Below are positions 1-64,000 of a stretch of DNA of 64,000 nt, piece by piece. Each line of letters starts with the position of its first letter. The stretch's first letter is position 1. This stretch comes from Betaproteobacteria bacterium (GTDB lineage: Bacteria > Pseudomonadota > Gammaproteobacteria > Burkholderiales > SG8-41): assembly GCA_900299145.1 (NCBI GenBank), contig OMIN01000087.1:1-64000 (forward strand), in the 5' to 3' direction. The position numbers were made by a program, and so were the translations under genes. The notes under the pieces are model-generated. The model saw only the letters and a list, made by a program, of their open reading frames with translations, made no database searches and was not told the DNA's origin.

Positions 1-2132
1 CCCTGCAGCTGCGCCAGCTCGCGGCGTGTAGCGGTGACTGCATCCACGTCGTCGGCGCGCCGTTGCAGCGGCATGGGTTTGGCAGCGGGTTTCGCCGCGG
101 GTTTGGGTACCGGCGCCACTGTTTTTGCCGGCGGCACGGATGAAGGCGCGGGCGCTTGTTGTGCGCTGCCAAGGCGCGCGCGGTTTTCCGGCGGCTCGCC
201 GTCTAAGGCCCGAATACCGATAGTCGCCATCGCGTTTTCCTTGAGGTGAGTCCGCCCGCGGTCTTCCACCGGCGCGGGGATGCGCCCCTTGGGAAACTCG
301 CGCTCCCACCACGTAATGCGTTGCTGATAACGCGCGGCGATCTGATTCAGGTGCGCCTGATTGTCAACCTCGCGGCGCGCAACGCCCGCGGCCACCAGTC
401 GCTCGTATTCGTCGCGCAGCTCCGGCGGCGGCGTGATTTCAAAGCGCGCATAGTCCGCAACAATCTCCAGCACGATCAGCGAAGTCTCGCGCGTGACCAG
501 CCCGAACCGCCGGCCCAGCCGCCGGATCTCGCCGCGATTCAATGCGTATTCGCCTTCCAGCGCATTAATTTGCATGCGCGCCCAGGCAGGTGCGGCCTGG
601 GCCGCCGGATAGCGCCCGGCCTGCACTGGTACGGTGAACGTCTGTTGCCGGCCGCCCGGACCACCCGCCTCACGCAGGCGCAACACCACGGAACCGGTAT
701 CGCGCGTCAGCAGGCCCGTCACCACCGCGCTGCCCGCTCGCAATTCCGCGAGCGTGCGCGTGACACCCGTGCCTTCCACCAAGGCAATTTGCCATGCCAC
801 GCCGGTGAGTTTGCGCAGCGCTGCGTCCGCGGATTCCGCCAGCAGATCAATCGCCTGCCCGCCGCTCATTCGCGCCAACCGCGCCAGCGCCGCGTGATCA
901 GCCTGCGCCGATGATGACACGCTGTAGATCGGCGCGGCACCCGGTTTGATGACGGCGTCGCCGTAGTTCGACAACCCGTCGCTAAAGAGCAGAACTTCAC
1001 CCGTGGCGGCACTGAAGTTCACCGCGCCAAGGTTGGTGGCGCCGTCGTAGACCGTGTGTTCCAGCGCCTCGCGCAGTGCCTGCCAGTTGCCGCCATTCAC
1101 GTTGAAGGCTTGCGGCGCTTCGGCTTGATCGCGTACGCGGATGAGTTGCACGCGCGACTCGCGCGCCTTCTGAAAATACGCCTGCAACAACGCCAGTTCG
1201 CGCGCATGATTGCGCGCCGCACCCGACGCGGAGCTGTCCCACACCAGCGTCACGTCACGAGCAATCGTGCGTGATTCAGCACGCTGACCGCCCGGCGAAT
1301 TCAGCGGAATTTCCGCGCGAAAATAGGTTTGGCCCTCCATCGTTTGCGTATAGGCGATCAACTGCCGCGCGGCCGGTATCGCCACGTCCAGCAGTCCCCC
1401 GCTGGTGAGATTCCGGCGCGTTATTTGCGCTTCGTGCACATCGGCATTCCGCGTAAACGCCAGGCCCGCAGGGGCGTTGCCGCCACTCAAGCCTTGCGCG
1501 CCTTGCACCACCGGCGCACTGCTCGCGCCGCTGACCGTCATCCTAAAATCAAACGTCTGCACGGCATCGGGGTATTCCAGCGGCAGCCGGTAGTTGAAAC
1601 GCCCGTTCTGGTACGCCAGCGTTTCAACGTAGCGAATCATCACGCGCCGTTCGCGCATCGGAAATATCGGATACACGCGCAACTTGTAATTGTTGCCCTG
1701 AGTCACCTGTAGCAGGCCCGGATCAACCTGCCGGCGCGTGATTTCCTCAAACACGGCTTGCGCGCGTGCTTTTTCCACCGGCACGGCGTCGCGCATCACG
1801 CCGTTGATATCGAGCGCAAAGCCGGTGACTTCCTGCCCTTCCATCAGTCGAAACTGCAATTCGCCTTCGAGCTGGCGGTTGTTGGGGTTGAAAAACACCA
1901 TCTCGACGCGTGTTTCGGCCAGCGCACCGGCGATCGACGTGGTGATTTTCACTTCGCGCGTTTGTATCGGCAGTGCACCCGCCGGCGCGAGAATCATGGG
2001 CGGCGCGATGCGGCGCAGGGGTAACGTTGCGTTTGCCGGTGCCGAGACCAGTACGGCCAGCAGCGCCAGCCAAAGCACGAAAAAGCGCTGCAGCAACGCG
2101 GCACGCGCAGGGTCAAATGCGGGATGATTCAT
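1..2132 (-). CDS. VIT and VWA domain protein (3' end outside window)
   Basis: The reading frame is open from an ATG at 2132 to the window edge, giving about 710 residues without a stop. A GGAGAG ribosome site lies just upstream of the ATG. The N-terminus is a signal peptide or membrane anchor (about residues 14-35: FFVLWLALLAVLVS, then APANA). Residues about 40-165 match a VIT domain (EGELQFRL, FALDINGVMRDAVPVEKARA, VYPIFPMRERRVMIRY). A von Willebrand A domain follows, with the MIDAS motif D-S-S-A-S at about residue 299. The C-terminal part is rich in Pro, Ala and Lys (AKPAAKPAAKPMP). VIT-VWA proteins resemble inter-alpha-trypsin inhibitor heavy chains and usually act in metal-dependent adhesion outside the membrane. 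No LPXTG or PEP-CTERM signal is visible in the part present. The family call is firm; the role is not known. Confidence 0.85.
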   Translation of the reverse strand, partial: MNHPAFDPARAALLQRFFVLWLALLAVLVSAPANATLPLRRIAPPMILAPAGALPIQTREVKITTSIAGALAETRVEMVFFNPNNRQLEGELQFRLMEGQEVTGFALDINGVMRDAVPVEKARAQAVFEEITRRQVDPGLLQVTQGNNYKLRVYPIFPMRERRVMIRYVETLAYQNGRFNYRLPLEYPDAVQTFDFRMTVSGASSAPVVQGAQGLSGGNAPAGLAFTRNADVHEAQITRRNLTSGGLLDVAIPAARQLIAYTQTMEGQTYFRAEIPLNSPGGQRAESRTIARDVTLVWDSSASGAARNHARELALLQAYFQKARESRVQLIRVRDQAEAPQAFNVNGGNWQALREALEHTVYDGATNLGAVNFSAATGEVLLFSDGLSNYGDAVIKPGAAPIYSVSSSAQADHAALARLARMSGGQAIDLLAESADAALRKLTGVAWQIALVEGTGVTRTLAELRAGSAVVTGLLTRDTGSVVLRLREAGGPGGRQQTFTVPVQAGRYPAAQAAPAWARMQINALEGEYALNRGEIRRLGRRFGLVTRETSLIVLEIVADYARFEITPPPELRDEYERLVAAGVARREVDNQAHLNQIAARYQQRITWWEREFPKGRIPAPVEDRGRTHLKENAMATIGIRALDGEPPENRARLGSAQQAPAPSSVPPAKTVAPVPKPAAKPAAKPMPLQRRADDVDAVTATRRELAQLQ

Positions 2133-2215
2133 GAGGCACTCTCCGTGTGATGAGCCCGTATAAACGCAGCCCCGTGAATAGTGGGGTTAAGCTCAGCAAA
2201 AGTTTCCAGATTTCT

Positions 2216-2233
2216 AAATAAAAACAGATACTT
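2216..2233 (-). repeat. AT-rich dispersed motif, copy 1
   Basis: Read on the minus strand this is AAGTATCTGTTTTTATTT, matching AASTATYTGWTTTTATT at all 17 positions. It lies in the gap between the divergent VIT/VWA gene and the esterase. Nothing else is recognisable in the 2133-2396 gap. Confidence 0.75.
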
Positions 2234-2396
2234 GCAGCAAATCTACACGAGCCATCGAAATTCGACTGACTGGCAAGGGTTGGGTTCCCGCCGTAGCTTG
2301 CTGCTGCCGACAGCCGCCCCCACCGCGCGTCGTTGACAGCGCGTCGGTTTAACGTTATTCAAGCGGTACACCCAACTTGCTGCTTCAGGAAATCTC

Positions 2397-3260
2397 ATGC
2401 CCACAAGCTACAACCCCGCCGCCCAATTCGAAATCAAGGTCTGGGATGTCGAATTCCGCAAAACCATCAAGCGCCAGTTGATGGCGCGCATTTACCAACC
2501 CCAAGGCACGGGGCCGTTCCCGGTGCTGCTCGACCTGCACGGCGGGGCGTGGAACAACAAGGATCGCCACGCCAACGCGCCGATGGATGAAGCCATCGCC
2601 AAAAGCGGCGTGCTGGTGGTGGCCATCGACATGACGCAAGCGCCCGAAGCGCCTTACCCCGCGTGCGTGCAGGAAGCGAGCTACGGCATCCGCTGGTTGA
2701 AATCCAAAGCCATCGAATGGAACGGCGATTCCGCCACACTGGGCGTGCTGGGCAGTTCCAGCGGCGGCCACGTGGCGCAGCTGTTGGGTATGCGGCCCAA
2801 CGATGGGCGCTACAACGTGCATGCACTGCCGGGCGCGCCAGGCATTAATTCGCGCGTGGCGTATATTGCAACGCGTTCGCCGATCAGTGATCCGTTTGCA
2901 CGCTTCAAGCAGGCCGAGAAAATGAAGCGCGATCACATGATCAAGAACAGCACCACGTTTTTCAACCCTTGGGAATCGATACACGAAGCCAACCCGCAGG
3001 AAATGCTCGATCGTGGCGAGAAAGTCGAGCTGCCACCGCTGCTCATCATGCAGGGCGGCCTCGACGACAATGTGATTCCGGTGATACAGGAAAAATTTTC
3101 CGCGGCGTATCGCAAGGCGGGCGGCCACTGTCAATACGAGTTGTACGAAGGCTGCTCACACGAATGGGTGGCGGAGCCGTGTGAGGCCACCACGCGTGCG
3201 CAAAATATGGTGAAGGGCTTTATCGCCGAGCAGTTGGCGGCCGGACGCAAGGCAATCTAA
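2397..3260 (+). CDS. alpha/beta hydrolase, carboxylesterase-like
   Basis: A 287-residue cytoplasmic alpha/beta hydrolase of the BD-FAE/hormone-sensitive-lipase type, probably a carboxylesterase. The oxyanion-hole motif HGGAW is at residues 48-52. The nucleophile elbow G-S-S-S-G puts the catalytic Ser at about 121. The acid is in GGLDDNVIP (Asp223/224) and the base is His255 in CSHEW. No signal peptide is present. The ATG at 2397 follows AGGAAA by a short spacer. It stands alone, divergent from the VIT/VWA gene, so the substrate cannot be inferred from its neighbours. Confidence 0.85.
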   Translation: MPTSYNPAAQFEIKVWDVEFRKTIKRQLMARIYQPQGTGPFPVLLDLHGGAWNNKDRHANAPMDEAIAKSGVLVVAIDMTQAPEAPYPACVQEASYGIRWLKSKAIEWNGDSATLGVLGSSSGGHVAQLLGMRPNDGRYNVHALPGAPGINSRVAYIATRSPISDPFARFKQAEKMKRDHMIKNSTTFFNPWESIHEANPQEMLDRGEKVELPPLLIMQGGLDDNVIPVIQEKFSAAYRKAGGHCQYELYEGCSHEWVAEPCEATTRAQNMVKGFIAEQLAAGRKAI

Positions 3261-3287
3261 AATAACAACCGCCCGGCAGGGCATTGT

Positions 3288-3304
3288 AACTATTTGTTTT
3301 TATT
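3288..3304 (+). repeat. AT-rich dispersed motif, copy 2
   Basis: AACTATTTGTTTTTATT is a perfect consensus copy. A second T-rich stretch (GTTTTACC) follows after four bases. It sits 28 bp upstream of the lectin-like gene start, downstream of the esterase stop. Confidence 0.8.
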
Positions 3305-3331
3305 ATAGTTTTACCATAACTGGAGGAAGTG

Positions 3332-4000
3332 ATGAATCAATCAGGCGCAGTCAAAGCAGCAGTGTTGGGTGTCGCGACATTGTCGTTGAGTGTCGCAAGT
3401 GGCGTGTATTCACAACAGGCCGCGCCGGAAATGTCGTTCTTCATTACCAGCGTGGGTTCGGGCAAAGGTGCGGATCTCGGCGGCATCGAGGGCGCGGATC
3501 GCCATTGCCAGAACCTTGCGGCGGCGGCGGGCGCGGGCAAGAAAACCTGGCGCGCCTATCTCAGCACCACGGGTTCGCCGTCTGTCAACGCGCGTGACCG
3601 CATTGGCAAAGGCCCGTGGTACAGCAGCGAGGGGCGCCTCATCGCTCGCAGCGTCGACGAACTGCACACCGTGAACAACATTAACCGTCTGGTGGCAAAG
3701 GACGAAAAAGGCCAGATCGTCAAAGGCCGCGGCGACCGCCCCAACACGCACGACATTCTCACCGGCTCCATGCCGGACGGGCGCGCATCGGCGGCGAAGG
3801 AAGACACCACCTGCGGCAATTACACGAAGAGCACCGATGGCGCCGGCGCCGTGCTACTGGGGCATCACGACCGTTCCGGCTTGCGCGACGACGAACCGTC
3901 ACGTTCATGGAATTCCTCGCACCCATCGCGCGGCTGCAGCCAGGCCAATCTGGTAGCCACCGGCGGCGCCGGCTTGTTCTATTGTTTCGCGGTGAATTGA
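3332..4000 (+). CDS. secreted lectin-like protein
   Basis: A 222-residue exported protein. A signal peptide covers about residues 1-28 (hydrophobic AAVLGVATLSLSVASGV, then YSQQA). The rest resembles the bacterial C-type-lectin/endostatin-like fold: FFITS near the start, then G-ADRHCQ, AYLST, RDRIGKGPWYS, NTHDILTGS, TCGNYT, SWNSSHPSRGC and FYCFAVN at the end. Cysteine pairs in that order are typical of the fold. I chose the ATG at 3332, which has GGAGG five bases upstream, rather than the GTG one codon earlier. Ligand unknown. A single gene without an obvious operon. Confidence 0.7.
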   Translation: MNQSGAVKAAVLGVATLSLSVASGVYSQQAAPEMSFFITSVGSGKGADLGGIEGADRHCQNLAAAAGAGKKTWRAYLSTTGSPSVNARDRIGKGPWYSSEGRLIARSVDELHTVNNINRLVAKDEKGQIVKGRGDRPNTHDILTGSMPDGRASAAKEDTTCGNYTKSTDGAGAVLLGHHDRSGLRDDEPSRSWNSSHPSRGCSQANLVATGGAGLFYCFAVN

Positions 4001-4047
4001 TCGCCTCCTTTTTCCACCGCATTGCAAACCCTGGGCGCCACTGACCC

Positions 4048-4575
4048 ATGGCGCTCAAGGCCACCATCTTCAAGGCGTCCGTGCAGATCAGCGACACGGA
4101 CCGCAACTATTACGCCTCACACGCGCTGACGCTGGCGCGCCACCCGTCCGAAACTGATGAACGCATGATGGTACGGCTGCTCGCATTTGCGCTACATGCC
4201 GATGAACGGCTGGAATTCGGCAAGGGCGTGAGTGACGAGGACGAACCGGCGCTTTGGCTCAAGGATTTAACCGGTGCAGTTCAGCTGTGGATCGAAGTCG
4301 GTCAGCCCGATGAAAGACGGCTGCGCAAGGCCTGCGGGCGCGCCACGCAAGTCATGGTCTACAGCTACGGCGGCCCCGCTGCGACGATGTGGCGCGAACA
4401 AATCACCGCCGTCGCCACGCGCACGCGCAATCTCGGCATACGCACCATTCCACGCGAAGCCGGCCAGGCCATGGCAAAGCTCGCCCAGCGCGGCATGGAT
4501 TTGAGTTACACCGTGCAGGAAGGACAGGTGTGGGTCAGCGATGGGCGGGACACGGTGCTGGTGGCGCTGGGATAG
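4048..4575 (+). CDS. yaeQ: YaeQ family protein
   Basis: A 175-residue protein matching YaeQ along its full length: MALKATIFKA start, SDTDRNYY, HPSETDERMMVRLLAFAL, WIEVGQPDERR, and the C-terminal D-G. YaeQ adopts a PD-(D/E)XK-like nuclease fold. Its cellular role is unclear, although an old report linked it to suppression of rfaH loss. No clear Shine-Dalgarno lies before the ATG at 4048, which follows the lectin-like gene by 47 bp. Confidence 0.9.
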   Translation: MALKATIFKASVQISDTDRNYYASHALTLARHPSETDERMMVRLLAFALHADERLEFGKGVSDEDEPALWLKDLTGAVQLWIEVGQPDERRLRKACGRATQVMVYSYGGPAATMWREQITAVATRTRNLGIRTIPREAGQAMAKLAQRGMDLSYTVQEGQVWVSDGRDTVLVALG

Positions 4576-4603
4576 CTGGATAGCCGGGATAGCTGGGATA
4601 GGG
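4569..4603 (+). repeat. short imperfect tandem repeat over yaeQ stop
   Basis: Four imperfect 8-9-bp units of GGGATAGCT / GGATAGCC type run through and past the yaeQ stop codon at 4573-4575. This looks like local slippage and has no recognised function. Confidence 0.6.
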
Positions 4604-4622
4604 CAAGAACAGCGACGCAGCC

Positions 4623-4913
4623 ATGGAACTCGCCGGACTGATTGTGCTCTTACTGCTGGGCTGGCTGTGGTACGACAGCCTTAACGCGCGCGAAATCGCG
4701 GTGCGCGCCGCGAAAGGGGCGTGCGAATCGGAAAATCTGCTGTTTCTGGATGACACTGTCGGCATCCGCAGCCTGAAACTCGCGCGTAACGGCGAGGGCC
4801 GCGTGCAGTTGCAGCGCGCGTATGATTTTGAGTTCAGTGACACCGGCAACAACCGTTTGCGGGGCAGTGTGGTGATGTTGGGCAAACGCGTGGCACTGCT
4901 TAACATCGGTTAG
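4623..4913 (+). CDS. DUF3301 membrane-anchored protein
   Basis: A 96-residue protein with one N-terminal transmembrane segment (about residues 4-18, LAGLIVLLLLGWLWYDS) followed by a small soluble domain containing CESENLLFLDDTV, RAYDFEFSDTGNNR and G-VVMLGKR. These are hallmarks of the DUF3301 family found across Beta- and Gammaproteobacteria. Function unknown. It lies between yaeQ and the TonB-like gene on the same strand, and the three may be co-transcribed. Confidence 0.85.
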   Translation: MELAGLIVLLLLGWLWYDSLNAREIAVRAAKGACESENLLFLDDTVGIRSLKLARNGEGRVQLQRAYDFEFSDTGNNRLRGSVVMLGKRVALLNIG

Positions 4914-4994
4914 CACTTGTCGCGGCAACCTTGATGTAAACTGTTGTTTTAATTGCCTAATTTACAAGAGCAGCCGCAGGCTTGCCAGCACCGC

Positions 4995-5870
4995 ATGAGC
5001 GCCACTTTCGACGATTTGCATCGTCCGCGCCACGACGGCGTCACCATTCCCACGATTGTCATCTGGATGGTGCTGTCGGTGCTGCTGCACGTCGCGCTGT
5101 TGCTGTGGGCGCCGCCACTGACAAAACCCAACACCGAAGAACCGGTGCCTCCGCCGTTGACCGCTTACCTGCAATCCGCGCCGCAGCCGCCGGCGCCGCA
5201 GCCCCCCATGGTGGTTCCGCCGCCACCGCGTGCCGCGCGCGCCACGCCGTCCCCGCCCAAACAGCCCGCGCAACCGGCACAGCCCCCGGCGCCGGTAATC
5301 GCACTGGCGAAACCCCAGCCAGCCGCACCCAGCTTTACCACGCCCGCATCACCGCCGGAGCCGCCCCCGAAGCCCGCGCCACAGGCAACCACGCCGCCGC
5401 CGGAAGCCGATTTCGCCGCCATGGTCGCGGCACGCAGGCGCGCGCGTGGCGAGGAAGGGCCGCCGTCCGAGAACGAAACCGCCAACCGTGGCACGCAGGT
5501 TGCCGCAGCATCAAAAACGCAGCCGACCATCACCTTCGGCGAGCGTCCACCCACGCCCAGCGGCGGCCTTTTTCAGATACGCCGGCGCGGCTACGATTAC
5601 GCCGAGTTCATGTTCTTCGGCTGGAACCAGAACTTCGGGCGCGCTGTGCCGCAATTGATCGAAGTGCGAAAGGACGGGAACGCCGACATCTACATTGCCG
5701 TCGTGCGCAGAATCATCGCGCTCATCCGCGATCATGAGCGCGGCGATTTTCAGTGGTACTCGCGCCGCATCGGAAAGAATCTGACGCTATCGGCGCGCGC
5801 GCGCGATAACGCCGGGCTGGAGGAATTCATGCTGCTGGAGTTTTACGAGGACTTGCACCGTTATCGGTGA
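4995..5870 (+). CDS. proline-rich TonB-like membrane protein
   Basis: A 291-residue protein resembling energy-transducer (TonB/TolA) architecture. It has a short cytoplasmic N-terminus, a transmembrane helix at about residues 18-38 (TIPTIVIWMVLSVLLHVALL), a long Pro/Ala-rich periplasmic spacer (about 45-150) and a compact C-terminal domain (about 190-290, with RRGYDYAEFMFFGWNQNF). The C-terminal domain does not show a clear canonical TonB signature, so its partner is uncertain. I prefer the ATG at 4995; the frame is open back to a TTG at 4953 that would add 14 residues. Confidence 0.65.
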   Translation: MSATFDDLHRPRHDGVTIPTIVIWMVLSVLLHVALLLWAPPLTKPNTEEPVPPPLTAYLQSAPQPPAPQPPMVVPPPPRAARATPSPPKQPAQPAQPPAPVIALAKPQPAAPSFTTPASPPEPPPKPAPQATTPPPEADFAAMVAARRRARGEEGPPSENETANRGTQVAAASKTQPTITFGERPPTPSGGLFQIRRRGYDYAEFMFFGWNQNFGRAVPQLIEVRKDGNADIYIAVVRRIIALIRDHERGDFQWYSRRIGKNLTLSARARDNAGLEEFMLLEFYEDLHRYR

Positions 5871-5942
5871 CGCCGGAAAGGCAGAATGATTGTGTTGCGT
5901 AAGGCCTGGTGGCGGCGAGGCGCTTCCCCGCCTTCTCCCTAA

Positions 5943-5970
5943 CCCTCTCCTGCCTCAAGGCAGGGGAGGG
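5943..5970. repeat. inverted repeat between convergent genes
   Basis: CCCTCTCCTGCCT and AGGCAGGGGAGGG form a 13-bp stem with one wobble pair and a 2-base loop. It lies between the convergent TonB-like gene and the PQQ dehydrogenase gene. It could terminate in either direction, though no long U tract follows. Similar CCCTCTCCC palindromes are scattered in many betaproteobacterial genomes. Confidence 0.6.
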
Positions 5971-5998
5971 AGTTTCTTGGTCGTGGAGAAAATCGCCA

Positions 5999-7660
5999 TC
6001 AATCCTTCATCAACGCAAACGTCCACACTGACCCGCCGGTGGGTATCACCGCACCCGCCGAGCGGCTGGGGTTGCTGCCGCCACGGCCCGACAGCACGGT
6101 GACGTACTGCTGGCCCTTGTGCGTGTAGGTGATGACCGGCGCGTTAATGCTGGAGCCGGTTTTGAATTGCCACAGTTGCTTGCCGGTTTCCTGATCGAGC
6201 GCGATGACTTCGCCGGTGAGCTTTCCGGTAAACAGCAAGCCGCCGTCGGTGCCGAGCGTACCCGCCGACACCGCAAAATCACGCAGCGGAATCTTCCACG
6301 CGGTTTTCCCGGTGAGCGGGTTCATCGCCACATGATAGCCGGTGATTTCGGGAATCTTCGAGCTGGTTTCGATACCGGTGTAGCCCGAACCGATCACCAG
6401 CTTTTCGTCGACGAACTTCATGACGCGGAAGATTTCCCACGAGTTCAGATACAGCATGCCGGTGCGCGGATTGAACGCAGACAGCGAGGCATTGGTGCCC
6501 AGCCGCGGATTCAGATCGATGGTTTCGCCTTTCACTGCCTTGTCATAGAGATCGGTCAGAACGGGGCGGCCGGTTTTCAGATCAATGTATTTGGCCCAGT
6601 TTTGCGCGGTGAACGGGTGCGCGGCAATGGGTTTGCCGTTGGTGCGGTCGAGCACGTAAACAAAGCCATTCTTATTGACGTTAATCAGCACCTTGCGCGG
6701 CTTGCCGTCAATTTGAATGTCAGCGACGATGTTTTCAGCCGTAGCGTCGTAATCGTAGCTGTCGTTTGGCATGAACTGGTAGTACCACACCATCTCGCCG
6801 GTCTTGGGGCGTATCGCCAGCACGCTGGCGGCGAACAGGCTATCCATGCCCGCGCGGTATTTCGGGTTGTACGGCTCGGCATTGCCGGTGCCGACGAACA
6901 CCAGGTCCAGGTCTGGATCGTAGGTCACCGGCTGCCAAGTCGCCGCACCGCCGTATTTCCACGCGTCGGGCAATTCCTTGTTCGGCCACGTCTCCGAACC
7001 TGGCTCGCCCGGCGCGGGCACTGTCCAGCGGCGCCACAGTTGCTTGCCGGTGTCAGGGTCGTAACCATCGATGAAGCCGCGCGCGGTGCGGTCGCCGCCC
7101 GCCACGCCTGAAATCAGCACGCCGTTGACGATGGTGGGCTGCACAATGCCGCCGTAGCTTTCCTTCCATTCGCCGAATTTGGTTTTCCAGATTTCCTTGC
7201 CGGTTTTCATATCGAGCGCGGCGACGTGCCCGTCGATGTTTTGCCGGTACAGCTTGCCGTTATAGATCGTCGCGTGGCCGCGCAGATACGCGCCGCCGGT
7301 GGTCACGCGCAGCGCAGCACGGTCGTACGTCACAGGTGTGCGCCAGATTTGCCGGCCAGTGGCGATGTCGATGGCGAACGTCCAGTTGCCGTTCACCACG
7401 TACATCACGCCGTTGTAGACCGTGGGCTGCGACAATTCGCCCATGTCGTTCGCAAGACTGAAATTCCACACCGGCACCAGCCGTTTGACGTTGGACTTGT
7501 TGATCTGATTCAGCGAACTCCAACTGCGCGCGTGATACCCCATGCCGTGCGACAACACGTTGTCGGTGTTCTTGCCGTCGTTCAGAATCTCTTCGGCAGT
7601 CTGCGAAAAACTTGAATTAAAACAAATACTTAGCAATACACCTGCCAGAATCTTTTTCAT
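5999..7660 (-). CDS. PQQ-dependent alcohol dehydrogenase, Ln-type (copy A)
   Basis: A 553-residue periplasmic quinoprotein of the methanol/ethanol dehydrogenase family that oxidises alcohols or aldehydes with PQQ and passes electrons to cytochrome c. Signal peptide about 1-20. Tryptophan-docking repeats (such as ALDMKTGKEIWKT) recur through the propeller. The active site has Asn260 (GTGN), catalytic Asp303 and Asp305 in SYDYD; the second Asp is the lanthanide ligand of XoxF enzymes. The usual Glu ligand is Asp190 (GGDRTARG). The vicinal Cys-Cys is absent (region about 110-125). It is the last gene of the minus-strand run, 140 bp after the cytochrome. The ATG at 7660 follows AGGGAG. Family certain; substrate unknown. 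Confidence 0.9.
   Translation of the reverse strand: MKKILAGVLLSICFNSSFSQTAEEILNDGKNTDNVLSHGMGYHARSWSSLNQINKSNVKRLVPVWNFSLANDMGELSQPTVYNGVMYVVNGNWTFAIDIATGRQIWRTPVTYDRAALRVTTGGAYLRGHATIYNGKLYRQNIDGHVAALDMKTGKEIWKTKFGEWKESYGGIVQPTIVNGVLISGVAGGDRTARGFIDGYDPDTGKQLWRRWTVPAPGEPGSETWPNKELPDAWKYGGAATWQPVTYDPDLDLVFVGTGNAEPYNPKYRAGMDSLFAASVLAIRPKTGEMVWYYQFMPNDSYDYDATAENIVADIQIDGKPRKVLINVNKNGFVYVLDRTNGKPIAAHPFTAQNWAKYIDLKTGRPVLTDLYDKAVKGETIDLNPRLGTNASLSAFNPRTGMLYLNSWEIFRVMKFVDEKLVIGSGYTGIETSSKIPEITGYHVAMNPLTGKTAWKIPLRDFAVSAGTLGTDGGLLFTGKLTGEVIALDQETGKQLWQFKTGSSINAPVITYTHKGQQYVTVLSGRGGSNPSRSAGAVIPTGGSVWTFALMKD
7615..7631 (-). repeat. AT-rich dispersed motif, copy 3 (in signal peptide)
   Basis: Read on the minus strand: AAGTATTTGTTTTAATT, one mismatch to consensus, followed by a second T tract (GTTTTT). 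It lies inside the signal-peptide codons of PQQ dehydrogenase copy A (L-S-I-C-F-N-S). Confidence 0.7.
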
Positions 7661-7718
7661 CGTTACGCTCCCTTTTTAATGGCAATCATCTTTCCCACGT
7701 ATACATCACAACCAACGC

Positions 7719-7746
7719 CGTCGTTCCCGTGCAGGCGGGAATGACG
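7719..7746. repeat. REP-like palindrome
   Basis: CGTCGTTCCCG and CGGGAATGACG form an 11-bp stem with one mismatch around the loop TGCAGG. It is in the gap between the cytochrome and PQQ copy A. It belongs to the GTCATTCCCGC...GCGGGAATGAC palindrome type common in proteobacterial intergenic regions, and may stabilise the upstream mRNA or attenuate transcription into copy A. A related copy is at 51972. Confidence 0.7.
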
Positions 7747-7800
7747 TGATTGGGTTTTCATCGTTTCATGCTTTTTCGAACCAGTAGCGATAGCAAAAAG

Positions 7801-8112
7801 CTATTTTTCCCCCTGCGAAAAATAAGCCCACAACGCCTCAATTTCCGGCGGCTTTAACACATCGCCCCACGGCGGCATGTTACCCCGGCCATTGGTCACC
7901 GACTGTATAAAGCGTTGCCGGTCGTCCTTCGGAATGGTGGCCAGATCTATGGCCCACTCCGGATTTTTCATGCGGTTGCCGTGGCAGGTGGCGCAATTGC
8001 GGGCGTAGATTTCGCCGCCGGCTTTGATTTGCTCCGGCGTCACGGCCTGCGCAGCCGCCAGCGAACTGGCCAACAACGTTACAACACCCAACCCCGTTTG
8101 TAACTTCATCAT
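7801..8112 (-). CDS. class I cytochrome c, partner of PQQ dehydrogenases
   Basis: A 103-residue secreted mono-haem cytochrome c. The signal peptide ends near residue 22 (SSLAAAQA). The haem motif CATCH is at 40-44, and the likely axial Met79 is in RGNMPPW. The tail LKPPEIEALWAYF is closely matched by the cytochrome at 60419, which sits beside the fourth PQQ dehydrogenase. It starts 17 bp after the stop of PQQ copy B, so it is very likely the electron acceptor for these enzymes. The start is one of two consecutive ATGs (8112 or 8109) behind GGGGA; an upstream extension to 8157 has no signal-peptide character. Confidence 0.88.
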   Translation of the reverse strand: MMKLQTGLGVVTLLASSLAAAQAVTPEQIKAGGEIYARNCATCHGNRMKNPEWAIDLATIPKDDRQRFIQSVTNGRGNMPPWGDVLKPPEIEALWAYFSQGEK

Positions 8113-8129
8113 CGTACTAATTCCCCTTT

Positions 8130-9812
8130 CTAGTCCGGCATCACAGCAAACGTCCACACCGAGCCGCCTTCGGGAACCTTGCCCTGCGTGTAACGTGCCG
8201 ACGATATGCCGCCACGCCCAGACTGCACGCTGACGTATTGCACGCCCTTATGCGTGTAGGTGATGGGCGGCGCGTTAATGCTGGAACCTGTCTTGAAAGA
8301 CCATACCTCCTTGCCGTTGTCGATATCGAGCGCGATCATTTCGCCGGTCAACTTGCCGGTAAACAGCAGCCCGCCGCCGGTGGCAAGCATGCCGGCGGAA
8401 CTCGGCATATCCCACAGTGGCGTTTCCCACACCACTTTGCCGGTGAGCGGCTCGATGGCGCGGTGATGACCGACCGGTTCACCCTTGGGGTTCAAGCCTG
8501 TCGATTCAATGCCAGTGGTGTTGCCGCCGAGGATGTGTTTCACCTCGATGTACTTCAGCACCCGCGCGAAGTTCCAGGTGTTGGCATAAATCAGGCTGGT
8601 GCGCGGATTGAATGCGATCAACGTTGCGTTGGTGCCGCGCGACGGGAACACATCGATGGTTTCGCCTTTCATCGCGCGCTCGTAAAGATCGGTGAACACC
8701 GGCCGTCCAGTTTTCAAGTCGACATGCGAGGCCCAATTCACGTGGACATACTTGTTCGCCGCGATCACTTGGCCGTTGGTGCGATCCAGCACGTACAAAA
8801 AACCACCCTTGTGCGCGCTCACCAGCACCTTGCGCATTTTGCCGTCGATGCGCAGATCGGCGATCATCCATTCGGCGTTGGCGTCAAAGTCATAGGGGTC
8901 ATTGGGGATGGTCTGGTAGTACCACACGATTTCGCCGGTCTTGGGCCGCAGCGCCAGCACGCAGGTGGTGCACAGGCTGTCCATGCCGTCGCGATACCTT
9001 GGGTTGTAGGGCTGCGCGTTGCCGGTGCCTATGTAGACAAGATCCAGCTCCGGGTCGTACGACGCCGCCTGCCACGTTGCACCGCCGCCGTACTTCCATG
9101 CATCGGGCCAGCTCTTGTGCGGCCAGGTTTCCGAGCCTTTTTCACCCGGCGCGGGAATGGTGTAAGTACGCCATAGCCGCTTGCCGGTGTTCGGATCGTA
9201 GCCGTCGACAAAGCCACGCGTGGTGCTGTCACCACCGCTCATGCCCGACACCAGCACACCGTTGAACACTGCGGGCGCCACCACGCCACGGCAGCCTTCG
9301 GTAAACGTTTCGCAGAACTTGGTGCGCCATACTTCCTTGCCGGTTTTCATGTCGAGCGCGACCACGTGGGCGTCGAGCGTCTGCCGGAAAAGCTTGCCTT
9401 CGTAAATCGTTGCAGCGCCACGCATGATCGCACCGGTACTTGCCACGCGTAACGCACCTCGGTCATAGTTCACCGGCGTACGCCAGATCTGTCGGCCCGT
9501 GGCAACGTCGATGGCGAAGGTCCATTCGGCGTTCACCACGTACATTACGCCGTTGTAGACCGTCGGCTGCGCAAGCTCGCCGTTGTTGTTGGCGGTGCTG
9601 AAATGCCACACCGGCACCAGGCGTTTGACGTTCGACTTGTTGATCTGCGCAAGCGGGCTCCATGCCTTCAGGTCGTAGCCCATGCCGAAGTTGAGCACAT
9701 GATCAGTGTTCTTATTACTGCGAATTTCATCCAGCGTTTGGCCCTGCGCACCGCCGCACAGCAGCGCTGAGGCCAAACCGGCAACACAACATAAGTATTT
9801 GATTTTATTCAA
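8130..9812 (-). CDS. PQQ-dependent alcohol dehydrogenase, Ln-type (copy B)
   Basis: A 560-residue paralogue of copies A and C. Asn265 (GTGN), catalytic Asp308 and Asp310 (PYDFD) are present. The Glu metal ligand is replaced by Asp195 (GGDSTTRG), and the vicinal Cys pair is missing. It has unusual extra cysteines: Cys167, Cys174 and a C-T-T-C at 281-284 (not a haem motif, since no His follows). The start is TTG at 9812, behind an ideal GGAGGA at 9820-9825, only 3 bp after the stop of copy C, implying translational coupling. The first codons (N-K-I-K-Y-L) are made by dispersed motif copy 4. A signal peptide covers about residues 5-25. Confidence 0.9.
   Translation of the reverse strand: MNKIKYLCCVAGLASALLCGGAQGQTLDEIRSNKNTDHVLNFGMGYDLKAWSPLAQINKSNVKRLVPVWHFSTANNNGELAQPTVYNGVMYVVNAEWTFAIDVATGRQIWRTPVNYDRGALRVASTGAIMRGAATIYEGKLFRQTLDAHVVALDMKTGKEVWRTKFCETFTEGCRGVVAPAVFNGVLVSGMSGGDSTTRGFVDGYDPNTGKRLWRTYTIPAPGEKGSETWPHKSWPDAWKYGGGATWQAASYDPELDLVYIGTGNAQPYNPRYRDGMDSLCTTCVLALRPKTGEIVWYYQTIPNDPYDFDANAEWMIADLRIDGKMRKVLVSAHKGGFLYVLDRTNGQVIAANKYVHVNWASHVDLKTGRPVFTDLYERAMKGETIDVFPSRGTNATLIAFNPRTSLIYANTWNFARVLKYIEVKHILGGNTTGIESTGLNPKGEPVGHHRAIEPLTGKVVWETPLWDMPSSAGMLATGGGLLFTGKLTGEMIALDIDNGKEVWSFKTGSSINAPPITYTHKGVQYVSVQSGRGGISSARYTQGKVPEGGSVWTFAVMPD
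9793..9809 (+). repeat. AT-rich dispersed motif, copy 4 (at PQQ copy B start)
   Basis: AAGTATTTGATTTTATT is a perfect copy, followed two bases later by ATTTTTATT. It occupies codons 2-7 of PQQ copy B on the opposite strand, immediately after the TTG start. Confidence 0.8.
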
Positions 9813-9815
9813 TTT

Positions 9816-11483
9816 TTATTCCTCCATTAACGCAAACGTCCAGACCGAGCCGCCGCGCGGCCCCATATTACCGGCAAAGCGGTTCGGATTACTGCCACCG
9901 ATACCCGACAATATGGTGACGTATTGCACGCCCTTATGCGTGTAGGTGATCGGCGCGGCGTTGATGCCGGAGCCGGTCTTGAACTGCCAGACCTGCTTGC
10001 CGTTGTCCATGTCGAGCGCGATAAATTCGCCGGTCAGTTTTCCGGTAAACAGCAACCCGCCGCCCGTGGCCAGCATGCCTGCGCTGTTGACCGCATCGTA
10101 AAACGGCACGCTCCACACGTCCTTGCCGGTCAATGGGTCAATCGCCTTGTGAAAACCCTGCGGCTCGCCGGGCGGCGTGGTGAATGTGGTTTCCACGCCG
10201 GTGTAGCCGGAACCCAGATTCAATTTGGCTTCGACAAATTTCATGATGCGCGCCTTGTGCCACGCATTCAGATAGACAAGCCCGGTTTTCGGGTTAAACG
10301 CCGCCAGCGTGGCGTTGGTGCCGCGCGCCGGCCAGAAAGTCACCTGCTCGCCGGCCATCGCCTTTTGCAAAATATCGGTGAGCACCGGCCGGCCGGTTTT
10401 CATGTCGATATGCGTGGCCCACGTCACTTTCACGTACGGATTCGCGGCGATCAACTGGCCGTTCGTGCGGTCCAGCACATAGAGAAAGCCGTTCTTGTGC
10501 GGGTTGATCAGCACCTTGCGCGGTTTGCCTTCCACGGTGATGTCGGCAAGGATGCTTTCCGCCGTGGCGTCGTAGTCGTAACTGTCGTTGGGCACGTACT
10601 GGTAATGCCATACCATTTCACCGGTCTTGGGCCGCAGCGCAATGACGCTCGCGGTATAAAGACTGTCCGCACCCTCACGATACGACGGGTTGTACGGCTC
10701 GGCATTGCCGGTGCCCAGATAAATTAAATCCAGTTGCGGGTCGTAGTTGGCGTACTGCCAGGTCGCGCCGCCGCCATACTTGTAGGCATCCGGTTTACTG
10801 GCATTGGGCCACGTTTCTGAACCTTTTTCACCCGGCGCGGGCACGGTATAGGTGCGCCACAAACGCTTGCCGGTTTCCGGATCGTAACCATCGACGAACC
10901 CGCGCGTGGTACTGTCGCCACCGCCCATGCCCGACACCAGCACCCCATTAGCGATGATGGGTGCGACCACGCCCTTGTAGCCCTCTTTCCACTCGGCGTA
11001 CTTGGTTTTCCACAACTGCTTGCCGGTTTTCATGTCGAGCGCCAGCACATGCGCGTCCAGCGTTTGCCGGAAGAGCTTGCCGTTATAGATCGTCGCCGTG
11101 CCGCGCATCAGCGCGCCGCCGCCTGCCACCCGCAACGCAGCCATGTCATGCCCCGATGGCGTGCGCCAGAGTTGCCGGCCGGTGGCCACATCAATGGCGA
11201 ACGTCCAGTTGCCGTTCACCACATACATCACGCCGTTGTACACCGTGGGCTGCGCGTGCTCGCCCGCCAGATTGGCCAGACTGAAATGCCATACCGGCAC
11301 GAGGCGTTTGACATTCGACTTGTTGATCTGCGCAAGCGGGCTGTACTGCTTCAGGTCGTAGCCCATGCCGAAGTTGAGCACGTTCTCCGGATTCTTGCCG
11401 TTGTTGATCAACTCCTCGGCGGTTTGCGCATGGGCGCAGACACACGCACACGACAGCAGCGCCGTGGCCAGCAATTGCTTCAT
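9816..11483 (-). CDS. PQQ-dependent alcohol dehydrogenase, Ln-type (copy C)
   Basis: A 555-residue periplasmic quinoprotein, the first dehydrogenase gene of the run. Signal peptide 1-20 (ending AHAQ). Asn260, catalytic Asp303 and lanthanide-type Asp305 (SYDYD) are present. Asp190 (GGGDSTTRG) replaces the Glu ligand, and there is no vicinal disulphide. The ATG at 11483 follows GGGGAGATC; the frame runs 15 codons further upstream but without signal-peptide character. It is followed after 3 bp by copy B and preceded on the same strand by a Bug gene (72-bp gap), suggesting one operon for substrate capture and oxidation. Confidence 0.9.
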   Translation of the reverse strand: MKQLLATALLSCACVCAHAQTAEELINNGKNPENVLNFGMGYDLKQYSPLAQINKSNVKRLVPVWHFSLANLAGEHAQPTVYNGVMYVVNGNWTFAIDVATGRQLWRTPSGHDMAALRVAGGGALMRGTATIYNGKLFRQTLDAHVLALDMKTGKQLWKTKYAEWKEGYKGVVAPIIANGVLVSGMGGGDSTTRGFVDGYDPETGKRLWRTYTVPAPGEKGSETWPNASKPDAYKYGGGATWQYANYDPQLDLIYLGTGNAEPYNPSYREGADSLYTASVIALRPKTGEMVWHYQYVPNDSYDYDATAESILADITVEGKPRKVLINPHKNGFLYVLDRTNGQLIAANPYVKVTWATHIDMKTGRPVLTDILQKAMAGEQVTFWPARGTNATLAAFNPKTGLVYLNAWHKARIMKFVEAKLNLGSGYTGVETTFTTPPGEPQGFHKAIDPLTGKDVWSVPFYDAVNSAGMLATGGGLLFTGKLTGEFIALDMDNGKQVWQFKTGSGINAAPITYTHKGVQYVTILSGIGGSNPNRFAGNMGPRGGSVWTFALMEE

Positions 11484-11555
11484 GATCTCCCCCTCAAATT
11501 GGATGCGGACCTTTTTTCCCGCACGCAAACTTTACCTCCAACCCGGGGGCTTCCG

Positions 11556-12566
11556 CTACTGCGTGGGACTGATATTCGCGTCCTTCATGAGTTTTGCCCA
11601 CTTGTTGGTCTCGGCGTGCAGGCGCGCCACAAACTCAGCGGGCGTGGACGGCGCGGGCTCGACACCCAACGGCAGCATGCGCTCCTGCAAATCGGCGCTG
11701 AGCACCGCCTTGGTTGCCGTGGCATTCACTTTGGCGATGATGTCCTTGGGCGTGTTAAGTGGCGCGAGCAGACCGTGCCAGCCCAGCACCTCGAAACCCG
11801 ACAGCGTCTCCGCAATCGGCGGCACGTCCGGCGCGAGCCGCGTGCGCTGCAAGGTGCCCACGCCCAGCGTACGCACGCGCCCAGCCTTTACGTATGTCGG
11901 GAGCGACGGCAACGGCTGACACGACAATTGCACCTGCCCGCCCGCGAGGTCGACCAGCGACGGCGTGCCACCCTTGTACGCCACATGCGTCATTCGGATG
12001 CCGGCCAGCGCCTGGAAGAGCTCGCCGCACATGTGCGACGTCGAGCCCTGCCCGTTCGACGCAAACAGCAGCTTGCCCGGCCGCGCCTTGGCGTAGGCGA
12101 CAAATTCCGCGACAGTAGTTGCCGGCACGCTGCTGTTGACTGCGACGGCAAACGCCGTATTCGACAGCATGCCAACAGGCGCGTAATCCTTCGCCATCCA
12201 GTTACGCTGAAACATCATCGAACCGAGCAACTGCGTCGATGTCGCAAACCAAAGGGTATAGCCGTCCGGCGCCGACTTTGCCACCAGGTCGCCGCTGATC
12301 ATGCCCGTAGCGCCGGGGCGGGGATCGACCACCACCTGCTGACCCCACGCTTCCGAGAGCTTGGCCGCGAGGTGACGCGCAATCACTTCCGGGCCGGAAC
12401 CGGGAGTGGCAGCGGTAATCAGGCGGATGGGTTTGGTGGGGTAAGACTGTGCAGGTTCAGAGTTCGCGGAGCGTGCCGCATGGCCTTGCATCGCTATTGC
12501 GAAAAGTGCGAAGACACCATATCGATTCAAACCCGACATATTCCTCATCGAGGCGATTTTCTTCAT
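11556..12566 (-). CDS. Bug/TctC-family periplasmic binding protein 1
   Basis: About 336 residues, the normal length for the family. Signal peptide to about residue 34, then the Bug landmarks YPTKPIRLIT, PGSGPEVIAR, DPRPGATG, SAPDGYTL, HVAYKGG and an N-WAKL tail. Bug proteins bind carboxylates or other small organic acids in a closed two-lobe pocket. TctA/TctB partners are absent here, as is usual for the expanded Bordetella/Cupriavidus Bug set. It lies directly upstream of the PQQ operon, so it may bind a product or substrate of that pathway (inference). The ATG at 12566 has AAGGAT upstream at a long spacing; ATG 12587 is possible. Confidence 0.85.
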   Translation of the reverse strand: MKKIASMRNMSGLNRYGVFALFAIAMQGHAARSANSEPAQSYPTKPIRLITAATPGSGPEVIARHLAAKLSEAWGQQVVVDPRPGATGMISGDLVAKSAPDGYTLWFATSTQLLGSMMFQRNWMAKDYAPVGMLSNTAFAVAVNSSVPATTVAEFVAYAKARPGKLLFASNGQGSTSHMCGELFQALAGIRMTHVAYKGGTPSLVDLAGGQVQLSCQPLPSLPTYVKAGRVRTLGVGTLQRTRLAPDVPPIAETLSGFEVLGWHGLLAPLNTPKDIIAKVNATATKAVLSADLQERMLPLGVEPAPSTPAEFVARLHAETNKWAKLMKDANISPTQ

Positions 12567-12707
12567 TGACGTCACATATCCTTGCATATTGCGTGCAGCC
12601 TGTCACTGCACGTATTCCGCATCTTGAAGCACAACTGCTCCATGCACACTCGACATTCACGGCACAAGGATTTGACGCGGACAAGACGCAACCGCTACAT
12701 TTGTATC

Positions 12708-13706
12708 GTGAATACTCGTGCACCCCAAAGCGTCGCACTTTTTGCGAAAGTTGCTCTGCTGGCGATGGGTGAACTGCTGTGCGCCAGCGCCACCGCCCAG
12801 CAACCCGCCTACCCCACCAAGCCCATCCGCCTGATCGTGGCCTACCCCGCTGGAGGCTCGGCCGATCTCATCGGCCGTGCGGTGAATGAAGTACTGGCAA
12901 AACGGCTGGGGCAACCGGTGATTGTCGACAATCGCGGCGGCGGGTCGGGCATCATCGGCGCGGAAATCGCGGCGCGCGCGCCAGCGGATGGTTACACGCT
13001 GCTGGTGGCCACGGTGTCGATGCTGGCGGTAAATGTGTCGATTTACCGCTCGCTGCCGTATCACCCGGAGCGCGATTTTGCGCCCGTATCGATGCTGGGT
13101 TCCACGCCGTATCTGCTGGCCGTGCACCCAACGGTGCCGGTGCGCTCGGTAGCGCAGCTGCTGGCACACGCGAAAGCCAATCCCGGCAAGCTCAACTTCG
13201 GCTCGTCAGGTGTCGGTTCCGGCGGGCACCTGGCGACCGAGCTTTTCAAGCACATGGCGGGCATCGATATCGTGCACGTGCCGTACAAAGGGGTCAGCGC
13301 GGCTACCACCGACGTGCTCGGCGGGCAGATTGGCATGCTGCTTGGCGGCATCTCGGTACTGAAAACACATGCGGACGGTGGACGGCTTCGCGGGTTGGCC
13401 GTGTCCACCATCAAGCGCACGTCGATCGCGCCGGACATTCCCACCATCGACGAAGCCGGCGTCAAGGGTTATCAAAGCAAATCGTGGAACGCGCTCGTGG
13501 CGCCGCGTCAGACGCCGCCGGCTATCATTCAGCGCATCAACAGCGAACTGGTGGCGGTGCTGAAATCACCGCAACTGGCGGAGCAATTGAAAGGGCTGGG
13601 CATTGAACCGGAACCCGGCACGCCCGCCGAACTTGCCCGCTATACGCGCGAGGAAATCGTGCGCTTTCGCGAAGTGATTCAGACCATCGGCCTCAAGCCT
13701 TTTTAG
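12708..13706 (+). CDS. Bug/TctC-family periplasmic binding protein 2
   Basis: About 332 residues. Landmarks: YPTKPIRLIVAYPAGGSADL, DNRGGGSG, ADGYTLL, GSSGVGSGGH, VHVPYKG and a LKPF end. The signal peptide is V-A-L-F-A-K-V-A-L-L-A-M-G-E-L-L-C-A-S-A. The start is uncertain. The frame is open to an ATG at 12582, but those 42 codons are Arg/His-rich and non-signal-like, so I use GTG 12708, which lacks an obvious Shine-Dalgarno. It is divergent from Bug 1. Confidence 0.8.
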   Translation: MNTRAPQSVALFAKVALLAMGELLCASATAQQPAYPTKPIRLIVAYPAGGSADLIGRAVNEVLAKRLGQPVIVDNRGGGSGIIGAEIAARAPADGYTLLVATVSMLAVNVSIYRSLPYHPERDFAPVSMLGSTPYLLAVHPTVPVRSVAQLLAHAKANPGKLNFGSSGVGSGGHLATELFKHMAGIDIVHVPYKGVSAATTDVLGGQIGMLLGGISVLKTHADGGRLRGLAVSTIKRTSIAPDIPTIDEAGVKGYQSKSWNALVAPRQTPPAIIQRINSELVAVLKSPQLAEQLKGLGIEPEPGTPAELARYTREEIVRFREVIQTIGLKPF

Positions 13707-14036
13707 TGCCTGACAACCTAGTATCCTGAGTTATCAATTCGCCGCTGAATTTCCTTGCAGGCGCGCTGCGGCCTTGCCGGAGTCCTCGACAGGCGCCCAA
13801 CCCAGTCTCGTCGTCCTTCGTGCCGCAACACGCCAGCAAAGAAATCCGTGTGCTACCCGTGTGCCATACCTTTCTCCCAAAATATTCTGCTACGAATGAA
13901 TGACTCAGGACACTGGCGCCAAAGTCCAAATATCGTAATCCGCAGCGCATTGGTGCGCCCGTGACAAGCCGCCGCCTACGGCGTAGCATGACGTTTGCAC
14001 ACCAAGTCCGGAACTTCGATTCGGGAGATTCGCATT
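13707..14036. other. 330-bp gap, nothing recognised
   Basis: Between Bug 2 and the first TfdA-like gene. Short open frames on both strands have no family character. GGGAGA at 14023-14028 is the ribosome site of the next gene. No terminator with a U tract was seen. Confidence 0.6.
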
Positions 14037-14942
14037 ATGGCTATCCAGATTCGTCCGCAGTTTCATCCAATAACCCCTTTCATCGGTGCCGAGGTTGACG
14101 GCATCGATCTGCGCGAACCGCTGGCGCCGGAACAAATAGCCGCCATCGACGACGCCATGGATCGTTATGCCGTACTGGTGTTTCACGACCAGCCGCTCAC
14201 CAATGATCAGCATCTGGCCTTCACGCGCTCGCTCGGCCCGATAGAAACCTCCACCGGTAACAAGCTGCGCAAACCCGAAGACATTCGCCTTCCCACCACC
14301 TTTGCCGACGTGTCGAACCTCGACGGCAACAACAAGCCCTACGCGCGCAACGACCGCAAGCGGCTTTTCGCCATCGGCAACCGGCTGTGGCATTCCGATT
14401 CCTCGTTCAAGGCGATTCCCGCGAAGTATTCATTGCTGCGCGCCCTGAGCGTTCCGTCGAAAGGCGGCAACACCGAATTCGCGCACATGGGCGCGGCTTA
14501 CGAAGCACTCGACGATGCCACCAAGGCGCTGATCGAACCGTTGATCTGCGAACATTCACAGATGTTTTCGCGCGATCTCATCGGCTTTCGCGATTTTTCG
14601 GCGGACGAGCGCGAGCGCTTCAAACCCGTGCTGCAGCGGCTGGTGCGCACGCTACCGCGCACCGGTCGCAAATCGGTGTATCTGTCGTCGCACGCCGGCA
14701 CCATCATCGGCTGGGAAATGCCAGAAGCTCGGTTGTTGCTGCGCGACTTGACCGAACACGCCACCCAGCGCGAATTCGTTTACTCGCACAAGTGGCGCGT
14801 CAACGATCTGGTGATGTGGGACAACCGCCAGACCATGCACCGCGGCCGCCCCTTCCCCGCCGACGAAGCGCGCGACGTGCGGCGCACCACCCTTGCCGGG
14901 CATGCTCCGACGGTGGAGCAGCCAATAGCGGTTGCGGCATAA
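14037..14942 (+). CDS. TauD/TfdA-family 2-oxoglutarate dioxygenase (copy 1)
   Basis: A 301-residue Fe(II)/2-oxoglutarate dioxygenase resembling TfdA, which cleaves the ether of 2,4-D-type compounds; other relatives act on taurine or sulfate esters. The facial triad is His119 and Asp121 (LWHSDSSF) plus His268 (TMHRGRPF). The 2-oxoglutarate-binding Arg lies in DVRRTT. YSLLRA and GGNTEFAHMGAAY are TfdA-type. The ATG at 14037 has GGGAGA at good spacing; the 14-codon upstream extension is not conserved in copy 2. It forms a tandem pair with copy 2, 33 bp apart. Real substrate unknown. Confidence 0.88.
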   Translation: MAIQIRPQFHPITPFIGAEVDGIDLREPLAPEQIAAIDDAMDRYAVLVFHDQPLTNDQHLAFTRSLGPIETSTGNKLRKPEDIRLPTTFADVSNLDGNNKPYARNDRKRLFAIGNRLWHSDSSFKAIPAKYSLLRALSVPSKGGNTEFAHMGAAYEALDDATKALIEPLICEHSQMFSRDLIGFRDFSADERERFKPVLQRLVRTLPRTGRKSVYLSSHAGTIIGWEMPEARLLLRDLTEHATQREFVYSHKWRVNDLVMWDNRQTMHRGRPFPADEARDVRRTTLAGHAPTVEQPIAVAA

Positions 14943-14975
14943 CCGAACAATTTTCGACGACAGGAGACACTTATC

Positions 14976-15884
14976 ATGGCCCTACAAATACGCCCGCTGG
15001 GACCGTTTATCGGCGCCGAGGTCGACGGCATTGATCTGCGCGAGCCGCTCACATCCGCGCAGGCCGAAGCCCTGCACGATGGCATGGATCGCTATGCGGT
15101 ACTGGTGTTTCACGATCAGCCGCTGACCAATGAACAGCACCTGGCGTTTACGCAGGCGCTGGGCCCGCTGGAAAACACCGCGAAGAACACCTTGCGCGCG
15201 GCGGCGGATTTCCGGCTGCCGCCGATGTTTGCCGACGTGTCGAATCTGGACGGCAACAACAAGCCCTTCGGGCGCGACGACCGCAAGCGGCTTTTCGCCA
15301 TTGGCAACCGGCTGTGGCATTCCGATTCCTCCTTCAAGGCCATTCCCGCGAAATATTCGCTGCTGCGCGCGGTACGCGTGCCCTCCAAAGGCGGCAATAC
15401 CGAGTTCGCGCACATGGGTGCGGCTTATGAAGCGCTTGACGACGATACCAAGGACTTGATCGAACCGTTGATCTGCGAACACTCGCAGATGTTTTCGCGC
15501 GATCTCATCGGCTTTCGCGAGTTCTCGCCGGAGGAACGCGAACGCTTCAAGCCCGTGCGCCAGCGGCTGGTGCGCACGTTGCCGCGCACCGGACGAAAAT
15601 CGATCTATCTGTCGTCGCACGCCGGCACCATCGTCGGCTGGGAAATGCCTGAAGCGCGGCTGTTGCTGCGCGATCTTTCCGAGCACGCCACGCAACGCGA
15701 GTTTGTTTACTCGCACAAGTGGCGCGTCGACGATCTGGTGATGTGGGACAACCGCCAGACCATGCATCGCGGCCGGCCTTTCCCGGTGGAAGAGGCACGC
15801 GACGTGCGGCGCACCACGATCTCGGGCGATGCGCCAACGGCGGCACAGGTGGATGACGCGCGGACGCAAGCAGTTGCCGCCTGA
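14976..15884 (+). CDS. TauD/TfdA-family 2-oxoglutarate dioxygenase (copy 2)
   Basis: A 302-residue paralogue of copy 1 with long identical stretches (for example RLFAIGNRLWHSDSSFKAIP and the last third). Triad His115, Asp117 and the distal His in TMHRGRPF; the Arg in DVRRTT is retained. It differs mainly at about residues 60-85 and at the C-terminus. GACAGGAGA precedes the ATG. It is a recent tandem duplication, probably co-transcribed with copy 1. Both copies are catalytically intact, so they may differ in substrate or enantiomer (inference). Confidence 0.88.
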   Translation: MALQIRPLGPFIGAEVDGIDLREPLTSAQAEALHDGMDRYAVLVFHDQPLTNEQHLAFTQALGPLENTAKNTLRAAADFRLPPMFADVSNLDGNNKPFGRDDRKRLFAIGNRLWHSDSSFKAIPAKYSLLRAVRVPSKGGNTEFAHMGAAYEALDDDTKDLIEPLICEHSQMFSRDLIGFREFSPEERERFKPVRQRLVRTLPRTGRKSIYLSSHAGTIVGWEMPEARLLLRDLSEHATQREFVYSHKWRVDDLVMWDNRQTMHRGRPFPVEEARDVRRTTISGDAPTAAQVDDARTQAVAA

Positions 15885-15912
15885 TTCCAGGCAGTCGTGG
15901 CGGTTAAATCAC

Positions 15913-15929
15913 AACTATTTGATTTTATT
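15913..15929 (+). repeat. AT-rich dispersed motif, copy 5 (over hydrolase stop)
   Basis: AACTATTTGATTTTATT is a perfect copy, followed by CAAG and AATTTTTT. On the minus strand it encodes the last residues N-K-I-K plus the TAG stop of the hydrolase, in the same reading frame as copy 4. Confidence 0.8.
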
Positions 15930-16754
15930 CAAGAATTTTTTCGCCACCTCGACAAACCCCGGCGGGTTGTCGAGCGTGACGTGATGGTCGCAACCGGCGA
16001 CTTCCATCACTTCAACCTGCGGCGCCAGCGCCCGTACCTGCGCAATGATTTCAGGCGTCACGCGCTGACTGCGGTCGCCCTTCATCAGTAGCGCGGGTAT
16101 CTTGATGTTCCCCCAGCACGGAATCAGATTGCGCCCGATGCGCAGCGCGTAGACGTTGCGGTCGGCCTTGTTGCGCCAACGTCCGTCGTCGAACTGTCGG
16201 CCGGCGTGCCGCGCCAGATGGCCGACGATATCCGGCGTGGCGCTGCTGCCCGCCGGGCGAATCTTGAACCGCCCGACGAATTCGTTCTGATCGGCATAGC
16301 TGTTGCCTTCGCGTGAACCCACGGCGTTCATGGTGGCAATGCGATCCGGCGACATGTTGAGCGACGAATCAATCATGATGAACGCCTTGCAGCGGCCCGG
16401 ATACGTCGATGCGTAAACCGTCGACACCAGCCCGCCCATCGAATGGCCGGCGAGAATGAAATCGCGCAAATCGAGTTTTTCCGTCAGCGCGTGTATGTCC
16501 GCCGCGTAATCATCGTAGGTGTAGCGCGGCGAATCGGAACGATCCCATTCGCTGTCACCGTGGCCGCGCAAATCGGGCGAGAGCACGTGATATTCGTCGG
16601 TCAAACCGTTTGCCACAAAGTCATACCAGTGCCCATTGGCCGCGCTGCCATGGATGCACAGCATGGGTGTTTTGCCGGCCGTGCCGTAATCCTGCGCATG
16701 CAGTTTAAGTCCGTTCACTTCGACGGTGCGGTCGGTGTAGGGGGCGGGTTTCAT
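15915..16754 (-). CDS. alpha/beta hydrolase (copy 2 of tandem pair)
   Basis: A 279-residue alpha/beta hydrolase. The oxyanion loop is HGSAANGHW (35-43), DLRGHGDS is present, the nucleophile elbow GHSMGG has Ser105, and the C-terminal base is in CDHHVTLDNP. It is homologous over its full length to the neighbour at 16780-17655. No signal peptide. The family includes carbon-carbon hydrolases, haloperoxidases and amidases, so the reaction is unresolved. It follows the asparaginase and hydrolase copy 1 on the same strand, 25 bp after the latter, so the three probably form one operon. Confidence 0.85.
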   Translation of the reverse strand: MKPAPYTDRTVEVNGLKLHAQDYGTAGKTPMLCIHGSAANGHWYDFVANGLTDEYHVLSPDLRGHGDSEWDRSDSPRYTYDDYAADIHALTEKLDLRDFILAGHSMGGLVSTVYASTYPGRCKAFIMIDSSLNMSPDRIATMNAVGSREGNSYADQNEFVGRFKIRPAGSSATPDIVGHLARHAGRQFDDGRWRNKADRNVYALRIGRNLIPCWGNIKIPALLMKGDRSQRVTPEIIAQVRALAPQVEVMEVAGCDHHVTLDNPPGFVEVAKKFLNKIK

Positions 16755-16779
16755 CGGAGCGCTCAGGTCTAAAACGGAA

Positions 16780-17655
16780 TCAGCGGATTTTATCCAAAAA
16801 CCGTCTGGCTACCGTCACAAACCCCGCTGGATTATCCAGCGTGATGTGATGATCGCAATTCGGCACTTCGTCGACCTCCACCTGCGGCGCGCGGGATTTC
16901 ACGTCGGCTACAGTTACCGGATCGATGCGCTGGCTGCGTTCGCCCTTCATCAGCAGCACGGGAATTTTGATTTTGTTCCACAGCGGAAAGCTGTCCACCA
17001 TTTCGCGATTGTTGTAGACCTTGCGATCCACCTTGTGACGCCAGCGGCCATCTTCGAACTGCCGGCTGCTGCATTTCGCGATATGGCGGTGAATCTCCGG
17101 CGCGGCCGTGCTGCCGCCGGGATGCACCTTGTAGGCCGCGATAAATTCTTCCTGGGTCGCGTAGTGGCGGCCTGGGCGGTTGCTGATGGCGTTAAAGCCG
17201 GCGATGCGCTCGGGCGTAAATTTGATGGTGGTATCCACCAGCATGAACGCCTTGACGCGGCTGGGATAGGCGCCATCGGTACCATACGTGGCGCAGTAAA
17301 TGCTGCCGATCATGCCGCCCATCGAATGGCCGATCAGCACAAAATCGCGCAAATCAAGTTTCTCGACCAACGCGTTCACATCAGCCGCGTGCTGCTGGTA
17401 GCCGTAGCTCGGCGTCGGCGACGGATCCCACTGGCTGTCGCCGTGGCCGCGCAAGTCCACCGCGCGTACGTGGTAATCGGCAGTGAAACCCTGCGCGACA
17501 AAATCGTACCAATGCGCATTGGCCGCGCCACCGTGCAGACACAGCAGCGCGGGCTTGCCCGCCGTGCCGTAATCCTGCATGCGCAGCTTGAGACCGTTGA
17601 CCTCGACGTAGCTCTCCGCATAGGGTGCGGGTTGCGCAATCGCTTTAGTGGACAT
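16780..17655 (-). CDS. alpha/beta hydrolase (copy 1 of tandem pair)
   Basis: A 291-residue paralogue with HGGAANAHW, DLRGHGDS, GHSMGG (Ser111) and CDHHITLDNP. AGGAA precedes the ATG at 17655, which is 9 bp past the asparaginase stop. A small insertion (CATYGTDGAYPSR) distinguishes it from copy 2. No export signal. With an asparaginase upstream and a hydrolase downstream, an amide- or ester-degrading role is plausible but unproven. Confidence 0.85.
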   Translation of the reverse strand: MSTKAIAQPAPYAESYVEVNGLKLRMQDYGTAGKPALLCLHGGAANAHWYDFVAQGFTADYHVRAVDLRGHGDSQWDPSPTPSYGYQQHAADVNALVEKLDLRDFVLIGHSMGGMIGSIYCATYGTDGAYPSRVKAFMLVDTTIKFTPERIAGFNAISNRPGRHYATQEEFIAAYKVHPGGSTAAPEIHRHIAKCSSRQFEDGRWRHKVDRKVYNNREMVDSFPLWNKIKIPVLLMKGERSQRIDPVTVADVKSRAPQVEVDEVPNCDHHITLDNPAGFVTVARRFLDKIR

Positions 17656-17664
17656 TGTTGCTTC

Positions 17665-18774
17665 CTAATATTCCCTGAACATCCGGCGAATTTCACCCAG
17701 ATCACGCGTCTTGGTCAATGCCAGCATCAGCAATATGCGCGCTTTTTGCGGATTGAGATTGTCGCCGGGAATAAAACCCTCTGCATCGTAATCCTTGCGC
17801 GCGACCACACGGCCATTGCCGGGCCGTTTGGATAGCACCATCACGGCGCGGCTATCCACCGGGCCCAGCGACTTGATGGCGGCGCGCTCGGCGTTGGATA
17901 GCCCGCCCGCACCCGTACCCACAAACACCACGCCAGCCGATGCGGGCGCCACCGCCTTGATCGCTTCCAGCCCAGCCTCGGCATAGGTGTAGATGATTTC
18001 CACCTTGGGCAGCGTGGTGAGGCCGCGCACGTCAAATTCCGAGCGCGCGGTATGGCGCTTGGTGGACATGCGGTAAAACGCCACCTCATCCGAATCAACA
18101 TAGCCCAGAAAGCCCAGTTCGCCCGAATTAAAGGTTTCTACCCGAAAGGTATTTGTTTTAGTGACATCACGTGCCGCGTTGATTTCGTCATTCATCACGA
18201 TCATCGCACCCTTGCCCACGGCAGCAGGCGATGCGGCCACACGTACCGCATTCAGCAGATTCAACGGCCCATCGGCGCTGATCGCCGTAGCCGGGCGCTG
18301 CGAGCCCACCAGCACCACCGGTTTATCGTGCTTGACCGTCAGGTTCAGAAAATACGCGGTTTCTTCCAGTGTGTTGGTGCCATGCGTGATGACGACACCG
18401 GCGACGCTGGCCTCTTCGCTGAAAATCTGGTTGATGCGCTCGGCAAGCCGCAGCCACACGGCGATCGTCATGTTGCCGCTGCCGATATTAACAATCTGCT
18501 CGACGCGAACGTTGGCGTGCTGCTTGATCTCCGGCACGGCTTCAATCAACTGCGAGCCGAGTATCTGGCCGGCTTTGTAGCCACTTAGCGTTGTCGTCGA
18601 TTCGCCGCGTCCGGCAATCGTGCCGCCGGTGGACAAAACCACCACTTGCGGCAGACCGGCCGCACCGGGCGAACCTTGCGCGTGTGCCATCAGGGAACAA
18701 CTCGCCAGCGCGATGGCGAGCACAAGCCACGCCCAACTTCCCGCCGCGCAGCCGCTACAACTTTTGGCAACCAT
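17665..18774 (-). CDS. ansB: exported asparaginase-family protein (type II-like)
   Basis: A 369-residue protein with an N-terminal signal (about 1-33: hydrophobic WLVLAIALASCSLMAHAQ). The first catalytic motif STGGTIAG places the nucleophile Thr at 52; the second motif is HGTNTLEETAYFL. In E. coli AnsB the second motif reads HGTD, whose Asp belongs to the Thr-Asp-Lys triad; here it is Asn (codon AAC), which may alter activity. SADGPLNL and DVTKTNTF match AnsB. GAGGA precedes the ATG at 18774. It is the first gene of the run with two hydrolases. It probably acts on asparagine, glutamine or a related amide in the periplasm. Confidence 0.85.
   Translation of the reverse strand: MVAKSCSGCAAGSWAWLVLAIALASCSLMAHAQGSPGAAGLPQVVVLSTGGTIAGRGESTTTLSGYKAGQILGSQLIEAVPEIKQHANVRVEQIVNIGSGNMTIAVWLRLAERINQIFSEEASVAGVVITHGTNTLEETAYFLNLTVKHDKPVVLVGSQRPATAISADGPLNLLNAVRVAASPAAVGKGAMIVMNDEINAARDVTKTNTFRVETFNSGELGFLGYVDSDEVAFYRMSTKRHTARSEFDVRGLTTLPKVEIIYTYAEAGLEAIKAVAPASAGVVFVGTGAGGLSNAERAAIKSLGPVDSRAVMVLSKRPGNGRVVARKDYDAEGFIPGDNLNPQKARILLMLALTKTRDLGEIRRMFREY
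18148..18164 (+). repeat. degenerate AT-rich motif (weak)
   Basis: AGGTATTTGTTTTAGTG keeps the core GTATTTGTTTT (11 bases) but differs at four of 17 positions. It lies inside the asparaginase gene (codons for T-K-T-N-T). It could be a decayed copy or chance. Confidence 0.3.
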
Positions 18775-18790
18775 AATGGCGTCCTCATGT

Positions 18791-18806
18791 AAGCATTTGT
18801 TTTATT
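18791..18806 (+). repeat. AT-rich dispersed motif, copy 6
   Basis: AAGCATTTGTTTTATT is one base shorter than consensus with one substitution, followed by TAATTATTTTTC. It lies 16 bp upstream of the asparaginase start, in the gap to Bug 3. Confidence 0.65.
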
Positions 18807-18842
18807 TAATTATTTTTCGTGACTTCGTGCGCATTGTACTGC

Positions 18843-19856
18843 TCAATCAATTCGCGTGCCGGTCGCCTTGATCAGCTTCGCCCAGCGCGCGATTTCGCTC
18901 TTCATGTACGCGCCGAGTTCTTCCGGCGGCGTGCCAATGGGTTCAAACGCTTCCGTCATCAGGCGCTGGCGTAGATCATTATTTTTGAGCGCCGCGAGCA
19001 ATTCGCGATTGAGCCGCGCGATGATCTCGCCAGAAGTACCCGCAGGCGCGAGCACGCCATACCACACCGCCGAATCGTAGCCCGGTATGCTCTCAGCGAT
19101 GGCAGGCATGTCGGGTAGCGCCGCCGAACGCCTGGCCGTGGTCACACCCAACGCGCGCAAACGCCCCCCGCGGATAAAGCTGTTGCTGCTGGTATAAGTG
19201 AGATAACTCAGTTGCAGTTGCCCGGCCACCAGATCCACCATCGCCGGACCGCCGCCTTTATACGGCACGTGCACCATCTTCACGTTCGCCAGAGAATTGA
19301 ACATCGCGCCCGCCAGATGCGCACCGCTGCCGTTGCCGCCGGAGCCAAAACGCAACTCATCGGGCTTGGCCTTGGCGAGCGCCACCAACTCCTTGACCGA
19401 CTTCACCGGCAGCGTGGGATGCACCGTCAACACATAAGGCGCGATGCCCAGCAGCGAGATCGGCGCGTAGTCGCGCATCAAGTCATACGGCAGCCTGGGA
19501 TACAGACTCGGATTCACCGCCAATTGCGCGGTAATCGCAAACACCAGCGTATAACCATCCGCCGGCGACTTCGCGACATATTCCATGCCGATGTTGCCAC
19601 CCGCGCCGCCGCGATTTTCCACCACCACCTGTTGCCCCATGCTCGCGCTCATCAACTGCGCCAGCGGCCGCAAAATGACATCCGTGCCACCGCCGGGTGG
19701 GTAGGGGATGACTACTCGGATGGGTTTGGCTGGATAGGTTTGCCCTGATCCTGTCGATGGAGTTTGCGCTTGCACGGGTAACACAGTAGTAAATACTTGG
19801 GCAATTAGTGCCACTGCACTCCAGAAATTTGTGTTTCTAACCACAGACAAAGTCAC
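18843..19856 (-). CDS. Bug/TctC-family periplasmic binding protein 3
   Basis: 337 residues: signal peptide about 1-30 (ending VLPVQAQ), YPAKPIRVVIPYPPGGGTDV, VENRGGAGGN, SPADGYTL, GSGGNGSGAH, VHVPYKGG, WAKLIKATG. The start is GTG at 19856 with GGGAG seven bases upstream. It sits upstream of the asparaginase/hydrolase operon on the same strand with a 68-bp gap containing dispersed motif copy 6. An amino-acid or dicarboxylate ligand would fit that context, but this is only inference. Confidence 0.87.
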   Translation of the reverse strand: MTLSVVRNTNFWSAVALIAQVFTTVLPVQAQTPSTGSGQTYPAKPIRVVIPYPPGGGTDVILRPLAQLMSASMGQQVVVENRGGAGGNIGMEYVAKSPADGYTLVFAITAQLAVNPSLYPRLPYDLMRDYAPISLLGIAPYVLTVHPTLPVKSVKELVALAKAKPDELRFGSGGNGSGAHLAGAMFNSLANVKMVHVPYKGGGPAMVDLVAGQLQLSYLTYTSSNSFIRGGRLRALGVTTARRSAALPDMPAIAESIPGYDSAVWYGVLAPAGTSGEIIARLNRELLAALKNNDLRQRLMTEAFEPIGTPPEELGAYMKSEIARWAKLIKATGTRID

Positions 19857-19977
19857 TTACTGCTCCCGCGTGCAAAGTAAAAGCAAATCTTACGACAAGA
19901 GCTGGATCAAGCCTTTGCCGAAAATACCACTAATTTCAGACAGATCGGACGCGCCCCTTGAAGCTGCACAACGCCTC

Positions 19978-20415
19978 TCACGGCAGCACAAAAACGTTTC
20001 GAAACGCCTTACGCCGCGCCGTACGGTAAACGGCAAAATCCGCACGGTCGATGGTGATGATATCGGTGATGCCGTTCTTGTTGGCGAGCCATACCAGCGA
20101 CGCGTCCGCCAAATCCATCGGGCGATCCGCGTATTTGCGCATCATGCGGGACAAGCCCGGCAAGTCGTCGGGCGCCAATGCTGCGATATGCATCAGGCCG
20201 CGCTGGCGCCCCTGATGCAGCCAGTCCAGAAAATCACCCTGCGCAGCCGCCGAGAAATCCAGAAAATACATCACCTCGGAAATCACTTCCCACGTGGTGT
20301 GACACCGCAGGCGCGCGCCGCGAAGGCGAAAATATTCGACAGCGCGGGCGTGATGATAATCGCGGCGGTTGAACAGCGCGGCCAGCGGCCCGCTGTCAGC
20401 CAGAACGTCCGGCAT
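19978..20415 (-). CDS. PIN-domain toxin (VapC-like)
   Basis: A 145-residue PIN-domain protein. Acidic residues expected for the Mg-dependent RNase site are visible: Asp7 in VLADSGPL, Glu43 in TTWEVISE, and the DLADASLVWLA and TIDRADF segments near residues 100-125. VapC-type toxins cleave tRNA or rRNA. The start overlaps the 3' end of the upstream antitoxin by 20 bp, a typical toxin-antitoxin arrangement with the antitoxin first. Confidence 0.82.
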   Translation of the reverse strand: MPDVLADSGPLAALFNRRDYHHARAVEYFRLRGARLRCHTTWEVISEVMYFLDFSAAAQGDFLDWLHQGRQRGLMHIAALAPDDLPGLSRMMRKYADRPMDLADASLVWLANKNGITDIITIDRADFAVYRTARRKAFRNVFVLP

Positions 20416-20665
20416 GTTTGGCGTTCAGCCGTTCGCGCACTACGCTTTTAATGCTCGCCGATTGGCGTGCTGCGTCGCCGTGGCGGCCAAAACGCTTTGC
20501 ACCGAGCGCAAACAACCCGCCTTCAGCGGACGCTTCGTGCACGGCAGAAAGCCGCTGGAGCGCCTGCTTGACCAGCGCCGATTTGGAGAGCCCAGTTTGC
20601 ACGTGCAAACGCTCGACCAGTTTCGATTCGGCTTCGGTGAGGCGCAGCGTGAGATGGGTAGTCAT
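20396..20665 (-). CDS. RHH/CopG-like antitoxin
   Basis: An 89-residue protein. Its N-terminus THLTLRLTEAESKLVERL followed by HVQTGLSKSALVKQALQRL is a ribbon-helix-helix DNA-binding module (about residues 3-45). The disordered, basic C-terminus would wrap the PIN toxin, whose gene overlaps its stop. Such antitoxins repress their own operon. It stands alone between Bug 3 and Bug 4 and may be a small mobile addiction unit, but no transposon ends are visible. Confidence 0.8.
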   Translation of the reverse strand: MTTHLTLRLTEAESKLVERLHVQTGLSKSALVKQALQRLSAVHEASAEGGLFALGAKRFGRHGDAARQSASIKSVVRERLNAKHAGRSG

Positions 20666-20749
20666 CCCATTAGTGTACTACAGAATGCAACATGTAATAC
20701 TACGCCATGGCCTTCGCTATTCGCTTTGAACCCACGCGATTTAAATCAT

Positions 20750-20766
20750 AACTATCTGTTTTTATT
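20750..20766 (+). repeat. AT-rich dispersed motif, copy 7
   Basis: AACTATCTGTTTTTATT is a perfect copy, followed by GGGC and ATTTTTAT. It lies in the 121-bp gap between Bug 4 (3' end) and the antitoxin start. Confidence 0.8.
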
Positions 20767-20786
20767 GGGCATTTTTATAACCCCCT

Positions 20787-21785
20787 CTACCCCTTCAACC
20801 CCAACTTCTTAACAATTTCCCCAAACTCGCGAATCTGCTCTCGCAGGATTTTGTCGTGCTCTACCGGCGAGGTTGGCGCGGGCTGGTAGCCTTGCGCCGC
20901 GAGTTTTTCTTTTACATCCGGCTGCTCGAACACGCGCGCGACGTCGCGGCTGATTTGGTTGCGAATCACCATCGGCGTGTTGGCGGGGGCGAGCAGCATG
21001 TGCGAGCCGTCGCGGCCGAAGTTGGGCAGCGCTTCGTTGATCGACGGCACTTCGGGCAACAGCGGCGAGCGCTTGGGCGTGCTCACGCCCAGCGGCAGCA
21101 GGCGGTTGTCCTTGATGAGCGGCAGCGCGGAGCCGAGGCCCACCAGACAATATTGCACGCGCCCGCCGGCGACTTCGAGCAGCGCGTCAGGCGTGCCCTT
21201 GAAGCCCACGTGCACGGCCTTGATGCCGGCGGCAACGTTAAAGCGCTCGGCCGCGATGTGGGTGGCGCTGCCGCCGCCACCAGAGCTGAACAAAATCTTG
21301 GCGGGCCGCGCCTGCGCGTAAGCGACAAATTCCTTCAGCGTTTTTGGCCCCAGCGTCGGCTGCACTGGCAGCACGCTGGTGCTGTAACCGATTTGCGTGA
21401 CGCCGGCGAAATCCTTGATCGGGTCGTACGGCAGGTTCGGATTCATTGCCGCACCGATGGGAAACTGTGCGGAAATCAAAAGCAGCGTGTAACCGTCGGG
21501 CGCAGCCTTGGCCAAAATGTTGGCAGCAATGGCGCCTGACGCGCCGGGGCGGTTTTCAATCACCACCGGCTGGCCCCACAGGTCGGCGAGCCGCGGCCCC
21601 AGCGTACGCGCGAGAATATCGCTGGGGCTACCAAACGCGCCGCCCAGCATGCGCACGGGCTTGACGGGATATTTGGGCACAGACTGGGACCGGGACGCCG
21701 GCTGCGCTTGCGCTACGCCGACAGTACCGGGCCCGGCCGCCACCGCCCAAATCACTGCGATCAACTTAATCAAACCATTGCGCAT
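20787..21785 (-). CDS. Bug/TctC-family periplasmic binding protein 4
   Basis: 332 residues with signal peptide about 1-27 (ending VGVAQAQ). YPVKPVRMLGGAFGSPSDIL, ENRPGASG, APDGYTLL, SSGGGGSATH and FKGTPDALLEVAGG are present. It has GSP in place of the common PGG loop, a variation that affects the ligand-carboxylate region. GAGGAATGAACC precedes the ATG. It is divergent from hyuA (189-bp gap), so it may supply a hydantoin-pathway substrate. Confidence 0.86.
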   Translation of the reverse strand: MRNGLIKLIAVIWAVAAGPGTVGVAQAQPASRSQSVPKYPVKPVRMLGGAFGSPSDILARTLGPRLADLWGQPVVIENRPGASGAIAANILAKAAPDGYTLLLISAQFPIGAAMNPNLPYDPIKDFAGVTQIGYSTSVLPVQPTLGPKTLKEFVAYAQARPAKILFSSGGGGSATHIAAERFNVAAGIKAVHVGFKGTPDALLEVAGGRVQYCLVGLGSALPLIKDNRLLPLGVSTPKRSPLLPEVPSINEALPNFGRDGSHMLLAPANTPMVIRNQISRDVARVFEQPDVKEKLAAQGYQPAPTSPVEHDKILREQIREFGEIVKKLGLKG

Positions 21786-21926
21786 GGTTCATTCCTCACG
21801 AAAAGCGTTACGCGACATAATTTAACGCAGAGCCATGCCGTGCGCCATTGGGTGATCTACGGTTGCGTGGGCGAATGCCATCACGCACAATGGTTGCGTT
21901 GATGCAATTGCACTCACATCCCTTAC

Positions 21927-21962
21927 CCGTACCCTCATCCTCACCCTCACCTTCACCCTTAA
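21927..21962 (+). repeat. CCTCA-type simple repeat
   Basis: A pyrimidine-rich run of degenerate CCCTCA/CCTTCA units lies immediately upstream of hyuA, where no Shine-Dalgarno is visible. It could be simple slippage sequence; no function is assigned. Confidence 0.5.
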
Positions 21963-21974
21963 CCGCCACCGCTC

Positions 21975-24089
21975 ATGTCCCGTAACAGCCGCTCCGCTCG
22001 CAGCGCCCCTGGCGCACGATTGGCCGTCGATATTGGCGGCACTTTTACCGATGTCGTGCTGCAAGCCGGCGGCAGGCTGTGGACGACCAAGGTGTTGACC
22101 ACGCCCACCGCGCCCGAAACCGGCCTGCTGGAGGCCATGCAAACCGTCCTCGCCGATGCCAGCATGACGGCGCGTGAACTTGATCTGCTGATCCTTGGCA
22201 CCACACTCGCCACCAACGCACTGATCGAACGCAAGGGTGCAAAAACCGCGCTGATCACCACGGCGGGTTTTCGCGACGTGGTGGAAATCGGCTGGGAACA
22301 CCGCTTCGCGCAATACGATATTTTTCTCGACAAGCCTGCCCCGCTGGTGCCGCGTGATCTGCGCTTCGGCGTGGCGGAGCGCATCAACGTCGATGGGAAA
22401 GTGCTGCGGCGGCTGGACGAGGCCGCGGTGGTTCAACTCGCCGCACAATTGCAAAAGGAAAATGTCGAAAGCGTGGCGGTCGCCTTTCTGCAAAGCTACG
22501 CCAACCCGCTGCACGAACGCCGTGTGCGCGAGCTGCTACAGCAGCACGCGCCCGGCCTGTGGGTCACGCTGTCGTCGGACGTGTGCCCGGAAGTGCGCGA
22601 ATACGAACGCACCTCCACCGCCTGCGCGAATGCCTATGTGCAGCCGGTTATGGCGGGCTACTTGCAACGGCTCGAAACACGTTTGCGTGATCTGGGCGTG
22701 CGCTGCCCGGTTTATCTGATGACCTCCGGCGGCGCGCTCACCACGCTTGCCATTGGCGCCGCCGAGCCGGTGCGGCTGGTGGAATCAGGGCCGGCGGGCG
22801 GCGCGATACTCTCACGCACCGTGGCGCAGCAATGCGGCGTGAACCGCGCGCTGTCATTCGACATGGGTGGCACGACGGCGAAAATCTGTTTCATCGATGA
22901 TTTCGAGCCGCAGTTGTCGCGCAATTTTGAATTTGGCCGCATGTACCGTTTTCTCAAGGGCAGCGGCCTGCCGATTCGCATTCCGGTGATTGAAATGGTG
23001 GAAATTGGCGCAGGCGGCGGTTCGATTGCGCGGTTGGATGAGATGAAGCGCGTGCAGGTCGGCCCCGACAGTGCCGGCTCCGAACCCGGCCCCGCGTGCT
23101 ATGCGCGCGGCGGCACGCACGCCACCGTGACCGACGCCGATTGCGTGATGGGCTATCTTGATGCGGAGCGCTTTGCCGGCGGGCGCGTGAAGCTTGACAG
23201 CAAGCTCGCGGAACAAGCCGTTGCCAACGCAATCGCCGGGCCGCTCGCCGTGAACACGGAGCTCGGCGCGCTGGCGATCAACGAAATCGTCACCGAGAAC
23301 ATGGCCAACGCCGCACGCGTGCACGCCATGGAGCTGGGCAAAACCGTCGAGCAATATACGCTGATCGCCTTCGGCGGCGCGGCGCCGCTACACGCCGCGC
23401 GGCTGGCGGCAAAGCTCGGCATTGCTCGCGTGATTGTGCCGTTGAACGCCAGTGTCGGCTCGGCCCTCGGGTTCCTCAAGGCGCCAGTGGCGTTTCAGGC
23501 GGTGCGCAGCTGGCACGCGATTCTGAACGCACTGGACACGCGGCGTGCCAACGCCCTGCTGGACGATATGCAACAGCAAGCCACGGATATGGTGCGCGCG
23601 GGCGCGCCGGGCGAGGCGCTGAAAACCACGCGTGTGGCCTACATGCGGTATCAGGGGCAGGGCCACGAAATCGCCGTGGATCTGCCCGCCGGCAAATTGA
23701 CCGCGGGAAACACTGCCGCGCTCGCGGCGCGCTTTGCGCGGGCGTATCACGCCATGTACGGCCGCACCATCCCGAATCTGGGCGTGGAAATCATGAGCTG
23801 GTCAGTCACAGTGGCAACGCAGCTCAAGCCCGCGGCACGTGCGCGGCACGTGCGCAAACGCGTAGCGCCACGTGCCGCCACCACGCGCGCGGGGTTCGAG
23901 GCCACTCAAGGGAAGGTGCGCGCCGCCAAAGTTTATGAACGCTCGCAACTTGCGGCAGGCAGCGTGATTCGCGGGCCGGCGCTGGTGGCTGAAGATCAAA
24001 CCACCGTGGTGGTGACAGCAGATTATTCTATACAAATCAATGAGTTAGGTTACACCGTTTTGAGCAGGAACGGGAGCAGGCGCACATGA
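21975..24089 (+). CDS. hyuA: hydantoinase/oxoprolinase subunit A
   Basis: 704 residues, full length for HyuA-type N-methylhydantoinase / 5-oxoprolinase A subunits, which hydrolyse cyclic amides with ATP. ASKHA-fold signatures are visible: DIGGTFTDVVL (about 19-29), TTLATNALIERKGAKTALIT, VESGPAGGA and FDMGGTTAKICFIDD. The C-terminal domain has FGGAAPLHAARLA and the HAMYGR region. Its stop overlaps the hyuB start (ATGA), giving a two-gene operon. Acetophenone and acetone carboxylase subunits share this fold, so the cyclic-amide substrate is not certain. Confidence 0.9.
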   Translation: MSRNSRSARSAPGARLAVDIGGTFTDVVLQAGGRLWTTKVLTTPTAPETGLLEAMQTVLADASMTARELDLLILGTTLATNALIERKGAKTALITTAGFRDVVEIGWEHRFAQYDIFLDKPAPLVPRDLRFGVAERINVDGKVLRRLDEAAVVQLAAQLQKENVESVAVAFLQSYANPLHERRVRELLQQHAPGLWVTLSSDVCPEVREYERTSTACANAYVQPVMAGYLQRLETRLRDLGVRCPVYLMTSGGALTTLAIGAAEPVRLVESGPAGGAILSRTVAQQCGVNRALSFDMGGTTAKICFIDDFEPQLSRNFEFGRMYRFLKGSGLPIRIPVIEMVEIGAGGGSIARLDEMKRVQVGPDSAGSEPGPACYARGGTHATVTDADCVMGYLDAERFAGGRVKLDSKLAEQAVANAIAGPLAVNTELGALAINEIVTENMANAARVHAMELGKTVEQYTLIAFGGAAPLHAARLAAKLGIARVIVPLNASVGSALGFLKAPVAFQAVRSWHAILNALDTRRANALLDDMQQQATDMVRAGAPGEALKTTRVAYMRYQGQGHEIAVDLPAGKLTAGNTAALAARFARAYHAMYGRTIPNLGVEIMSWSVTVATQLKPAARARHVRKRVAPRAATTRAGFEATQGKVRAAKVYERSQLAAGSVIRGPALVAEDQTTVVVTADYSIQINELGYTVLSRNGSRRT

Positions 24090-25801
24090 CAAAAGTGACA
24101 AAAAGGCCCGGCAAGAAGCCCGCGCGCAATGCGCTGGCGGAAATCCAGATGCAGGTGATGTGGAACCGCCTGATTTCCGTGGTGGAGGAACAGGCACAAA
24201 CGTTGATCCGCACGGCGTTCGGCGCGGCCACGCGTGAAGCGGGCGATTTGTCCGCAGGCGTGTTTCTGACCGATGGCCGCATGGTCGCGCAGGCGGTCAC
24301 CGGCACGCCCGGCCACGTGAATTCCATGGCGGAATCGGTCGGGCATTTCCTGAAGGAATACCCCGCGCGCGGCATGCGCCCCGGCGATACATTCGTGACG
24401 AACGATCCGTGGAAAGGCACGGGCCATCTCAACGATTTCACCATGGTCACGCCGGTGTTTCAGCCGGTTGGTAAACACCAGCGGCTGGTGGCACTGTTCG
24501 CGTCGACGCTGCACGTGGTGGATATCGGCGGCCTGGGCTTCGGCCCGGAAGGCACGCAGGGGTACCACGAAGGGCTTTACGTGCCGATACTCAAACTGGT
24601 GGACGCCGGCGCGTTCAGCGAAACCACACTGAAAATCATCCGCGCGAACGTACGCGAGCCGGTGCAGGTGGAAGGCGATCTTTACGCGCTGGTGGCATGC
24701 AATGAAGTGGGCGGCCGCCGACTCGCCGCGATGATGAACGAGTACCAATTGAAAGACATCGAAGCGCTTGGCGAATTCATCATCAGACGTTCGCACGCGG
24801 CCATGCTTGCCGCCGTGCGCGAATGGCCGCAGGGCGCGTGGTCGACATCCATGACCATCGACGGCTATGGTGCACCGATTACGCTGGCGGCGAAACTCAC
24901 GATTTCACGCGGCGGCATCGATATTGATTTCAGCGGCACTTCGCCGGTGGCGGCCAAGGGTATCAACGTGCCGAAGTCATACACCGATGCCTACACCTCA
25001 TTCGGCGTGCGCTGCATCATCGGAGCGAACATTCCGAACAATGCGGGGTCTCTGTCCGTCGTGCGCGTGACCGCGCCCGCAGGCTGCATACTCAACGCGC
25101 CGTTCCCATTGGCCGTGGCGGCGCGCGCCACGGTGGGCCAGATGCTGCCCGACGTGGTGTTTGGCTGTCTGCGTCAGGCACGCCCCGGCAAAGTACCCGC
25201 CGAGGGCACATCGTGCCTGTGGAACATCCGCCTCGCCGGAGGGCAGGGCGGACAAAATACGCAAGGTAGCGCCACCAAAGGCAGGCGTTTCACCGTGGTG
25301 GGTTTTAACACGGGTGGCACCGGGGCGAGGCCGGCGCAGGACGGCCTGTCGGTCACATCGTTTCCGTCGGGCGTGCGCAACGTGTCGCTGGAAATCATGG
25401 AAACCATCAGCCCGCTCGTCTTCTGGCGCAAAGAATACCGCCCCGACTCCGGCGGCGCGGGCCGCGCGCGCGGCGGCCTCGGCCAAATCATCGAAATCGA
25501 AAACGGCGACGGCGCGCCGATGGTGCTCGCCGCCACGTTTGACCGCATCGAACATCCGGCGCGCGGCGCGGATGGCGGCAAGGCGGGCAGTGGCGGCCGC
25601 GTGCACTTGCGTTCCGGCAAGGAACTAATTGGCATGGGCAATCAACCAGTACCTGCCGGCGATCGATTAATCGTGGAAACACCGGGCGGCGGCGGCATTG
25701 GTGAACCGCGTGAGCGCGCACGGGATGCCGTACGGCGCGATGTCGCTTTAGGCCTGGTCTCGGAGGAACAAGCGCGGGATTACTACGGGTTTAATCCGTA
25801 A
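24086..25801 (+). CDS. hyuB: hydantoinase/oxoprolinase subunit B
   Basis: 571 residues matching HyuB: MWNRLISVVEEQAQTLIRTA, LSAGVFLTDGRMVAQAVTGTPGH, FVTNDPWKGTGHLNDF, FASTLHVVDIGG, DFSGTSP and a glycine-rich C-terminus with TPGGGGIGEPRER. It forms the catalytic heteromer with HyuA, whose gene overlaps it by 4 bp. Cytoplasmic; no signal. Confidence 0.9.
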   Translation: MTKVTKRPGKKPARNALAEIQMQVMWNRLISVVEEQAQTLIRTAFGAATREAGDLSAGVFLTDGRMVAQAVTGTPGHVNSMAESVGHFLKEYPARGMRPGDTFVTNDPWKGTGHLNDFTMVTPVFQPVGKHQRLVALFASTLHVVDIGGLGFGPEGTQGYHEGLYVPILKLVDAGAFSETTLKIIRANVREPVQVEGDLYALVACNEVGGRRLAAMMNEYQLKDIEALGEFIIRRSHAAMLAAVREWPQGAWSTSMTIDGYGAPITLAAKLTISRGGIDIDFSGTSPVAAKGINVPKSYTDAYTSFGVRCIIGANIPNNAGSLSVVRVTAPAGCILNAPFPLAVAARATVGQMLPDVVFGCLRQARPGKVPAEGTSCLWNIRLAGGQGGQNTQGSATKGRRFTVVGFNTGGTGARPAQDGLSVTSFPSGVRNVSLEIMETISPLVFWRKEYRPDSGGAGRARGGLGQIIEIENGDGAPMVLAATFDRIEHPARGADGGKAGSGGRVHLRSGKELIGMGNQPVPAGDRLIVETPGGGGIGEPRERARDAVRRDVALGLVSEEQARDYYGFNP

Positions 25802-25864
25802 GCAATTTAGAAACGACAACCGCCCGAACGCAGCTACGCTCTGGCGGCGCACACAGCTACGAAA

Positions 25865-26446
25865 CTAATAGGGATATCCCTCAAGCCTCGGCGAGTTGCG
25901 TTTGTAATCGTGCGGCTTGCCGAACTCATCGCCTATCGGCATTTTGACCTTCGGAAGATTCTCCCTGTTGAGCACCATATCTTCCGGGATCACGTTATTG
26001 AGAAATAACAGATAGGCCGTCAGTGAGTAGACCTCGTTGGGTGTCAACGTCCCTTCCAGACCCAAAGGCATGCCACGGTTAATGTAATCCCACACCACCG
26101 TCGCATAGGGCGAGCGCAAGGGCAGGATGCGCTCCTTCTTCCAGACCGGAAGTTCCGGCGCCAGCTTTGATCTTAACTGGGGCGCCATGCCACCCAAACC
26201 GGTTACACCGTGGCAGCCAACGCACGCTTTTTGCACGTAAAGCTGTGCACCTTCCTTGGCGTTACCGTTGCCAGCCGGAAGCTCGTCGCCCGTGTGGCTG
26301 ATCGAGATATCCATGCGGCGCAGCTCCTCCGCAGTCGGTGTGCGGCCCACGCCATAGGTGGGTGACTGCGCAATCGCCGGGCTTCCGAGCAGCCCGGCCA
26401 GCGCCAGTGAGGCCGCAGCAAGTTTCGATAATTTACGCGAGGCCAT
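25865..26446 (-). CDS. small cytochrome c subunit of SoxCD/SorAB-type sulfite dehydrogenase
   Basis: A 193-residue secreted mono-haem cytochrome. Signal peptide about 1-26 (ending SPAIAQ). CVGCH is at 75-79; the likely axial Met is in RGMPLG. GTLTPNEVYSLTAYLLFLN is typical of SoxD/SorB. Classic SoxD is about twice as long and di-haem, so this is a short form. Its start overlaps the end of the SoxC-like gene by 14 bp, so the two are co-translated and probably form the periplasmic Mo-haem complex. Confidence 0.8.
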   Translation of the reverse strand: MASRKLSKLAAASLALAGLLGSPAIAQSPTYGVGRTPTAEELRRMDISISHTGDELPAGNGNAKEGAQLYVQKACVGCHGVTGLGGMAPQLRSKLAPELPVWKKERILPLRSPYATVVWDYINRGMPLGLEGTLTPNEVYSLTAYLLFLNNVIPEDMVLNRENLPKVKMPIGDEFGKPHDYKRNSPRLEGYPY

Positions 26447-27758
26447 TAGTCACCTTCCCGTCTTTTGCGATTTTCCATGGCATCACACTGTTGTCCAGCC
26501 CCGGCACGCGGTAATCGCGCACTACGGGCACTTTCCACCAGCCGGCGATTTCCTCGCGTAGCGCCTGCCGTTGCCCGATCTCGTCGATACAACGCGACAT
26601 GATTGTGGTCTCGGAACCATCCCATTTCCAGGGCAAGGCGAAGCGAACGTGCGCCATGCGCTGAGGTGGGTTCTTGAACTCGGCACGTTGCCATTTCTTG
26701 CCGCCATCGGTGGAGACTTCCACAGTCTTGACAGCGCCGCCGCCGGACCAGGCCAGCCCGCTGATCTCATAGAGGCCGGGGCCGGGCAGTTGCTGAGTTC
26801 CGGACGGAAAGGTAATGACCGACTTCGGACCGATGATTTCGCCGAGCGCAAGCTCTTTGTCCCCGGGGCGCAGATGGCCGTATTCGTTATAGTTCATCAG
26901 GAACTTATCGACGATCTTGATACGGCGCAGGAACTTGGTGTGGTAGATGCCCTCCCAACCCGGAACCATCAGGCGCACGGGAAAGCCCTGCTGCGGACGC
27001 AGCGCTTCGCCGTTCTGACCGTAGGCGATAATGCAATCCTCCATGCCTTTGTCGAGCGGTATGCTGGAGGCGCCCTTGATTTCCTCGGCGCCTTCAGCCA
27101 CAAACCATTTCGCATTGCCTTTCACACCGCATTCCTTGAGCAGCGTGGACATCAACACGCCAGTCCATTCGGAACAGCTCGTCATGCCGTGCGTATCCTG
27201 CACGTTGGGCTGTTTGCCGTTGTGCCGGTTGCCCGCACATTCGATGAAATGCAAGCGTGTCACCGAAGGGAAGCGCCGCAAGTCGTCCATGGTGAGCGTC
27301 AGGGGCCGATCCACCAGGCCGTGTATCGTCAGCGTGTGCTTGGCAGGGTCAATATCCGGCAGGAAGGAGCCGCGGGTCGTCGCGATGTAGTGCAGTGACG
27401 ACGGCGTGATCACGCCCACCGAATCCTGCAGCGGTGACGCCACGTGAAACACCTTGCCAAATACATCGGGTGACGGCCTGCCGCCGATCGGGTGCTGCAC
27501 GCGCACGGACTTCACAAACTTGGAGCGAACGCCGTATTCGATCTGCTCCTTGCTGCCGTGAATCATCGGATACGCGTTCTTGCTATCCGGCATCACGGCG
27601 CCATGGTGATCATGCTGCGCTTGGGCTTTGCCCACGGCACCCAGAGCAACGCTACCCGCTAATGCCGCACCAGTCTTAAATAAATCCCTGCGGCTTTTTT
27701 GTTTTGAATTTTGTCTTGAATCCGGTTTTGCTTCCTGCTTCGAATCTTTGGTATCCAT
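26433..27758 (-). CDS. soxC: SoxC-like sulfite dehydrogenase molybdenum subunit
   Basis: A 441-residue Tat-exported sulfite-oxidase-family enzyme. Twin-arginine motif SRRDLFKTG at 22-30. A molybdopterin domain has the Mo-ligand Cys174 in FIECAGNRHN and CSEWTGV; a C-terminal Ig-like dimerisation domain contains VEVSTDGGKKWQRAEF. SoxC/SorA oxidise sulfite or sulfane sulfur and pass electrons to a cytochrome c, here the overlapping downstream gene. No other sox genes are in the window, so a stand-alone sulfite-oxidising role is more likely than a full Sox system. GGAGG six bases before the ATG at 27758 fixes the start; the 10-codon extension is not needed. Confidence 0.87.
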   Translation of the reverse strand: MDTKDSKQEAKPDSRQNSKQKSRRDLFKTGAALAGSVALGAVGKAQAQHDHHGAVMPDSKNAYPMIHGSKEQIEYGVRSKFVKSVRVQHPIGGRPSPDVFGKVFHVASPLQDSVGVITPSSLHYIATTRGSFLPDIDPAKHTLTIHGLVDRPLTLTMDDLRRFPSVTRLHFIECAGNRHNGKQPNVQDTHGMTSCSEWTGVLMSTLLKECGVKGNAKWFVAEGAEEIKGASSIPLDKGMEDCIIAYGQNGEALRPQQGFPVRLMVPGWEGIYHTKFLRRIKIVDKFLMNYNEYGHLRPGDKELALGEIIGPKSVITFPSGTQQLPGPGLYEISGLAWSGGGAVKTVEVSTDGGKKWQRAEFKNPPQRMAHVRFALPWKWDGSETTIMSRCIDEIGQRQALREEIAGWWKVPVVRDYRVPGLDNSVMPWKIAKDGKVTNGLA

Positions 27759-27963
27759 GGGATCCTCCTTCGAATGTGGTGTTCGCAATCAATAAGACAG
27801 CGGCATCGTGTCCCCGCGGCCCGCAGTATATGCCGACTTGCCGAGTCTGGCGAGACGCAGAATCAACATTCTATGATATGGACTGCAAGGCATTGGGGCT
27901 TTTGGATTCCACGCTCCCGGTCCGAATTCCCCTCACGTCACCGCCCCGTCACCAATGACAACT

Positions 27964-30276
27964 TTATTTCACAACATCAGTACCGGCATCAATCGACGGA
28001 TACCGTGCCGGCTTTGAGGTGGCGCCAGTCAGCGGCGATCCCAGGGCCGCCCGCACCCGTTCCGGCGTCAATGGCAGTTCGCGGATACGCCGGCCGGTCG
28101 CAGCAGCGAACGCATTGGCAATGGCGGCCGCCGTCGGCCCTTGCGAGGCCTCGCCCGCGCCGAGCGACCGTTCGTTCGGCCGGTTAAGAAGCACCGTCTC
28201 GACCTTGGGCACGTCCGGCATGGTAAGAATCGGATAGTTCCACCAGTCTTCCGACAAAATGCCATTGCGGTCGAACCGCACCTGCTCCATCAGAGTCCAG
28301 CTCATCGACTGGACGACACCGCCCTCGATCTGGTTGATCAAGCCGTCCGGGTTGATAATCTGCCCGGCATCGGCCGCCGCCCAGATGCGCGGCACCTTGA
28401 CCACGCCGGTTCTGGGATTCACTTCAACTTCGGCAATCACCGCGTTGTAAGTCGCCACCGTCTTGTAACGCGCATAGCCGATGCCGCGACCGCGCAATAC
28501 GTTGCTGGCGTTACCCCGGCCGTCGCTTCTTTGGTAACTTTCACCCGGCTTCCAATTGGCAGCCTTTGCCACGGCCTCAATAACCGCACGCTCGCGCTCG
28601 TCCTTCACGTGCGCGAGACGGAACGCCACGGGGTCAATGCCCGCGGCGGCGGCCAACTCGTCCATGAAGGACTCGATGGCAAACACGTTGGCGTAAGCGC
28701 CCAGTGTACGCATCGCCGAGGTGCGCACCGGTTGCTCCATAATCAGGTGGTGTGTGGTGCGCTGGCGCGGAAAATCGTAGCGCGTGATGGCGTTGCGGTC
28801 GCCCGCACCGTTGGGTTGCGCGGCATGGCGAGCAGGCCCTGGCTTCTTCGCATCGGCGAGGTACCAACTGCCGAGCAGATTGATGCCGTCGGGGTCACCC
28901 GGCCGCAGGTTGTGGCTCTGGCTCCACACATCAAAGGCCCAGTCGACCACGCGTCCGCCGGAGACCGCGCCTTTCACTTTCATGGTCATGGCGGCGCCGT
29001 AGGGCTCCCACTTGAACTCGTCGTCCCGCATCCACTGCAGCCGCACCGGCCGCCCTTGCACGGCGCGCGCCAGCAACGCCACGTCGAAGGCAACGTCGTC
29101 GGCGCCATTATGCCCGTAGCAACCGGCGCCCTCGGCATGGATGCAGCGGATGTCGCGCGGCTGCATGCCGAGCGCTCTGGCCATAGTGGCGCGCAGCGGA
29201 TAGACGCCCTGACTGTGCGTCCAGACCGTCAGCTTGCCGTCCTTGAACTCCGCCAGCGCGCAGGACGGCGCAATCGCCGCATGAGCCTGATAGGGCCGGC
29301 GATAGGTCGCTTCCAGCACCTTGGCGTCGGCAGGTACAGGGGCGTCCTTCTCGCTGATTACCCTCGTTTCGCTGCGCAGCGCCATCAACTGGTCGTACAG
29401 GTTCGCCGGATCCGGCAGCGCCGGGCCGCCCGACCACCGGGCGGTTTCGATCAACACCAACCGCGCATTGATGGCCTGCTCCTCGCGCCGCGCCACCACC
29501 CCGAGAAAGCTGCCGTCACGCACCACCGCGACAACGCCCGGCATCGCCTTGACTCTCGCCTCGTCTACACTGTCAAGCTTGGCGCCATAGCGTGGCGGAC
29601 GCACTATGCGGCCATGCAGCATTCCCGGCAGCCGCACGTCCTGCACAAAGGCCGCAGCGCCCGTCATCTTGCCCGGAATGTCGATACGCGGCACGGACTT
29701 ACCCACAATCCTGTGCTGTGCAGGGGGCTTCGGTGGCGCCTTGGCAGTGGCCTCGCGTTTCAAGTCTACCGTCGCGGCCAGTTCGCCGTAGCTGACTTTG
29801 CGCCCATCTGGTGCTGCGATGACCCCATCCGCGACCTTGAGCGTGTTCGCGGCAACGCCGAGTTTCGCGGCAGCCAGTTCTACGAGCATGGCGCGCACTT
29901 CGGCGCCCGCCATGCGTAGCGCCGTACCACTTTGCTCAACGGACTGGCTGCCGGCGGTCTGCCCCTCATTCGGCGTACGCCCGGTGTCGCCCGAAATCAT
30001 GGTGACGCTCGCGAGCGGTACGTCAAGTTCCTCGGCGGCAATCTGCGCGAGTGCCGTCACGATGCCCTGCCCCAGCTCAACCTTACCGGTAAACACGGTA
30101 ACGCTGCCATCGGCATTGATGCGCAGCCAGGCATCTAGTGAGCGGTTGGTATGCAGGCTGCCGGGCAACTGCGCTGGCGCCTGCCCGTTAAGCAACTTTG
30201 GCGCAAGGCTGAACGATAGTACGATGCCACCGAGGGCGGCGTTAAATTCGCGGCGTGACAGGCGAGGTGCGTTCAT
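27964..30276 (-). CDS. Tat-exported molybdenum hydroxylase large subunit (IorB-like)
   Basis: A 770-residue xanthine-oxidase-family molybdopterin subunit of the isoquinoline 1-oxidoreductase beta / aldehyde dehydrogenase type. A twin-arginine N-terminus (LSRREFNAALGG, 6-17) marks export. ITGKVELGQG-type sequence (VFTGKVELGQGIVTAL), AEGAGCYGHNGADD and the C-terminal GAGEASQGPTAAAIANA (active-site Glu region) are present. It hydroxylates N-heterocycles or oxidises aldehydes in the periplasm. Its ATG at 30276 overlaps the [2Fe-2S] subunit stop by 4 bp; AAGG lies upstream. Substrate unknown. Confidence 0.87.
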   Translation of the reverse strand: MNAPRLSRREFNAALGGIVLSFSLAPKLLNGQAPAQLPGSLHTNRSLDAWLRINADGSVTVFTGKVELGQGIVTALAQIAAEELDVPLASVTMISGDTGRTPNEGQTAGSQSVEQSGTALRMAGAEVRAMLVELAAAKLGVAANTLKVADGVIAAPDGRKVSYGELAATVDLKREATAKAPPKPPAQHRIVGKSVPRIDIPGKMTGAAAFVQDVRLPGMLHGRIVRPPRYGAKLDSVDEARVKAMPGVVAVVRDGSFLGVVARREEQAINARLVLIETARWSGGPALPDPANLYDQLMALRSETRVISEKDAPVPADAKVLEATYRRPYQAHAAIAPSCALAEFKDGKLTVWTHSQGVYPLRATMARALGMQPRDIRCIHAEGAGCYGHNGADDVAFDVALLARAVQGRPVRLQWMRDDEFKWEPYGAAMTMKVKGAVSGGRVVDWAFDVWSQSHNLRPGDPDGINLLGSWYLADAKKPGPARHAAQPNGAGDRNAITRYDFPRQRTTHHLIMEQPVRTSAMRTLGAYANVFAIESFMDELAAAAGIDPVAFRLAHVKDERERAVIEAVAKAANWKPGESYQRSDGRGNASNVLRGRGIGYARYKTVATYNAVIAEVEVNPRTGVVKVPRIWAAADAGQIINPDGLINQIEGGVVQSMSWTLMEQVRFDRNGILSEDWWNYPILTMPDVPKVETVLLNRPNERSLGAGEASQGPTAAAIANAFAAATGRRIRELPLTPERVRAALGSPLTGATSKPARYPSIDAGTDVVK

Positions 30277-30746
30277 AGCGAGACCTTCACGTTCTGTTTC
30301 ACGGCACGCAGCACGGCACGGATAATGCGGTTGTGAGTGCCGCAACGGCACAAATTGTCAGCCAGCGCTGCCTTTATTTCGGCTTCCCGCGGTTGCGGAT
30401 TGCGTATCAACAAATCGGCCGCCGTCATGATCATGCCGCTTGCACAATAGCCGCATTGCGCCGCCTGCTCATCGATAAAGGCCTGCTGCAGCGGGTGCGG
30501 CTTGTCGAGCGTGCCGAGCCCTTCCAGCGTAGTCACGTCGTTTCCCTCGATGGAACCGACTGGCGTCACGCAGGAACGTCTTACAGCGCCGTTGACCAAA
30601 ACCGTGCAGGCGCCACATTGCGTCATGCCGCAGCCGTACTTCGCGCCATTCAGTTCAAGATCGTTGCGCAGTACGTAGAGCAGCGGCGTGTCCGGCTCAG
30701 CATCGATTGAGCGAGTCACACCGTTAACCTTCAGATTGATGCCCAT
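30273..30746 (-). CDS. [2Fe-2S] subunit of molybdenum hydroxylase (IorA-like)
   Basis: 157 residues. The plant-type [2Fe-2S] cluster cysteines are 39, 44, 47 and 59 (CGMTQCGAC and RRSC). The second cluster is at Cys98, 101, 133 and 135 (CGYC and CRC). It carries electrons from the IorB-like subunit. It has no signal of its own and would be co-exported on the partner's Tat signal. AAGGA nine bases upstream supports the ATG at 30746; the upstream extension is unsupported. No cytochrome subunit lies immediately downstream; the SoxD-like gene is 1.5 kb further on. Confidence 0.9.
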   Translation of the reverse strand: MGINLKVNGVTRSIDAEPDTPLLYVLRNDLELNGAKYGCGMTQCGACTVLVNGAVRRSCVTPVGSIEGNDVTTLEGLGTLDKPHPLQQAFIDEQAAQCGYCASGMIMTAADLLIRNPQPREAEIKAALADNLCRCGTHNRIIRAVLRAVKQNVKVSL

Positions 30747-30957
30747 GCCAGATATCCTTGATGAAGGCGGCACATGTCGCGCCGGTTTTTGTTGAATGAG
30801 TCTGTTTTACGTCAGTGAATAGTATCGCGCGAGGCCCCTAAAATGCCATCGGCACTTCCGCCGGACTAAGCACAACGCGTTTTAGCGGTACCGTTGTCGC
30901 GGCTTGACTGGCACAATGATTCGCGCAATGGGCAAATCGCGCACGATAAAAATAATT

Positions 30958-30974
30958 AATGAAAACAATTACTT
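30958..30974 (-). repeat. AT-rich dispersed motif, copy 8 (over Bug stop)
   Basis: Read on the minus strand: AAGTAATTGTTTTCATT, two mismatches, followed by AATTATTTTTAT. It covers the last Lys codon and the TAA stop of Bug 5. Confidence 0.7.
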
Positions 30975-31949
30975 AGCCAATCCAAGCTCCACCAGCACTG
31001 CGCGCAACTCCTGCTGCTGCGCATCCAGAAAACGCCGCGTTTCCGCGCTGTTCATGTACACCGGATCTTGCAGCAGTCGAAGTGCTTCGTTGCGCCATTC
31101 CGGTGTTTGTGTAAGGCGGGAGAATACGTCATCCCAATACGCGATCTGTGCAGCGCTCATGCCTTTAGGGCCGACCACGCCGCGCCAGTTGGCATAGATG
31201 GAATCGTAGCCCTGTTCCTTCCACGTCGGCACATCGGCGAACGCCCCGCTCAAGCGGCGCGGGCCGGAGACAGCGATACCGCGTAACTTGCCGCCCTGTA
31301 TGTGCGCAATCTGGCTCGCCGCGCTGGTGACCATCACATCGACGTGGCCGCCCATCACGCCCGCAATGGATTCGTTGGCGCCCGCGACCACCACCACGCG
31401 CAGTTTCTTGATATCCACGCCGGCGGTTTTCAGGGCCAGCACCGTTGCCAGATGGTTGGAGCCCGCCAGCGCGGTGGACAGGCTGATGCTGACTGCGCCG
31501 GGGTCTTTACGCAGGCGCTCGACGAAATCACGGCCGGATTTGATACCGGAGTCCGCGCGCACCGCAAAGCCGACATACTCGTTGAACAAATGCGCGAGCG
31601 GCGTCATCTCGGTGTGCGGAATCTGCCCGGCGATCATCATCGGACCGGTGATCATGGGTTGCAGACTTAGCGCGATGTAATGTGCGTCACCCGGGTGCTG
31701 GTTAAGATACACGTAACTCAACGAACTGCCGCCGCCGGTCTTATTGACCACACTGCTTGCGAAATCCAGCCCCAGCTTTTCGCGCATCAGCTTTTGCAAC
31801 TGCCGCGCCGTGAGATCGGCGCCGCCGCCTGCCGCAGAACCGACAATGATTTCGACGTTGCGCGTGGGCTTCCAGCCTTGCGCAAGCACCACGCCAGTGC
31901 AGGCTGCCAGTATCAAACCCGCGGCGATGCTTCGTGCGTAGCGCTTCAT
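30969..31949 (-). CDS. Bug/TctC-family periplasmic binding protein 5
   Basis: 326 residues with signal peptide about 1-24 (ending GVVLAQ). It is a divergent Bug: RNVEIIVGSAAGGGADLTAR, VNKTGGGSS (instead of D-N-R-x-G), GVDIKKLRVVVVAGANES, and a C-terminus ending LGLAK. The changed carboxylate-pinning loops suggest a different ligand from the other eight. GAGAGG five bases upstream supports ATG 31949; the 26-codon extension is rejected. Confidence 0.82.
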   Translation of the reverse strand: MKRYARSIAAGLILAACTGVVLAQGWKPTRNVEIIVGSAAGGGADLTARQLQKLMREKLGLDFASSVVNKTGGGSSLSYVYLNQHPGDAHYIALSLQPMITGPMMIAGQIPHTEMTPLAHLFNEYVGFAVRADSGIKSGRDFVERLRKDPGAVSISLSTALAGSNHLATVLALKTAGVDIKKLRVVVVAGANESIAGVMGGHVDVMVTSAASQIAHIQGGKLRGIAVSGPRRLSGAFADVPTWKEQGYDSIYANWRGVVGPKGMSAAQIAYWDDVFSRLTQTPEWRNEALRLLQDPVYMNSAETRRFLDAQQQELRAVLVELGLAK

Positions 31950-32101
31950 GCCGGCCTCTCTGAAAAGCGATTCGCGCAAATTGTAGCATCGCATCACTTC
32001 CATTCGATTGACACCGCGCCGCGCCACTCGCTAAGATGAATTGCCGCCCCATCAACCGATCAACTGTTTACCGATTACTGTTCACCGTTCATCAGCCCCC
32101 C

Positions 32102-33325
32102 ATGCCGCTGCTCCTCAACAACCGCGAAGTCGCCGCCGCCTTGCAGGCGGGCGAGTACGTCGATGCGATGGCAGAGGCTTTTCGTGAACTGGGCGCCGGA
32201 CGCGCGGTGAATTCGCTGCGCGTGGATGCGTGTGTGCCGTTAGACAGCTACACACCCGCGCTGAAACAATCGACCGAGGCGCACATCGCCGCGCTACCGC
32301 TCGACGCCGATCCGGTCGCCGCACCCGCGACGCTGGCCGCTGCCAAGCAAGCGGGCGACACCACGTATCGCCTGAAAACCATCACCGGCGGTTATCCGGC
32401 CTGCGGCATGATGGCCGTGCGCATATCCACGCATTTCGACACGCAGACGCAACTCGACGGCATGCTACGGCGGGTGAAGCTGCCGCTCGCGCCAGGCTGG
32501 CAGTTCATGAGCATGGTAGTGCTGCTGTCGCTGGAAACCGGCGAGGTGCTGGGCATGCTGCCGGATTCGCACATTCAGAAAATGCGCGTGGGCGGCACCA
32601 CCGCGCTCGGCGTCAAATTGCTGGCGCGGCCCGGTGTGGACACCGCCGGCGTGCTGGGCAGCGGCGCCCAGGCCGAGGCCGCGCTGGAATGCACGGCCGC
32701 CGTGGCCCCGTTAAAGCGCGTGAAAATTTTCAGTCCCACGCGCGAAAATCGCGAACGTTACGCGCGCACCATGAGCGAGCGTTTGGGTATTTCAGTCACC
32801 GCCGTCGATACGCCGGAAAAGGTGTTCGACGGCGCGGGCATTGTGCTCGCTGCGACCAGTTCGTACGAGCCCGTTTATAGACGCGAATGGCTGCAACCGG
32901 GCATGCATCTGGGCATCGGCACGCTGCTGGAAGACGACGCGCTGACCTTTGCCGCCAGCCGTTTCATCGCGGTGAGCATCAAGCCTTTCGGCGGCAGCAG
33001 CGATTTTGTTCAAAACTATGTGGCGGGCGAAAAGAAAGGTCCCACAGGGCTTACGTTTGGCCAACTCATCAACCGCAAGGCCAAGGCATTCGATTGGGAT
33101 TCGATGGTGGAGCTGGGGGAGCTGCTCAGCGGCCGCGAAAAAGGAATGGGAAAAGAAACGGGATTGGGCCGCCAAAGCGCCGAAGAAATCACGCATCACA
33201 TCAACAACAACGGCTGCGGCATGCAGTTTGCCGCCGCCGGCGCGCGCATCCTCGCCAACGCGCGGCGCATGGGGCTGGGCGTGGAACTGCCCGGCGATTA
33301 TTTTCTGCAAAAAGAACACACCTGA
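32102..33325 (+). CDS. ornithine cyclodeaminase / mu-crystallin family protein
   Basis: 407 residues, longer than typical ornithine cyclodeaminases (about 330-350), with inserts near residues 70-95 and at the C-terminus. The family core is present: RISTHF, LLSLETGEVLGMLPDSHIQKMRVGGTTALGVKLLARP, the Rossmann GVLGSGAQAEAALE, and GIGTLLEDD. Relatives make proline from ornithine or reduce imines with NAD(P)H. I use ATG 32102 (MPLLLNN), since the 22-codon extension is not protein-like. It is followed after 17 bp by Bug 6, so uptake and metabolism may be linked. Confidence 0.83.
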   Translation: MPLLLNNREVAAALQAGEYVDAMAEAFRELGAGRAVNSLRVDACVPLDSYTPALKQSTEAHIAALPLDADPVAAPATLAAAKQAGDTTYRLKTITGGYPACGMMAVRISTHFDTQTQLDGMLRRVKLPLAPGWQFMSMVVLLSLETGEVLGMLPDSHIQKMRVGGTTALGVKLLARPGVDTAGVLGSGAQAEAALECTAAVAPLKRVKIFSPTRENRERYARTMSERLGISVTAVDTPEKVFDGAGIVLAATSSYEPVYRREWLQPGMHLGIGTLLEDDALTFAASRFIAVSIKPFGGSSDFVQNYVAGEKKGPTGLTFGQLINRKAKAFDWDSMVELGELLSGREKGMGKETGLGRQSAEEITHHINNNGCGMQFAAAGARILANARRMGLGVELPGDYFLQKEHT

Positions 33326-33342
33326 ACCGGCGGGAGCCTGCC

Positions 33343-34308
33343 ATGCGCGTGCCACTGAGTTGTGCCGTTTTGCTGCACCTGCTTTTGATCGCATGGACAG
33401 CGGGCGCGCAAGGTTATCCCGCTAAAGCCCTACGCATCGTGGTGCCATTTCCGGCGGGTGGCGGCGTCGACGCCACGGCGCGCGTGGTCGGCCAAAAACT
33501 GTCGCAGCAGCTTGGCCAGACCATCACCATAGACAACCGGCCCGGCGCTGCGGGTACCATCGGTGCGGATCACGTGGCCAAATCCTCGCCGGATGGTTAC
33601 ACGTTGCTGGTGGCCGGGCCGGGTTCAATTTCCGTGGCTACGCTGGTGTTCAGCAAGCTCCCCTATGTGCCGGCGCGCGATCTCGCGCCGGTGAGCATGC
33701 TGGTCACAATGCCTTATATATTGGTAACCCATCCGTCGATCCCTGCGCGCAACGCACGCGAGCTGATCGCGCTGGCCCGGGCCAATCCCGGGAAATTGAA
33801 CATGGCTTCCGGCGGCGCCGGCACAGGCCAGCATCTCGCTGGCGAGCAGTTCAAATTTATCAGTAAAATCAATATGTTACATATTCCCTACAAAGGCACT
33901 GCGCCGGCCATTGCGGACATCATGGGCGGCCACGCTGATCTCACGTTTTCCGATCCATCAGTGTTGCCGCAACTCAACACCGGCAAGCTGAAGGCCATCG
34001 GTGTTTCCGGCAAGGCGCGTTACGAGCCGCTGCCCACAGTGCCCGTCATAGCCGACAGCGGCCTGCCCGGCTTTGATGCCATCAACTGGTATCCGATGAT
34101 GGCGCCCGCCGCCACGCCCAAAGACAACATCACCAAACTGAACGCAGAAGTGCTCAAAGCCCTGAATGACGCCAACGTGCGCGAACGCCTGATGGCGCAA
34201 GGGTTAATTCCCGCCCCCGGCTCGCCCGAGCAACTTGGCCAGTTCATCCGCGATGACACCCGGCGCTGGGAGCCGATCATCAAGGCCACCGGCGTCAGGC
34301 TGGATTAG
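33343..34308 (+). CDS. Bug/TctC-family periplasmic binding protein 6
   Basis: 321 residues: signal peptide about 1-23 (ending WTAGAQG), YPAKALRIVVPFPAGGGVDA, DNRPGAAGT, SPDGYTLL, GGAGTGQHLAGE, LHIPYKGT, IIKATGVRLD. GGGAG at seven-base spacing precedes the ATG at 33343. The open frame extends upstream to 32887 through the cyclodeaminase gene, but that part is antiphase shadow. Likely co-transcribed with the cyclodeaminase homologue. Confidence 0.87.
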   Translation: MRVPLSCAVLLHLLLIAWTAGAQGYPAKALRIVVPFPAGGGVDATARVVGQKLSQQLGQTITIDNRPGAAGTIGADHVAKSSPDGYTLLVAGPGSISVATLVFSKLPYVPARDLAPVSMLVTMPYILVTHPSIPARNARELIALARANPGKLNMASGGAGTGQHLAGEQFKFISKINMLHIPYKGTAPAIADIMGGHADLTFSDPSVLPQLNTGKLKAIGVSGKARYEPLPTVPVIADSGLPGFDAINWYPMMAPAATPKDNITKLNAEVLKALNDANVRERLMAQGLIPAPGSPEQLGQFIRDDTRRWEPIIKATGVRLD

Positions 34309-34392
34309 CCTCACTGCAAGTGCGGTTGCCTGCCCCGGCGCATGCAGGTAACCTTGGCGTCCCCAACAACCTTCATAACAGGAGAAACCCCA

Positions 34393-34851
34393 ATGTCCGT
34401 GCAAGTAGGCGCAGCCGCGCCGGATTTCACACTTGCCTCGCACGCCGGAGCCACGGTGTCGCTGGCGAGTTTCAAGGGTCGAAAGACCATCGTTTCGTTT
34501 CTGCCGTTCGCTTTCACCGGCGGATGAAAGAACCAAGTATCCGGGTTCCGTGAGAACTACGAAAAATTCAAAGCAATGAATGTTGAAATCCTGCAAATCA
34601 GCGCCGACACCGTGCCCAGCCTCAAGGCATGGGCCGACTCGTTGGGGGGCATACCCTTCCCGCTGCTGTCGGACTACTGGCCGCATGCCGCGGTCGGCAA
34701 GGCCTATGGCGTGCTGAACGAAGAAAAGGGTTTCGACAAGCGCTCGGCCTATGTGCTCGACGAAAAAGGCGTGGTGCGCTATGCCAAGCTGTATGACCCC
34801 GGCACGATTCCGACGAGCGACGAACTGCTGGCGGAGTTGAAAAAGATCTGA
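34393..34851 (+). CDS. AhpE-like peroxiredoxin with TGA (selenocysteine) at catalytic position
   Basis: A 152-residue AhpE/BCP-type peroxiredoxin if the in-frame TGA at 34525-34527 is read through. The peroxiredoxin motif PxxxTxxC appears as P38-F-A-F-T42-G-G-(TGA)45, so the TGA replaces the peroxidatic Cys; M. tuberculosis AhpE uses Cys45. The frame continues with KNQVSGFRENYEKF, FPLLSDYWPHAAVGKAYGV and RSAYVLDEKGVVRYAKL to TGA at 34849. No cysteine occurs anywhere else, so this is a 1-Sec enzyme needing an external thiol. A hairpin fitting bSECIS lies at 34544-34558. GGAG is eight bases before the ATG and a strong terminator follows. Read as a normal stop, it would be split into a 44-residue stub and a tail. 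Confidence 0.88.
34544..34558 (+). promoter_or_regulatory. candidate bacterial SECIS hairpin
   Basis: GGTTC (34544-34548) pairs with GAACT (34554-34558) around a five-base loop CGTGA. The loop begins 21 bases after the TGA and has G at its second position, matching the bSECIS rules of a short stem, G in the first two loop bases and 16-37 base spacing. A competing hairpin (34530-34534 with 34544-34548) uses the same bases. SelB binding is inferred. Confidence 0.55.
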
Positions 34852-34867
34852 TGCTGGTTTAAGCCTC

Positions 34868-34901
34868 TGGCCGGCCGCTTGACAGGGCCGGCCATTTTTT
34901 T
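34868..34901 (+). terminator. strong intrinsic terminator after peroxiredoxin
   Basis: TGGCCGGCC and GGCCGGCCA form a 9-bp GC-rich stem with a 9-base loop, followed by seven T. It is 17 bp past the peroxiredoxin stop, so transcription of that gene ends here and the D-aminoacylase needs its own promoter. Confidence 0.92.
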
Positions 34902-34941
34902 CTGCCGCATTGTCCAGACAACCTATTCGAAAGGATGCGCC

Positions 34942-36606
34942 ATGCGCTACGACCTGCTGATTAAGAACGGAACCGTGGTGGATGGCACCGGTGCGCCCCG
35001 GCGTCAAGCGGATGTCGCCATCAAGGATGGGCGCGTCGCTGAAATTGGCGATATCAAGGACAGCGCAGCGCAAGTTATCGACGCTGACGGGCAAATCGTC
35101 TGCCCCGGCTTTGTCGATCCGCACACGCACTACGATGCGCAGATTACCTGGGACAAGTTGCTGTCCAGTTCCGCGGAGCACGGCGTGACCACGGCAGTCA
35201 TGGGCAATTGCGGCGTGGGCATCGCGCCATGCCGGCCCGAAGCGCGCGATCTGTTGATTGGCGATCTGGTCAACGTCGAGGGCATGGAAAAAGAAGTGCT
35301 CGCCGCCGGCATCAATTGGCAGTTTGAAACCTTCCCCGAATACATCGACGCTGCCCGCAAAAACGGCAGCGGCATCAACCGCGCTTTTCTCGCGCCCTTG
35401 GCCCCATTCCGCACATACGTAATGGGCAGTGAGGCCACCGAGCGCGCCGCCAACGCCGACGAAACCCAGGCGATCACCCAACTCATTGCTGAAGCGGTGC
35501 AGGCCGGCGCGGTAGGCTTTAGCACCACGGCCATGTTGTCGCACATCGGCCACGGCGGCAAACCGTTCGCCGCGCGCGTGGCGAACCGCGAAGAACTCGC
35601 GTCGTACTGCGGCGTACTGAAACGCGCCGGACGCGGCGTAATCGAAATGGCGCTCACCAAACAGTTCGGCCGCCTGCAGGATGATGAATACGACCTGCTC
35701 GATTTCATGCTTACGCACAGCGGGCGGCCGGTAACATGGTTGTCGCTGCACAACATTCCCGACCGCCCGAACAACGTGCAGGAAGTGCTGGACAAAGCCG
35801 CGCCTCTGATCGCGCGCGGCGGGCTGCCACAAATTCTCACACGGCCGCTGGTGTCTGACATGAATCTCGCGCGGCCGTTCCAGTTGGGCGAAATGAAAAG
35901 CGCCAAGGCACTGTTTAATGCACCCGCTGAACAACAACTGAAGATTTACGCCGACCCGGCTTTCCGCGCGGCATTTAAGGAAGAATTAAAGCAGGGTCGC
36001 AAGTGGAGCAGCAAGGGCATCACGGTATTCAAGGTGTCGAACCCGAAGCTAAAGCAGTTCGAGGGCGCCACTATCGGTGACATCGCGCAGAATCTGAACA
36101 AGGATCCCGACACCGTGTTCTTCGACATGGCGGTTGAGGACAAACTCGAAATGAAATGCGTGGTGCCACGTGCCAACACGGACCGCGCTCGCATCGCCGA
36201 AGTGCTCAACGATAACCGCACGCTGATCGGCCTGTCCGACGCCGGCGCGCATGTCGATATGTTTGCCGAGGCGGGCTACACCACCTATCTGCTGGGCCAC
36301 TGGGTGCGCGACAAGCAGGCGCTAACCATGGAAGCCGCGATTCAGCGGGTCACACAACACCCGGCAGATTATTTTGGCTTCAAGGATCGCGGCCGTTTGA
36401 CAGTGGGTGCGGCTGCAGACGTGGTGGTGTTCGACCCGGCCACCATCGGCTCGCCCGAGCGCGCGAGCCTGGTGCGCGATCTGCCCGCGGGCGGCGCGCG
36501 CATGGTGGCGAAGGCGCAAGGCATTTCACACGTGGTGGTAAACGGTGCGGCACTTTATTGCGACGGCAAACACACGGGCGACTTTCCGGGACAAGTGCTG
36601 CGGTAA
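34942..36606 (+). CDS. N-acyl-D-amino-acid deacylase family amidohydrolase
   Basis: A 554-residue D-aminoacylase-like amidohydrolase. LLIKNGTVVDGTGAPRRQAD opens the beta-sandwich. The metal HxH is His61/His63 (DPHTHYDAQ), followed by the family Cys90 (MGNCGVG) and a C-terminal DAGAHVDM. The TIM barrel is followed by RGRLTVGAAADVVVFDP. It releases D-amino acids or related acids from N-acyl forms, with zinc. AAGGA seven bases before the ATG at 34942. Flanked by a terminator upstream, so transcribed alone. Exact substrate (acyl-D-Glu, D-Asp or other) unknown. Confidence 0.87.
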   Translation: MRYDLLIKNGTVVDGTGAPRRQADVAIKDGRVAEIGDIKDSAAQVIDADGQIVCPGFVDPHTHYDAQITWDKLLSSSAEHGVTTAVMGNCGVGIAPCRPEARDLLIGDLVNVEGMEKEVLAAGINWQFETFPEYIDAARKNGSGINRAFLAPLAPFRTYVMGSEATERAANADETQAITQLIAEAVQAGAVGFSTTAMLSHIGHGGKPFAARVANREELASYCGVLKRAGRGVIEMALTKQFGRLQDDEYDLLDFMLTHSGRPVTWLSLHNIPDRPNNVQEVLDKAAPLIARGGLPQILTRPLVSDMNLARPFQLGEMKSAKALFNAPAEQQLKIYADPAFRAAFKEELKQGRKWSSKGITVFKVSNPKLKQFEGATIGDIAQNLNKDPDTVFFDMAVEDKLEMKCVVPRANTDRARIAEVLNDNRTLIGLSDAGAHVDMFAEAGYTTYLLGHWVRDKQALTMEAAIQRVTQHPADYFGFKDRGRLTVGAAADVVVFDPATIGSPERASLVRDLPAGGARMVAKAQGISHVVVNGAALYCDGKHTGDFPGQVLR

Positions 36607-36925
36607 ACGTGCGCGGCCGACGATTGGCCTCAGAGCGACGGCCGGATTGCTGCACGAAATATCCACGCGGCACGACTGCCGGCAAGTTCGCATTGCGGCG
36701 TTCGCTGCACCGCAACGGGGACGACCAATCATAAATATCTGATTTTTTTAACTATTTTATTTTGGAACCCGGCAGTTCCTGTGGACGCTGTGGCTTGTTA
36801 TCATCGCCGTCTCCATTGATACCCCAGACTTGCCCATTCCCGTTGTGCACGCGCAAGGTACGCAGCTGCTGCACAGCCAACCCATCCCTAATCCTTCACA
36901 GCTCGTATCAGCAAAGCCTTATCCC
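36607..36925. other. 319-bp gap with one dispersed motif
   Basis: Apart from the AT-rich motif at 36733 and a following AT stretch to about 36765, no gene or RNA is recognisable. The short frame that extends the CoxG-like gene upstream to 36830 is not protein-like. Confidence 0.55.
36733..36749 (+). repeat. AT-rich dispersed motif, copy 9
   Basis: AAATATCTGATTTTTTT, two mismatches, directly followed by AACTATTTTATTTTGG, which resembles a partial second unit. It lies in the gap between D-aminoacylase and the CoxG-like gene. Confidence 0.65.
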
Positions 36926-37390
36926 ATGATTGAAGTCAACGAACGTATCGAAGTGCCCTCGACCCCCAAAGCCGTGTGGGCCATTCTGTCCGACCCCAGC
37001 GCCGTGGTGGAATGTGTGGAAGGCGCCGCCCTTGGCGACAAGCAGGAAGACGGCTCCTACAATGCCAAGATGACAGTGAAATTCGGCCCGGCCAAGGTGT
37101 CCTTTTCGGCCAACGTGCTGGTGGCCTATGACGAGCCGAACCAGTCGGGCAGCGTCACCGCGCGTGGCAAAGACGGCATCAGCGGCACCAAGTTCACCAC
37201 CGCCATGCAGTTTAAGGTGGAAGGCCAGGATGCCCCGCCGCAATCCGCGATCCCGATCAAGGCGGAGTGCGAAATCTCCGGGCGGTTGGCGCATTTGATC
37301 GAATCCGGGGCCAGCATGGTGATCAAGCGCATGACCGCCAGTTTCGCGGAGAAGCTGGCCGAAAAATGCGGCGGAACCAAATCGGCGTAG
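36926..37390 (+). CDS. CoxG-like SRPBCC protein
   Basis: A 154-residue START/SRPBCC-fold protein of the CO-dehydrogenase subunit G family: MIEVNERIEVPSTPKAVWAI, LSDPSAVVECVEG, AKMTVKFGPAKVSFSA, GKDGISGTKF, and a C-terminal helix VIKRMTASFAEKLAEK. CoxG recruits CO dehydrogenase to the membrane, but similar proteins accompany other molybdenum hydroxylases. Here it is next to a ThDP enzyme, and the only Mo-hydroxylase is 6 kb away. No Shine-Dalgarno is evident. Role unassigned. Confidence 0.78.
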   Translation: MIEVNERIEVPSTPKAVWAILSDPSAVVECVEGAALGDKQEDGSYNAKMTVKFGPAKVSFSANVLVAYDEPNQSGSVTARGKDGISGTKFTTAMQFKVEGQDAPPQSAIPIKAECEISGRLAHLIESGASMVIKRMTASFAEKLAEKCGGTKSA

Positions 37391-37476
37391 TTATTAATTG
37401 AATCACAGGATTGAATCACGGGTTTTATTGACGTGACTCTGTTTTTACCGGCAGGCATTTCCAAGGAGAGTAGACG

Positions 37477-39126
37477 ATGAAGGTGTATGAAAGACTTTCG
37501 CAGGCCTTCAAGGCCGAAGGTACGACCCACGTTTTCGGCATGATGGGCGACGGCAATATGTACTGGCAGTACGCCAATGAGAAAAACGGCATCAAGATGC
37601 ACGAAGTGCGCCACGAAGGCGTGGGCCTCGGCATGGCCGACGGCTGGGCGCGCGCGACGCGCAATCCTGGCGTGTGCACCGCGACCTGCGGCCCCGGCAC
37701 CACGCAACTGGCCACCGCCTTCGTGACTGCCGCGCGCGCGTCATCGCCGGTAGTGGCGTTCTGCGGCGAATACCCGGTGAGCGACGACGAATACACGCAG
37801 GCACTGGACCAATCCGCCTTCGCCCACGGCTGCGAAGCCGCGTTCGTGCGCATGGGCACTGCTGAAGACGCTGACGAAGCCGTGCGCAAGGCGTTCTACA
37901 TTGCCCGCACGCAATCGCGCCCAGTGCTGCTGTCAGTGCCGATGGACTTGCAGCAAAAAGAATGGGAAGACGACGAGCCGTACATGCCGTCGACCGCCAT
38001 TCTCCCCAAGCGCAATGTATCGCCGCATCAAGACGCCATCGCGCAAGCCGCCGACATGCTGTCCAAAGCCAAGCGCCCGGTAATCGTGGCCGGCCGCGGC
38101 GCCATGTGGTCGGGCGCGGGCGACGAAATCCGCGCGCTGGCTGCGCGCACCGGTGCGTTGATCGCCACCACACTGCAAGCCAAAAACTGGCTGGGTGACG
38201 ACGAGTACCACATCGGCATCTCCGGCACCTATGCCACCAAAACCGCCATCGGCCTGCTGTCGGATTCCGATGTCGTCGTGGCCGTGGGCGCGAGCTTGAA
38301 CCGCTATACCACGCACGAAGGGCTGCTGTATCCGGAAGCCAAGTTCATCCATATCGACCCCAAAGCGCATGTCTTGCTGTCGCGCGGCAAGGGCGCGGAT
38401 CACTACGTGCAATCCGACGGCAAAGCCGGCGTGGCGGCACTCAATGCCGAACTCACCAAGCGCAACTTCAAACAGATGGGCCGCCGCACGGGCGAAGTGA
38501 AAGAAAAACTCGCCAATGCGTGGGAAGACCGCGCCGATTACAAAATCGAAGAGGGCACGCTCGACCCGCGTCCGCTGTGTCTGGCGCTGGACGACCTGGT
38601 GCCCACCGACATCAACCTGTTTGTCGGTAGCGGCCATACGTCGGGCTTCACCAATATCCTGTTCCGCAAGAGCCGCCCGATTGTGATGCCGGGCCACTTC
38701 TTCGGTTGCATCGGGCAGATGATGCCCGCCGCAGTGGGCGCCGTGATCGGCTCGGGCATGAAGCCCGCCATTCTGATGGACGGCGACGCCAGCACCATGA
38801 TGCATATCGGCGACTTCGACACCATGGTGCGCTACAACGTGCCGCTGTTGATTTATTGCATGAACAATCAGTGTCTGGGCGCCGAGTACTACAAACTCGA
38901 AGCACACGACATGAAGGTTGACACCTCGTGCATCCCGACGGCTGACCTCGGTGCAGTGGCCCGCGCCTTCGGCGGCCGCGGCGCACTGTGCCGCACCGTC
39001 GACGAAGTGAAAAAAGCCACGCAGGAATGGCTCGCCAAGCCCGGCCCCATGATTATCGACGTGCGTGTCTCACGCTCGGTCATCACCCTGCCGTATCGCC
39101 GCGTGCACTACGGCGAGGATGTATAA
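37477..39126 (+). CDS. thiamine-diphosphate enzyme, acetolactate synthase-like
   Basis: A 549-residue ThDP-dependent enzyme. The N-terminal PYR domain has the catalytic Glu47 (VRHEGVG) and CGPGTTQLATA. The central domain follows (RPVIVAGRGAMWSG). The C-terminal PP domain carries the cofactor motif MDGDASTMMHIGDFDTMVRY and CMNN. Members include acetolactate synthase, benzoylformate decarboxylase, sulfoacetaldehyde acetyltransferase and oxalyl-CoA decarboxylase; no family-defining substrate residue is visible. AAGGAGAG precedes the ATG. It is followed by dispersed motif copy 10 and a strong terminator. Confidence 0.85.
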   Translation: MKVYERLSQAFKAEGTTHVFGMMGDGNMYWQYANEKNGIKMHEVRHEGVGLGMADGWARATRNPGVCTATCGPGTTQLATAFVTAARASSPVVAFCGEYPVSDDEYTQALDQSAFAHGCEAAFVRMGTAEDADEAVRKAFYIARTQSRPVLLSVPMDLQQKEWEDDEPYMPSTAILPKRNVSPHQDAIAQAADMLSKAKRPVIVAGRGAMWSGAGDEIRALAARTGALIATTLQAKNWLGDDEYHIGISGTYATKTAIGLLSDSDVVVAVGASLNRYTTHEGLLYPEAKFIHIDPKAHVLLSRGKGADHYVQSDGKAGVAALNAELTKRNFKQMGRRTGEVKEKLANAWEDRADYKIEEGTLDPRPLCLALDDLVPTDINLFVGSGHTSGFTNILFRKSRPIVMPGHFFGCIGQMMPAAVGAVIGSGMKPAILMDGDASTMMHIGDFDTMVRYNVPLLIYCMNNQCLGAEYYKLEAHDMKVDTSCIPTADLGAVARAFGGRGALCRTVDEVKKATQEWLAKPGPMIIDVRVSRSVITLPYRRVHYGEDV

Positions 39127-39131
39127 AATCG

Positions 39132-39148
39132 AATAAAATCAAATAGTT
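39132..39148 (-). repeat. AT-rich dispersed motif, copy 10
   Basis: Minus strand AACTATTTGATTTTATT, perfect, followed by CGATTTTATA. It lies between the ThDP-enzyme stop (39126) and its terminator, in transcribed but untranslated sequence. Confidence 0.8.
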
Positions 39149-39159
39149 ATAAAGCAAAA

Positions 39160-39190
39160 GCCCTGCGGCGAAAACCGCAGGGCTTTTTTT
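39160..39190 (+). terminator. intrinsic terminator after ThDP-enzyme gene
   Basis: GCCCTGCGG and CCGCAGGGC form a 9-bp stem with loop CGAAAA, followed by seven T; four A on the other side let it work partly for the convergent minus-strand gene. Confidence 0.92.
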
Positions 39191-39226
39191 CGGCCGGTGC
39201 AGGCGGCTCACCGGCGGCCCGGATGT

Positions 39227-39682
39227 TTAGTAGCGGCGCTCGTAGTCATGCGCTTCCGCGAAAATATGGCGCGAGGCCATGTCCAGCCGGCGGTGCAATT
39301 CAGCGCGCTCATGCGGCGCTAAAAATCCGTCTGACACAAACGCGCGCTCCATCGTTTCGATGTCCTGCTGTTCGGCCATCAGGCGGCGGAACTCCCAACG
39401 CGTGATCGCGCCGCGATGAAAGCCGCGCTCGATGCGCGCGCGTTGCTCGGCTTGCCGCTGATTGATTTCGCGCAAGCCCGCCAGCGGATGCTGCGGCACA
39501 GGAACAACCGCCGGGGCAACGACCGGCCGGCCGTGATCGAATCCGCGGCCGTAACCGGGGCCATAGGCATAACCGTTGCCGTAGCCATGGCCGTAACCAT
39601 GCGGATCATCGGCCAGCGCCGGCGCCACATTTACCGCGGCTAGGGTTATCGCTGCAATCAGGGTCTTGATGGTGGTTTTCAT
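39227..39682 (-). CDS. small exported Gly/Tyr-rich protein
   Basis: A 151-residue secreted protein. Signal peptide about 1-25 (TLIAAITLAAVNVAPALA). A Gly/Tyr/His-rich segment follows (about 30-52: HGYGHGYGNGYAYGPGYGRG), then a charged helical C-terminus (INQRQAEQRARIERGFHRGA, AEQQDIETMERAF). The C-terminal half resembles small periplasmic stress or metal-binding proteins, but I cannot name a family. GAGG precedes the ATG at 39682. It converges on the ThDP gene. Confidence 0.7.
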   Translation of the reverse strand: MKTTIKTLIAAITLAAVNVAPALADDPHGYGHGYGNGYAYGPGYGRGFDHGRPVVAPAVVPVPQHPLAGLREINQRQAEQRARIERGFHRGAITRWEFRRLMAEQQDIETMERAFVSDGFLAPHERAELHRRLDMASRHIFAEAHDYERRY

Positions 39683-39815
39683 GATGCACCTCACTCGGTT
39701 GTTGGTTGGGGCGCAAATCGTGCGCCCGTGAGACCAAAAACGGCGTGAGGTGGCCGCGCGAGTACGCGGCAGACAGCGGCTTTGTAAGCGGCTGTTACGG
39801 AAAAGCAGTGGTTGT

Positions 39816-39832
39816 AAGTAATTGTTTCTGTT
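39816..39832 (+). repeat. AT-rich dispersed motif, copy 11 (degenerate)
   Basis: AAGTAATTGTTTCTGTT, three mismatches, in the gap between the small exported protein gene and DUF4262. A nearby inverted pair (TTGCGGGATTTGCAA type) overlaps its 3' side. Confidence 0.5.
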
Positions 39833-39935
39833 GCGGGATTTGCAACAGAAAGTTACATCTGCGCCGGTGGGCAGGATGGCAGGTAAGGCGATCTATAATT
39901 ACACCAAGGCCACAAGCCATCCCAACACTATACCG

Positions 39936-40547
39936 CTACGATTTCTTTTGCGTAGACCTTGCTGTCACAGCCTTACGAATGACCGTAGGTTTGGTATTTA
40001 CCACGGGCTGTTTTGCCGTCTTTTGAACAGGCGGCTTACAAAGTAGCGGTTGGTTCTCCTTAAGCCAGTCGCTCGCGTCCAGCTCCCACGGCCATACACC
40101 CGTCGTAGCAGCGGGCCAAATAATTTGGGCTGCTTTGAACCTCCAATTGCCGTACCAGCGATGACAGCCCAACATAAACGATTTCGTACGCGTAGTAGCT
40201 ATTGGCTCGATGTAAACCGAATATCCTGTGAGAAAACCTCGGTGGCGCTTGCCAGGAGGAAACGGTTTTTGCTTTCGCGCGCGACGACAGTACTCGTTAA
40301 TCACGAAAAAAGAGAGATTTGCGCTCAAGCCAAAGACAATCACATCCGGTGCGCCACAGGATGACCCAATACCTATAGAGTAGGCAAAGGAAGGTTCCTT
40401 ACCCTTCGGATCACCGACCCAGTAAATATGGCAACCATACTCTTCGATGTTGTGGCGAACTGTTTCGTCGGCAGCCGCGACCCGCTGCTTTCGTGTAGGA
40501 GCCCGTGTTGCAGTAGACGCCCTCTTTTTAAGGGACTTTTTAGCCAC
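39936..40547 (-). CDS. DUF4262 domain protein
   Basis: About 203 residues. The N-terminus is Lys/Arg-rich. The body matches DUF4262: [30 protein letters not shown], and [14 protein letters not shown]. The family is common beside toxin or repair genes but has no known activity. It starts at GTG 40547 (or TTG 40562), overlapping the 3' end of rho, so it may be translated from the rho message. The composition is more AT-rich and Lys-rich than its neighbours, hinting at acquisition. Confidence 0.75.
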
Positions 40548-41799
40548 GCCGCATCGAATCAAAAAACTCCGCGTTGGTCTTAGTCGCGCGCACCTTGTCG
40601 AGCAGGAATTCGGTGGCTTCGAGTTCGTCCATCGGGAACAGCAGTTTGCGCAGCACCCAGATTTTTTGCAGGATGTCTTTCGGCAGCAGCAGTTCTTCGC
40701 GGCGCGTGCCGGAGCGGTTGACGTTGATCGCCGGGAAGATGCGTTTTTCGTACATGCGCCGGTCGAGATGGATTTCCATGTTGCCGGTGCCCTTGAATTC
40801 CTCGTAGATCACTTCGTCCATGCGGCTGCCGGTGTCGATCAGGGCGGTTGCCAGAATCGTCAGCGAACCGCCTTCCTCGACGTTGCGCGCAGCGCCGAAA
40901 AAGCGCTTGGGGCGTTGCAGCGCGTTGGCATCCACGCCGCCGGTGAGCACCTTGCCGGAAGCAGGCACCACGGTGTTGTAGGCGCGCGCGAGACGCGTGA
41001 TCGAGTCCAGAAGAATCACCACGTCTTTTTTGTGTTCCACCAAACGTTTGGCTTTTTCGATCACCATTTCGGCAACCTGCACGTGGCGGCTGGCGGGCTC
41101 ATCGAAGGTCGATGACAACACTTCGCCTTTGACCGAGCGTTGCATCTCGGTCACCTCTTCCGGGCGCTCGTCGATCAACAGCACGATCAGTACGACTTCC
41201 GGATGATTCGCCGTGATGGCATGCGCGATGTGCTGCATCAGCACGGTCTTACCGGCCTTGGGCGGCGACACGATGAGGCCGCGCTGGCCCTTGCCGATGG
41301 GGGCGATGATGTCGATGATGCGGCCGGTGATATTTTCTTCCGCCTTGATTTCGCGTTCGAGTTTGAGATGCTCGGTGGGGTGATACGGCGTTAAGTTCTC
41401 GAACAGAATCTTGTGCTTGGACTGGTCGGGCGGCTCGCCATTAACGTTGTCCACCTTGACCAGCGCGAAGTAACGTTCGCCGTCTTTCGGGGTGCGGATT
41501 TCACCGTCAATGGTGTCGCCGGTGTGCAGATTGAAACGGCGAATTTGCGACGGCGAGACGTAGATGTCGTCGGTGCCCGCGAGGTACGAAGTATCCGGTG
41601 AACGCAGGAAACCAAAACCATCCGGCAGCACCTCGATCGTACCGCTGCCGGAAATCGACTCGCCTTTTTTTGCCTGATTTTTCAGCAGGGCAAAAATAAG
41701 TTCTTGTTTTCTAAGGCGATTTGCGCCTTCCACTTCATTGGTGACGGCCATTTCGACCAGTTCGCCGATGGGAAGATTTTTTAGATCAGCTAAATGCAT
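40540..41799 (-). CDS. rho: transcription termination factor Rho
   Basis: A 419-residue ATP-dependent RNA helicase that ends transcription. N-terminal helix bundle (1-47), cold-shock RNA-binding domain ([20 protein letters not shown]), Walker A SPPKAGKT (178-185), Walker [18 protein letters not shown]-loop and R-loop ([30 protein letters not shown]). Length and sequence are typical. It follows trxA on the same strand, the usual trxA-rho order in proteobacteria. Confidence 0.98.
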
Positions 41800-42051
41800 G
41801 GATTTTGGGTACCGCGAGTGGTTGTAACAGGGGAACTACCGGGGAAACAGTGGAAACGCAGATGTAATGCAAAAAAGAAGGAGGCGAGCTGCAGGGAAGC
41901 AAGAAGGGGCGGGAAGGAACCTCACCCGCGCTGGAGCCGCTGACGATTCGTGATGGTTCTTAAACGAACACGAACGTCACGAAGGAGGACACAAGGGTGA
42001 ACCGGAATACTGCCATGGCGCGGCTCAAGCGCTGACAGCTAGAGTATAGCG

Positions 42052-42079
42052 GCCAGCCGTTGCTGTCAATCCGGCTGGC
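42052..42079 (-). terminator. hairpin between trxA and rho
   Basis: GCCAGCCG and CGGCTGGC form an 8-bp stem with a 12-base loop, 10 bp past the trxA stop. No U tract follows on the minus strand, so it is probably a weak attenuator or mRNA-stabilising hairpin, leaving partial read-through into rho. The rest of the 289-bp gap shows nothing. Confidence 0.5.
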
Positions 42080-42088
42080 GGCAAAACA

Positions 42089-42415
42089 TCAGATATTGCT
42101 ATCGATAAACGCCTTAAGTTGTGATTTGGACAACGCGCCGACCTTGGTGGCGGTGACTTCGCCGTTTTTGAAAATCATCAATGTTGGAATACCGCGCACG
42201 CCAAATTTGCTCGGCGTGGCCTGGTTATCGTCGATGTTGATTTTGGCGACTTTCAGCTTCCCGGCGTAGTCCTTCGCGGCTTCGTCCAGAATCGGCGCAA
42301 TCATTTTGCACGGGCCGCACCACTCCGCCCAGTAATCCAGCAACACCGGCGTACTGGATTTCAGAACATCTGTCTCAAAAGTATCGTCTTTAACGTGATG
42401 AATATGCTCGCTCAT
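42089..42415 (-). CDS. trxA: thioredoxin
   Basis: A 108-residue thioredoxin with WCGPC active site (Cys33, Cys36), the buried Asp (LDYWAEW), cis-Pro GIPTL and C-terminal helix. Reduces protein disulphides in the cytoplasm; it is a possible reductant for the neighbouring peroxide-defence systems. GAGGT eight bases upstream fixes ATG 42415; the longer frame to 42574 is not conserved sequence. Confidence 0.97.
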
Positions 42416-42724
42416 TGCTGCAAACCTCGTTGGGAATAAAGGAAAAACCGGGAAAATGCCGCTCGAACCGGCGGCGGCAGAAATGTTCAAAAGACAGTTA
42501 AAACCGTTGTCGAACCATGCTAACCAAAAACCGGCGCTTTGCAAAGCAACCTGCCGCCGCACACTTTGCGGCAATGCGGCAAAATCGTGCTAAGCGCTTG
42601 TTTCTGTTAAAATAAGGGCGAATTCATCGATTTCAAGATGGCCCAATTTAGCGGGCTGTTTTCAACCTCGATGATTGCCCCTGCCCCGGTATGTTCCCGG
42701 TATGTATCTGTATCAAGGATCCCC
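42416..42724. other. 309-bp divergent trxA/fdxA promoter region
   Basis: It must hold promoters for both genes. A possible fdxA promoter is TTGTTT near 42599 with TAAGGG about 14 bases later, but this is weak. A poor relative of the AT motif (AAGCGCTTGTTTCTGTT, 42592-42608) is present. Confidence 0.4.
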
Positions 42725-43048
42725 ATGACTTACGTAGTGACCGAAACCTGCGTCAAATGCAAATACACCGACTGCGTTGACGTGTGCCCCGTGGATTGCT
42801 TCCGCGAAGGCCCCAATATGCTGGTGATTGACCCGGACGAGTGCATTGATTGCACCCTCTGCGTTGCCGAATGCCCGGTCGAAGCCATTTACGCCGAAGA
42901 CGATGTGCCCGACGATCAAAAGGCTTTCATCGCCATGAACGCCGAATTGGCGAAGGCGTGGAAGCCGATTATCGAGAAAAAAGACGCACCGGCCGATGCC
43001 GACGAGTGGGCCAAGGTCAAAGAGAAAAAGCACCTGATCGAGAAGTAA
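42725..43048 (+). CDS. fdxA: 7Fe ferredoxin
   Basis: A 107-residue FdxA-type ferredoxin. Cys9, 17 and 50 ([16 protein letters not shown]) with Cys12/21/25 and 40/43/46 provide the [3Fe-4S] and [4Fe-4S] clusters ([12 protein letters not shown]). The acidic/lysine-rich C-terminal helix is typical of proteobacterial FdxA. AAGGATCCCC precedes ATG 42725; the open frame to 42638 is upstream leader. Confidence 0.95.
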
Positions 43049-43115
43049 TCAGCCCCGGTGCGCACGACGGGGAGCATCCCCGACTAAACAGAAATGCGCG
43101 ACAGTGTCTCCAGCA

Positions 43116-44431
43116 CTACCGCCCGAAAATCCCCTTCAGCACGTCACCCACGCCGCCGGGCAAGCCCGGTATCAGTCCGCCCGCCGGTTTTTCTGCTTCT
43201 GCCGGGCGTTGCTCAGCCGGGCGTTGTTCCGCGCGTGGTGCGCTGCGCTGTTCCGTACGGCCACGGCTGCCTGAAGCGCGTTGTTCTTCACCCAGCGACG
43301 CCATGGCCTGCGACTTGGTGCGCACCTGCACCGCCCATTCCGGCGCCCAAGGTGCCTTGGGATTGGCCGGGCGCGGCGGATGCACGATATGCGTTTCGCT
43401 GCCGTAGGCGATCGATTGCAGCATGGCGCCATCGCTCTTGGCAAAAATTCCGGCAGGGATTTCGCAGTTGGTCTGGCTCGCAGGCAGCAGCACGCGCTCC
43501 GCCAGCCATTTGTCGATGTTGGGATTGCTGATGTAATCCATCAGCCCCATGCCCGACTCTGGCGGCTCGGAAGAACTCCAAATCACGGCTTCGGTGCCGC
43601 CGGCACGCGTCTCGGTACCGCTCATCGCCACCAGCAGATAGGCGCGTGCGTTGGCCACCGGTTGCCAGCTCACCCGGATCGATTCGGTCAGCTGCCCCGG
43701 CGCGCTGACTTGCATGGCCGGCATGAAATCCGCCTGTTGCCCAAGCGAAAAGCGCATGTTCGCGGGCACGCCATCACCCGTCAACGTATGGTCACCTGCG
43801 ACTGATGCCGTGCGCGCGAATTCTGCCTGTCGTTGGGCCAGATCGCGTGCCCCGGTTCCGCGCGCGCGCCACGGTCACGCACGCTGCGTCCCTGCATGAA
43901 ATTGTTGTAATCCGCCTGGCCGAGCTTGGAAAAATCCATCACGCGCGGCTGGCCTGCGCGCACCTGGGCGCCGCAGCCCCAATAAAACAGCAGACGGCCG
44001 GTGGGCCGTTCGGGATAACCCGCTTCCTCACGCGCCGGGAGCGACTCACGCGGCGGCGTCATCAGTTGCAGCGGCGCCGCGCCCAACGTCGCCCCGGAAG
44101 GCACTTGATGGGTGGCTTCGGTGCCACTGGGCTTTTTTTGTGTGAACAGCGCCGTGTCCATCCAGCGGCCCATGCTGGCGTTCTTGGTCTGGCCAAAATT
44201 GCCGACACCAGCCGCGTGCCTGCCATCACGGCCGGTTTGCGATCGCATGCCGGTCACGTTGCCCATCATGCCCGCAGGCATGTCCGGCATTTCTTCCATG
44301 CCCATCATGCTGTACGTCGCAAGATCTATCCAGTACTGCACCGGCGCGTTGACGGTCTGCGCAAAAGCCGGCGCACCACAAGCGGCCGCCGCCGCGGCAG
44401 CCAACAATATCGGTCGAAACCTGATCGGCAT
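43116..44431 (-). pseudogene. conserved exported protein, frameshifted in a CG run
   Basis: Two frames together make one protein of about 438 residues. The first starts at ATG 44431 (behind GGAGGGGTT) with a signal peptide (LLAAAAAAACGAPAFAQ) and ends in junk at 43781. The second carries the rest to 43116. They join at the run of alternating G and C at 43859-43869: before it the first frame reads NFMQGRSVRDRGAR, after it the other frame reads GTGARDLAQRQAEFARTA. Two bases are in excess (or one missing). The protein has a Met/Pro-rich N-part, RLLFYWGCGAQVR, and a Gln/Arg/Pro-rich tail ending GGVGDVLKGIFGR. No known domain. It may be a real pseudogene, a phase-variable gene or an assembly error. 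Confidence 0.75.
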
Positions 44432-44653
44432 AACCCCTCCCGCCGTGACATGGGTTTTTGAATCGGGCAACAGACTACAACAATGCAAGCAGCGTGCGGT
44501 ATTCTGACACACCGATGTGGTCTTTGTCAGATGGCCTTTCTCCGGCAACTGTCGCGGCCACTCCGCTTCCCGGTACACCGCACGCCGGGTTATCGCTATC
44601 GGCGGCGCGGGTTGAGGTAACATCGTCCACGCGCAATTCGCGCGCTGCGAATC

Positions 44654-47380
44654 ATGTCCGCCACCGTTCAATCCATCGCCGTTTCTGCGCGTGCCTGCGT
44701 GGCGGAAGCCGCGCGTGCCATCATCGATCAACATCGCGCGGCACTGCCCGACCTGCGTGGCGTGGCTGCCGTCATTCCCGACATGCACGCAGCGTCCGCT
44801 GTGGCGCAGGCCTTGCGCGAGGCTGCCGCGCTGCCGGTATTGCTGCTGCCGAAACTGGTGACGTTGCGCCAATGGGCCGCCGAGGTGACGCTCGACCAGC
44901 CCCTGCAACCGCGCGCGGCGCGCGAAGCCGTTCTGTATGGCGCGCTCGCCGGGCACGCTTCGTTGGGGGAAGCAGATCGTTGGGCCATCGCCGGTGAGTT
45001 GCTGGCGCTGTTCGATGAATTGACGCGCCACGCCGTGTCATTGCCGCAATCAGCAAAAGACTTCGCGCAACAACTCGAACGCGCCTATCGCGCGCGCAGG
45101 AACCGCTCGTTCGACTTTGAAGCCGCGTTGGTGCACGAGCTGTGGCATTTGATGACGAAGGACGCGCGCGAACTCGATGCCGAAACGGCCTACCCGCTGC
45201 GGCTTGCGCAAATCGCCAGTGCGGCCACGCTACCGCTGTATGCGTTGGGATTGCGCCGGCTTGCGCCGTCGGAACAACGGTTTTTCGATGCGTACGCAAA
45301 GCGTGCGCCGGTGGTGATGTTCGAGACCGCGTCTGATCCCGGCGACGCCATCAGCACACCCCTCGCCGCGGCGTGGCCCGCCACACCCGCGGCGCAAGAC
45401 CTGCTGGCCCGCGCCCGTGCATTGCAATCGGCGTTTCCGCTGAGTACGCTGACGCAGCGTGTTTCCGTATTCGGCGCGGCCGATGCCGAAACAGAGGCAC
45501 GCGCCGCCGACGTGCAAGTGCGCGACTGGCTGCTCGCGGGCAAGCAACGTATCGCGGTCATCGCGCTTGATCGTGTCACCGCGCGGCGCGCGCGCGCGTT
45601 GCTGGAGCGCGCCGGCGTGCTGATACGCGACGAATCGGGCTGGCCGATGGCCACCACCAGCGCCGCCACCGTGCTCGCGCGTTGGCTCGACGTGGCTTCG
45701 AACGACACATGGCATGGCGACCTGCTCGATTTGATGAAATCGCCGTTCGCGTTTCACGACTGGCCGCGCGAAACACGACAGCAGGCGGTGTGGCGTCTGG
45801 AACGCTACGTGCGCGAAGCGAGTGTCGTGGCCGGCATCGCGAACTTCATCGCGCTTGCCGAACAGCACAACGACGCCGAGGTGCGGCAACTGCTGATGCG
45901 CGTGCAACGCGCCCTGCAAACCCTGCCGCGAACGCGCTGTCCGCTCGCGCACTGGCTTGCCGCGCTCACGGATTCGCTCGATGAAATCGGCGTTATCGGC
46001 GGCTGGCGCGCCGACAGCGCCGGATTACAAGTATTTGATTTTATTGATAAATTACAAAACGATCTCAGCGGCAACACACTTGCCGTGCCATTAGCCGACT
46101 GGCGCCGCTGGCTCACGCGCCAGCTCGAAGCGGCGTCGTTTGTCGAGAGCACAGTGACGAGCCCGGTGATGTTCACGCACCTTGCGGCGACACCCTTGCG
46201 CCTGTTCGACGCCGCGCTGGTGCTGGGCTGCGACGCGCGTCACCTGTCGGGTGCGAACGGCGCGCCGCGTTTTTTCAATCAAAGCGTGCGCGCGCAACTC
46301 GGTTTGCCCACACATCAGGACGAGGCGCGCGACACCGAAGCGCTACTCGCGCAACTGATCGCCGCCACGCCACGCGTGGTGCTGTCGTGGCAAACCCATA
46401 ACGGCGCGGAAGAAAACCTGCTGGCGCCGCCGCTGGAACGCCTGCTCGCGCTGCACCGCTGCGCGTATGGCAATGCCCTCGCCGAGACGCGACTCGCCGC
46501 ACTGGTGGCGCACACCACGCTGCGCTGTGCGGACATCAGCCCCGTAGCGCCGCTGCTGAAGCCACCGGCGCCCGCCGCCGAACGAGACCTGATCCCCGGC
46601 GCGATTTCCGCCAGCGGCTACAACACGCTGATCGCGTGCCCGTATCAGTTTCACGCGCGTTACCTGTTGCGGCTGGGCGCGCTGGATGAAGTCGAGGAAC
46701 TCATCGACAAATCCGGCTATGGCCAGCACGTGCACGAAATATTGACCGCATTTCACCGGGAACTCCCGTGCGTGGGTGCGGCGCCTGCTGTCGAAGCCGC
46801 CGCACGGCTCAGCGCATTGAGCGACAGCGTGTTCGCGCGGTCGGTGGGGCGTAATGCGCTGGCGCGCGGCTGGTTGTTGCGCTGGAAGTCGCTGATTCCC
46901 GCGTATCTGGATTGGCAACGCGCGCGAGAGAGCGAAGGCTGGCGCTGGCACGCGGGGGAAGCCGCTCGCGAGCTTGCCATACGCACGCCGGCAGGGCGCG
47001 AATTCAAACTCGTTGGGCGTCTGGATCGCGTGGACCGCAATGCCGCTGGCGCCACCGCCGTGGTCGACTACAAAACCCGCAGCGAATCGGCACTCAACAA
47101 ATCACTCGCCATCCCCGGCGAGGATGTGCAACTGCCGGTGTACGCACTGCTGTGGCGCGAGCCGGTCACGCAGGCGCTGTATGTGTCGATGGATCGCGAT
47201 GCGGTCAACACCGTGGCGCTGCCCGGCGAACTGGATGCACAAACCGCCAGCGCGCACGAACGGCTCGCCAAGGCGGTGGACGCCCTGCACGACAGCTGCG
47301 CTGTGCCCGCGCAGGGTGCAGCCGCAGCATGCCAGTGGTGTGAAATGCATGGTTTGTGCCGCCGTGCGCACTGGCCGTGA
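44654..47380 (+). CDS. addB: AddB-like PD-(D/E)XK nuclease, DNA repair
   Basis: A 908-residue protein of the betaproteobacterial probable-DNA-repair/AddB type. The long N-terminal part is an inactive helicase-like region (PKLVTLRQWAAEVTL, VIALDRVTARRARALLERAGV). The C-terminal nuclease carries LVGRLDRVDR and AVVDYKTRS (catalytic Asp and D-x-K). Cysteines in LIACPYQFHARY and CQWCEMHGLCRR are placed like the AddB iron-sulfur staple. Dispersed motif copy 12 lies in-frame at about residue 460. It precedes addA by 5 bp; together they resect double-strand ends for RecA. Confidence 0.83.
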   Translation: MSATVQSIAVSARACVAEAARAIIDQHRAALPDLRGVAAVIPDMHAASAVAQALREAAALPVLLLPKLVTLRQWAAEVTLDQPLQPRAAREAVLYGALAGHASLGEADRWAIAGELLALFDELTRHAVSLPQSAKDFAQQLERAYRARRNRSFDFEAALVHELWHLMTKDARELDAETAYPLRLAQIASAATLPLYALGLRRLAPSEQRFFDAYAKRAPVVMFETASDPGDAISTPLAAAWPATPAAQDLLARARALQSAFPLSTLTQRVSVFGAADAETEARAADVQVRDWLLAGKQRIAVIALDRVTARRARALLERAGVLIRDESGWPMATTSAATVLARWLDVASNDTWHGDLLDLMKSPFAFHDWPRETRQQAVWRLERYVREASVVAGIANFIALAEQHNDAEVRQLLMRVQRALQTLPRTRCPLAHWLAALTDSLDEIGVIGGWRADSAGLQVFDFIDKLQNDLSGNTLAVPLADWRRWLTRQLEAASFVESTVTSPVMFTHLAATPLRLFDAALVLGCDARHLSGANGAPRFFNQSVRAQLGLPTHQDEARDTEALLAQLIAATPRVVLSWQTHNGAEENLLAPPLERLLALHRCAYGNALAETRLAALVAHTTLRCADISPVAPLLKPPAPAAERDLIPGAISASGYNTLIACPYQFHARYLLRLGALDEVEELIDKSGYGQHVHEILTAFHRELPCVGAAPAVEAAARLSALSDSVFARSVGRNALARGWLLRWKSLIPAYLDWQRARESEGWRWHAGEAARELAIRTPAGREFKLVGRLDRVDRNAAGATAVVDYKTRSESALNKSLAIPGEDVQLPVYALLWREPVTQALYVSMDRDAVNTVALPGELDAQTASAHERLAKAVDALHDSCAVPAQGAAAACQWCEMHGLCRRAHWP
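46029..46045 (+). repeat. AT-rich dispersed motif, copy 12 (in addB)
   Basis: AAGTATTTGATTTTATT, perfect, inside addB, read as Q-V-F-D-F-I. The flanking codons are GC-rich, so the motif stands out. Same reading frame as copy 13. Confidence 0.8.
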
Positions 47381-47385
47381 CGCTG

Positions 47386-50300
47386 ATGAACGACGCTGCC
47401 CAACGCCGCGTGTTTAACGCGCAGGCGCTCGACCCCGCCAACAGCGTAGTGGTGTCGGCGTGCGCGGGCAGCGGCAAGACGTGGCTGTTGGTGTCGCGCA
47501 TTGTGCGCGCACTGCTGGCAGGTGCTGCGCCCGGTGAAATTCTTGCCATTACCTTCACGCGCAAGGCCGCGCGTGAAATGCACACGCGGCTGACCGCGTG
47601 GTTGAAAGCGTTGGCTACCGAAGACGACGCCACCGCGCGCCGCATGCTGCTCGAACGCGAGGTACATCCTCAGCGCGTCGATGCGCTACTGCCCGCTGCG
47701 CGAGGGCTATACGAGACGTTGCTGACCGCGGAACCGGGCATCACCATCACCACGTTTCACAGCTGGTTCTTGCAACTGCTGCGCCGCGCGCCGCTGGACG
47801 CGGGCATTGTGGGCGATGCCACGCTGTCGGAGGAAACCGCCGCGCTGATCACGCAAGCGTGGGAACGCTTTGCCGAACAAACCCTGCGCACGCCCGATAG
47901 CGCCTTGGCGCAGGCGCTCGATCATCTCTTAATGCAGTACGGGCCGGACAACACACAGCGCGTGCTGACGAATTTTCTGGCGCGGCGCGGCGATTGGTGG
48001 GCTTATGCGTACACCGGTGGTGGTGGTGGCGCGGACACTGATGACGATGCGGCCATAGCGCAAGCGCTTGCCACACAGCGCGTGGGCATGACGGTTGCGC
48101 CGGATGAAGATGTGCTCGGAGGGCTGTTCGATAATCCAGCGCTTAAAGGGCAACTATCTGATTTTATTGAGTTTTTACTCAGAAACACGCCGACCGATCA
48201 AGCACTTGGTGCGGCCTTGCGCGAATCGATGGCTGAACCGGACGCCGCGCGCTGGTTCGAGCGCGTGTGGCCGGTGTTTCTAACCACCACCGGCGAGATA
48301 CGCGTGCGCTCGCGCAAGGCCAGCAAGAAGCAGGCAGAGCGCCTGGGCACGGACGATGAAGCGCGCTTCCTGACCATTCATCAACGTGTGGGCGAGCGTT
48401 TTCTCGCCGCACGGGAAGCGCTGGCGTGGCAAACCGGCTATCGCTTCAACGCTGCAGCCCTGCGCTGTGGCGCAGCGTTTGCGCAAACCTACCAAGCGCT
48501 GAAAAACGAACGGCGCGTCATCGACTACACCGACATCGAATGGCACGCGCACCGCTTGTTGAGCAACAGCGAACACGCAACCTATCTCATCTGCAAACTC
48601 GACGCGCGCTATCGGCATGTACTGCTCGACGAGTTTCAGGACACCAATCCGCTGCAGTGGCTGACGCTGCGGCAATGGTTCGACGCCAGCGCCGAAGCCG
48701 ATGCGCGGCCCAGTGTGTTCGTGGTGGGCGACCCGAAGCAGTCGATTTATCGCTTTCGCCGCGCGGAAGCGCGACTTTTCGCACAGGCCACGGACTACTT
48801 GCGGGTGCAATTTAACGCCGTCGTGCTGTCGCAGGATGAATCGCGGCGTTGCGCGCCAGCGGTGCTAGATACGGTGAACCGCGTGTTCGCCAATGAGCCC
48901 GCGTTCGAGGATTACCGCACGCATCAGGCACATCACATTGCCATGCCCGGCCGCATTGAAGTGTTGCCGCTGATCGCCAAAGATGAATCCACGCAAGGCG
49001 AAGCCATCGCCTGGCGCGACCCATTCGACACGCCACTGCTTGAAGCGGAAGACAGCCGCCGCGCGCGCGAGGCGGCGCAACTCGCGCAAGGCATCATGGC
49101 GATGGTGGATCAATGGTGGATCGCCGATGAAAACAACGAACACTCCAGCGGCACCCACGGCCGCCCGGTGCGCTACGGCGACATCATGATCCTCGTGCGG
49201 CGCCGCACGCATCTGGATGTGTACGAAGCGGCGCTGCGCCACGCGGGCATACCGTATGTCACATCGCGTCAGGGCGGGCTGCTCGATACGCTGGAAGTGC
49301 GTGACATGATTGCGCTGCTGGAATTTCTGGTGTCGCCATTTGACAACCTCAAGCTCGCGCACGCGTTGCGCTCGCCGGTGTTTGGTTGCAGCGACGCGGA
49401 TCTGATTGCGATTGCGCGCGGGGTTCGCGAAGAAGCAGGGCTGACGTGGTGGGAAGCGCTGTCGCGCATGGCTGATGGCGAGGCCAGCACCGCACTCGCA
49501 CGCGCCCGGTTTCTAATCACCACCTGGCTCGCACGCGCCGACACGCTGCCGGTGCACGACCAGCTCGACCGCATTTATTTCGAGGCCGATGTGCTCGCGC
49601 GCTATCACGATGCCGTGCCTGCCGCGCTGCGCGGCGCGGTGGCGGCGAATCTCAATGCCTTCATGCGGCGCGCGCTGGATGCCGACGCCGGGCGCTACAT
49701 GAGTCTGCCGCGGTTTGTCGCCGATCTGGCAGCACTCGCCGATGCACCCGCGGTCGAAGCGCCCGACGAAGGCTTGATCAGCGGTGCCGGTGACGCGGTC
49801 GCCATCCACACCGTGCACGGGGCGAAGGGACTGGAAGCGCCCATCGTGTGGCTGCCTGACGCGGCGTCGAGCCGTGAACGCAATCCCGGTTACGAAGTGC
49901 TGCTTGACTGGCCGGCGGACGCCGTGCGCCCCACGCATTTTTCACTGTGGGCGCGCAAGGCCGAACAGACGCCAGCGCAGCGCGCCATCTTCGAAAGCGA
50001 AAGCGAAATTGCGCAGCGCGAAAATCTGAACCTGCTGTATGTGGCGATGACGCGCGCCAAACAGGCGCTGATCGTGAGCGGGATTGAGGCCACAGGCAAT
50101 GGCGATGCGTGGTACGCCAAAATTCGCGCGGCAGTCAGCGCTGGCACGGACGAGGGCTCTGCCGCCGTGGCGTGCGCCGGCGCGATATTGGATCAAAAGA
50201 AATATCAATTAAAACAGTTACTTACACCAACCCCTCCAAAAGCCGAAACCATCGACGCACGACTCAGCCAGCCGCTGCCCACCGGCACGCGCAATGCGCG

Positions 50301-50772
50301 CGCGCTGCACGAAGACGAGCAATCAAGCCTGCGCCATGGCACGAATTTTCATCGCGCGATGGAACTGCTCACGCAAACGCCGGGCATGGATGTGTCCGCG
50401 CTGCAACGCGCGCTCGATCTGCGCGACAGCGAAGCGCAGGCGCTGTGGCGCGACGCGCTGACACTCCTCGCCGATGCGCAATACCGCCGCTATTTTGACC
50501 CAAGCCAATACCTGCGCGCCACCAACGAAGCGCCGATGGTCACCGCGCGTGGCGACACCTTGCGCATCGACCGGCTGGTCGAGTTCGACGACGCCGTGTG
50601 CGTGCTCGATTACAAAACCGGCGCGCTCGCCACCGCCACACCCACGCTGCTCGATGAATACAGATTTCAAGTCGCCGCGTACTGCACCCACCTGCAACTG
50701 GCGTTTGCCGGCAAGCCGGTGTCGGGGCTTATCATTTTTACCGGCGGTGGTAGTATCTCCGTGACCATTTGA
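47386..50772 (+). CDS. addA: AddA-like UvrD helicase-nuclease
   Basis: A 1128-residue SF1A helicase with a C-terminal nuclease. Walker A SACAGSGKTWLL (24-35), motif Ia TFTRKAAREM, motif II LLDEFQDTNPLQW, motif III VGDPKQSIYRFRRA, motif V VHGAKGLEAPIVWLPDA, motif VI YVAMTRAKQAL. The nuclease has LRIDRLVEFDD and CVLDYKTG near the end. It translocates and degrades DNA ends with AddB. ATG 47386 lies 5 bp after the addB stop; GTG 47377 overlapping it is also possible. Motif copies 13 and 14 lie inside. Confidence 0.88.
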   Translation: MNDAAQRRVFNAQALDPANSVVVSACAGSGKTWLLVSRIVRALLAGAAPGEILAITFTRKAAREMHTRLTAWLKALATEDDATARRMLLEREVHPQRVDALLPAARGLYETLLTAEPGITITTFHSWFLQLLRRAPLDAGIVGDATLSEETAALITQAWERFAEQTLRTPDSALAQALDHLLMQYGPDNTQRVLTNFLARRGDWWAYAYTGGGGGADTDDDAAIAQALATQRVGMTVAPDEDVLGGLFDNPALKGQLSDFIEFLLRNTPTDQALGAALRESMAEPDAARWFERVWPVFLTTTGEIRVRSRKASKKQAERLGTDDEARFLTIHQRVGERFLAAREALAWQTGYRFNAAALRCGAAFAQTYQALKNERRVIDYTDIEWHAHRLLSNSEHATYLICKLDARYRHVLLDEFQDTNPLQWLTLRQWFDASAEADARPSVFVVGDPKQSIYRFRRAEARLFAQATDYLRVQFNAVVLSQDESRRCAPAVLDTVNRVFANEPAFEDYRTHQAHHIAMPGRIEVLPLIAKDESTQGEAIAWRDPFDTPLLEAEDSRRAREAAQLAQGIMAMVDQWWIADENNEHSSGTHGRPVRYGDIMILVRRRTHLDVYEAALRHAGIPYVTSRQGGLLDTLEVRDMIALLEFLVSPFDNLKLAHALRSPVFGCSDADLIAIARGVREEAGLTWWEALSRMADGEASTALARARFLITTWLARADTLPVHDQLDRIYFEADVLARYHDAVPAALRGAVAANLNAFMRRALDADAGRYMSLPRFVADLAALADAPAVEAPDEGLISGAGDAVAIHTVHGAKGLEAPIVWLPDAASSRERNPGYEVLLDWPADAVRPTHFSLWARKAEQTPAQRAIFESESEIAQRENLNLLYVAMTRAKQALIVSGIEATGNGDAWYAKIRAAVSAGTDEGSAAVACAGAILDQKKYQLKQLLTPTPPKAETIDARLSQPLPTGTRNARALHEDEQSSLRHGTNFHRAMELLTQTPGMDVSALQRALDLRDSEAQALWRDALTLLADAQYRRYFDPSQYLRATNEAPMVTARGDTLRIDRLVEFDDAVCVLDYKTGALATATPTLLDEYRFQVAAYCTHLQLAFAGKPVSGLIIFTGGGSISVTI
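48152..48168 (+). repeat. AT-rich dispersed motif, copy 13 (in addA)
   Basis: AACTATCTGATTTTATT, perfect, followed by GAG and TTTTTACT, inside addA and read as Q-L-S-D-F-I. Same frame as copy 12. Confidence 0.8.
50207..50223 (-). repeat. AT-rich dispersed motif, copy 14 (in addA)
   Basis: Minus strand AAGTAACTGTTTTAATT, two mismatches, followed by GATATTTCTTTTGAT. Inside addA in a poorly conserved linker (Q-L-K-Q-L-L). Confidence 0.65.
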
Positions 50773-50841
50773 TTTGCATGCCGTATTTGACCACGCAAAT
50801 TCCTCCTTCCTTCACACCCACCTCCAAGCCAAGGATTGTCC

Positions 50842-51924
50842 ATGAAAATCACCAAAGTTCAGACTGCTTTTGTCGAAGTGCCCGCCGATGAACCGCTCGC
50901 CAACGGCCCTGCCGAAAAAGGCGCGGTACGCAAGCTCATCGGCGTAAAAATCAGCACCGATCAGGGCTTGCAGGGCATCTCTGTGGCGTTTTTCGGCGGC
51001 GGCGTGACACCCGCGCTGAAATCAGCCATCGATTCGCTGGGCTCGCTGTCGGTGGGCATGGATCCGCTGGCGATTGAGCCGATACACGCGAAATTCCGCG
51101 AAGCCGGTTCGCACGCGGGCCCTGGCGGCATATTCACGCTGGCCTCGTCCGCCATTGACATCGCGCTGTGGGACATCAAGGGCAAGGCGTTCGGCAAGCC
51201 GGTTTCGGAACTGCTCGGCGGTTTTCGCAAAACCGTGCCGACGTACGCCAGTGGCGCGCTGATGCGCGGCTTTTCGCTGAAACAGGTGGTGAAGTCAGCC
51301 GAGACGCTGGTGAAAAAAGGCTACACGCAAATGAAAACCCAGCTCGCGCTGCCGGGCTACACCAACCCGCCGATTGAGGTCGACCGCATCCGCCGTATCC
51401 GCGAAGCGATTGGCGACAAAATTGATTTGATGTGCGACATCAATCAGCGCTGGGACGTTCGGCAGGCCATTTCCATCGGCAAACAGATTGAGAAATATCA
51501 TCTGTTCTGGCTCGAAGACGTGACCGCGCACGACGACTACCCCGGTCTCGCGCGCGTCACCAACGCGCTGGATACGCCGGTGGCCGGCGGCGAATATGTC
51601 TACGGTTCGGTACCGTTCCGGCACATGATGGAAGCGCGCTCAGTCGACATCATCATGATCGATTTGATGCGTTCCTGCGGCATCACCGGCTTCATGAAAA
51701 TCGCCGGCATGGCCGAAGCCTTTAACCTGCCGGTGGTGAGCCACCTGATTCCCGAAATTCAGGTACATACGGTCGCGGCGATTCCCAACGGCCTTACGGT
51801 TGAATACATGCCGTGGACATTCCGTTGCTACAAAGAAGTGCCGGTGCCGAAAAACAGCGTGCTCACCGTGCCAACCAAGCCCGGGCTGGGGCTGGAGTTT
51901 GATCCGAAGGTGGTGAAGTTTTAG
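50842..51924 (+). CDS. mandelate racemase/enolase-superfamily protein
   Basis: A 360-residue enolase-superfamily protein. Metal ligands are Asp in LMCDINQRW, Glu in WLEDV and Glu in GGEYVYG; the His base is in VVSHLIPE. The usual K-x-K at the end of the second strand is M-K-T-Q here, so the second Lys is Gln and the enzyme may lack one of the two acid-base groups, arguing against a racemase and for a dehydratase or other activity. AAGGA precedes ATG 50842. It is followed by a REP-like hairpin and then Bug 7. Confidence 0.85.
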   Translation: MKITKVQTAFVEVPADEPLANGPAEKGAVRKLIGVKISTDQGLQGISVAFFGGGVTPALKSAIDSLGSLSVGMDPLAIEPIHAKFREAGSHAGPGGIFTLASSAIDIALWDIKGKAFGKPVSELLGGFRKTVPTYASGALMRGFSLKQVVKSAETLVKKGYTQMKTQLALPGYTNPPIEVDRIRRIREAIGDKIDLMCDINQRWDVRQAISIGKQIEKYHLFWLEDVTAHDDYPGLARVTNALDTPVAGGEYVYGSVPFRHMMEARSVDIIMIDLMRSCGITGFMKIAGMAEAFNLPVVSHLIPEIQVHTVAAIPNGLTVEYMPWTFRCYKEVPVPKNSVLTVPTKPGLGLEFDPKVVKF

Positions 51925-51971
51925 CGCGAATCTGGAAAGCTGCCAAGACTTCCTATTGCCACAACCAGTCT

Positions 51972-52005
51972 CCCTGTCATTCGCGTGCAAGCGAGAATGA
52001 CAGGG
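51972..52005. repeat. REP-like palindrome
   Basis: CCCTGTCATTC and GAATGACAGGG form an 11-bp stem extended inward by CGC/GCG with one bulge. It is related to the palindrome at 7719. It lies between the enolase-type gene and Bug 7, where it can stabilise or terminate the upstream message. Confidence 0.75.
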
Positions 52006-52022
52006 TTGGCTATTTCAGCCTC

Positions 52023-53021
52023 ATGCGCCACACCAAGCTTTTTGTATCGCTGCTGCCGTGGCTGTTGCCCATGGCTACTCCAGTAGCAACCGCCCAACCC
52101 GCTTCAACCAGTCCGACGCCGCCCTACCCCTCCGGCCCCATCCGTATCGTCGTACCGTTCCCACCCGGCGGCGGTACCGACATTTTCGCGCGCGCGCTGG
52201 CGCAAAAGCTCAACGAAGCATGGCAGGTGCCGGTGATCATCGACAATCGCGGTGGCGCCAACGGCACCATCGGCTCGGCATACGTGGCAAAGTCACCACC
52301 CGACGGACAAACGCTGCTGGTCATGCCCAGCGGCTTTGCGGTGAACCCCAGCATTTATCCCAAACTGCCGTTCGATACGGTGAAGGATTTCACTCCAGTG
52401 AGTCTGCTCGCCGAAGGGCCGCTGGTGCTGTCGCTGCATCCGTCGTTTCCGCCGCGTTCGGTAAAGGAATTCACGGCATTTCTCAAAGCCGGCCCCGGCG
52501 AGATCAACTACGGCAGCTCCGGCAACGGCTCGCCGCCGCATCTGGCCGCTGAATTGTTCAAGCTGCTGACGGGCGTGCGCATGAATCACATTCCATATAA
52601 AGGCGCGGGGCCGGCGGCAGTGGATTTCTTCGCCGGGCAGATTCCCGTGTATTTCATGAACGCATTGCAGGTCACGCAATACGTGCGCACGGGCAAGGTG
52701 CGCGCGCTGGGCGTCACCACTGGCAAGCGCTTTCCCCCATTACCCGAGGTGCCGACGATTGCGGAGGCCGGTGTGCCGGGCTATGCCCTGTCAAACTGGT
52801 ACGGCATACTGGCGCCAGCGGCGACACCGCGCGCCAGCATCGCCAAGCTGCATACCGAGATTGCCCGCATTCTCAACCTGCCGGACATCAAGGAACGGTT
52901 GACCAATCAGGGTGCGATACTGGTAGGCAACACACCGGAGGAATTCGCGGCGTTTTTGCGCGTTGAAATTTCAACGGCGGCGAAGATCGTCAAGGCGGCG
53001 GGCATGACAGCGATGAATTGA
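52023..53021 (+). CDS. Bug/TctC-family periplasmic binding protein 7
   Basis: 332 residues: signal peptide about 1-25, YPSGPIRIVVPFPPGGGTDI, DNRGGANGTIG, SPPDGQTLL, GSSGNGSPPH, NHIPYKGAG, and an IVKAAGM tail. It starts 18 bp after the REP-like hairpin, with no strong Shine-Dalgarno before ATG 52023. With Bug 8 it follows the enolase-superfamily gene, hinting at sugar-acid uptake (inference). Confidence 0.86.
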   Translation: MRHTKLFVSLLPWLLPMATPVATAQPASTSPTPPYPSGPIRIVVPFPPGGGTDIFARALAQKLNEAWQVPVIIDNRGGANGTIGSAYVAKSPPDGQTLLVMPSGFAVNPSIYPKLPFDTVKDFTPVSLLAEGPLVLSLHPSFPPRSVKEFTAFLKAGPGEINYGSSGNGSPPHLAAELFKLLTGVRMNHIPYKGAGPAAVDFFAGQIPVYFMNALQVTQYVRTGKVRALGVTTGKRFPPLPEVPTIAEAGVPGYALSNWYGILAPAATPRASIAKLHTEIARILNLPDIKERLTNQGAILVGNTPEEFAAFLRVEISTAAKIVKAAGMTAMN

Positions 53022-53052
53022 CGCGACAGAGCGCATCGAACAGAAATTACAT

Positions 53053-53069
53053 AAGTATCTGTTTTTACT
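53053..53069 (+). repeat. AT-rich dispersed motif, copy 15
   Basis: AAGTATCTGTTTTTACT, one mismatch, followed by ATG and TTTTTATA. It lies in the 78-bp gap between Bug 7 and Bug 8, 30 bp before the Bug 8 start. Confidence 0.75.
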
Positions 53070-53099
53070 ATGTTTTTATAGAATATGCGGAGGGAAATT

Positions 53100-54074
53100 A
53101 TGAAGCGTGCCGTTTTCACCCTCGCCACAGGATTGCTCATGCTGCCGCTGGCCGCCCGCGCTGCCGCGGTAGGCGCTTACCCTGAACGCCCGATACGCCT
53201 CATTATTTCATCGTCGCCTGGCACCGGTGCTGACTACTTCGGGCGCATCGTCGCAGTGGCGCTCACCGATCTGTACAAGCAACAAGTCGTCGCCGACAAC
53301 CGCACGGGCGCGGGCGGCCTCATCGCCATGCAAACACTGGCTGGCGCGAATCCGGACGGCTACACCCTGGGTACCGCATCAAGCTCGATGATGGTGGTAC
53401 CGCTGCTTTACGCAAAGCAGCCGTATAACCCCGCCACGGATTTTTCGCCGATTGCCCTGTTGGCGCTGATACCCAGCGTGGTGATGATGTCTTCGGCCGT
53501 TCCCGCGAAAACCGTGCAGGAGTTGATCGCCTACGCCAAACCGCGGCCAGGGCAACTGAATTTTGCATCGGTCGGTTCCGGCACGGCCGCGCATCTGTCG
53601 GCGGAAATTTTCGCCAAGGCCGCAGGCATCAAGGCCGTGCACGTGCCGTTCAAAAACGTCGGCGACGCGTGGACAGAAATATTTGCCGGGCGCGTGCATT
53701 TCGTGGTGTTCGTGGCGCCCGCGGTGACGCCGATGATGCGCGAGCCGCGCGTGCGCGCGCTGGCGGTCACCACCAAAGCGCGCACCAGCGGTTTTCCCGA
53801 TCTGCCGACCGTGGTTGAAGCCGGTCTGCCGGACGCGGTGGTGGAAACGCCGTTCGGCATCGCCGCCCCCGCGCGAACGCCGCGGCCCATTATCAACAAG
53901 CTGCACGCCGACATCGTCACCATTCTGAAACGCCCTGAAACGGCGGAACGCTTCGCACGCCAGGGCGGCGTGCCAGCAGTCGACACCACGCCGGACTCCT
54001 TCGCCACACTGATAAAATCTGAATACGAGTTGTATCGCAAGCTATTGCCGGAGATCGGCATCAAGCCCCAATAG
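53100..54074 (+). CDS. Bug/TctC-family periplasmic binding protein 8
   Basis: 324 residues: signal peptide about 1-23 (ending LAARAAAVG), YPERPIRLIISSSPGTGADYF, DNRTGAGGL, NPDGYTLG, VHVPFKNVG, IGIKPQ. The SSSPGTGAD loop differs from the PGGGTD of other copies. GGAGGG before ATG 53100. Tandem with Bug 7. Confidence 0.86.
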   Translation: MKRAVFTLATGLLMLPLAARAAAVGAYPERPIRLIISSSPGTGADYFGRIVAVALTDLYKQQVVADNRTGAGGLIAMQTLAGANPDGYTLGTASSSMMVVPLLYAKQPYNPATDFSPIALLALIPSVVMMSSAVPAKTVQELIAYAKPRPGQLNFASVGSGTAAHLSAEIFAKAAGIKAVHVPFKNVGDAWTEIFAGRVHFVVFVAPAVTPMMREPRVRALAVTTKARTSGFPDLPTVVEAGLPDAVVETPFGIAAPARTPRPIINKLHADIVTILKRPETAERFARQGGVPAVDTTPDSFATLIKSEYELYRKLLPEIGIKPQ

Positions 54075-54117
54075 GCTCAAACAGCCCCCAGTAAGCCCTT
54101 CCCTAGAACCAACCGCC

Positions 54118-55479
54118 ATGATTTTTTTTCCAATCTCCGCAATCCACACGGGCAAATTTGCGCCAGCGGCAATGCTGCTGGCCGGCGCATTGTTATTCAT
54201 CGGTGCGCCGCGCGCGCAACCGGTGCAGAGCAATGACGACTTTATCCGCTCACTCGCTGCCTACATTGATCAGAGCAAGCTCGCACCACGCGAACGTCTG
54301 GGATTGCGCATTTTTTTCGACCCTAATCTGTCGGAGCCTGGCGGCACCGCATGTGCGTCATGCCACGACCCGCGGCGCGCCTTCACCGGAAACAACAGCA
54401 CGCTGATCGGCGTGGCGCAGGGCAGCCGGCCGGATCAGTTCGGCACACGCGATGCGCCCACAGCCATGTATCTGGCCACCGTGCCGCGCTTTGGCACCAT
54501 ACAGAGCGACGGCAAGCGTGTGCCGGCGGGCGGCGTATTCTGGGACGGGCGCGCCGACACGTTGGAAGAGCAGGCGAAGCAGCCGTTTTTCAACCCGGCC
54601 GAGATGAACAACGCCAACGCGCCAGCGCTGATCGCCAAGGTCGCCAGGGCCGAGTACGCCGCCGAGTTCCGCAAGGAATGGGGCGAGAAAATTTTCGACA
54701 ATGCCGATGCGGCGCTTGATGCGGTGGCGGCGTCGATTGCGGCGTTCGAACGCACGCCCGTGTTTCAGCCGTTCACCTCCAAATTCGATTTCGTGATGCG
54801 CGGCGAAGCAAAGTTTACGGAGCAGGAGCAGCGCGGCCTGAGCCTTTTCACCATCCGCCAAAAGGGCAACTGCGCGCAATGCCACACCGTCGACACCGAA
54901 TCGCGCGATCCCAAAAAATCGCTCTTCACCGATTTCAGTTACCGCGCGTTGGGTGTTGCGCGCAGCATGCGCATCCCGAAAAACGCCGATGCGGCGTTTG
55001 TCGACGCCGGCCTGTGCGAACGCGTGCCGGTGGCGGGCGTGAAACCGGGCGAAACCGCGCCCAAACCTGTGGTGAGCGACTCGGCCGCCTGTGGCCTCTT
55101 CAAAACGCCCACGCTGCGCAACATCACCATCACCGCGCCGTACATGCATAACGGTCTATTCGACAGCCTGCGCGAGGTGGTGGCGTTCTACGCCACGCGC
55201 GACACGCATCCTGCACGCTGGTACCCGCAAGGCAAAAAATTCAACGACCTGCCCGCGCGCTTTCACGCCAACGTCGACGTCGATACGCCGCCCTATCAGC
55301 GCCTACCCAGCCAGCGCCCGCAACTGAGTGACACCGAAATCGACGACATCGTCGCATTCCTGTTTACACTGACCGACGGCTACAACCCCAAGCGCGGTGG
55401 TATCGATATCAGCGGCCAGCCGTCCTCGGCGCCAGTGGCGTCAAAGCCGGCGCCACCGGGTTCGCGCAGCGACTATTGA
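54118..55479 (+). CDS. di-haem cytochrome c peroxidase family (MauG/CcpA-like)
   Basis: A 453-residue secreted di-haem protein. A hydrophobic signal (about 18-34, AMLLAGALLFIGAPRAQ) follows a short positively charged start. Haem sites are CASCH (79-83) and GNCAQCHT (about 255). FGTRDAPTAMYLA, FWDGRADTLEEQA and TLRNITITAPYMHNG are typical of the CcpA/MauG family. It reduces peroxide with electrons from cytochrome c, or modifies a protein as MauG does. It sits 43 bp after Bug 8 on the same strand. Confidence 0.87.
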   Translation: MIFFPISAIHTGKFAPAAMLLAGALLFIGAPRAQPVQSNDDFIRSLAAYIDQSKLAPRERLGLRIFFDPNLSEPGGTACASCHDPRRAFTGNNSTLIGVAQGSRPDQFGTRDAPTAMYLATVPRFGTIQSDGKRVPAGGVFWDGRADTLEEQAKQPFFNPAEMNNANAPALIAKVARAEYAAEFRKEWGEKIFDNADAALDAVAASIAAFERTPVFQPFTSKFDFVMRGEAKFTEQEQRGLSLFTIRQKGNCAQCHTVDTESRDPKKSLFTDFSYRALGVARSMRIPKNADAAFVDAGLCERVPVAGVKPGETAPKPVVSDSAACGLFKTPTLRNITITAPYMHNGLFDSLREVVAFYATRDTHPARWYPQGKKFNDLPARFHANVDVDTPPYQRLPSQRPQLSDTEIDDIVAFLFTLTDGYNPKRGGIDISGQPSSAPVASKPAPPGSRSDY

Positions 55480-55513
55480 TATTTCGAGGCTTAGCCCGCG
55501 GCGCAGTACCCGC

Positions 55514-56248
55514 TTAATCCATCCGCGACCACCCTGGCTCGTCGCGATCAAGCAATCGTTTGAGCGCGGCAAGATGCAACTGCGCCTGCTGGCTCTCCTC
55601 GTTCATTTGCCGCCCGGTTTTTTCCGCGACAGTTTCAGAAACCTGCCGCAGCGGTTTGCCGGTGCTCATCGCCAGCACCTGCAGCATGCAGGCGCGTTCG
55701 AGGTAATACAAATCGTCAAAGGTCGCGTGCACGGTCGGACCGCAGACGATAACGCCGTGGTTGCCGAGGAACAGCACGTCGGCATCCCGCATGCGTGCGC
55801 ACATGCGTTCGCCTTCGGCTTCGTCGAGCGCGAGGCCGTTGTAATCGTCGTCATACGCGCAGCGGTTGTAAAACTTGAGTGCGTTCTGGCTCGCCCATTC
55901 CAGCCGGCCGTTGTGGATGACCGTGAGCGCCGTCGCGTGCGGCATGTGCGTGTGCATCACGCATGCCGCGTTGGCGCGGCCACGATGGATCGCGCTGTGG
56001 ATGAAAAACGCCGTGGGCTCGACGCTGTGCTTGCCCGACACCTTGCGCCCCTGTGCGTCCACCACCACCAGATCACCGGGGGTGATTTCCGACCAGTGCA
56101 AGCCCTGAGGATTAATCAGAAAGTGCCCCGGTGCGCCGGGCAACGCCAAACTAAAGTGATTGCAGATGCCTTCGCCCAGGCCCAGACGCGAGGCGCTGCG
56201 CAGCGCGGCGGTGAGGTCGGTGCGGGCCTCGATTTCCTGTGGCGTCAT
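55514..56248 (-). CDS. class II aldolase/adducin family protein
   Basis: A 244-residue class II aldolase fold. Zinc ligands His99/His101 (MHTHMPH) and His164 (GNHGVIV), with Glu77 (SVEPTAFF) as likely acid/base. Family members split fuculose- or ribulose-phosphates or act as decarboxylases on hydroxy acids. The start overlaps the end of the upstream FMN oxidase gene by 4 bp (ATGA), so they are co-translated; together they could process a hydroxy-acid. Confidence 0.86.
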   Translation of the reverse strand: MTPQEIEARTDLTAALRSASRLGLGEGICNHFSLALPGAPGHFLINPQGLHWSEITPGDLVVVDAQGRKVSGKHSVEPTAFFIHSAIHRGRANAACVMHTHMPHATALTVIHNGRLEWASQNALKFYNRCAYDDDYNGLALDEAEGERMCARMRDADVLFLGNHGVIVCGPTVHATFDDLYYLERACMLQVLAMSTGKPLRQVSETVAEKTGRQMNEESQQAQLHLAALKRLLDRDEPGWSRMD

Positions 56249-57441
56249 GACTGGCTTTCCTTCAGAAACTTTGACGCCGCGCCACCCTGAGCGAAAATCT
56301 GCGGCCCGATTTCCGAAATCCGGCGCACGCCGACGTAGCCGAAGCTGCGCTCCATTTCTTCCGACAGTATCTTGATCGCGCGCGCGGCACCCGCCTGACC
56401 GCCGCAGGCGGTGCCGTAAAGCGTGGCCCTACCGACCAAAACCATTTTGGCACCGAGCGCCAGCGCTTTGAGAATATCGCTGCCACGGCGAATTCCGCTA
56501 TCGAGTATCACGGTGCAACGGTCGCCCACCGCTTCAACGATTTCCGGCAATACATCGATGGTGGCGATGGCGCTGTCAAACGCGCGGCCTCCATGGTTCG
56601 ACACCACGATGCCATCGGCGCCCGCATCGACAGCAGCGCGCGCCTGTTCGGCGCTAAGGATGCTTTTTACAATCAACTTGCGCGGCCAGAATTCGCGGAA
56701 TTTCTTGATGTGTTCCCACGTCATCGCCTGAAAACGCACCGGGCTTTTGCGCGTCTTGCCGTCGATGACGGAAAAGCGGTAACGCTCCGGGTAGTTGGCA
56801 TTGGTGGGCATGCCTTCGTTCATCAGGTAGCGGCTCATCACGCGCAGCAGCCAGCCCGGATGCAGCGCCATGTCCACCGCAGCAGTCATGTTGGGTTTGA
56901 AGGGAAACGAGAAACCATTGCGTTCGTTGTGTTCGCGGCCGCGTCCCGGCGCGTGGTCAATGGTGACCACCAGCGCTGCCCACCCCAAGTCGCGCGCGCG
57001 CGTCACCATTTCATAGTTTCCTGCTTCGTCCGCCCACGGGTAAAGCTGGAACCACTTACGCGCGTCGGGCACGGCTTTGGTGACTTCTTCCAGCGAGGTC
57101 AGCGCGCCCATGGCCAGCGTGAACGGAATGCCCGCCGCCGCCGCTGCGCGTGCCAATTCCACTTCGCCCTGATACCACATGAGTCCCGCGCTGCCGGTGG
57201 GCGCGATGCCAAACGGCAGGTTGATGCGCTTGCCGAAAATGTCGGTGCCCAGATCGCGCTCCGACCAATCGTTGAGAAAGTGCGTGTGCAGCTTCAGGCG
57301 CTGGAACGCCGCGCGATTTTCCTCGAGGGAAATGCCGTCCTCGGTGCCCTTGTCGACGTACTCGAAAATGCCTTTGGGCAAACGGCGTTGCGCGGCCTCG
57401 CGCAAATCGAAAATGTTGTAGCACTGATCAAGATTCACCAT
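56245..57441 (-). CDS. FMN-dependent alpha-hydroxy-acid oxidase/dehydrogenase
   Basis: A 398-residue member of the lactate/mandelate/glycolate oxidase family. FGIAPTGSAGLMWYQGE, FQLYPWADEAGN, VVTIDHAPGRGREHNERNG, the catalytic His-Gly-Gly-Arg (VSNHGGRAFDS), DSGIRRGSDILKALALGA and the FMN-phosphate loop GRATLYG are visible. Residues about 155-215 may form the membrane-binding loop seen in mandelate dehydrogenase. It is followed by the class II aldolase gene; a Bug gene lies just upstream on the same strand (52-bp gap), so a hydroxy-carboxylate import and oxidation operon is likely. Confidence 0.88.
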   Translation of the reverse strand: MVNLDQCYNIFDLREAAQRRLPKGIFEYVDKGTEDGISLEENRAAFQRLKLHTHFLNDWSERDLGTDIFGKRINLPFGIAPTGSAGLMWYQGEVELARAAAAAGIPFTLAMGALTSLEEVTKAVPDARKWFQLYPWADEAGNYEMVTRARDLGWAALVVTIDHAPGRGREHNERNGFSFPFKPNMTAAVDMALHPGWLLRVMSRYLMNEGMPTNANYPERYRFSVIDGKTRKSPVRFQAMTWEHIKKFREFWPRKLIVKSILSAEQARAAVDAGADGIVVSNHGGRAFDSAIATIDVLPEIVEAVGDRCTVILDSGIRRGSDILKALALGAKMVLVGRATLYGTACGGQAGAARAIKILSEEMERSFGYVGVRRISEIGPQIFAQGGAASKFLKESQS

Positions 57442-57492
57442 CGAATTCTCCCTTGAGTCCCCTCATTATCTTGCCGATGCGTGTCGCCACGC

Positions 57493-58461
57493 TCAGCCGG
57501 CGCGCGCGCCGGAAGCCTTCACCACCTTTGCCCATTTCTGGATTTCGCTTTCAGTGTATTTGGCGAATTCCTCCGGCCCCATGGTGCGCACTTCAACGCC
57601 GGAATTGAAGAGGCGCGTTTTCACGTCCTGCTGGGTCAGTGATTCCATTGTGACTTTGTTCAGCGTTGTCACCACGTTGGCGGGCAGATTCGCCGGCCCC
57701 ACCACGCCGAACCACGCCACCGCTTCATACCCGGCGAGGCCCTGTTCGGCAATCGTCGCCAGCTCCGGTATCGACGGCGAACGACGAGGCGACGTAATAC
57801 CCAGCGCACGCAGCCGGCCTGATTTGATCAGCGGGATGGCCGAGGACAGGCTCGCGAACTGCAAATCGGTTTCGCCGGAAATCAGCGCGGTCAGCGATTC
57901 CGCCGCGCCCTTGAACGGCACGTGAACCATTTTCGTGCCAGTCATCACGCTGAACAGTTCCCCGGCCAGATGCACCGTGGTGCCCGCACCCGACGAGCCG
58001 TAGTTCAACACGCCCGGCTTGGATTTAGCGAGCGCGATGAAATCCTTCATTGTCTTCACTGGCACCACCGGGTTCACCACCATCGCATTGGGGCTGTCAC
58101 CCACGAGAGTCACGGGCGTGAAGTCGCGCTGCGGGTGATAGTTGAGCTTCGTATACAGGCTGATATTGATGGCCTGCGTGCCGATGGTGGCCATCAGCAA
58201 CGTATAACCATCGGCGGGGCTTTTGGCGGTCAACTCAGCCGCAATGTTGCCTCCCGCGCCGCCACGGTTATCGATGACCACGGGCTGGCCCAGCCGCTCG
58301 CGCCAGGCGGGTTCCAGCGCCCTCGCAATGATGTCGGCGGCACTGCCTGCCGTGAAGGGAATCAGCATGCGTATCGCTCGGGCCGGATATTGCTGCGCTG
58401 CCGCAGACGCGCAAAAACCCGTGAGTAGCAGGCAAATCAGGAGTCGCGGGCGCATAAGCAT
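57493..58461 (-). CDS. Bug/TctC-family periplasmic binding protein 9
   Basis: 322 residues: signal peptide about 1-22 (LLICLLLTGFCASAAAQQ), YPARAIRMLIPFTAGSAADI, DNRGGAGGN, SPADGYTLL, GSSGAGTTVH, VHVPFKGA, WAKVVKASGA. ATG 58461 (or 58455) follows AAGGA. First gene of the minus-strand set with the hydroxy-acid oxidase and aldolase; divergent from PQQ dehydrogenase copy D. Confidence 0.87.
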   Translation of the reverse strand: MLMRPRLLICLLLTGFCASAAAQQYPARAIRMLIPFTAGSAADIIARALEPAWRERLGQPVVIDNRGGAGGNIAAELTAKSPADGYTLLMATIGTQAINISLYTKLNYHPQRDFTPVTLVGDSPNAMVVNPVVPVKTMKDFIALAKSKPGVLNYGSSGAGTTVHLAGELFSVMTGTKMVHVPFKGAAESLTALISGETDLQFASLSSAIPLIKSGRLRALGITSPRRSPSIPELATIAEQGLAGYEAVAWFGVVGPANLPANVVTTLNKVTMESLTQQDVKTRLFNSGVEVRTMGPEEFAKYTESEIQKWAKVVKASGARAG

Positions 58462-58614
58462 GGGTGATAGTCCTTGAGGTTTGACCTCTCCCGGCGCAAC
58501 CGCCAAGAAAGCGGAGGGAAGCCTAACACGCGCCAGCGGGCGGCGACAATTGACAGGGTTTTCCCTACGCCGGATACTTGGGCGGTTCCCTATTTCACCA
58601 CCACCGGAGGGCGT

Positions 58615-60288
58615 ATGAAGAAGTTATTGGCAGGAGCGGCGATGTTCGCCGCTTGCAGCATGGGCGCGCAGGCGCAAACGCAGGAAGAATTGAGCAAAGA
58701 TGGCGCCGGTGGCAGCACCGACAACGTGTTGACCTACGGCATGGGCTATCACCAGCAGCGTTTCAGCAAGCTTAGTCAAATCAACAAGGGCAACGTGAAA
58801 CGCCTGGTGCCGGTGTGGTCAGCGTCCACCGGTGCAGATACGGGTGAACAGGGTCAGCCGTTCGTGCACAACGGCGTGTTGTATACCGCAAACGTGAAAC
58901 AGGTAATCGCAGTTGATATCGGTACCGGCAAGCAATTGTGGAACTACGAGATCCAGTGGGATCCGGCGGTGCCGCGCGTGGTGTGCTGCGGCCTGAACAA
59001 CAAGGGTGTTGCGCTGTTTGATGGCAAAGTTTACGTGTCCGCTCTCGACGCACACGTGTATGCGCTCGACGCCAAAACCGGCAAACAGGTATGGAAATCC
59101 AAAATTGCCGAGTGGAAAGAAGGCTATTCCATTACCAGTGCGCCCAGCGTGGTCAACGGCATCGTGATGAGCGGCATGACTGGCGGCGAATTCGGCGTGC
59201 GCGGTTTTGTGGTGGGTCTGGATGCGCAGACCGGCAAGGAAGTGTGGCGCCGCCACACCACGCCGGATCCGACGGAAAAAGCGTATTCCACCTGGCCGCA
59301 GGATGATTCCTACAAGCGCGGTGGCGCGTCGACCTGGATCACCGGTTCCTACGATCCGGAGCTGGACCTGTCCTACTGGGGCACCAGTAACGGCGGCCCG
59401 TGGAGCTGGAAAGCGCGCCCGGGTGACAACCTGTGGGTGGCCTCGGTCATCGCGATTCGTCCGAAGACCGGCGAAATCGTCTGGCACTATCAGTGGACGC
59501 CCGCCGAAACGTATGACTTCGACGGCAACAATGAAAACGTGCTGGGCGAACTCACGCTTAACGGCAAGAAGCGCAAGGTACTGATGCACGCTGACCGTAA
59601 CGGCCTGTTATATGTGCTGGATCGTGCCACCGGCGAGGTGCTGGCTGGCAATCCCTATGTCAAGGTGAACTGGGCCACCGGCGTTGATCTCAAGACTGGC
59701 CGCGTGGTGGAAACCGAAGTCGCACAAAAACTGCGTGCGGGTGAGAAAGTCGAGGTCGAACCGCGCTGGACCGGCGGCAAGAACTGGTTCCCTATGGCGT
59801 TCAACCCCAACACACAGCGACTGTACTTCTCGATGCTGGAAGAAACCGCGATCTATCAGTTGAACAAGGATCTGCCGGTGTACAAACCGGGCGAGCGCTA
59901 TGTCGGCGTAACCAACACCACCAAAGACCGCGAACCGGGCAAACCGTGGGGCTATTGGGGTTCGGTGTTCCCGATGACGGGCAAGCCCGCATGGCGCACG
60001 CCGCTGGTTGAACTGCCGAGCTGGCCAGGCTCCGTGGTAACCGCCGGTGGCTTGGTGTTCACGGGCAACACCTCCGGTGAATTCGCCGCGCTTGATGAAG
60101 CCACGGGTCAAGTCCTGTGGAAATTCAAAACGCCGTCGGCCGTGAACTCGCAGCCAATTACCTACACCTACAAAGGCAAGCAATACGTGTCCGTGTTGTC
60201 GGGCTTGGGTGGCGGTGCATCGTCACGCCGTGAGACTGCCGGTAAAGTGTTGCCCGGCGGAACGGTGTGGACGTTTGCGTTGCAGTAA
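58615..60288 (+). CDS. PQQ-dependent alcohol dehydrogenase, Ln-type (copy D)
   Basis: A 557-residue periplasmic quinoprotein that keeps all classical features. Signal peptide 1-21, vicinal Cys124-Cys125 (VVCCGLNN), Glu192 (GGEFGVRG), Asn259 (GTSNGGPW), catalytic Asp301 and Asp303 (TYDFDGNN). The second Asp predicts lanthanide dependence, as in XoxF or ExaF/PedH. It is clearly a different lineage from copies A-C. GGAGGG precedes ATG 58615. Two hairpins follow, then a cytochrome c gene resembling the one beside copies A-C. Confidence 0.92.
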   Translation: MKKLLAGAAMFAACSMGAQAQTQEELSKDGAGGSTDNVLTYGMGYHQQRFSKLSQINKGNVKRLVPVWSASTGADTGEQGQPFVHNGVLYTANVKQVIAVDIGTGKQLWNYEIQWDPAVPRVVCCGLNNKGVALFDGKVYVSALDAHVYALDAKTGKQVWKSKIAEWKEGYSITSAPSVVNGIVMSGMTGGEFGVRGFVVGLDAQTGKEVWRRHTTPDPTEKAYSTWPQDDSYKRGGASTWITGSYDPELDLSYWGTSNGGPWSWKARPGDNLWVASVIAIRPKTGEIVWHYQWTPAETYDFDGNNENVLGELTLNGKKRKVLMHADRNGLLYVLDRATGEVLAGNPYVKVNWATGVDLKTGRVVETEVAQKLRAGEKVEVEPRWTGGKNWFPMAFNPNTQRLYFSMLEETAIYQLNKDLPVYKPGERYVGVTNTTKDREPGKPWGYWGSVFPMTGKPAWRTPLVELPSWPGSVVTAGGLVFTGNTSGEFAALDEATGQVLWKFKTPSAVNSQPITYTYKGKQYVSVLSGLGGGASSRRETAGKVLPGGTVWTFALQ

Positions 60289-60305
60289 GGTTTAAAGCCG
60301 AAACC

Positions 60306-60334
60306 CGCGCGTAACCTGACGTAAGGTTCGCGCG
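60306..60334 (+). repeat. hairpin downstream of PQQ copy D
   Basis: CGCGCG-T-AACC pairs with GGTT-CGCGCG, one bulged T, 8-base loop. It stands directly before the terminator and likely protects the dehydrogenase mRNA. Confidence 0.65.
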
Positions 60335-60340
60335 TTAAAG

Positions 60341-60381
60341 TCCCACCGGGTCTACCTGAACCGTAGGCCGGTGGGATTTTT
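60341..60381 (+). terminator. intrinsic terminator after PQQ copy D
   Basis: TCCCACCGG and CCGGTGGGA form a 9-bp stem around an 18-base loop, followed by five T. It separates copy D from its cytochrome gene, so the cytochrome is either read through at a lower level or has its own promoter. Confidence 0.85.
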
Positions 60382-60403
60382 ATATCTACCGTGTCATTAA
60401 TGT

Positions 60404-60420
60404 AACTATCTGATTTAAAT
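60404..60420 (+). repeat. AT-rich dispersed motif, copy 16 (over cytochrome start)
   Basis: AACTATCTGATTTAAAT, two mismatches. Its last two bases are the A and T of the ATG start codon of the cytochrome, and it occupies the place of the ribosome-binding site. Confidence 0.7.
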
Positions 60421-60727
60421 GAAAAATTTAATTTCCTTGGGTGGCATTATTTTGCTGGCCGCAACGGCAGTGCACGCCCAACCGTTCACGCCCGAACAAT
60501 TCAAGGTGGGGCAGGATACCTACGCGCGGCATTGTTCGCCGTGCCACGGCCCGAAGATGAAAAACCCGGAAGGCGCGTTTGATCTGCCGACGTTTCCAAA
60601 GGATCAAAAAGAGCGCTTCATGCGTTCGGTGGGTAAAGGCAAAAACAGCATGCCGCCGTGGGAAGGCTTGTTGAAGCCCGAGGAAATCGAAGCGCTGTGG
60701 GCCTACGTCCACACCGGCGACAAATAG
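60419..60727 (+). CDS. class I cytochrome c, partner of PQQ copy D
   Basis: A 102-residue secreted mono-haem cytochrome. Signal peptide 1-21 (LISLGGIILLAATAVHAQ), haem motif CSPCH (39-43), axial Met78 in KNSMPPW. It closely matches the cytochrome at 7801 (PEQ, YARxC, MKNPE, PPWxxxLKPxEIEALWAY). No Shine-Dalgarno is visible: the AT-rich motif runs into the ATG. Probable electron acceptor of PQQ copy D. Confidence 0.88.
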   Translation: MKNLISLGGIILLAATAVHAQPFTPEQFKVGQDTYARHCSPCHGPKMKNPEGAFDLPTFPKDQKERFMRSVGKGKNSMPPWEGLLKPEEIEALWAYVHTGDK

Positions 60728-60751
60728 CCGTTGCCTGCGGCTGCCCTTAAA

Positions 60752-61288
60752 TCAGGCGACGCCGAACGCACCCGCCACGCGGTTCATGTAAGCAAAGAAC
60801 GCCGTCACATGCACCGTGGCGACGATTTGCGGATCGCTCCAACCCGCCTTGCGTAATCCATCGACATCCGCCTCGGTCATCGCACCGGGCGTTTTGGTGA
60901 GCTTCCACACGTAATCGAGCAGCGTGACTTCCTTCGCCGGCAGCCCCGCCGTTTTGTAATCACGCCGCACGGCTTGCGCGAGCGCCTCATCCCCCGTGAT
61001 GCGCGCCAGTTGCCGCGCGTGTGCCGGCCCGCCAAGCGGTGACTCATTGGCCACGCCGACCACGGTGGCGATCAACTCCGACAGCCGCCGGTCTATCGAA
61101 GTACACGCGTAATTATTTTCCGGGTAGAAATACGCGAAGCCTTCGATGGTCAGCGGCTCACCCGCCATCACGGAACGGATGTCGGGAATGCGCCCGCGCG
61201 TGGCAAGTATTTTGTCGTAGGCGCGCCGCAGGTCGCCCGTGGCTTCGGCTTCCGGCGCGATGGCAATCCACGGTTTGCTGGTGCTCAT
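60752..61288 (-). CDS. carboxymuconolactone decarboxylase/AhpD-like protein
   Basis: A 178-residue all-alpha AhpD-fold protein of the uncharacterised peroxidase-related type: a helix with SIDRRLSELIATVVG, LARITGDEALAQAV, LLDYVWKLTKTPGAMTEADV and GWSDPQIVATVHVTAFFAYMNR. The usual C-x-x-C is absent: only one Cys (ENNYACTS) lies near its place, so disulphide chemistry is doubtful. GGAGG seven bases upstream gives ATG 61288; the frame to 61489 is in the DUF1080 gene's shadow. Confidence 0.82.
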   Translation of the reverse strand: MSTSKPWIAIAPEAEATGDLRRAYDKILATRGRIPDIRSVMAGEPLTIEGFAYFYPENNYACTSIDRRLSELIATVVGVANESPLGGPAHARQLARITGDEALAQAVRRDYKTAGLPAKEVTLLDYVWKLTKTPGAMTEADVDGLRKAGWSDPQIVATVHVTAFFAYMNRVAGAFGVA

Positions 61289-61302
61289 GGCAGGGCCTCC
61301 GT

Positions 61303-61938
61303 TTAAAGTGTGCGTACTTGCACCTTGCGCCACTTGATCGGCCCACCCATTGCGCCGTTGACTCCCGCGCCGTATTGCAGCGCGAACGGGCCTTGCGGGA
61401 AGCGGCCATCCTTGACGTTGACTGTCATTACGCCATTCACCCACACGGTGAGCTGCTGACCCTCGGCGGTGATGCGCATGGTGTTCCACTTACCGCCGAC
61501 TTTTTCCTTGAGCGGCACCGGTACCGCCGCCACATCGACTATCGCGCCCGTGCCGTATTTCGGATCAGGGCGAATGTCCCAGATATTCACTTCATACGAC
61601 GTCACCGAGCCGATCTTCGCCGGATCGGTCGAGCGAATGAAAATACCGCTGTTGGTGTCGGTGGCCGCCCAGAACTCGGCGACAACTTCAAAATCCTTGT
61701 AGGAATTTTTGGTCACCAGAAACCCGCCCTTGCCTTTGTCCGCAACCACCAGCCCTTCTTCCACGCGCCAGTTGGCATCGCCCTGCTGCACAAAGTTCTC
61801 CAGCCCCTTGCCGCCTTCGAGCAGCGTCACCCAGCCGCCGGTGGACGGCGTGCTGGCGCAACCGGACAGCGTCAACGCGGCAGCGAGCAGTAACCCGGAT
61901 AACCTCGACAAGTGCGGCAATATTTTCATTTTTTTCAT
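61303..61938 (-). CDS. DUF1080 lipoprotein (3-keto-disaccharide hydrolase-like)
   Basis: A 211-residue lipoprotein. The lipobox LSGC puts the acylated Cys at about residue 27. The DUF1080 concanavalin-like fold is shown by WVTLLEGGKGLENFVQ, WRVEEGLVVADKGKGGFLVT, F-WAATDTNSGIFIRS, GKWNTMRITAEGQQLTVWVNG and a terminal GPIKWRKVQVR. Some relatives hydrolyse 3-keto-glycosides; most are uncharacterised. GGGAGAAG precedes ATG 61938. The AhpD-like gene follows after 14 bp, so the two share an operon. Confidence 0.85.
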   Translation of the reverse strand: MKKMKILPHLSRLSGLLLAAALTLSGCASTPSTGGWVTLLEGGKGLENFVQQGDANWRVEEGLVVADKGKGGFLVTKNSYKDFEVVAEFWAATDTNSGIFIRSTDPAKIGSVTSYEVNIWDIRPDPKYGTGAIVDVAAVPVPLKEKVGGKWNTMRITAEGQQLTVWVNGVMTVNVKDGRFPQGPFALQYGAGVNGAMGGPIKWRKVQVRTL

Positions 61939-62102
61939 TTTGATCTTCTCCCGGAAAGGTTGACGGCACAACCGCCGCTGCGGCAATCATTCTGCACCGA
62001 TGGCACGCCAAGCACAAATGGCAGGTGTACCAACCCATGGTGCTCTCTTTGAACACCGTGCCCCCGCGGCTGCGGTGCGGCTTCAAGGGTCACGGCAGCG
62101 GT

Positions 62103-62984
62103 CTACCCCGCTGAATTACGCCGCGCTTTCGCGACCAGGGCAATCCCCGCCAGTATCATCCCCGCGCCCGCCACGTGATGCACGCCGATGCGTTCATCCA
62201 GAAACATCACGCCCCACAACACGCCGAAAAGCGGGATCAGGTAAGTCACCGTCAGCGTGGGCGCCGCGCCGATTTGCTCGATCAGCCGGAAATACATCAC
62301 GTAGGCTATTGCGGTACACAGCACGCCCAGTGCCGCCACCGAAATCCATGCGCCCGCCGGCGGTGACTCGCGCAGCGGAAACATTGCCATCAACGGCGCC
62401 ATCACCAACGTGGCGACCCACAGCGCGCCCAGCACATTGGAGTACGGATCGGCGATTTTTGCGGTCTGGTTATAGAGGGAAATCGCGCCGTAGAGCATGC
62501 TGGCGGCAAACGCCGCGGCAATCGCCAACACGGGCATTGCCCCCGCATGAAAGTCCTCGCCGCGCACCAGCACCGCCACGCCGACGAAGCCGAGAGCCAA
62601 CCCGGCCAAACCACGCACACCGGGACGCTGACTTTCATGCCCCGCCAAGCGCATCAGTGATAACGCCGTGGCAAACAATGGCGCAGTGGCATTAATGATC
62701 GACAGCAGCGACACGCTCAACGACTGTGCAGCGTAACCCCACAGCACCAGCGGCAGGGCCGCGTAGAAAATGCCGGTGATGACGGCGGGCTTCCACTGAT
62801 TCCCGCGCGGGAGTGATTTTCTGAAACACCGCGCGAAAAGCGTCAGCGTGACGGCCGCGATGCCGATGCGCCCGCCCATCATCATCGCCGGTCCAAACGC
62901 GGGTACCGCGATTTTCATGAACAGAAACGAGGAACCCCAGATCGCACCCAGCGCGATCAGGCTGGCAAGTTGTGCGGGCCGCAA
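62103..62984 (-). CDS. EamA/DMT-family transporter
   Basis: A 293-residue inner-membrane protein with about ten hydrophobic segments in two EamA repeats: LIALGAIWGSSFLFMKIAVP at the start, ALPLVLWGYAAQSLSVSLLS, and, in the second half, SMLYGAISLY and VTYLIPLFGVLWGVMFLDE. EamA proteins export metabolites such as amino acids or nucleosides. The ligand cannot be told. Dispersed motif copy 17 lies 14 bp upstream of the start. Confidence 0.9.
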   Translation of the reverse strand: MRPAQLASLIALGAIWGSSFLFMKIAVPAFGPAMMMGGRIGIAAVTLTLFARCFRKSLPRGNQWKPAVITGIFYAALPLVLWGYAAQSLSVSLLSIINATAPLFATALSLMRLAGHESQRPGVRGLAGLALGFVGVAVLVRGEDFHAGAMPVLAIAAAFAASMLYGAISLYNQTAKIADPYSNVLGALWVATLVMAPLMAMFPLRESPPAGAWISVAALGVLCTAIAYVMYFRLIEQIGAAPTLTVTYLIPLFGVLWGVMFLDERIGVHHVAGAGMILAGIALVAKARRNSAG

Positions 62985-62997
62985 AGACGTTTACCGT

Positions 62998-63014
62998 AAC
63001 TATTTGTTTTTATT
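62998..63014 (+). repeat. AT-rich dispersed motif, copy 17
   Basis: AACTATTTGTTTTTATT, perfect, followed by AATTATTTTC. It lies between the stop of the ccsA-like gene (63024) and the start of the EamA gene (62984). Confidence 0.8.
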
Positions 63015-63023
63015 AATTATTTT

Positions 63024-63869
63024 CTAGCGGCCCAAAACTACTTCCAGCACAAACTTGCTGCCGATGTAGGCGAGCACCAGCGTGAGAAAGCCCGCCAGCG
63101 TCCAGCGCACCGCCGTGCGTCCGCGCCAGCCATACACCATGCGCCCACCCAGCAGCGCCGCGAAGATCAGCCACGACAGCACGCCAAACACCGTCTTGTG
63201 CGAAAAGCGCGCGGGCTTGCCGAAGAGCTCTTCGGAAAACAACACGCCGCTGGCAATGGTGAGCGTCAGCAACACAAAACCCGCCGTGATAATGCGAAAC
63301 AGCAGCGTTTCGAGCGTCAGCAGCGGCGGCATGCCAGCGAGCGCCGGCGGCAACGCGCCGGCGTGCAAACGCCGTTCGATGATCGCCATCAGCAACACAT
63401 GCAACGAGGCAATGGTGAACAGGCTGTAGGCCGCCATCGAAATCAGCAAGTGCGCCTTGAACGCCAGCGTCTCTGTGTTCGCGAGCGCGCGCGTGGAAGG
63501 AAACACAAACGGCAGCGCCACGGCTACGGCGGCGGCGGGCAACACCAGCGCGTGCAGGCCATCGAGGCGGTAGAACAAGCTGCCCAGACCATAGATCAAC
63601 ACCGTCAGCCACAGAATCAGCGACAGCGCGTTGCCGACGCCCAAGTACATGCCGCCCTCGCCGAACATCGAGCCCGCCAACAGCCATGTATGCAAGGCAA
63701 ACGGCACCAACAAAGCCGCGTGCTCGATGCCGTGGCGTGCGCCGGTTTCAGCACCGGTGGCGGCATCATTCGCGTCCGACCAATGCCGTCGCCAAAAGTA
63801 AAACGCCAGCGCGCCATAGAGAGCGGCACACACGGCATGCGGTAAAATGGCTTGAGTCCCTTGCATCAT
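63024..63869 (-). CDS. CcsA/YpjD-family inner-membrane protein
   Basis: A 281-residue polytopic protein with about eight transmembrane segments of the cytochrome c assembly CcsA/YpjD family. Conserved His residues in segment ends (HTWLLAGSM, FKAHLLISMAAYSLF and the FSHKTVFGVLSWLIF loop) resemble the haem-handling site. WLAFGGRM-type loops appear as ALLGGRMVYGW. It is divergent from ffh with a 31-bp gap, the standard neighbourhood of ypjD in Beta- and Gammaproteobacteria. Confidence 0.88.
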   Translation of the reverse strand: MMQGTQAILPHAVCAALYGALAFYFWRRHWSDANDAATGAETGARHGIEHAALLVPFALHTWLLAGSMFGEGGMYLGVGNALSLILWLTVLIYGLGSLFYRLDGLHALVLPAAAVAVALPFVFPSTRALANTETLAFKAHLLISMAAYSLFTIASLHVLLMAIIERRLHAGALPPALAGMPPLLTLETLLFRIITAGFVLLTLTIASGVLFSEELFGKPARFSHKTVFGVLSWLIFAALLGGRMVYGWRGRTAVRWTLAGFLTLVLAYIGSKFVLEVVLGR

Positions 63870-63900
63870 TCAAGTCTACACCAACACGGTAATTGAACCC

Positions 63901-64000
63901 ATGTTCGACAATCTGACCGGACGTTTATCCCAAGTCGTCAAGACGCTGCGCGGCCAGGCGCGCATTACCGAAGACAACATCGGCGACGCGCTGCGCGAAG
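63901..64000 (+). CDS. ffh: signal recognition particle GTPase Ffh (5' part only)
   Basis: The first 33 codons, MFDNLTGRLSQVVKTLRGQ and so on (ARITEDNIGDALRE), match the N-domain of Ffh. The rest is beyond the window. Divergent from the ccsA-like gene. Confidence 0.9.
   Translation, partial: MFDNLTGRLSQVVKTLRGQARITEDNIGDALRE

What the first reader, a model, noticed from the sequence alone, without database searches (positions are those of the whole stretch)
2216..63014. A dispersed AT-rich motif, AASTATYTGWTTTTATT, about 17 copies in 64 kb
Seen: nine copies match the 17-base consensus exactly (2216, 3288, 9793, 15913, 20750, 39132, 46029, 48152 and 62998), and eight more differ by one to three bases or one gap (7615, 18791, 30958, 36733, 39816, 50207, 53053 and 60404). 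The DNA is GC-rich, so this density is far above chance. Most copies are followed by a second T tract about 10-12 bases after the first, so the full unit is near 30 bp. The copies are not palindromic, lie in both orientations (12 plus, 5 minus), and are spread roughly every 4 kb. A short core followed by two AT tracts one helical turn apart is the layout of the Haemophilus uptake signal sequence. Inference: a DNA-uptake signal of a competent Betaproteobacterium, or a site for a nucleoid or chromosome-organising protein. It is not an IS end or a terminator.
Basis: partly seen in the sequence, partly recalled or inferred. Interest (0 to 1): 0.82.

Follow-up and report, generated by a model that had tools for sequence, protein, structure and literature searches.

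The report
Probable new DNA-uptake signal, uncultured Betaproteobacteria
The genome around this window carries more than a thousand copies of one 28-base signal, laid out like the "take up this DNA" tags known from Haemophilus but in an unrelated lineage of uncultured bacteria, so it is probably a newly found DNA-uptake tag, although uptake itself has not been tested.

Summary
All 17 copies are there (chance 0.11). The whole genome holds 1,128 copies at up to 2 mismatches against 2 for the reversed pattern. The full unit is about 28 bp: core TAASTATYTG, a T tract, and a second T tract one helical turn on. Copies show no strand bias, sit mostly between genes or at gene ends, are more evenly spaced than 500 of 500 controls and, in the one 20-kb region tested, persist at orthologous gaps in 12 congeners. 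The motif is abundant in 35 of 74 genomes of the family and in one of 387 sampled from other families of the order. The one congener that nearly lacks it has no ComEC above cut-off. The core matches no uptake sequence I know. Best reading: a third, independently evolved uptake-sequence system, built like the Pasteurellaceae USS. Against it: uptake was not tested, no pilin tested tracks the motif, and motif-free relatives have ComEC too. A chromosome-organising site is the main rival.

The parts
2207..2234 (-). motif unit, between genes
   Evidence: 32.8 bits; exact 17-mer
3287..3314 (+). motif unit, between genes
   Evidence: 40.4 bits; exact 17-mer
4937..4964 (+). additional, weaker motif unit, between genes
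7605..7632 (-). motif unit in N-terminal (signal-peptide-like) codons of a PQQ-dehydrogenase-like gene
   Evidence: 37.5 bits; Pfam PQQ
9792..9819 (+). motif unit at the boundary of two genes
   Evidence: 48.2 bits; exact 17-mer
15912..15939 (+). motif unit antisense over the 3' end of gene 15915-16754
   Evidence: 41.9 bits; exact 17-mer
18790..18817 (+). motif unit, between genes
   Evidence: 44.1 bits
20749..20776 (+). motif unit, between genes
   Evidence: 41.4 bits; exact 17-mer
30948..30975 (-). motif unit overlapping the 3' end of gene 30969-32003
   Evidence: 41.3 bits
33852..33879 (-). additional, weaker motif unit inside a gene, antisense
36732..36759 (+). motif unit, between genes
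   Evidence: 42.9 bits
39122..39149 (-). motif unit, between genes, next to a terminator-like hairpin
   Evidence: 44.4 bits; exact 17-mer; flanks
39815..39842 (+). weak copy, below the 20-bit threshold
   Evidence: 18.8 bits
46028..46055 (+). motif unit in frame inside a PD-(D/E)XK nuclease gene (AddB-like, name recalled); first base C instead of T avoids a stop codon
   Evidence: 42.3 bits; exact 17-mer; Pfam PDDEXK_1
48151..48178 (+). motif unit in frame inside a UvrD-like helicase gene (AddA-like, name recalled); first base C
   Evidence: 37.3 bits; exact 17-mer; Pfam
50197..50224 (-). motif unit antisense inside the same helicase gene
   Evidence: 43.5 bits
53052..53079 (+). motif unit just before a TctC-receptor gene
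   Evidence: 37.5 bits; Pfam TctC
60403..60430 (+). motif unit at a predicted gene start
   Evidence: 43.4 bits
62997..63024 (+). motif unit in a short gap between genes
   Evidence: 49.9 bits; exact 17-mer

Best explanation
The motif is a self-DNA uptake sequence. A DNA receptor on a competence type IV pilus binds the core TAASTATYTG; the two phased T tracts give a bend or rigidity that helps the DNA enter the outer-membrane pore; ComEC then imports one strand. Fragments bearing the motif enter more often, recombine into the chromosome and so spread the motif (drive) wherever it does little harm: gene gaps, stop codons and signal-peptide codons. Shown here: abundance, layout, distribution, conservation, presence of ComEC and minor pilins. 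Inferred: binding, preferential uptake, drive, and that the receptor is a pilus protein at all.
For: 1,128 copies against 2 control; about 1,580 extrapolated from 133 in 463 kb, with about 40 bits per site where 12.8 bits would locate that many (sites were chosen by score, which inflates the figure). No strand bias: 64 on the G-rich and 69 on the C-rich strand; neighbouring sites 57 same, 55 opposite. 58 of 133 wholly intergenic against 8.5% expected, and 42 more overlap a gene end. Spacing more even than 500 of 500 gap-placed controls. In one 20-kb region a motif is kept in 29 of 37 orthologous gaps where the genome has one and found in 7 of 97 where it has none. 35 of 74 family genomes have 30 or more copies; 35 of the other 39 have 0-8, G009 4, and the three of g8 9-18. 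ComEC over cut-off in G000 and 12 of 13 congeners; the exception, G009, has 4 copies. Layout as published for Pasteurellaceae: core, AT segment, second AT segment centred 12 positions on (PMC1626085, passages).
Against: No uptake data. No receptor: FimT differs widely among motif-bearing congeners and is closer in some motif-free genomes; the C28 pseudopilin is in motif-free genomes and missing from motif-bearing G075. ComEC is also in motif-free relatives, so competence genes do not predict the motif; in G002 ComEC has an in-frame stop and in G011 it is in two pieces although both have many copies. G009 is a single case with atypical G+C (48% counting Ns, 58 kb). Sites lie opposite to the nearest gene more often than along it (80 against 53), which uptake does not predict. 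PilQ, PilT, ComEA and DprA were not searched. Several tests rest on a home-made gene finder and one 20-kb region.
Confidence: 0.76

Rival explanations
1. A binding site for a nucleoid or chromosome-organising protein, spaced about every 3.5 kb to structure the chromosome.
For: Even spacing beyond gap-placed controls, intergenic preference, AT-rich phased tracts, conservation at orthologous positions. Karlin and others once read the spacing of Haemophilus USS this way (cited in PMC1939737, passages; the same paper disputes it).
Against: About 40 bits per site is far more than site finding needs. Patchy distribution: absent from most genera of the same family and present in one genome of another family. 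No strand bias, not palindromic. G009 has neither motif nor ComEC over cut-off.
Confidence: 0.13
2. A regulatory element acting on transcription or mRNA (promoter element, operator, terminator, or RNA element in signal-peptide codons).
For: Some copies lie just before genes; 8 of 133 are sense copies in N-terminal codons, six of which can encode a signal-peptide-like run. Orientation to genes is not random: 80 opposite, 53 along the nearest gene; 29 antisense against 4 sense at 3' ends.
Against: Per kb the density is lowest in divergent gaps (1.1) and highest in convergent ones (3.1), though the share of gaps with a site differs little (21, 24 and 29% for divergent, tandem, convergent). Both orientations occur; no close inverted pairs, 1 of 112 spacings under 300 bp; over a thousand copies. 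The 3'-end bias may follow from stop codons built into the motif (inference).
Confidence: 0.04
3. A dispersed mobile repeat (MITE, REP, IS end) that multiplied by transposition.
For: Many copies, patchy distribution among genera.
Against: Flanks carry about 0 bits; copies inside genes in one sense frame avoid the stop with C at the first base in 3 of 4 cases; spacing is even, not clustered; one site keeps its position in 12 of 12 congeners whose DNA there is 73-81% identical; each of the 80 listed viral loci had a single match.
Confidence: 0.02
4. An uptake sequence that was functional in an ancestor but is now a relic in this species.
For: Published uptake sequences persist where competence genes were recently inactivated in some Pasteurellaceae (PMC1626085, passages). 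ComEC is interrupted or split in two motif-bearing congeners.
Against: In the searched genome ComEC is one open frame over cut-off, and sites are sharp: 135 against 0 reversed-control hits at 20 bits, 143 against 6 at 16 bits.
Confidence: 0.05

Closest known systems
Uptake signal sequence (USS) of Pasteurellaceae, Hin type AAGTGCGGT and Apl type ACAAGCGGT
   Same: About 9-10 bp core followed by an AT segment and a second T-rich segment about one helical turn on; hundreds to thousands of non-palindromic copies on both strands; bias to gene termini; even spacing noted by Karlin and others (PMC1626085, PMC7811141 and PMC1939737, passages; PMC2346458, abstract and findings section).
   Different: The core sequence is unrelated; the hosts are GC-rich uncultured Betaproteobacteria; the preference for gene gaps is strong, while many Haemophilus USS are intragenic (PMC2346458); no paired copies forming terminators; receptor unknown. 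PMC1939737 also says USS are less even than compaction would need.
DNA uptake sequence (DUS) of Neisseriaceae and its dialects, receptor ComP
   Same: Family-restricted, copy number in the hundreds to thousands, variation of favoured bases between relatives (PMC3630211, passages).
   Different: The DUS is a 10-12 base sequence without flanking AT motifs (PMC1626085, passage); no covarying pilin was found here; the motif-free relatives sampled show no replacement dialect at similar density.
Chromosome-organising sites (FtsK KOPS, Chi, matS, Noc and SlmA sites, parS; all recalled)
   Same: Dispersed, conserved short DNA sites.
   Different: KOPS and Chi are strand-biased, the others palindromic and fewer (recalled); here 64 against 69 and not palindromic.

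Membership tests
Self-DNA uptake sequences (general class) | Hundreds to thousands of copies, far above chance, on both strands | tested here: met
   577 and 551 against 1 and 1
Self-DNA uptake sequences (general class) | No replication-strand bias | tested here: met
   64 on G-rich, 69 on C-rich strand, judged from the local skew of 21 stretches, several with weak skew; adjacent pairs 57 and 55
Self-DNA uptake sequences (general class) | Host has a competence DNA-import channel | tested here: met
   ComEC in G000, 368.8 bits against cut-off 190
Self-DNA uptake sequences (general class) | Type IV pilus with minor pilins | tested here: inconclusive
   11 prepilin-like genes; PilV over its cut-off, GspH/FimT-like and PilA-like matches. 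PilQ, PilT, PilB were not searched
Self-DNA uptake sequences (general class) | Motif-dependent preferential DNA uptake | not testable with these tools
   needs a competent isolate
Self-DNA uptake sequences (general class) | Cognate surface receptor whose variation tracks the motif | tested here: inconclusive
   FimT and one pseudopilin do not track it; the wider pilin comparison was incomplete; non-pilins not tested
Pasteurellaceae USS | Core AAGTGCGGT or ACAAGCGGT | tested here: not met
   core is TAASTATYTG
Pasteurellaceae USS | Two AT segments 3' of the core, centres about 12 bp apart | tested here: met
   tracts at positions 10-17 and 21-27, centres about 10.5 bp apart
Neisseriaceae DUS | GCCGTCTGAA-type sequence | tested here: not met
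   logo
Replication-strand motifs (KOPS, Chi) | Strong leading-strand bias | tested here: not met
   64 against 69
Intrinsic terminators | Inverted repeat plus T run | tested here: not met
   not palindromic; 1 of 112 spacings under 300 bp
Transposable repeats | Conserved flanks or element body | tested here: not met
   about 0 bits outside positions -8 to 29

The most novel reading that the evidence does not exclude
A third, independently evolved uptake-sequence system exists in environmental Betaproteobacteria, and one 28-bp password is shared across family borders: several genera of one family and a genome of another family (G452) carry the same core and second tract. Recognition, or the receptor gene, would then have moved between families and opened a private gene-exchange network.
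Probability: 0.35. Interest if true: 0.9.

Novelty: new member of a known kind. Interest (0 to 1): 0.77.

Why it matters
Strong uptake preferences are described for species of two families, Pasteurellaceae and Neisseriaceae, which live mainly on mucosal surfaces (PMC7811141, passages). A third, unrelated lineage, apparently of lakes and groundwater (judged only from the record titles of relatives), would show that the trait does not need host-DNA-rich habitats and that the layout of core plus phased AT tracts arises repeatedly. The patchy pattern (35 of 74 genomes, one near-absence together with ComEC, one cross-family case) gives natural gains and losses for finding the receptor and for testing drive against selection.

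Tried and rejected
Dialects: k-mer scans of stretches from motif-free family members gave no comparable motif in G016, G017 and G033 (48-68 kb each) or in 11 named motif-free loci (184 kb; shared ComEC genes give some words there). Repeats in G015 and G021 were not followed. Such short samples would miss a sparse motif: in 100 kb of motif-bearing G018 the motif was not among the top words either.

Receptor screen: FimT (alignment), the C28 pseudopilin and a comparison of 98 pilin ORFs from 13 genomes, printed for G452 and G006 only. Only 30 pilin loci were fetched for the 8 genomes, so the motif-free side is incomplete. The C28 pseudopilin at first seemed confined to motif-bearing genomes; the family-wide search refuted that: 66 of 74 genomes have it at E 1e-20 or better (71 at 1e-3), it is missing from G009 but also from motif-bearing G075. 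One pilin of G452 (contig C13) had as its only matches pilins of motif-bearing G019 (49%) and G007 (36%), but motif-rich G000 and G006 showed no counterpart: a lead, not a finding.

Mobile-DNA depletion: of five motif-free stretches over 7.5 kb two have lower G+C; the genes of the one listed look mixed, so nothing is claimed.

Tree caveat: 58 of 80 named loci plus the genome's own ComEC were given to the tree; rows L121, L164 and L172 appear out of frame and misplaced; L135 (one weak match) was labelled motif-free.

Full report
OBSERVATION. All 17 copies exist where stated, 9 of them exact; dinucleotide shuffles give 0.11. In the 5.51-Mb draft genome that holds the window (G000, 158 contigs) the 17-mer occurs 577 times on one strand and 551 on the other at up to two mismatches, while the pattern read backwards occurs once on each. 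A weight matrix trained on 463 kb (window plus 20 stretches of 19-20 kb) separates sites from background: 135 hits against 0 in the reversed sequence at 20 bits, 143 against 6 at 16 bits; 133 sites of 20 bits remain after removing overlaps. Motif words top an unsupervised scan of over-represented 9- and 11-mers in G000 and G006, and of 9-mers in G019, but not in 100 kb of G018.

ANATOMY. Aligned sites read T-AA[GC]TAT[TC]TG-[TA]TTT[TA]ATT-(3 bases)-TWTTTT, about 28 bp; information falls to about zero outside positions -8 to 29. The two T tracts have centres about 10.5 bp apart, one helical turn. Published Pasteurellaceae USS have a 9-bp core, an AT segment directly 3' and a second T-rich segment centred 12 positions further on (PMC1626085, passages); their AT tracts affect uptake, possibly through shape (PMC7811141, passages). 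The core here is unrelated to any USS or DUS core I know of. Sites carry about 40 bits, against 12.8 bits needed to mark 1,580 places (inflated somewhat because sites were chosen by score).

WHERE COPIES SIT. With a home-made gene finder (451 genes, 89% coding), 58 of 133 sites are wholly intergenic where 8.5% is expected, and 42 more overlap a gene end; 26 of these overlap a 3' end in antisense. Of the 33 sites fully inside genes, eight are sense copies within 60 nt of the start; six of these encode runs like N-Y-L-F-L-L-I-F-F, a signal-peptide-like core. In the other sense frame that occurs inside genes, the first base is C, which avoids a stop, in 3 of 4 cases (among them window 46028 and 48151). 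Per kb of gap the density is highest in convergent gaps (3.1) and lowest in divergent ones (1.1), but the share of gaps with a site differs little (29%, 24% for tandem, 21%). Sites lie opposite to the nearest gene in 80 cases and along it in 53, and at 3' ends antisense outnumbers sense 29 to 4; stop codons built into the motif may explain the latter. There is no replication-strand bias (64 against 69) and neighbouring sites are as often opposite as same (55 and 57). Spacing is more even than in any of 500 controls placed in gene gaps. Bias to gene ends is reported for Pasteurellaceae USS (PMC2346458, abstract and findings section); even spacing was noted by Karlin and others, though PMC1939737 finds it weaker than compaction would need (passages).

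CONSERVATION. One 20-kb region with nine sites was compared with 12 congeners. Five of its sites lie in gaps that could be compared; orthologous gaps keep a motif in 29 of 37 cases where G000 has one (10 of 12, 12 of 12, 1 of 2, 3 of 3 and 3 of 8), and have one in 7 of 97 cases where G000 has none, six of these in a single gap. Without one weak site that overlaps coding sequence the figure is 19 of 25. The site at the start of a DsbD-like gene (name recalled, not searched) is present in 12 of 12 at the same place and orientation (28-51 bits) while the sequence around it has drifted; the DNA there is 73-81% identical.

DISTRIBUTION. Among 74 genomes held for the family, counts at up to one mismatch are: own genus 13 of 14 with 75-821 copies (G009: 4); g6 1 of 1 (237); g7 21 of 21 (30-220); g8 3 of 3 but weak (9-18); g2, g3, g4, g5 and g9 none above 8 in 35 genomes. 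Among 399 genomes sampled from the order (12 of this family), only one of the 387 others has more than 6: G452, of another family, with 68 and 64 copies and none in the control, while its 11 sampled relatives have 0-2. In 186 kb of G452 the matrix finds 25 sites against 7 in the reversed control at 18 bits (its G+C is 52%); the best show the same core and second tract, and motif words are among the ten most over-represented 10-mers, not 8-mers. A named search with ComEC places the lineage among uncultured Betaproteobacteria, by their titles mostly of lakes and groundwater; the habitat of this very genome is not known. 26 of 80 named loci carry a match at up to 2 mismatches, three of them lone matches outside the motif clades, with none in the reversed control. 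On a ComEC tree of 59 rows the motif needs at least 7 changes (shuffled mean 18.8); it clusters in two main clades separated by motif-free lineages. The labels Bordetella parapertussis on some bins cannot be taken at face value.

MACHINERY. A ComEC match was found in all 37 genomes searched for it (G000 and 36 relatives), over the cut-off in 34. Of the 13 congeners only G009 falls below it, with a weak partial match, and G009 almost lacks the motif; G002 has an in-frame stop in ComEC and G011 has it in two pieces, yet both carry many copies. Motif-free relatives also have ComEC. G000 has 11 prepilin-like genes, among them a minor-pilin operon with PilV and GspH/FimT-like members. No pilin tested tracks the motif: FimT is 75-85% alike in G007 (two pieces) and 59% in G018 but 40% or less in other motif-bearing congeners and 51% in motif-free G016 and G095; the C28 pseudopilin is in 66 of 74 genomes at E 1e-20 or better, motif-free ones included, and missing from motif-bearing G075 as well as from G009. 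One G452 pilin matches only pilins of motif-bearing G019 and G007, but G000 and G006 lack a counterpart and the motif-free set was incomplete. FimT-type minor pilins bind DNA in Legionella, and ComN is the predicted USS receptor (PMC12616744, passages), so pilins were the right place to look; a non-pilin receptor or a small patch within a variable pilin remains possible.

MECHANISM. I infer a surface receptor that binds the core, helped by the bend of two phased T tracts, uptake through the pilus pore, import by ComEC, recombination, and accumulation by biased uptake where the motif does little harm. The excess of information over need, the sharing of positions between species and the harmless locations fit that better than a chromosome-organising site. 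Patchy gain and loss within one family, and the sharing with G452, also fit better, because a chromosome-structure site would be expected in all close relatives. This last step is argument, not measurement.

NOVELTY. Searches of the open-licence literature (listings, with passages or sections of six papers read) showed no paper on this motif and no uptake sequence outside Pasteurellaceae and Neisseriaceae in the rows listed; subscription journals are mostly not held. If uptake is confirmed, this is a new member of a known kind in a third lineage.

Noticed in passing
window 44699-50772: A nuclease and helicase pair resembling AddB and AddA (names recalled; Pfam PDDEXK_1 and UvrD) holds three motif copies within 6 kb. 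Published work reports uptake sequences enriched in genome-maintenance genes (cited in PMC2346458).
   Followed up: no
window 39100-39190: The motif at 39122-39149 follows directly on a terminator-like GC hairpin with a T run.
   Followed up: no
L111:2751-7649: Two adjacent reading frames at the position expected for PilY1 in the minor-pilin operon, about 70 bp apart, look like one interrupted gene; no NCBIfam match. Could be an assembly error.
   Followed up: no
L115, L117, L118, L122, L136, L154, L164: Metagenome bins deposited as Bordetella parapertussis carry ComEC genes that group with uncultured betaproteobacterial bins (L164 misplaced in the tree); the species label is probably wrong.
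   Followed up: partly
L031-L034 (G015) and L043-L046 (G021): Other over-represented words, such as GTGACTGGTAC and CTCAATCCTCA in G015 and GAATCCATTTT and CGTCATTCCCG in G021, perhaps tandem or MITE-like repeats.
   Followed up: no
L224:13082-13885 and L224:3641-4402: A large pseudopilin found in 66 of 74 family genomes at E 1e-20 or better and missing from G009 and G075; on the same contig of the own genome a second large pseudopilin lies beside proteins resembling pilus assembly parts (by eye); function unknown.
   Followed up: partly
L354 (G452 contig C13), L304 (G019), L302 (G007): A minor-pilin pair of G452 whose first pilin matches only pilins of motif-bearing G019 and G007 in the incomplete set compared.
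   Followed up: no
L065 gap 16392-16438: A gap without motif in this genome has one in 6 of 9 congeners, a likely loss.
   Followed up: no
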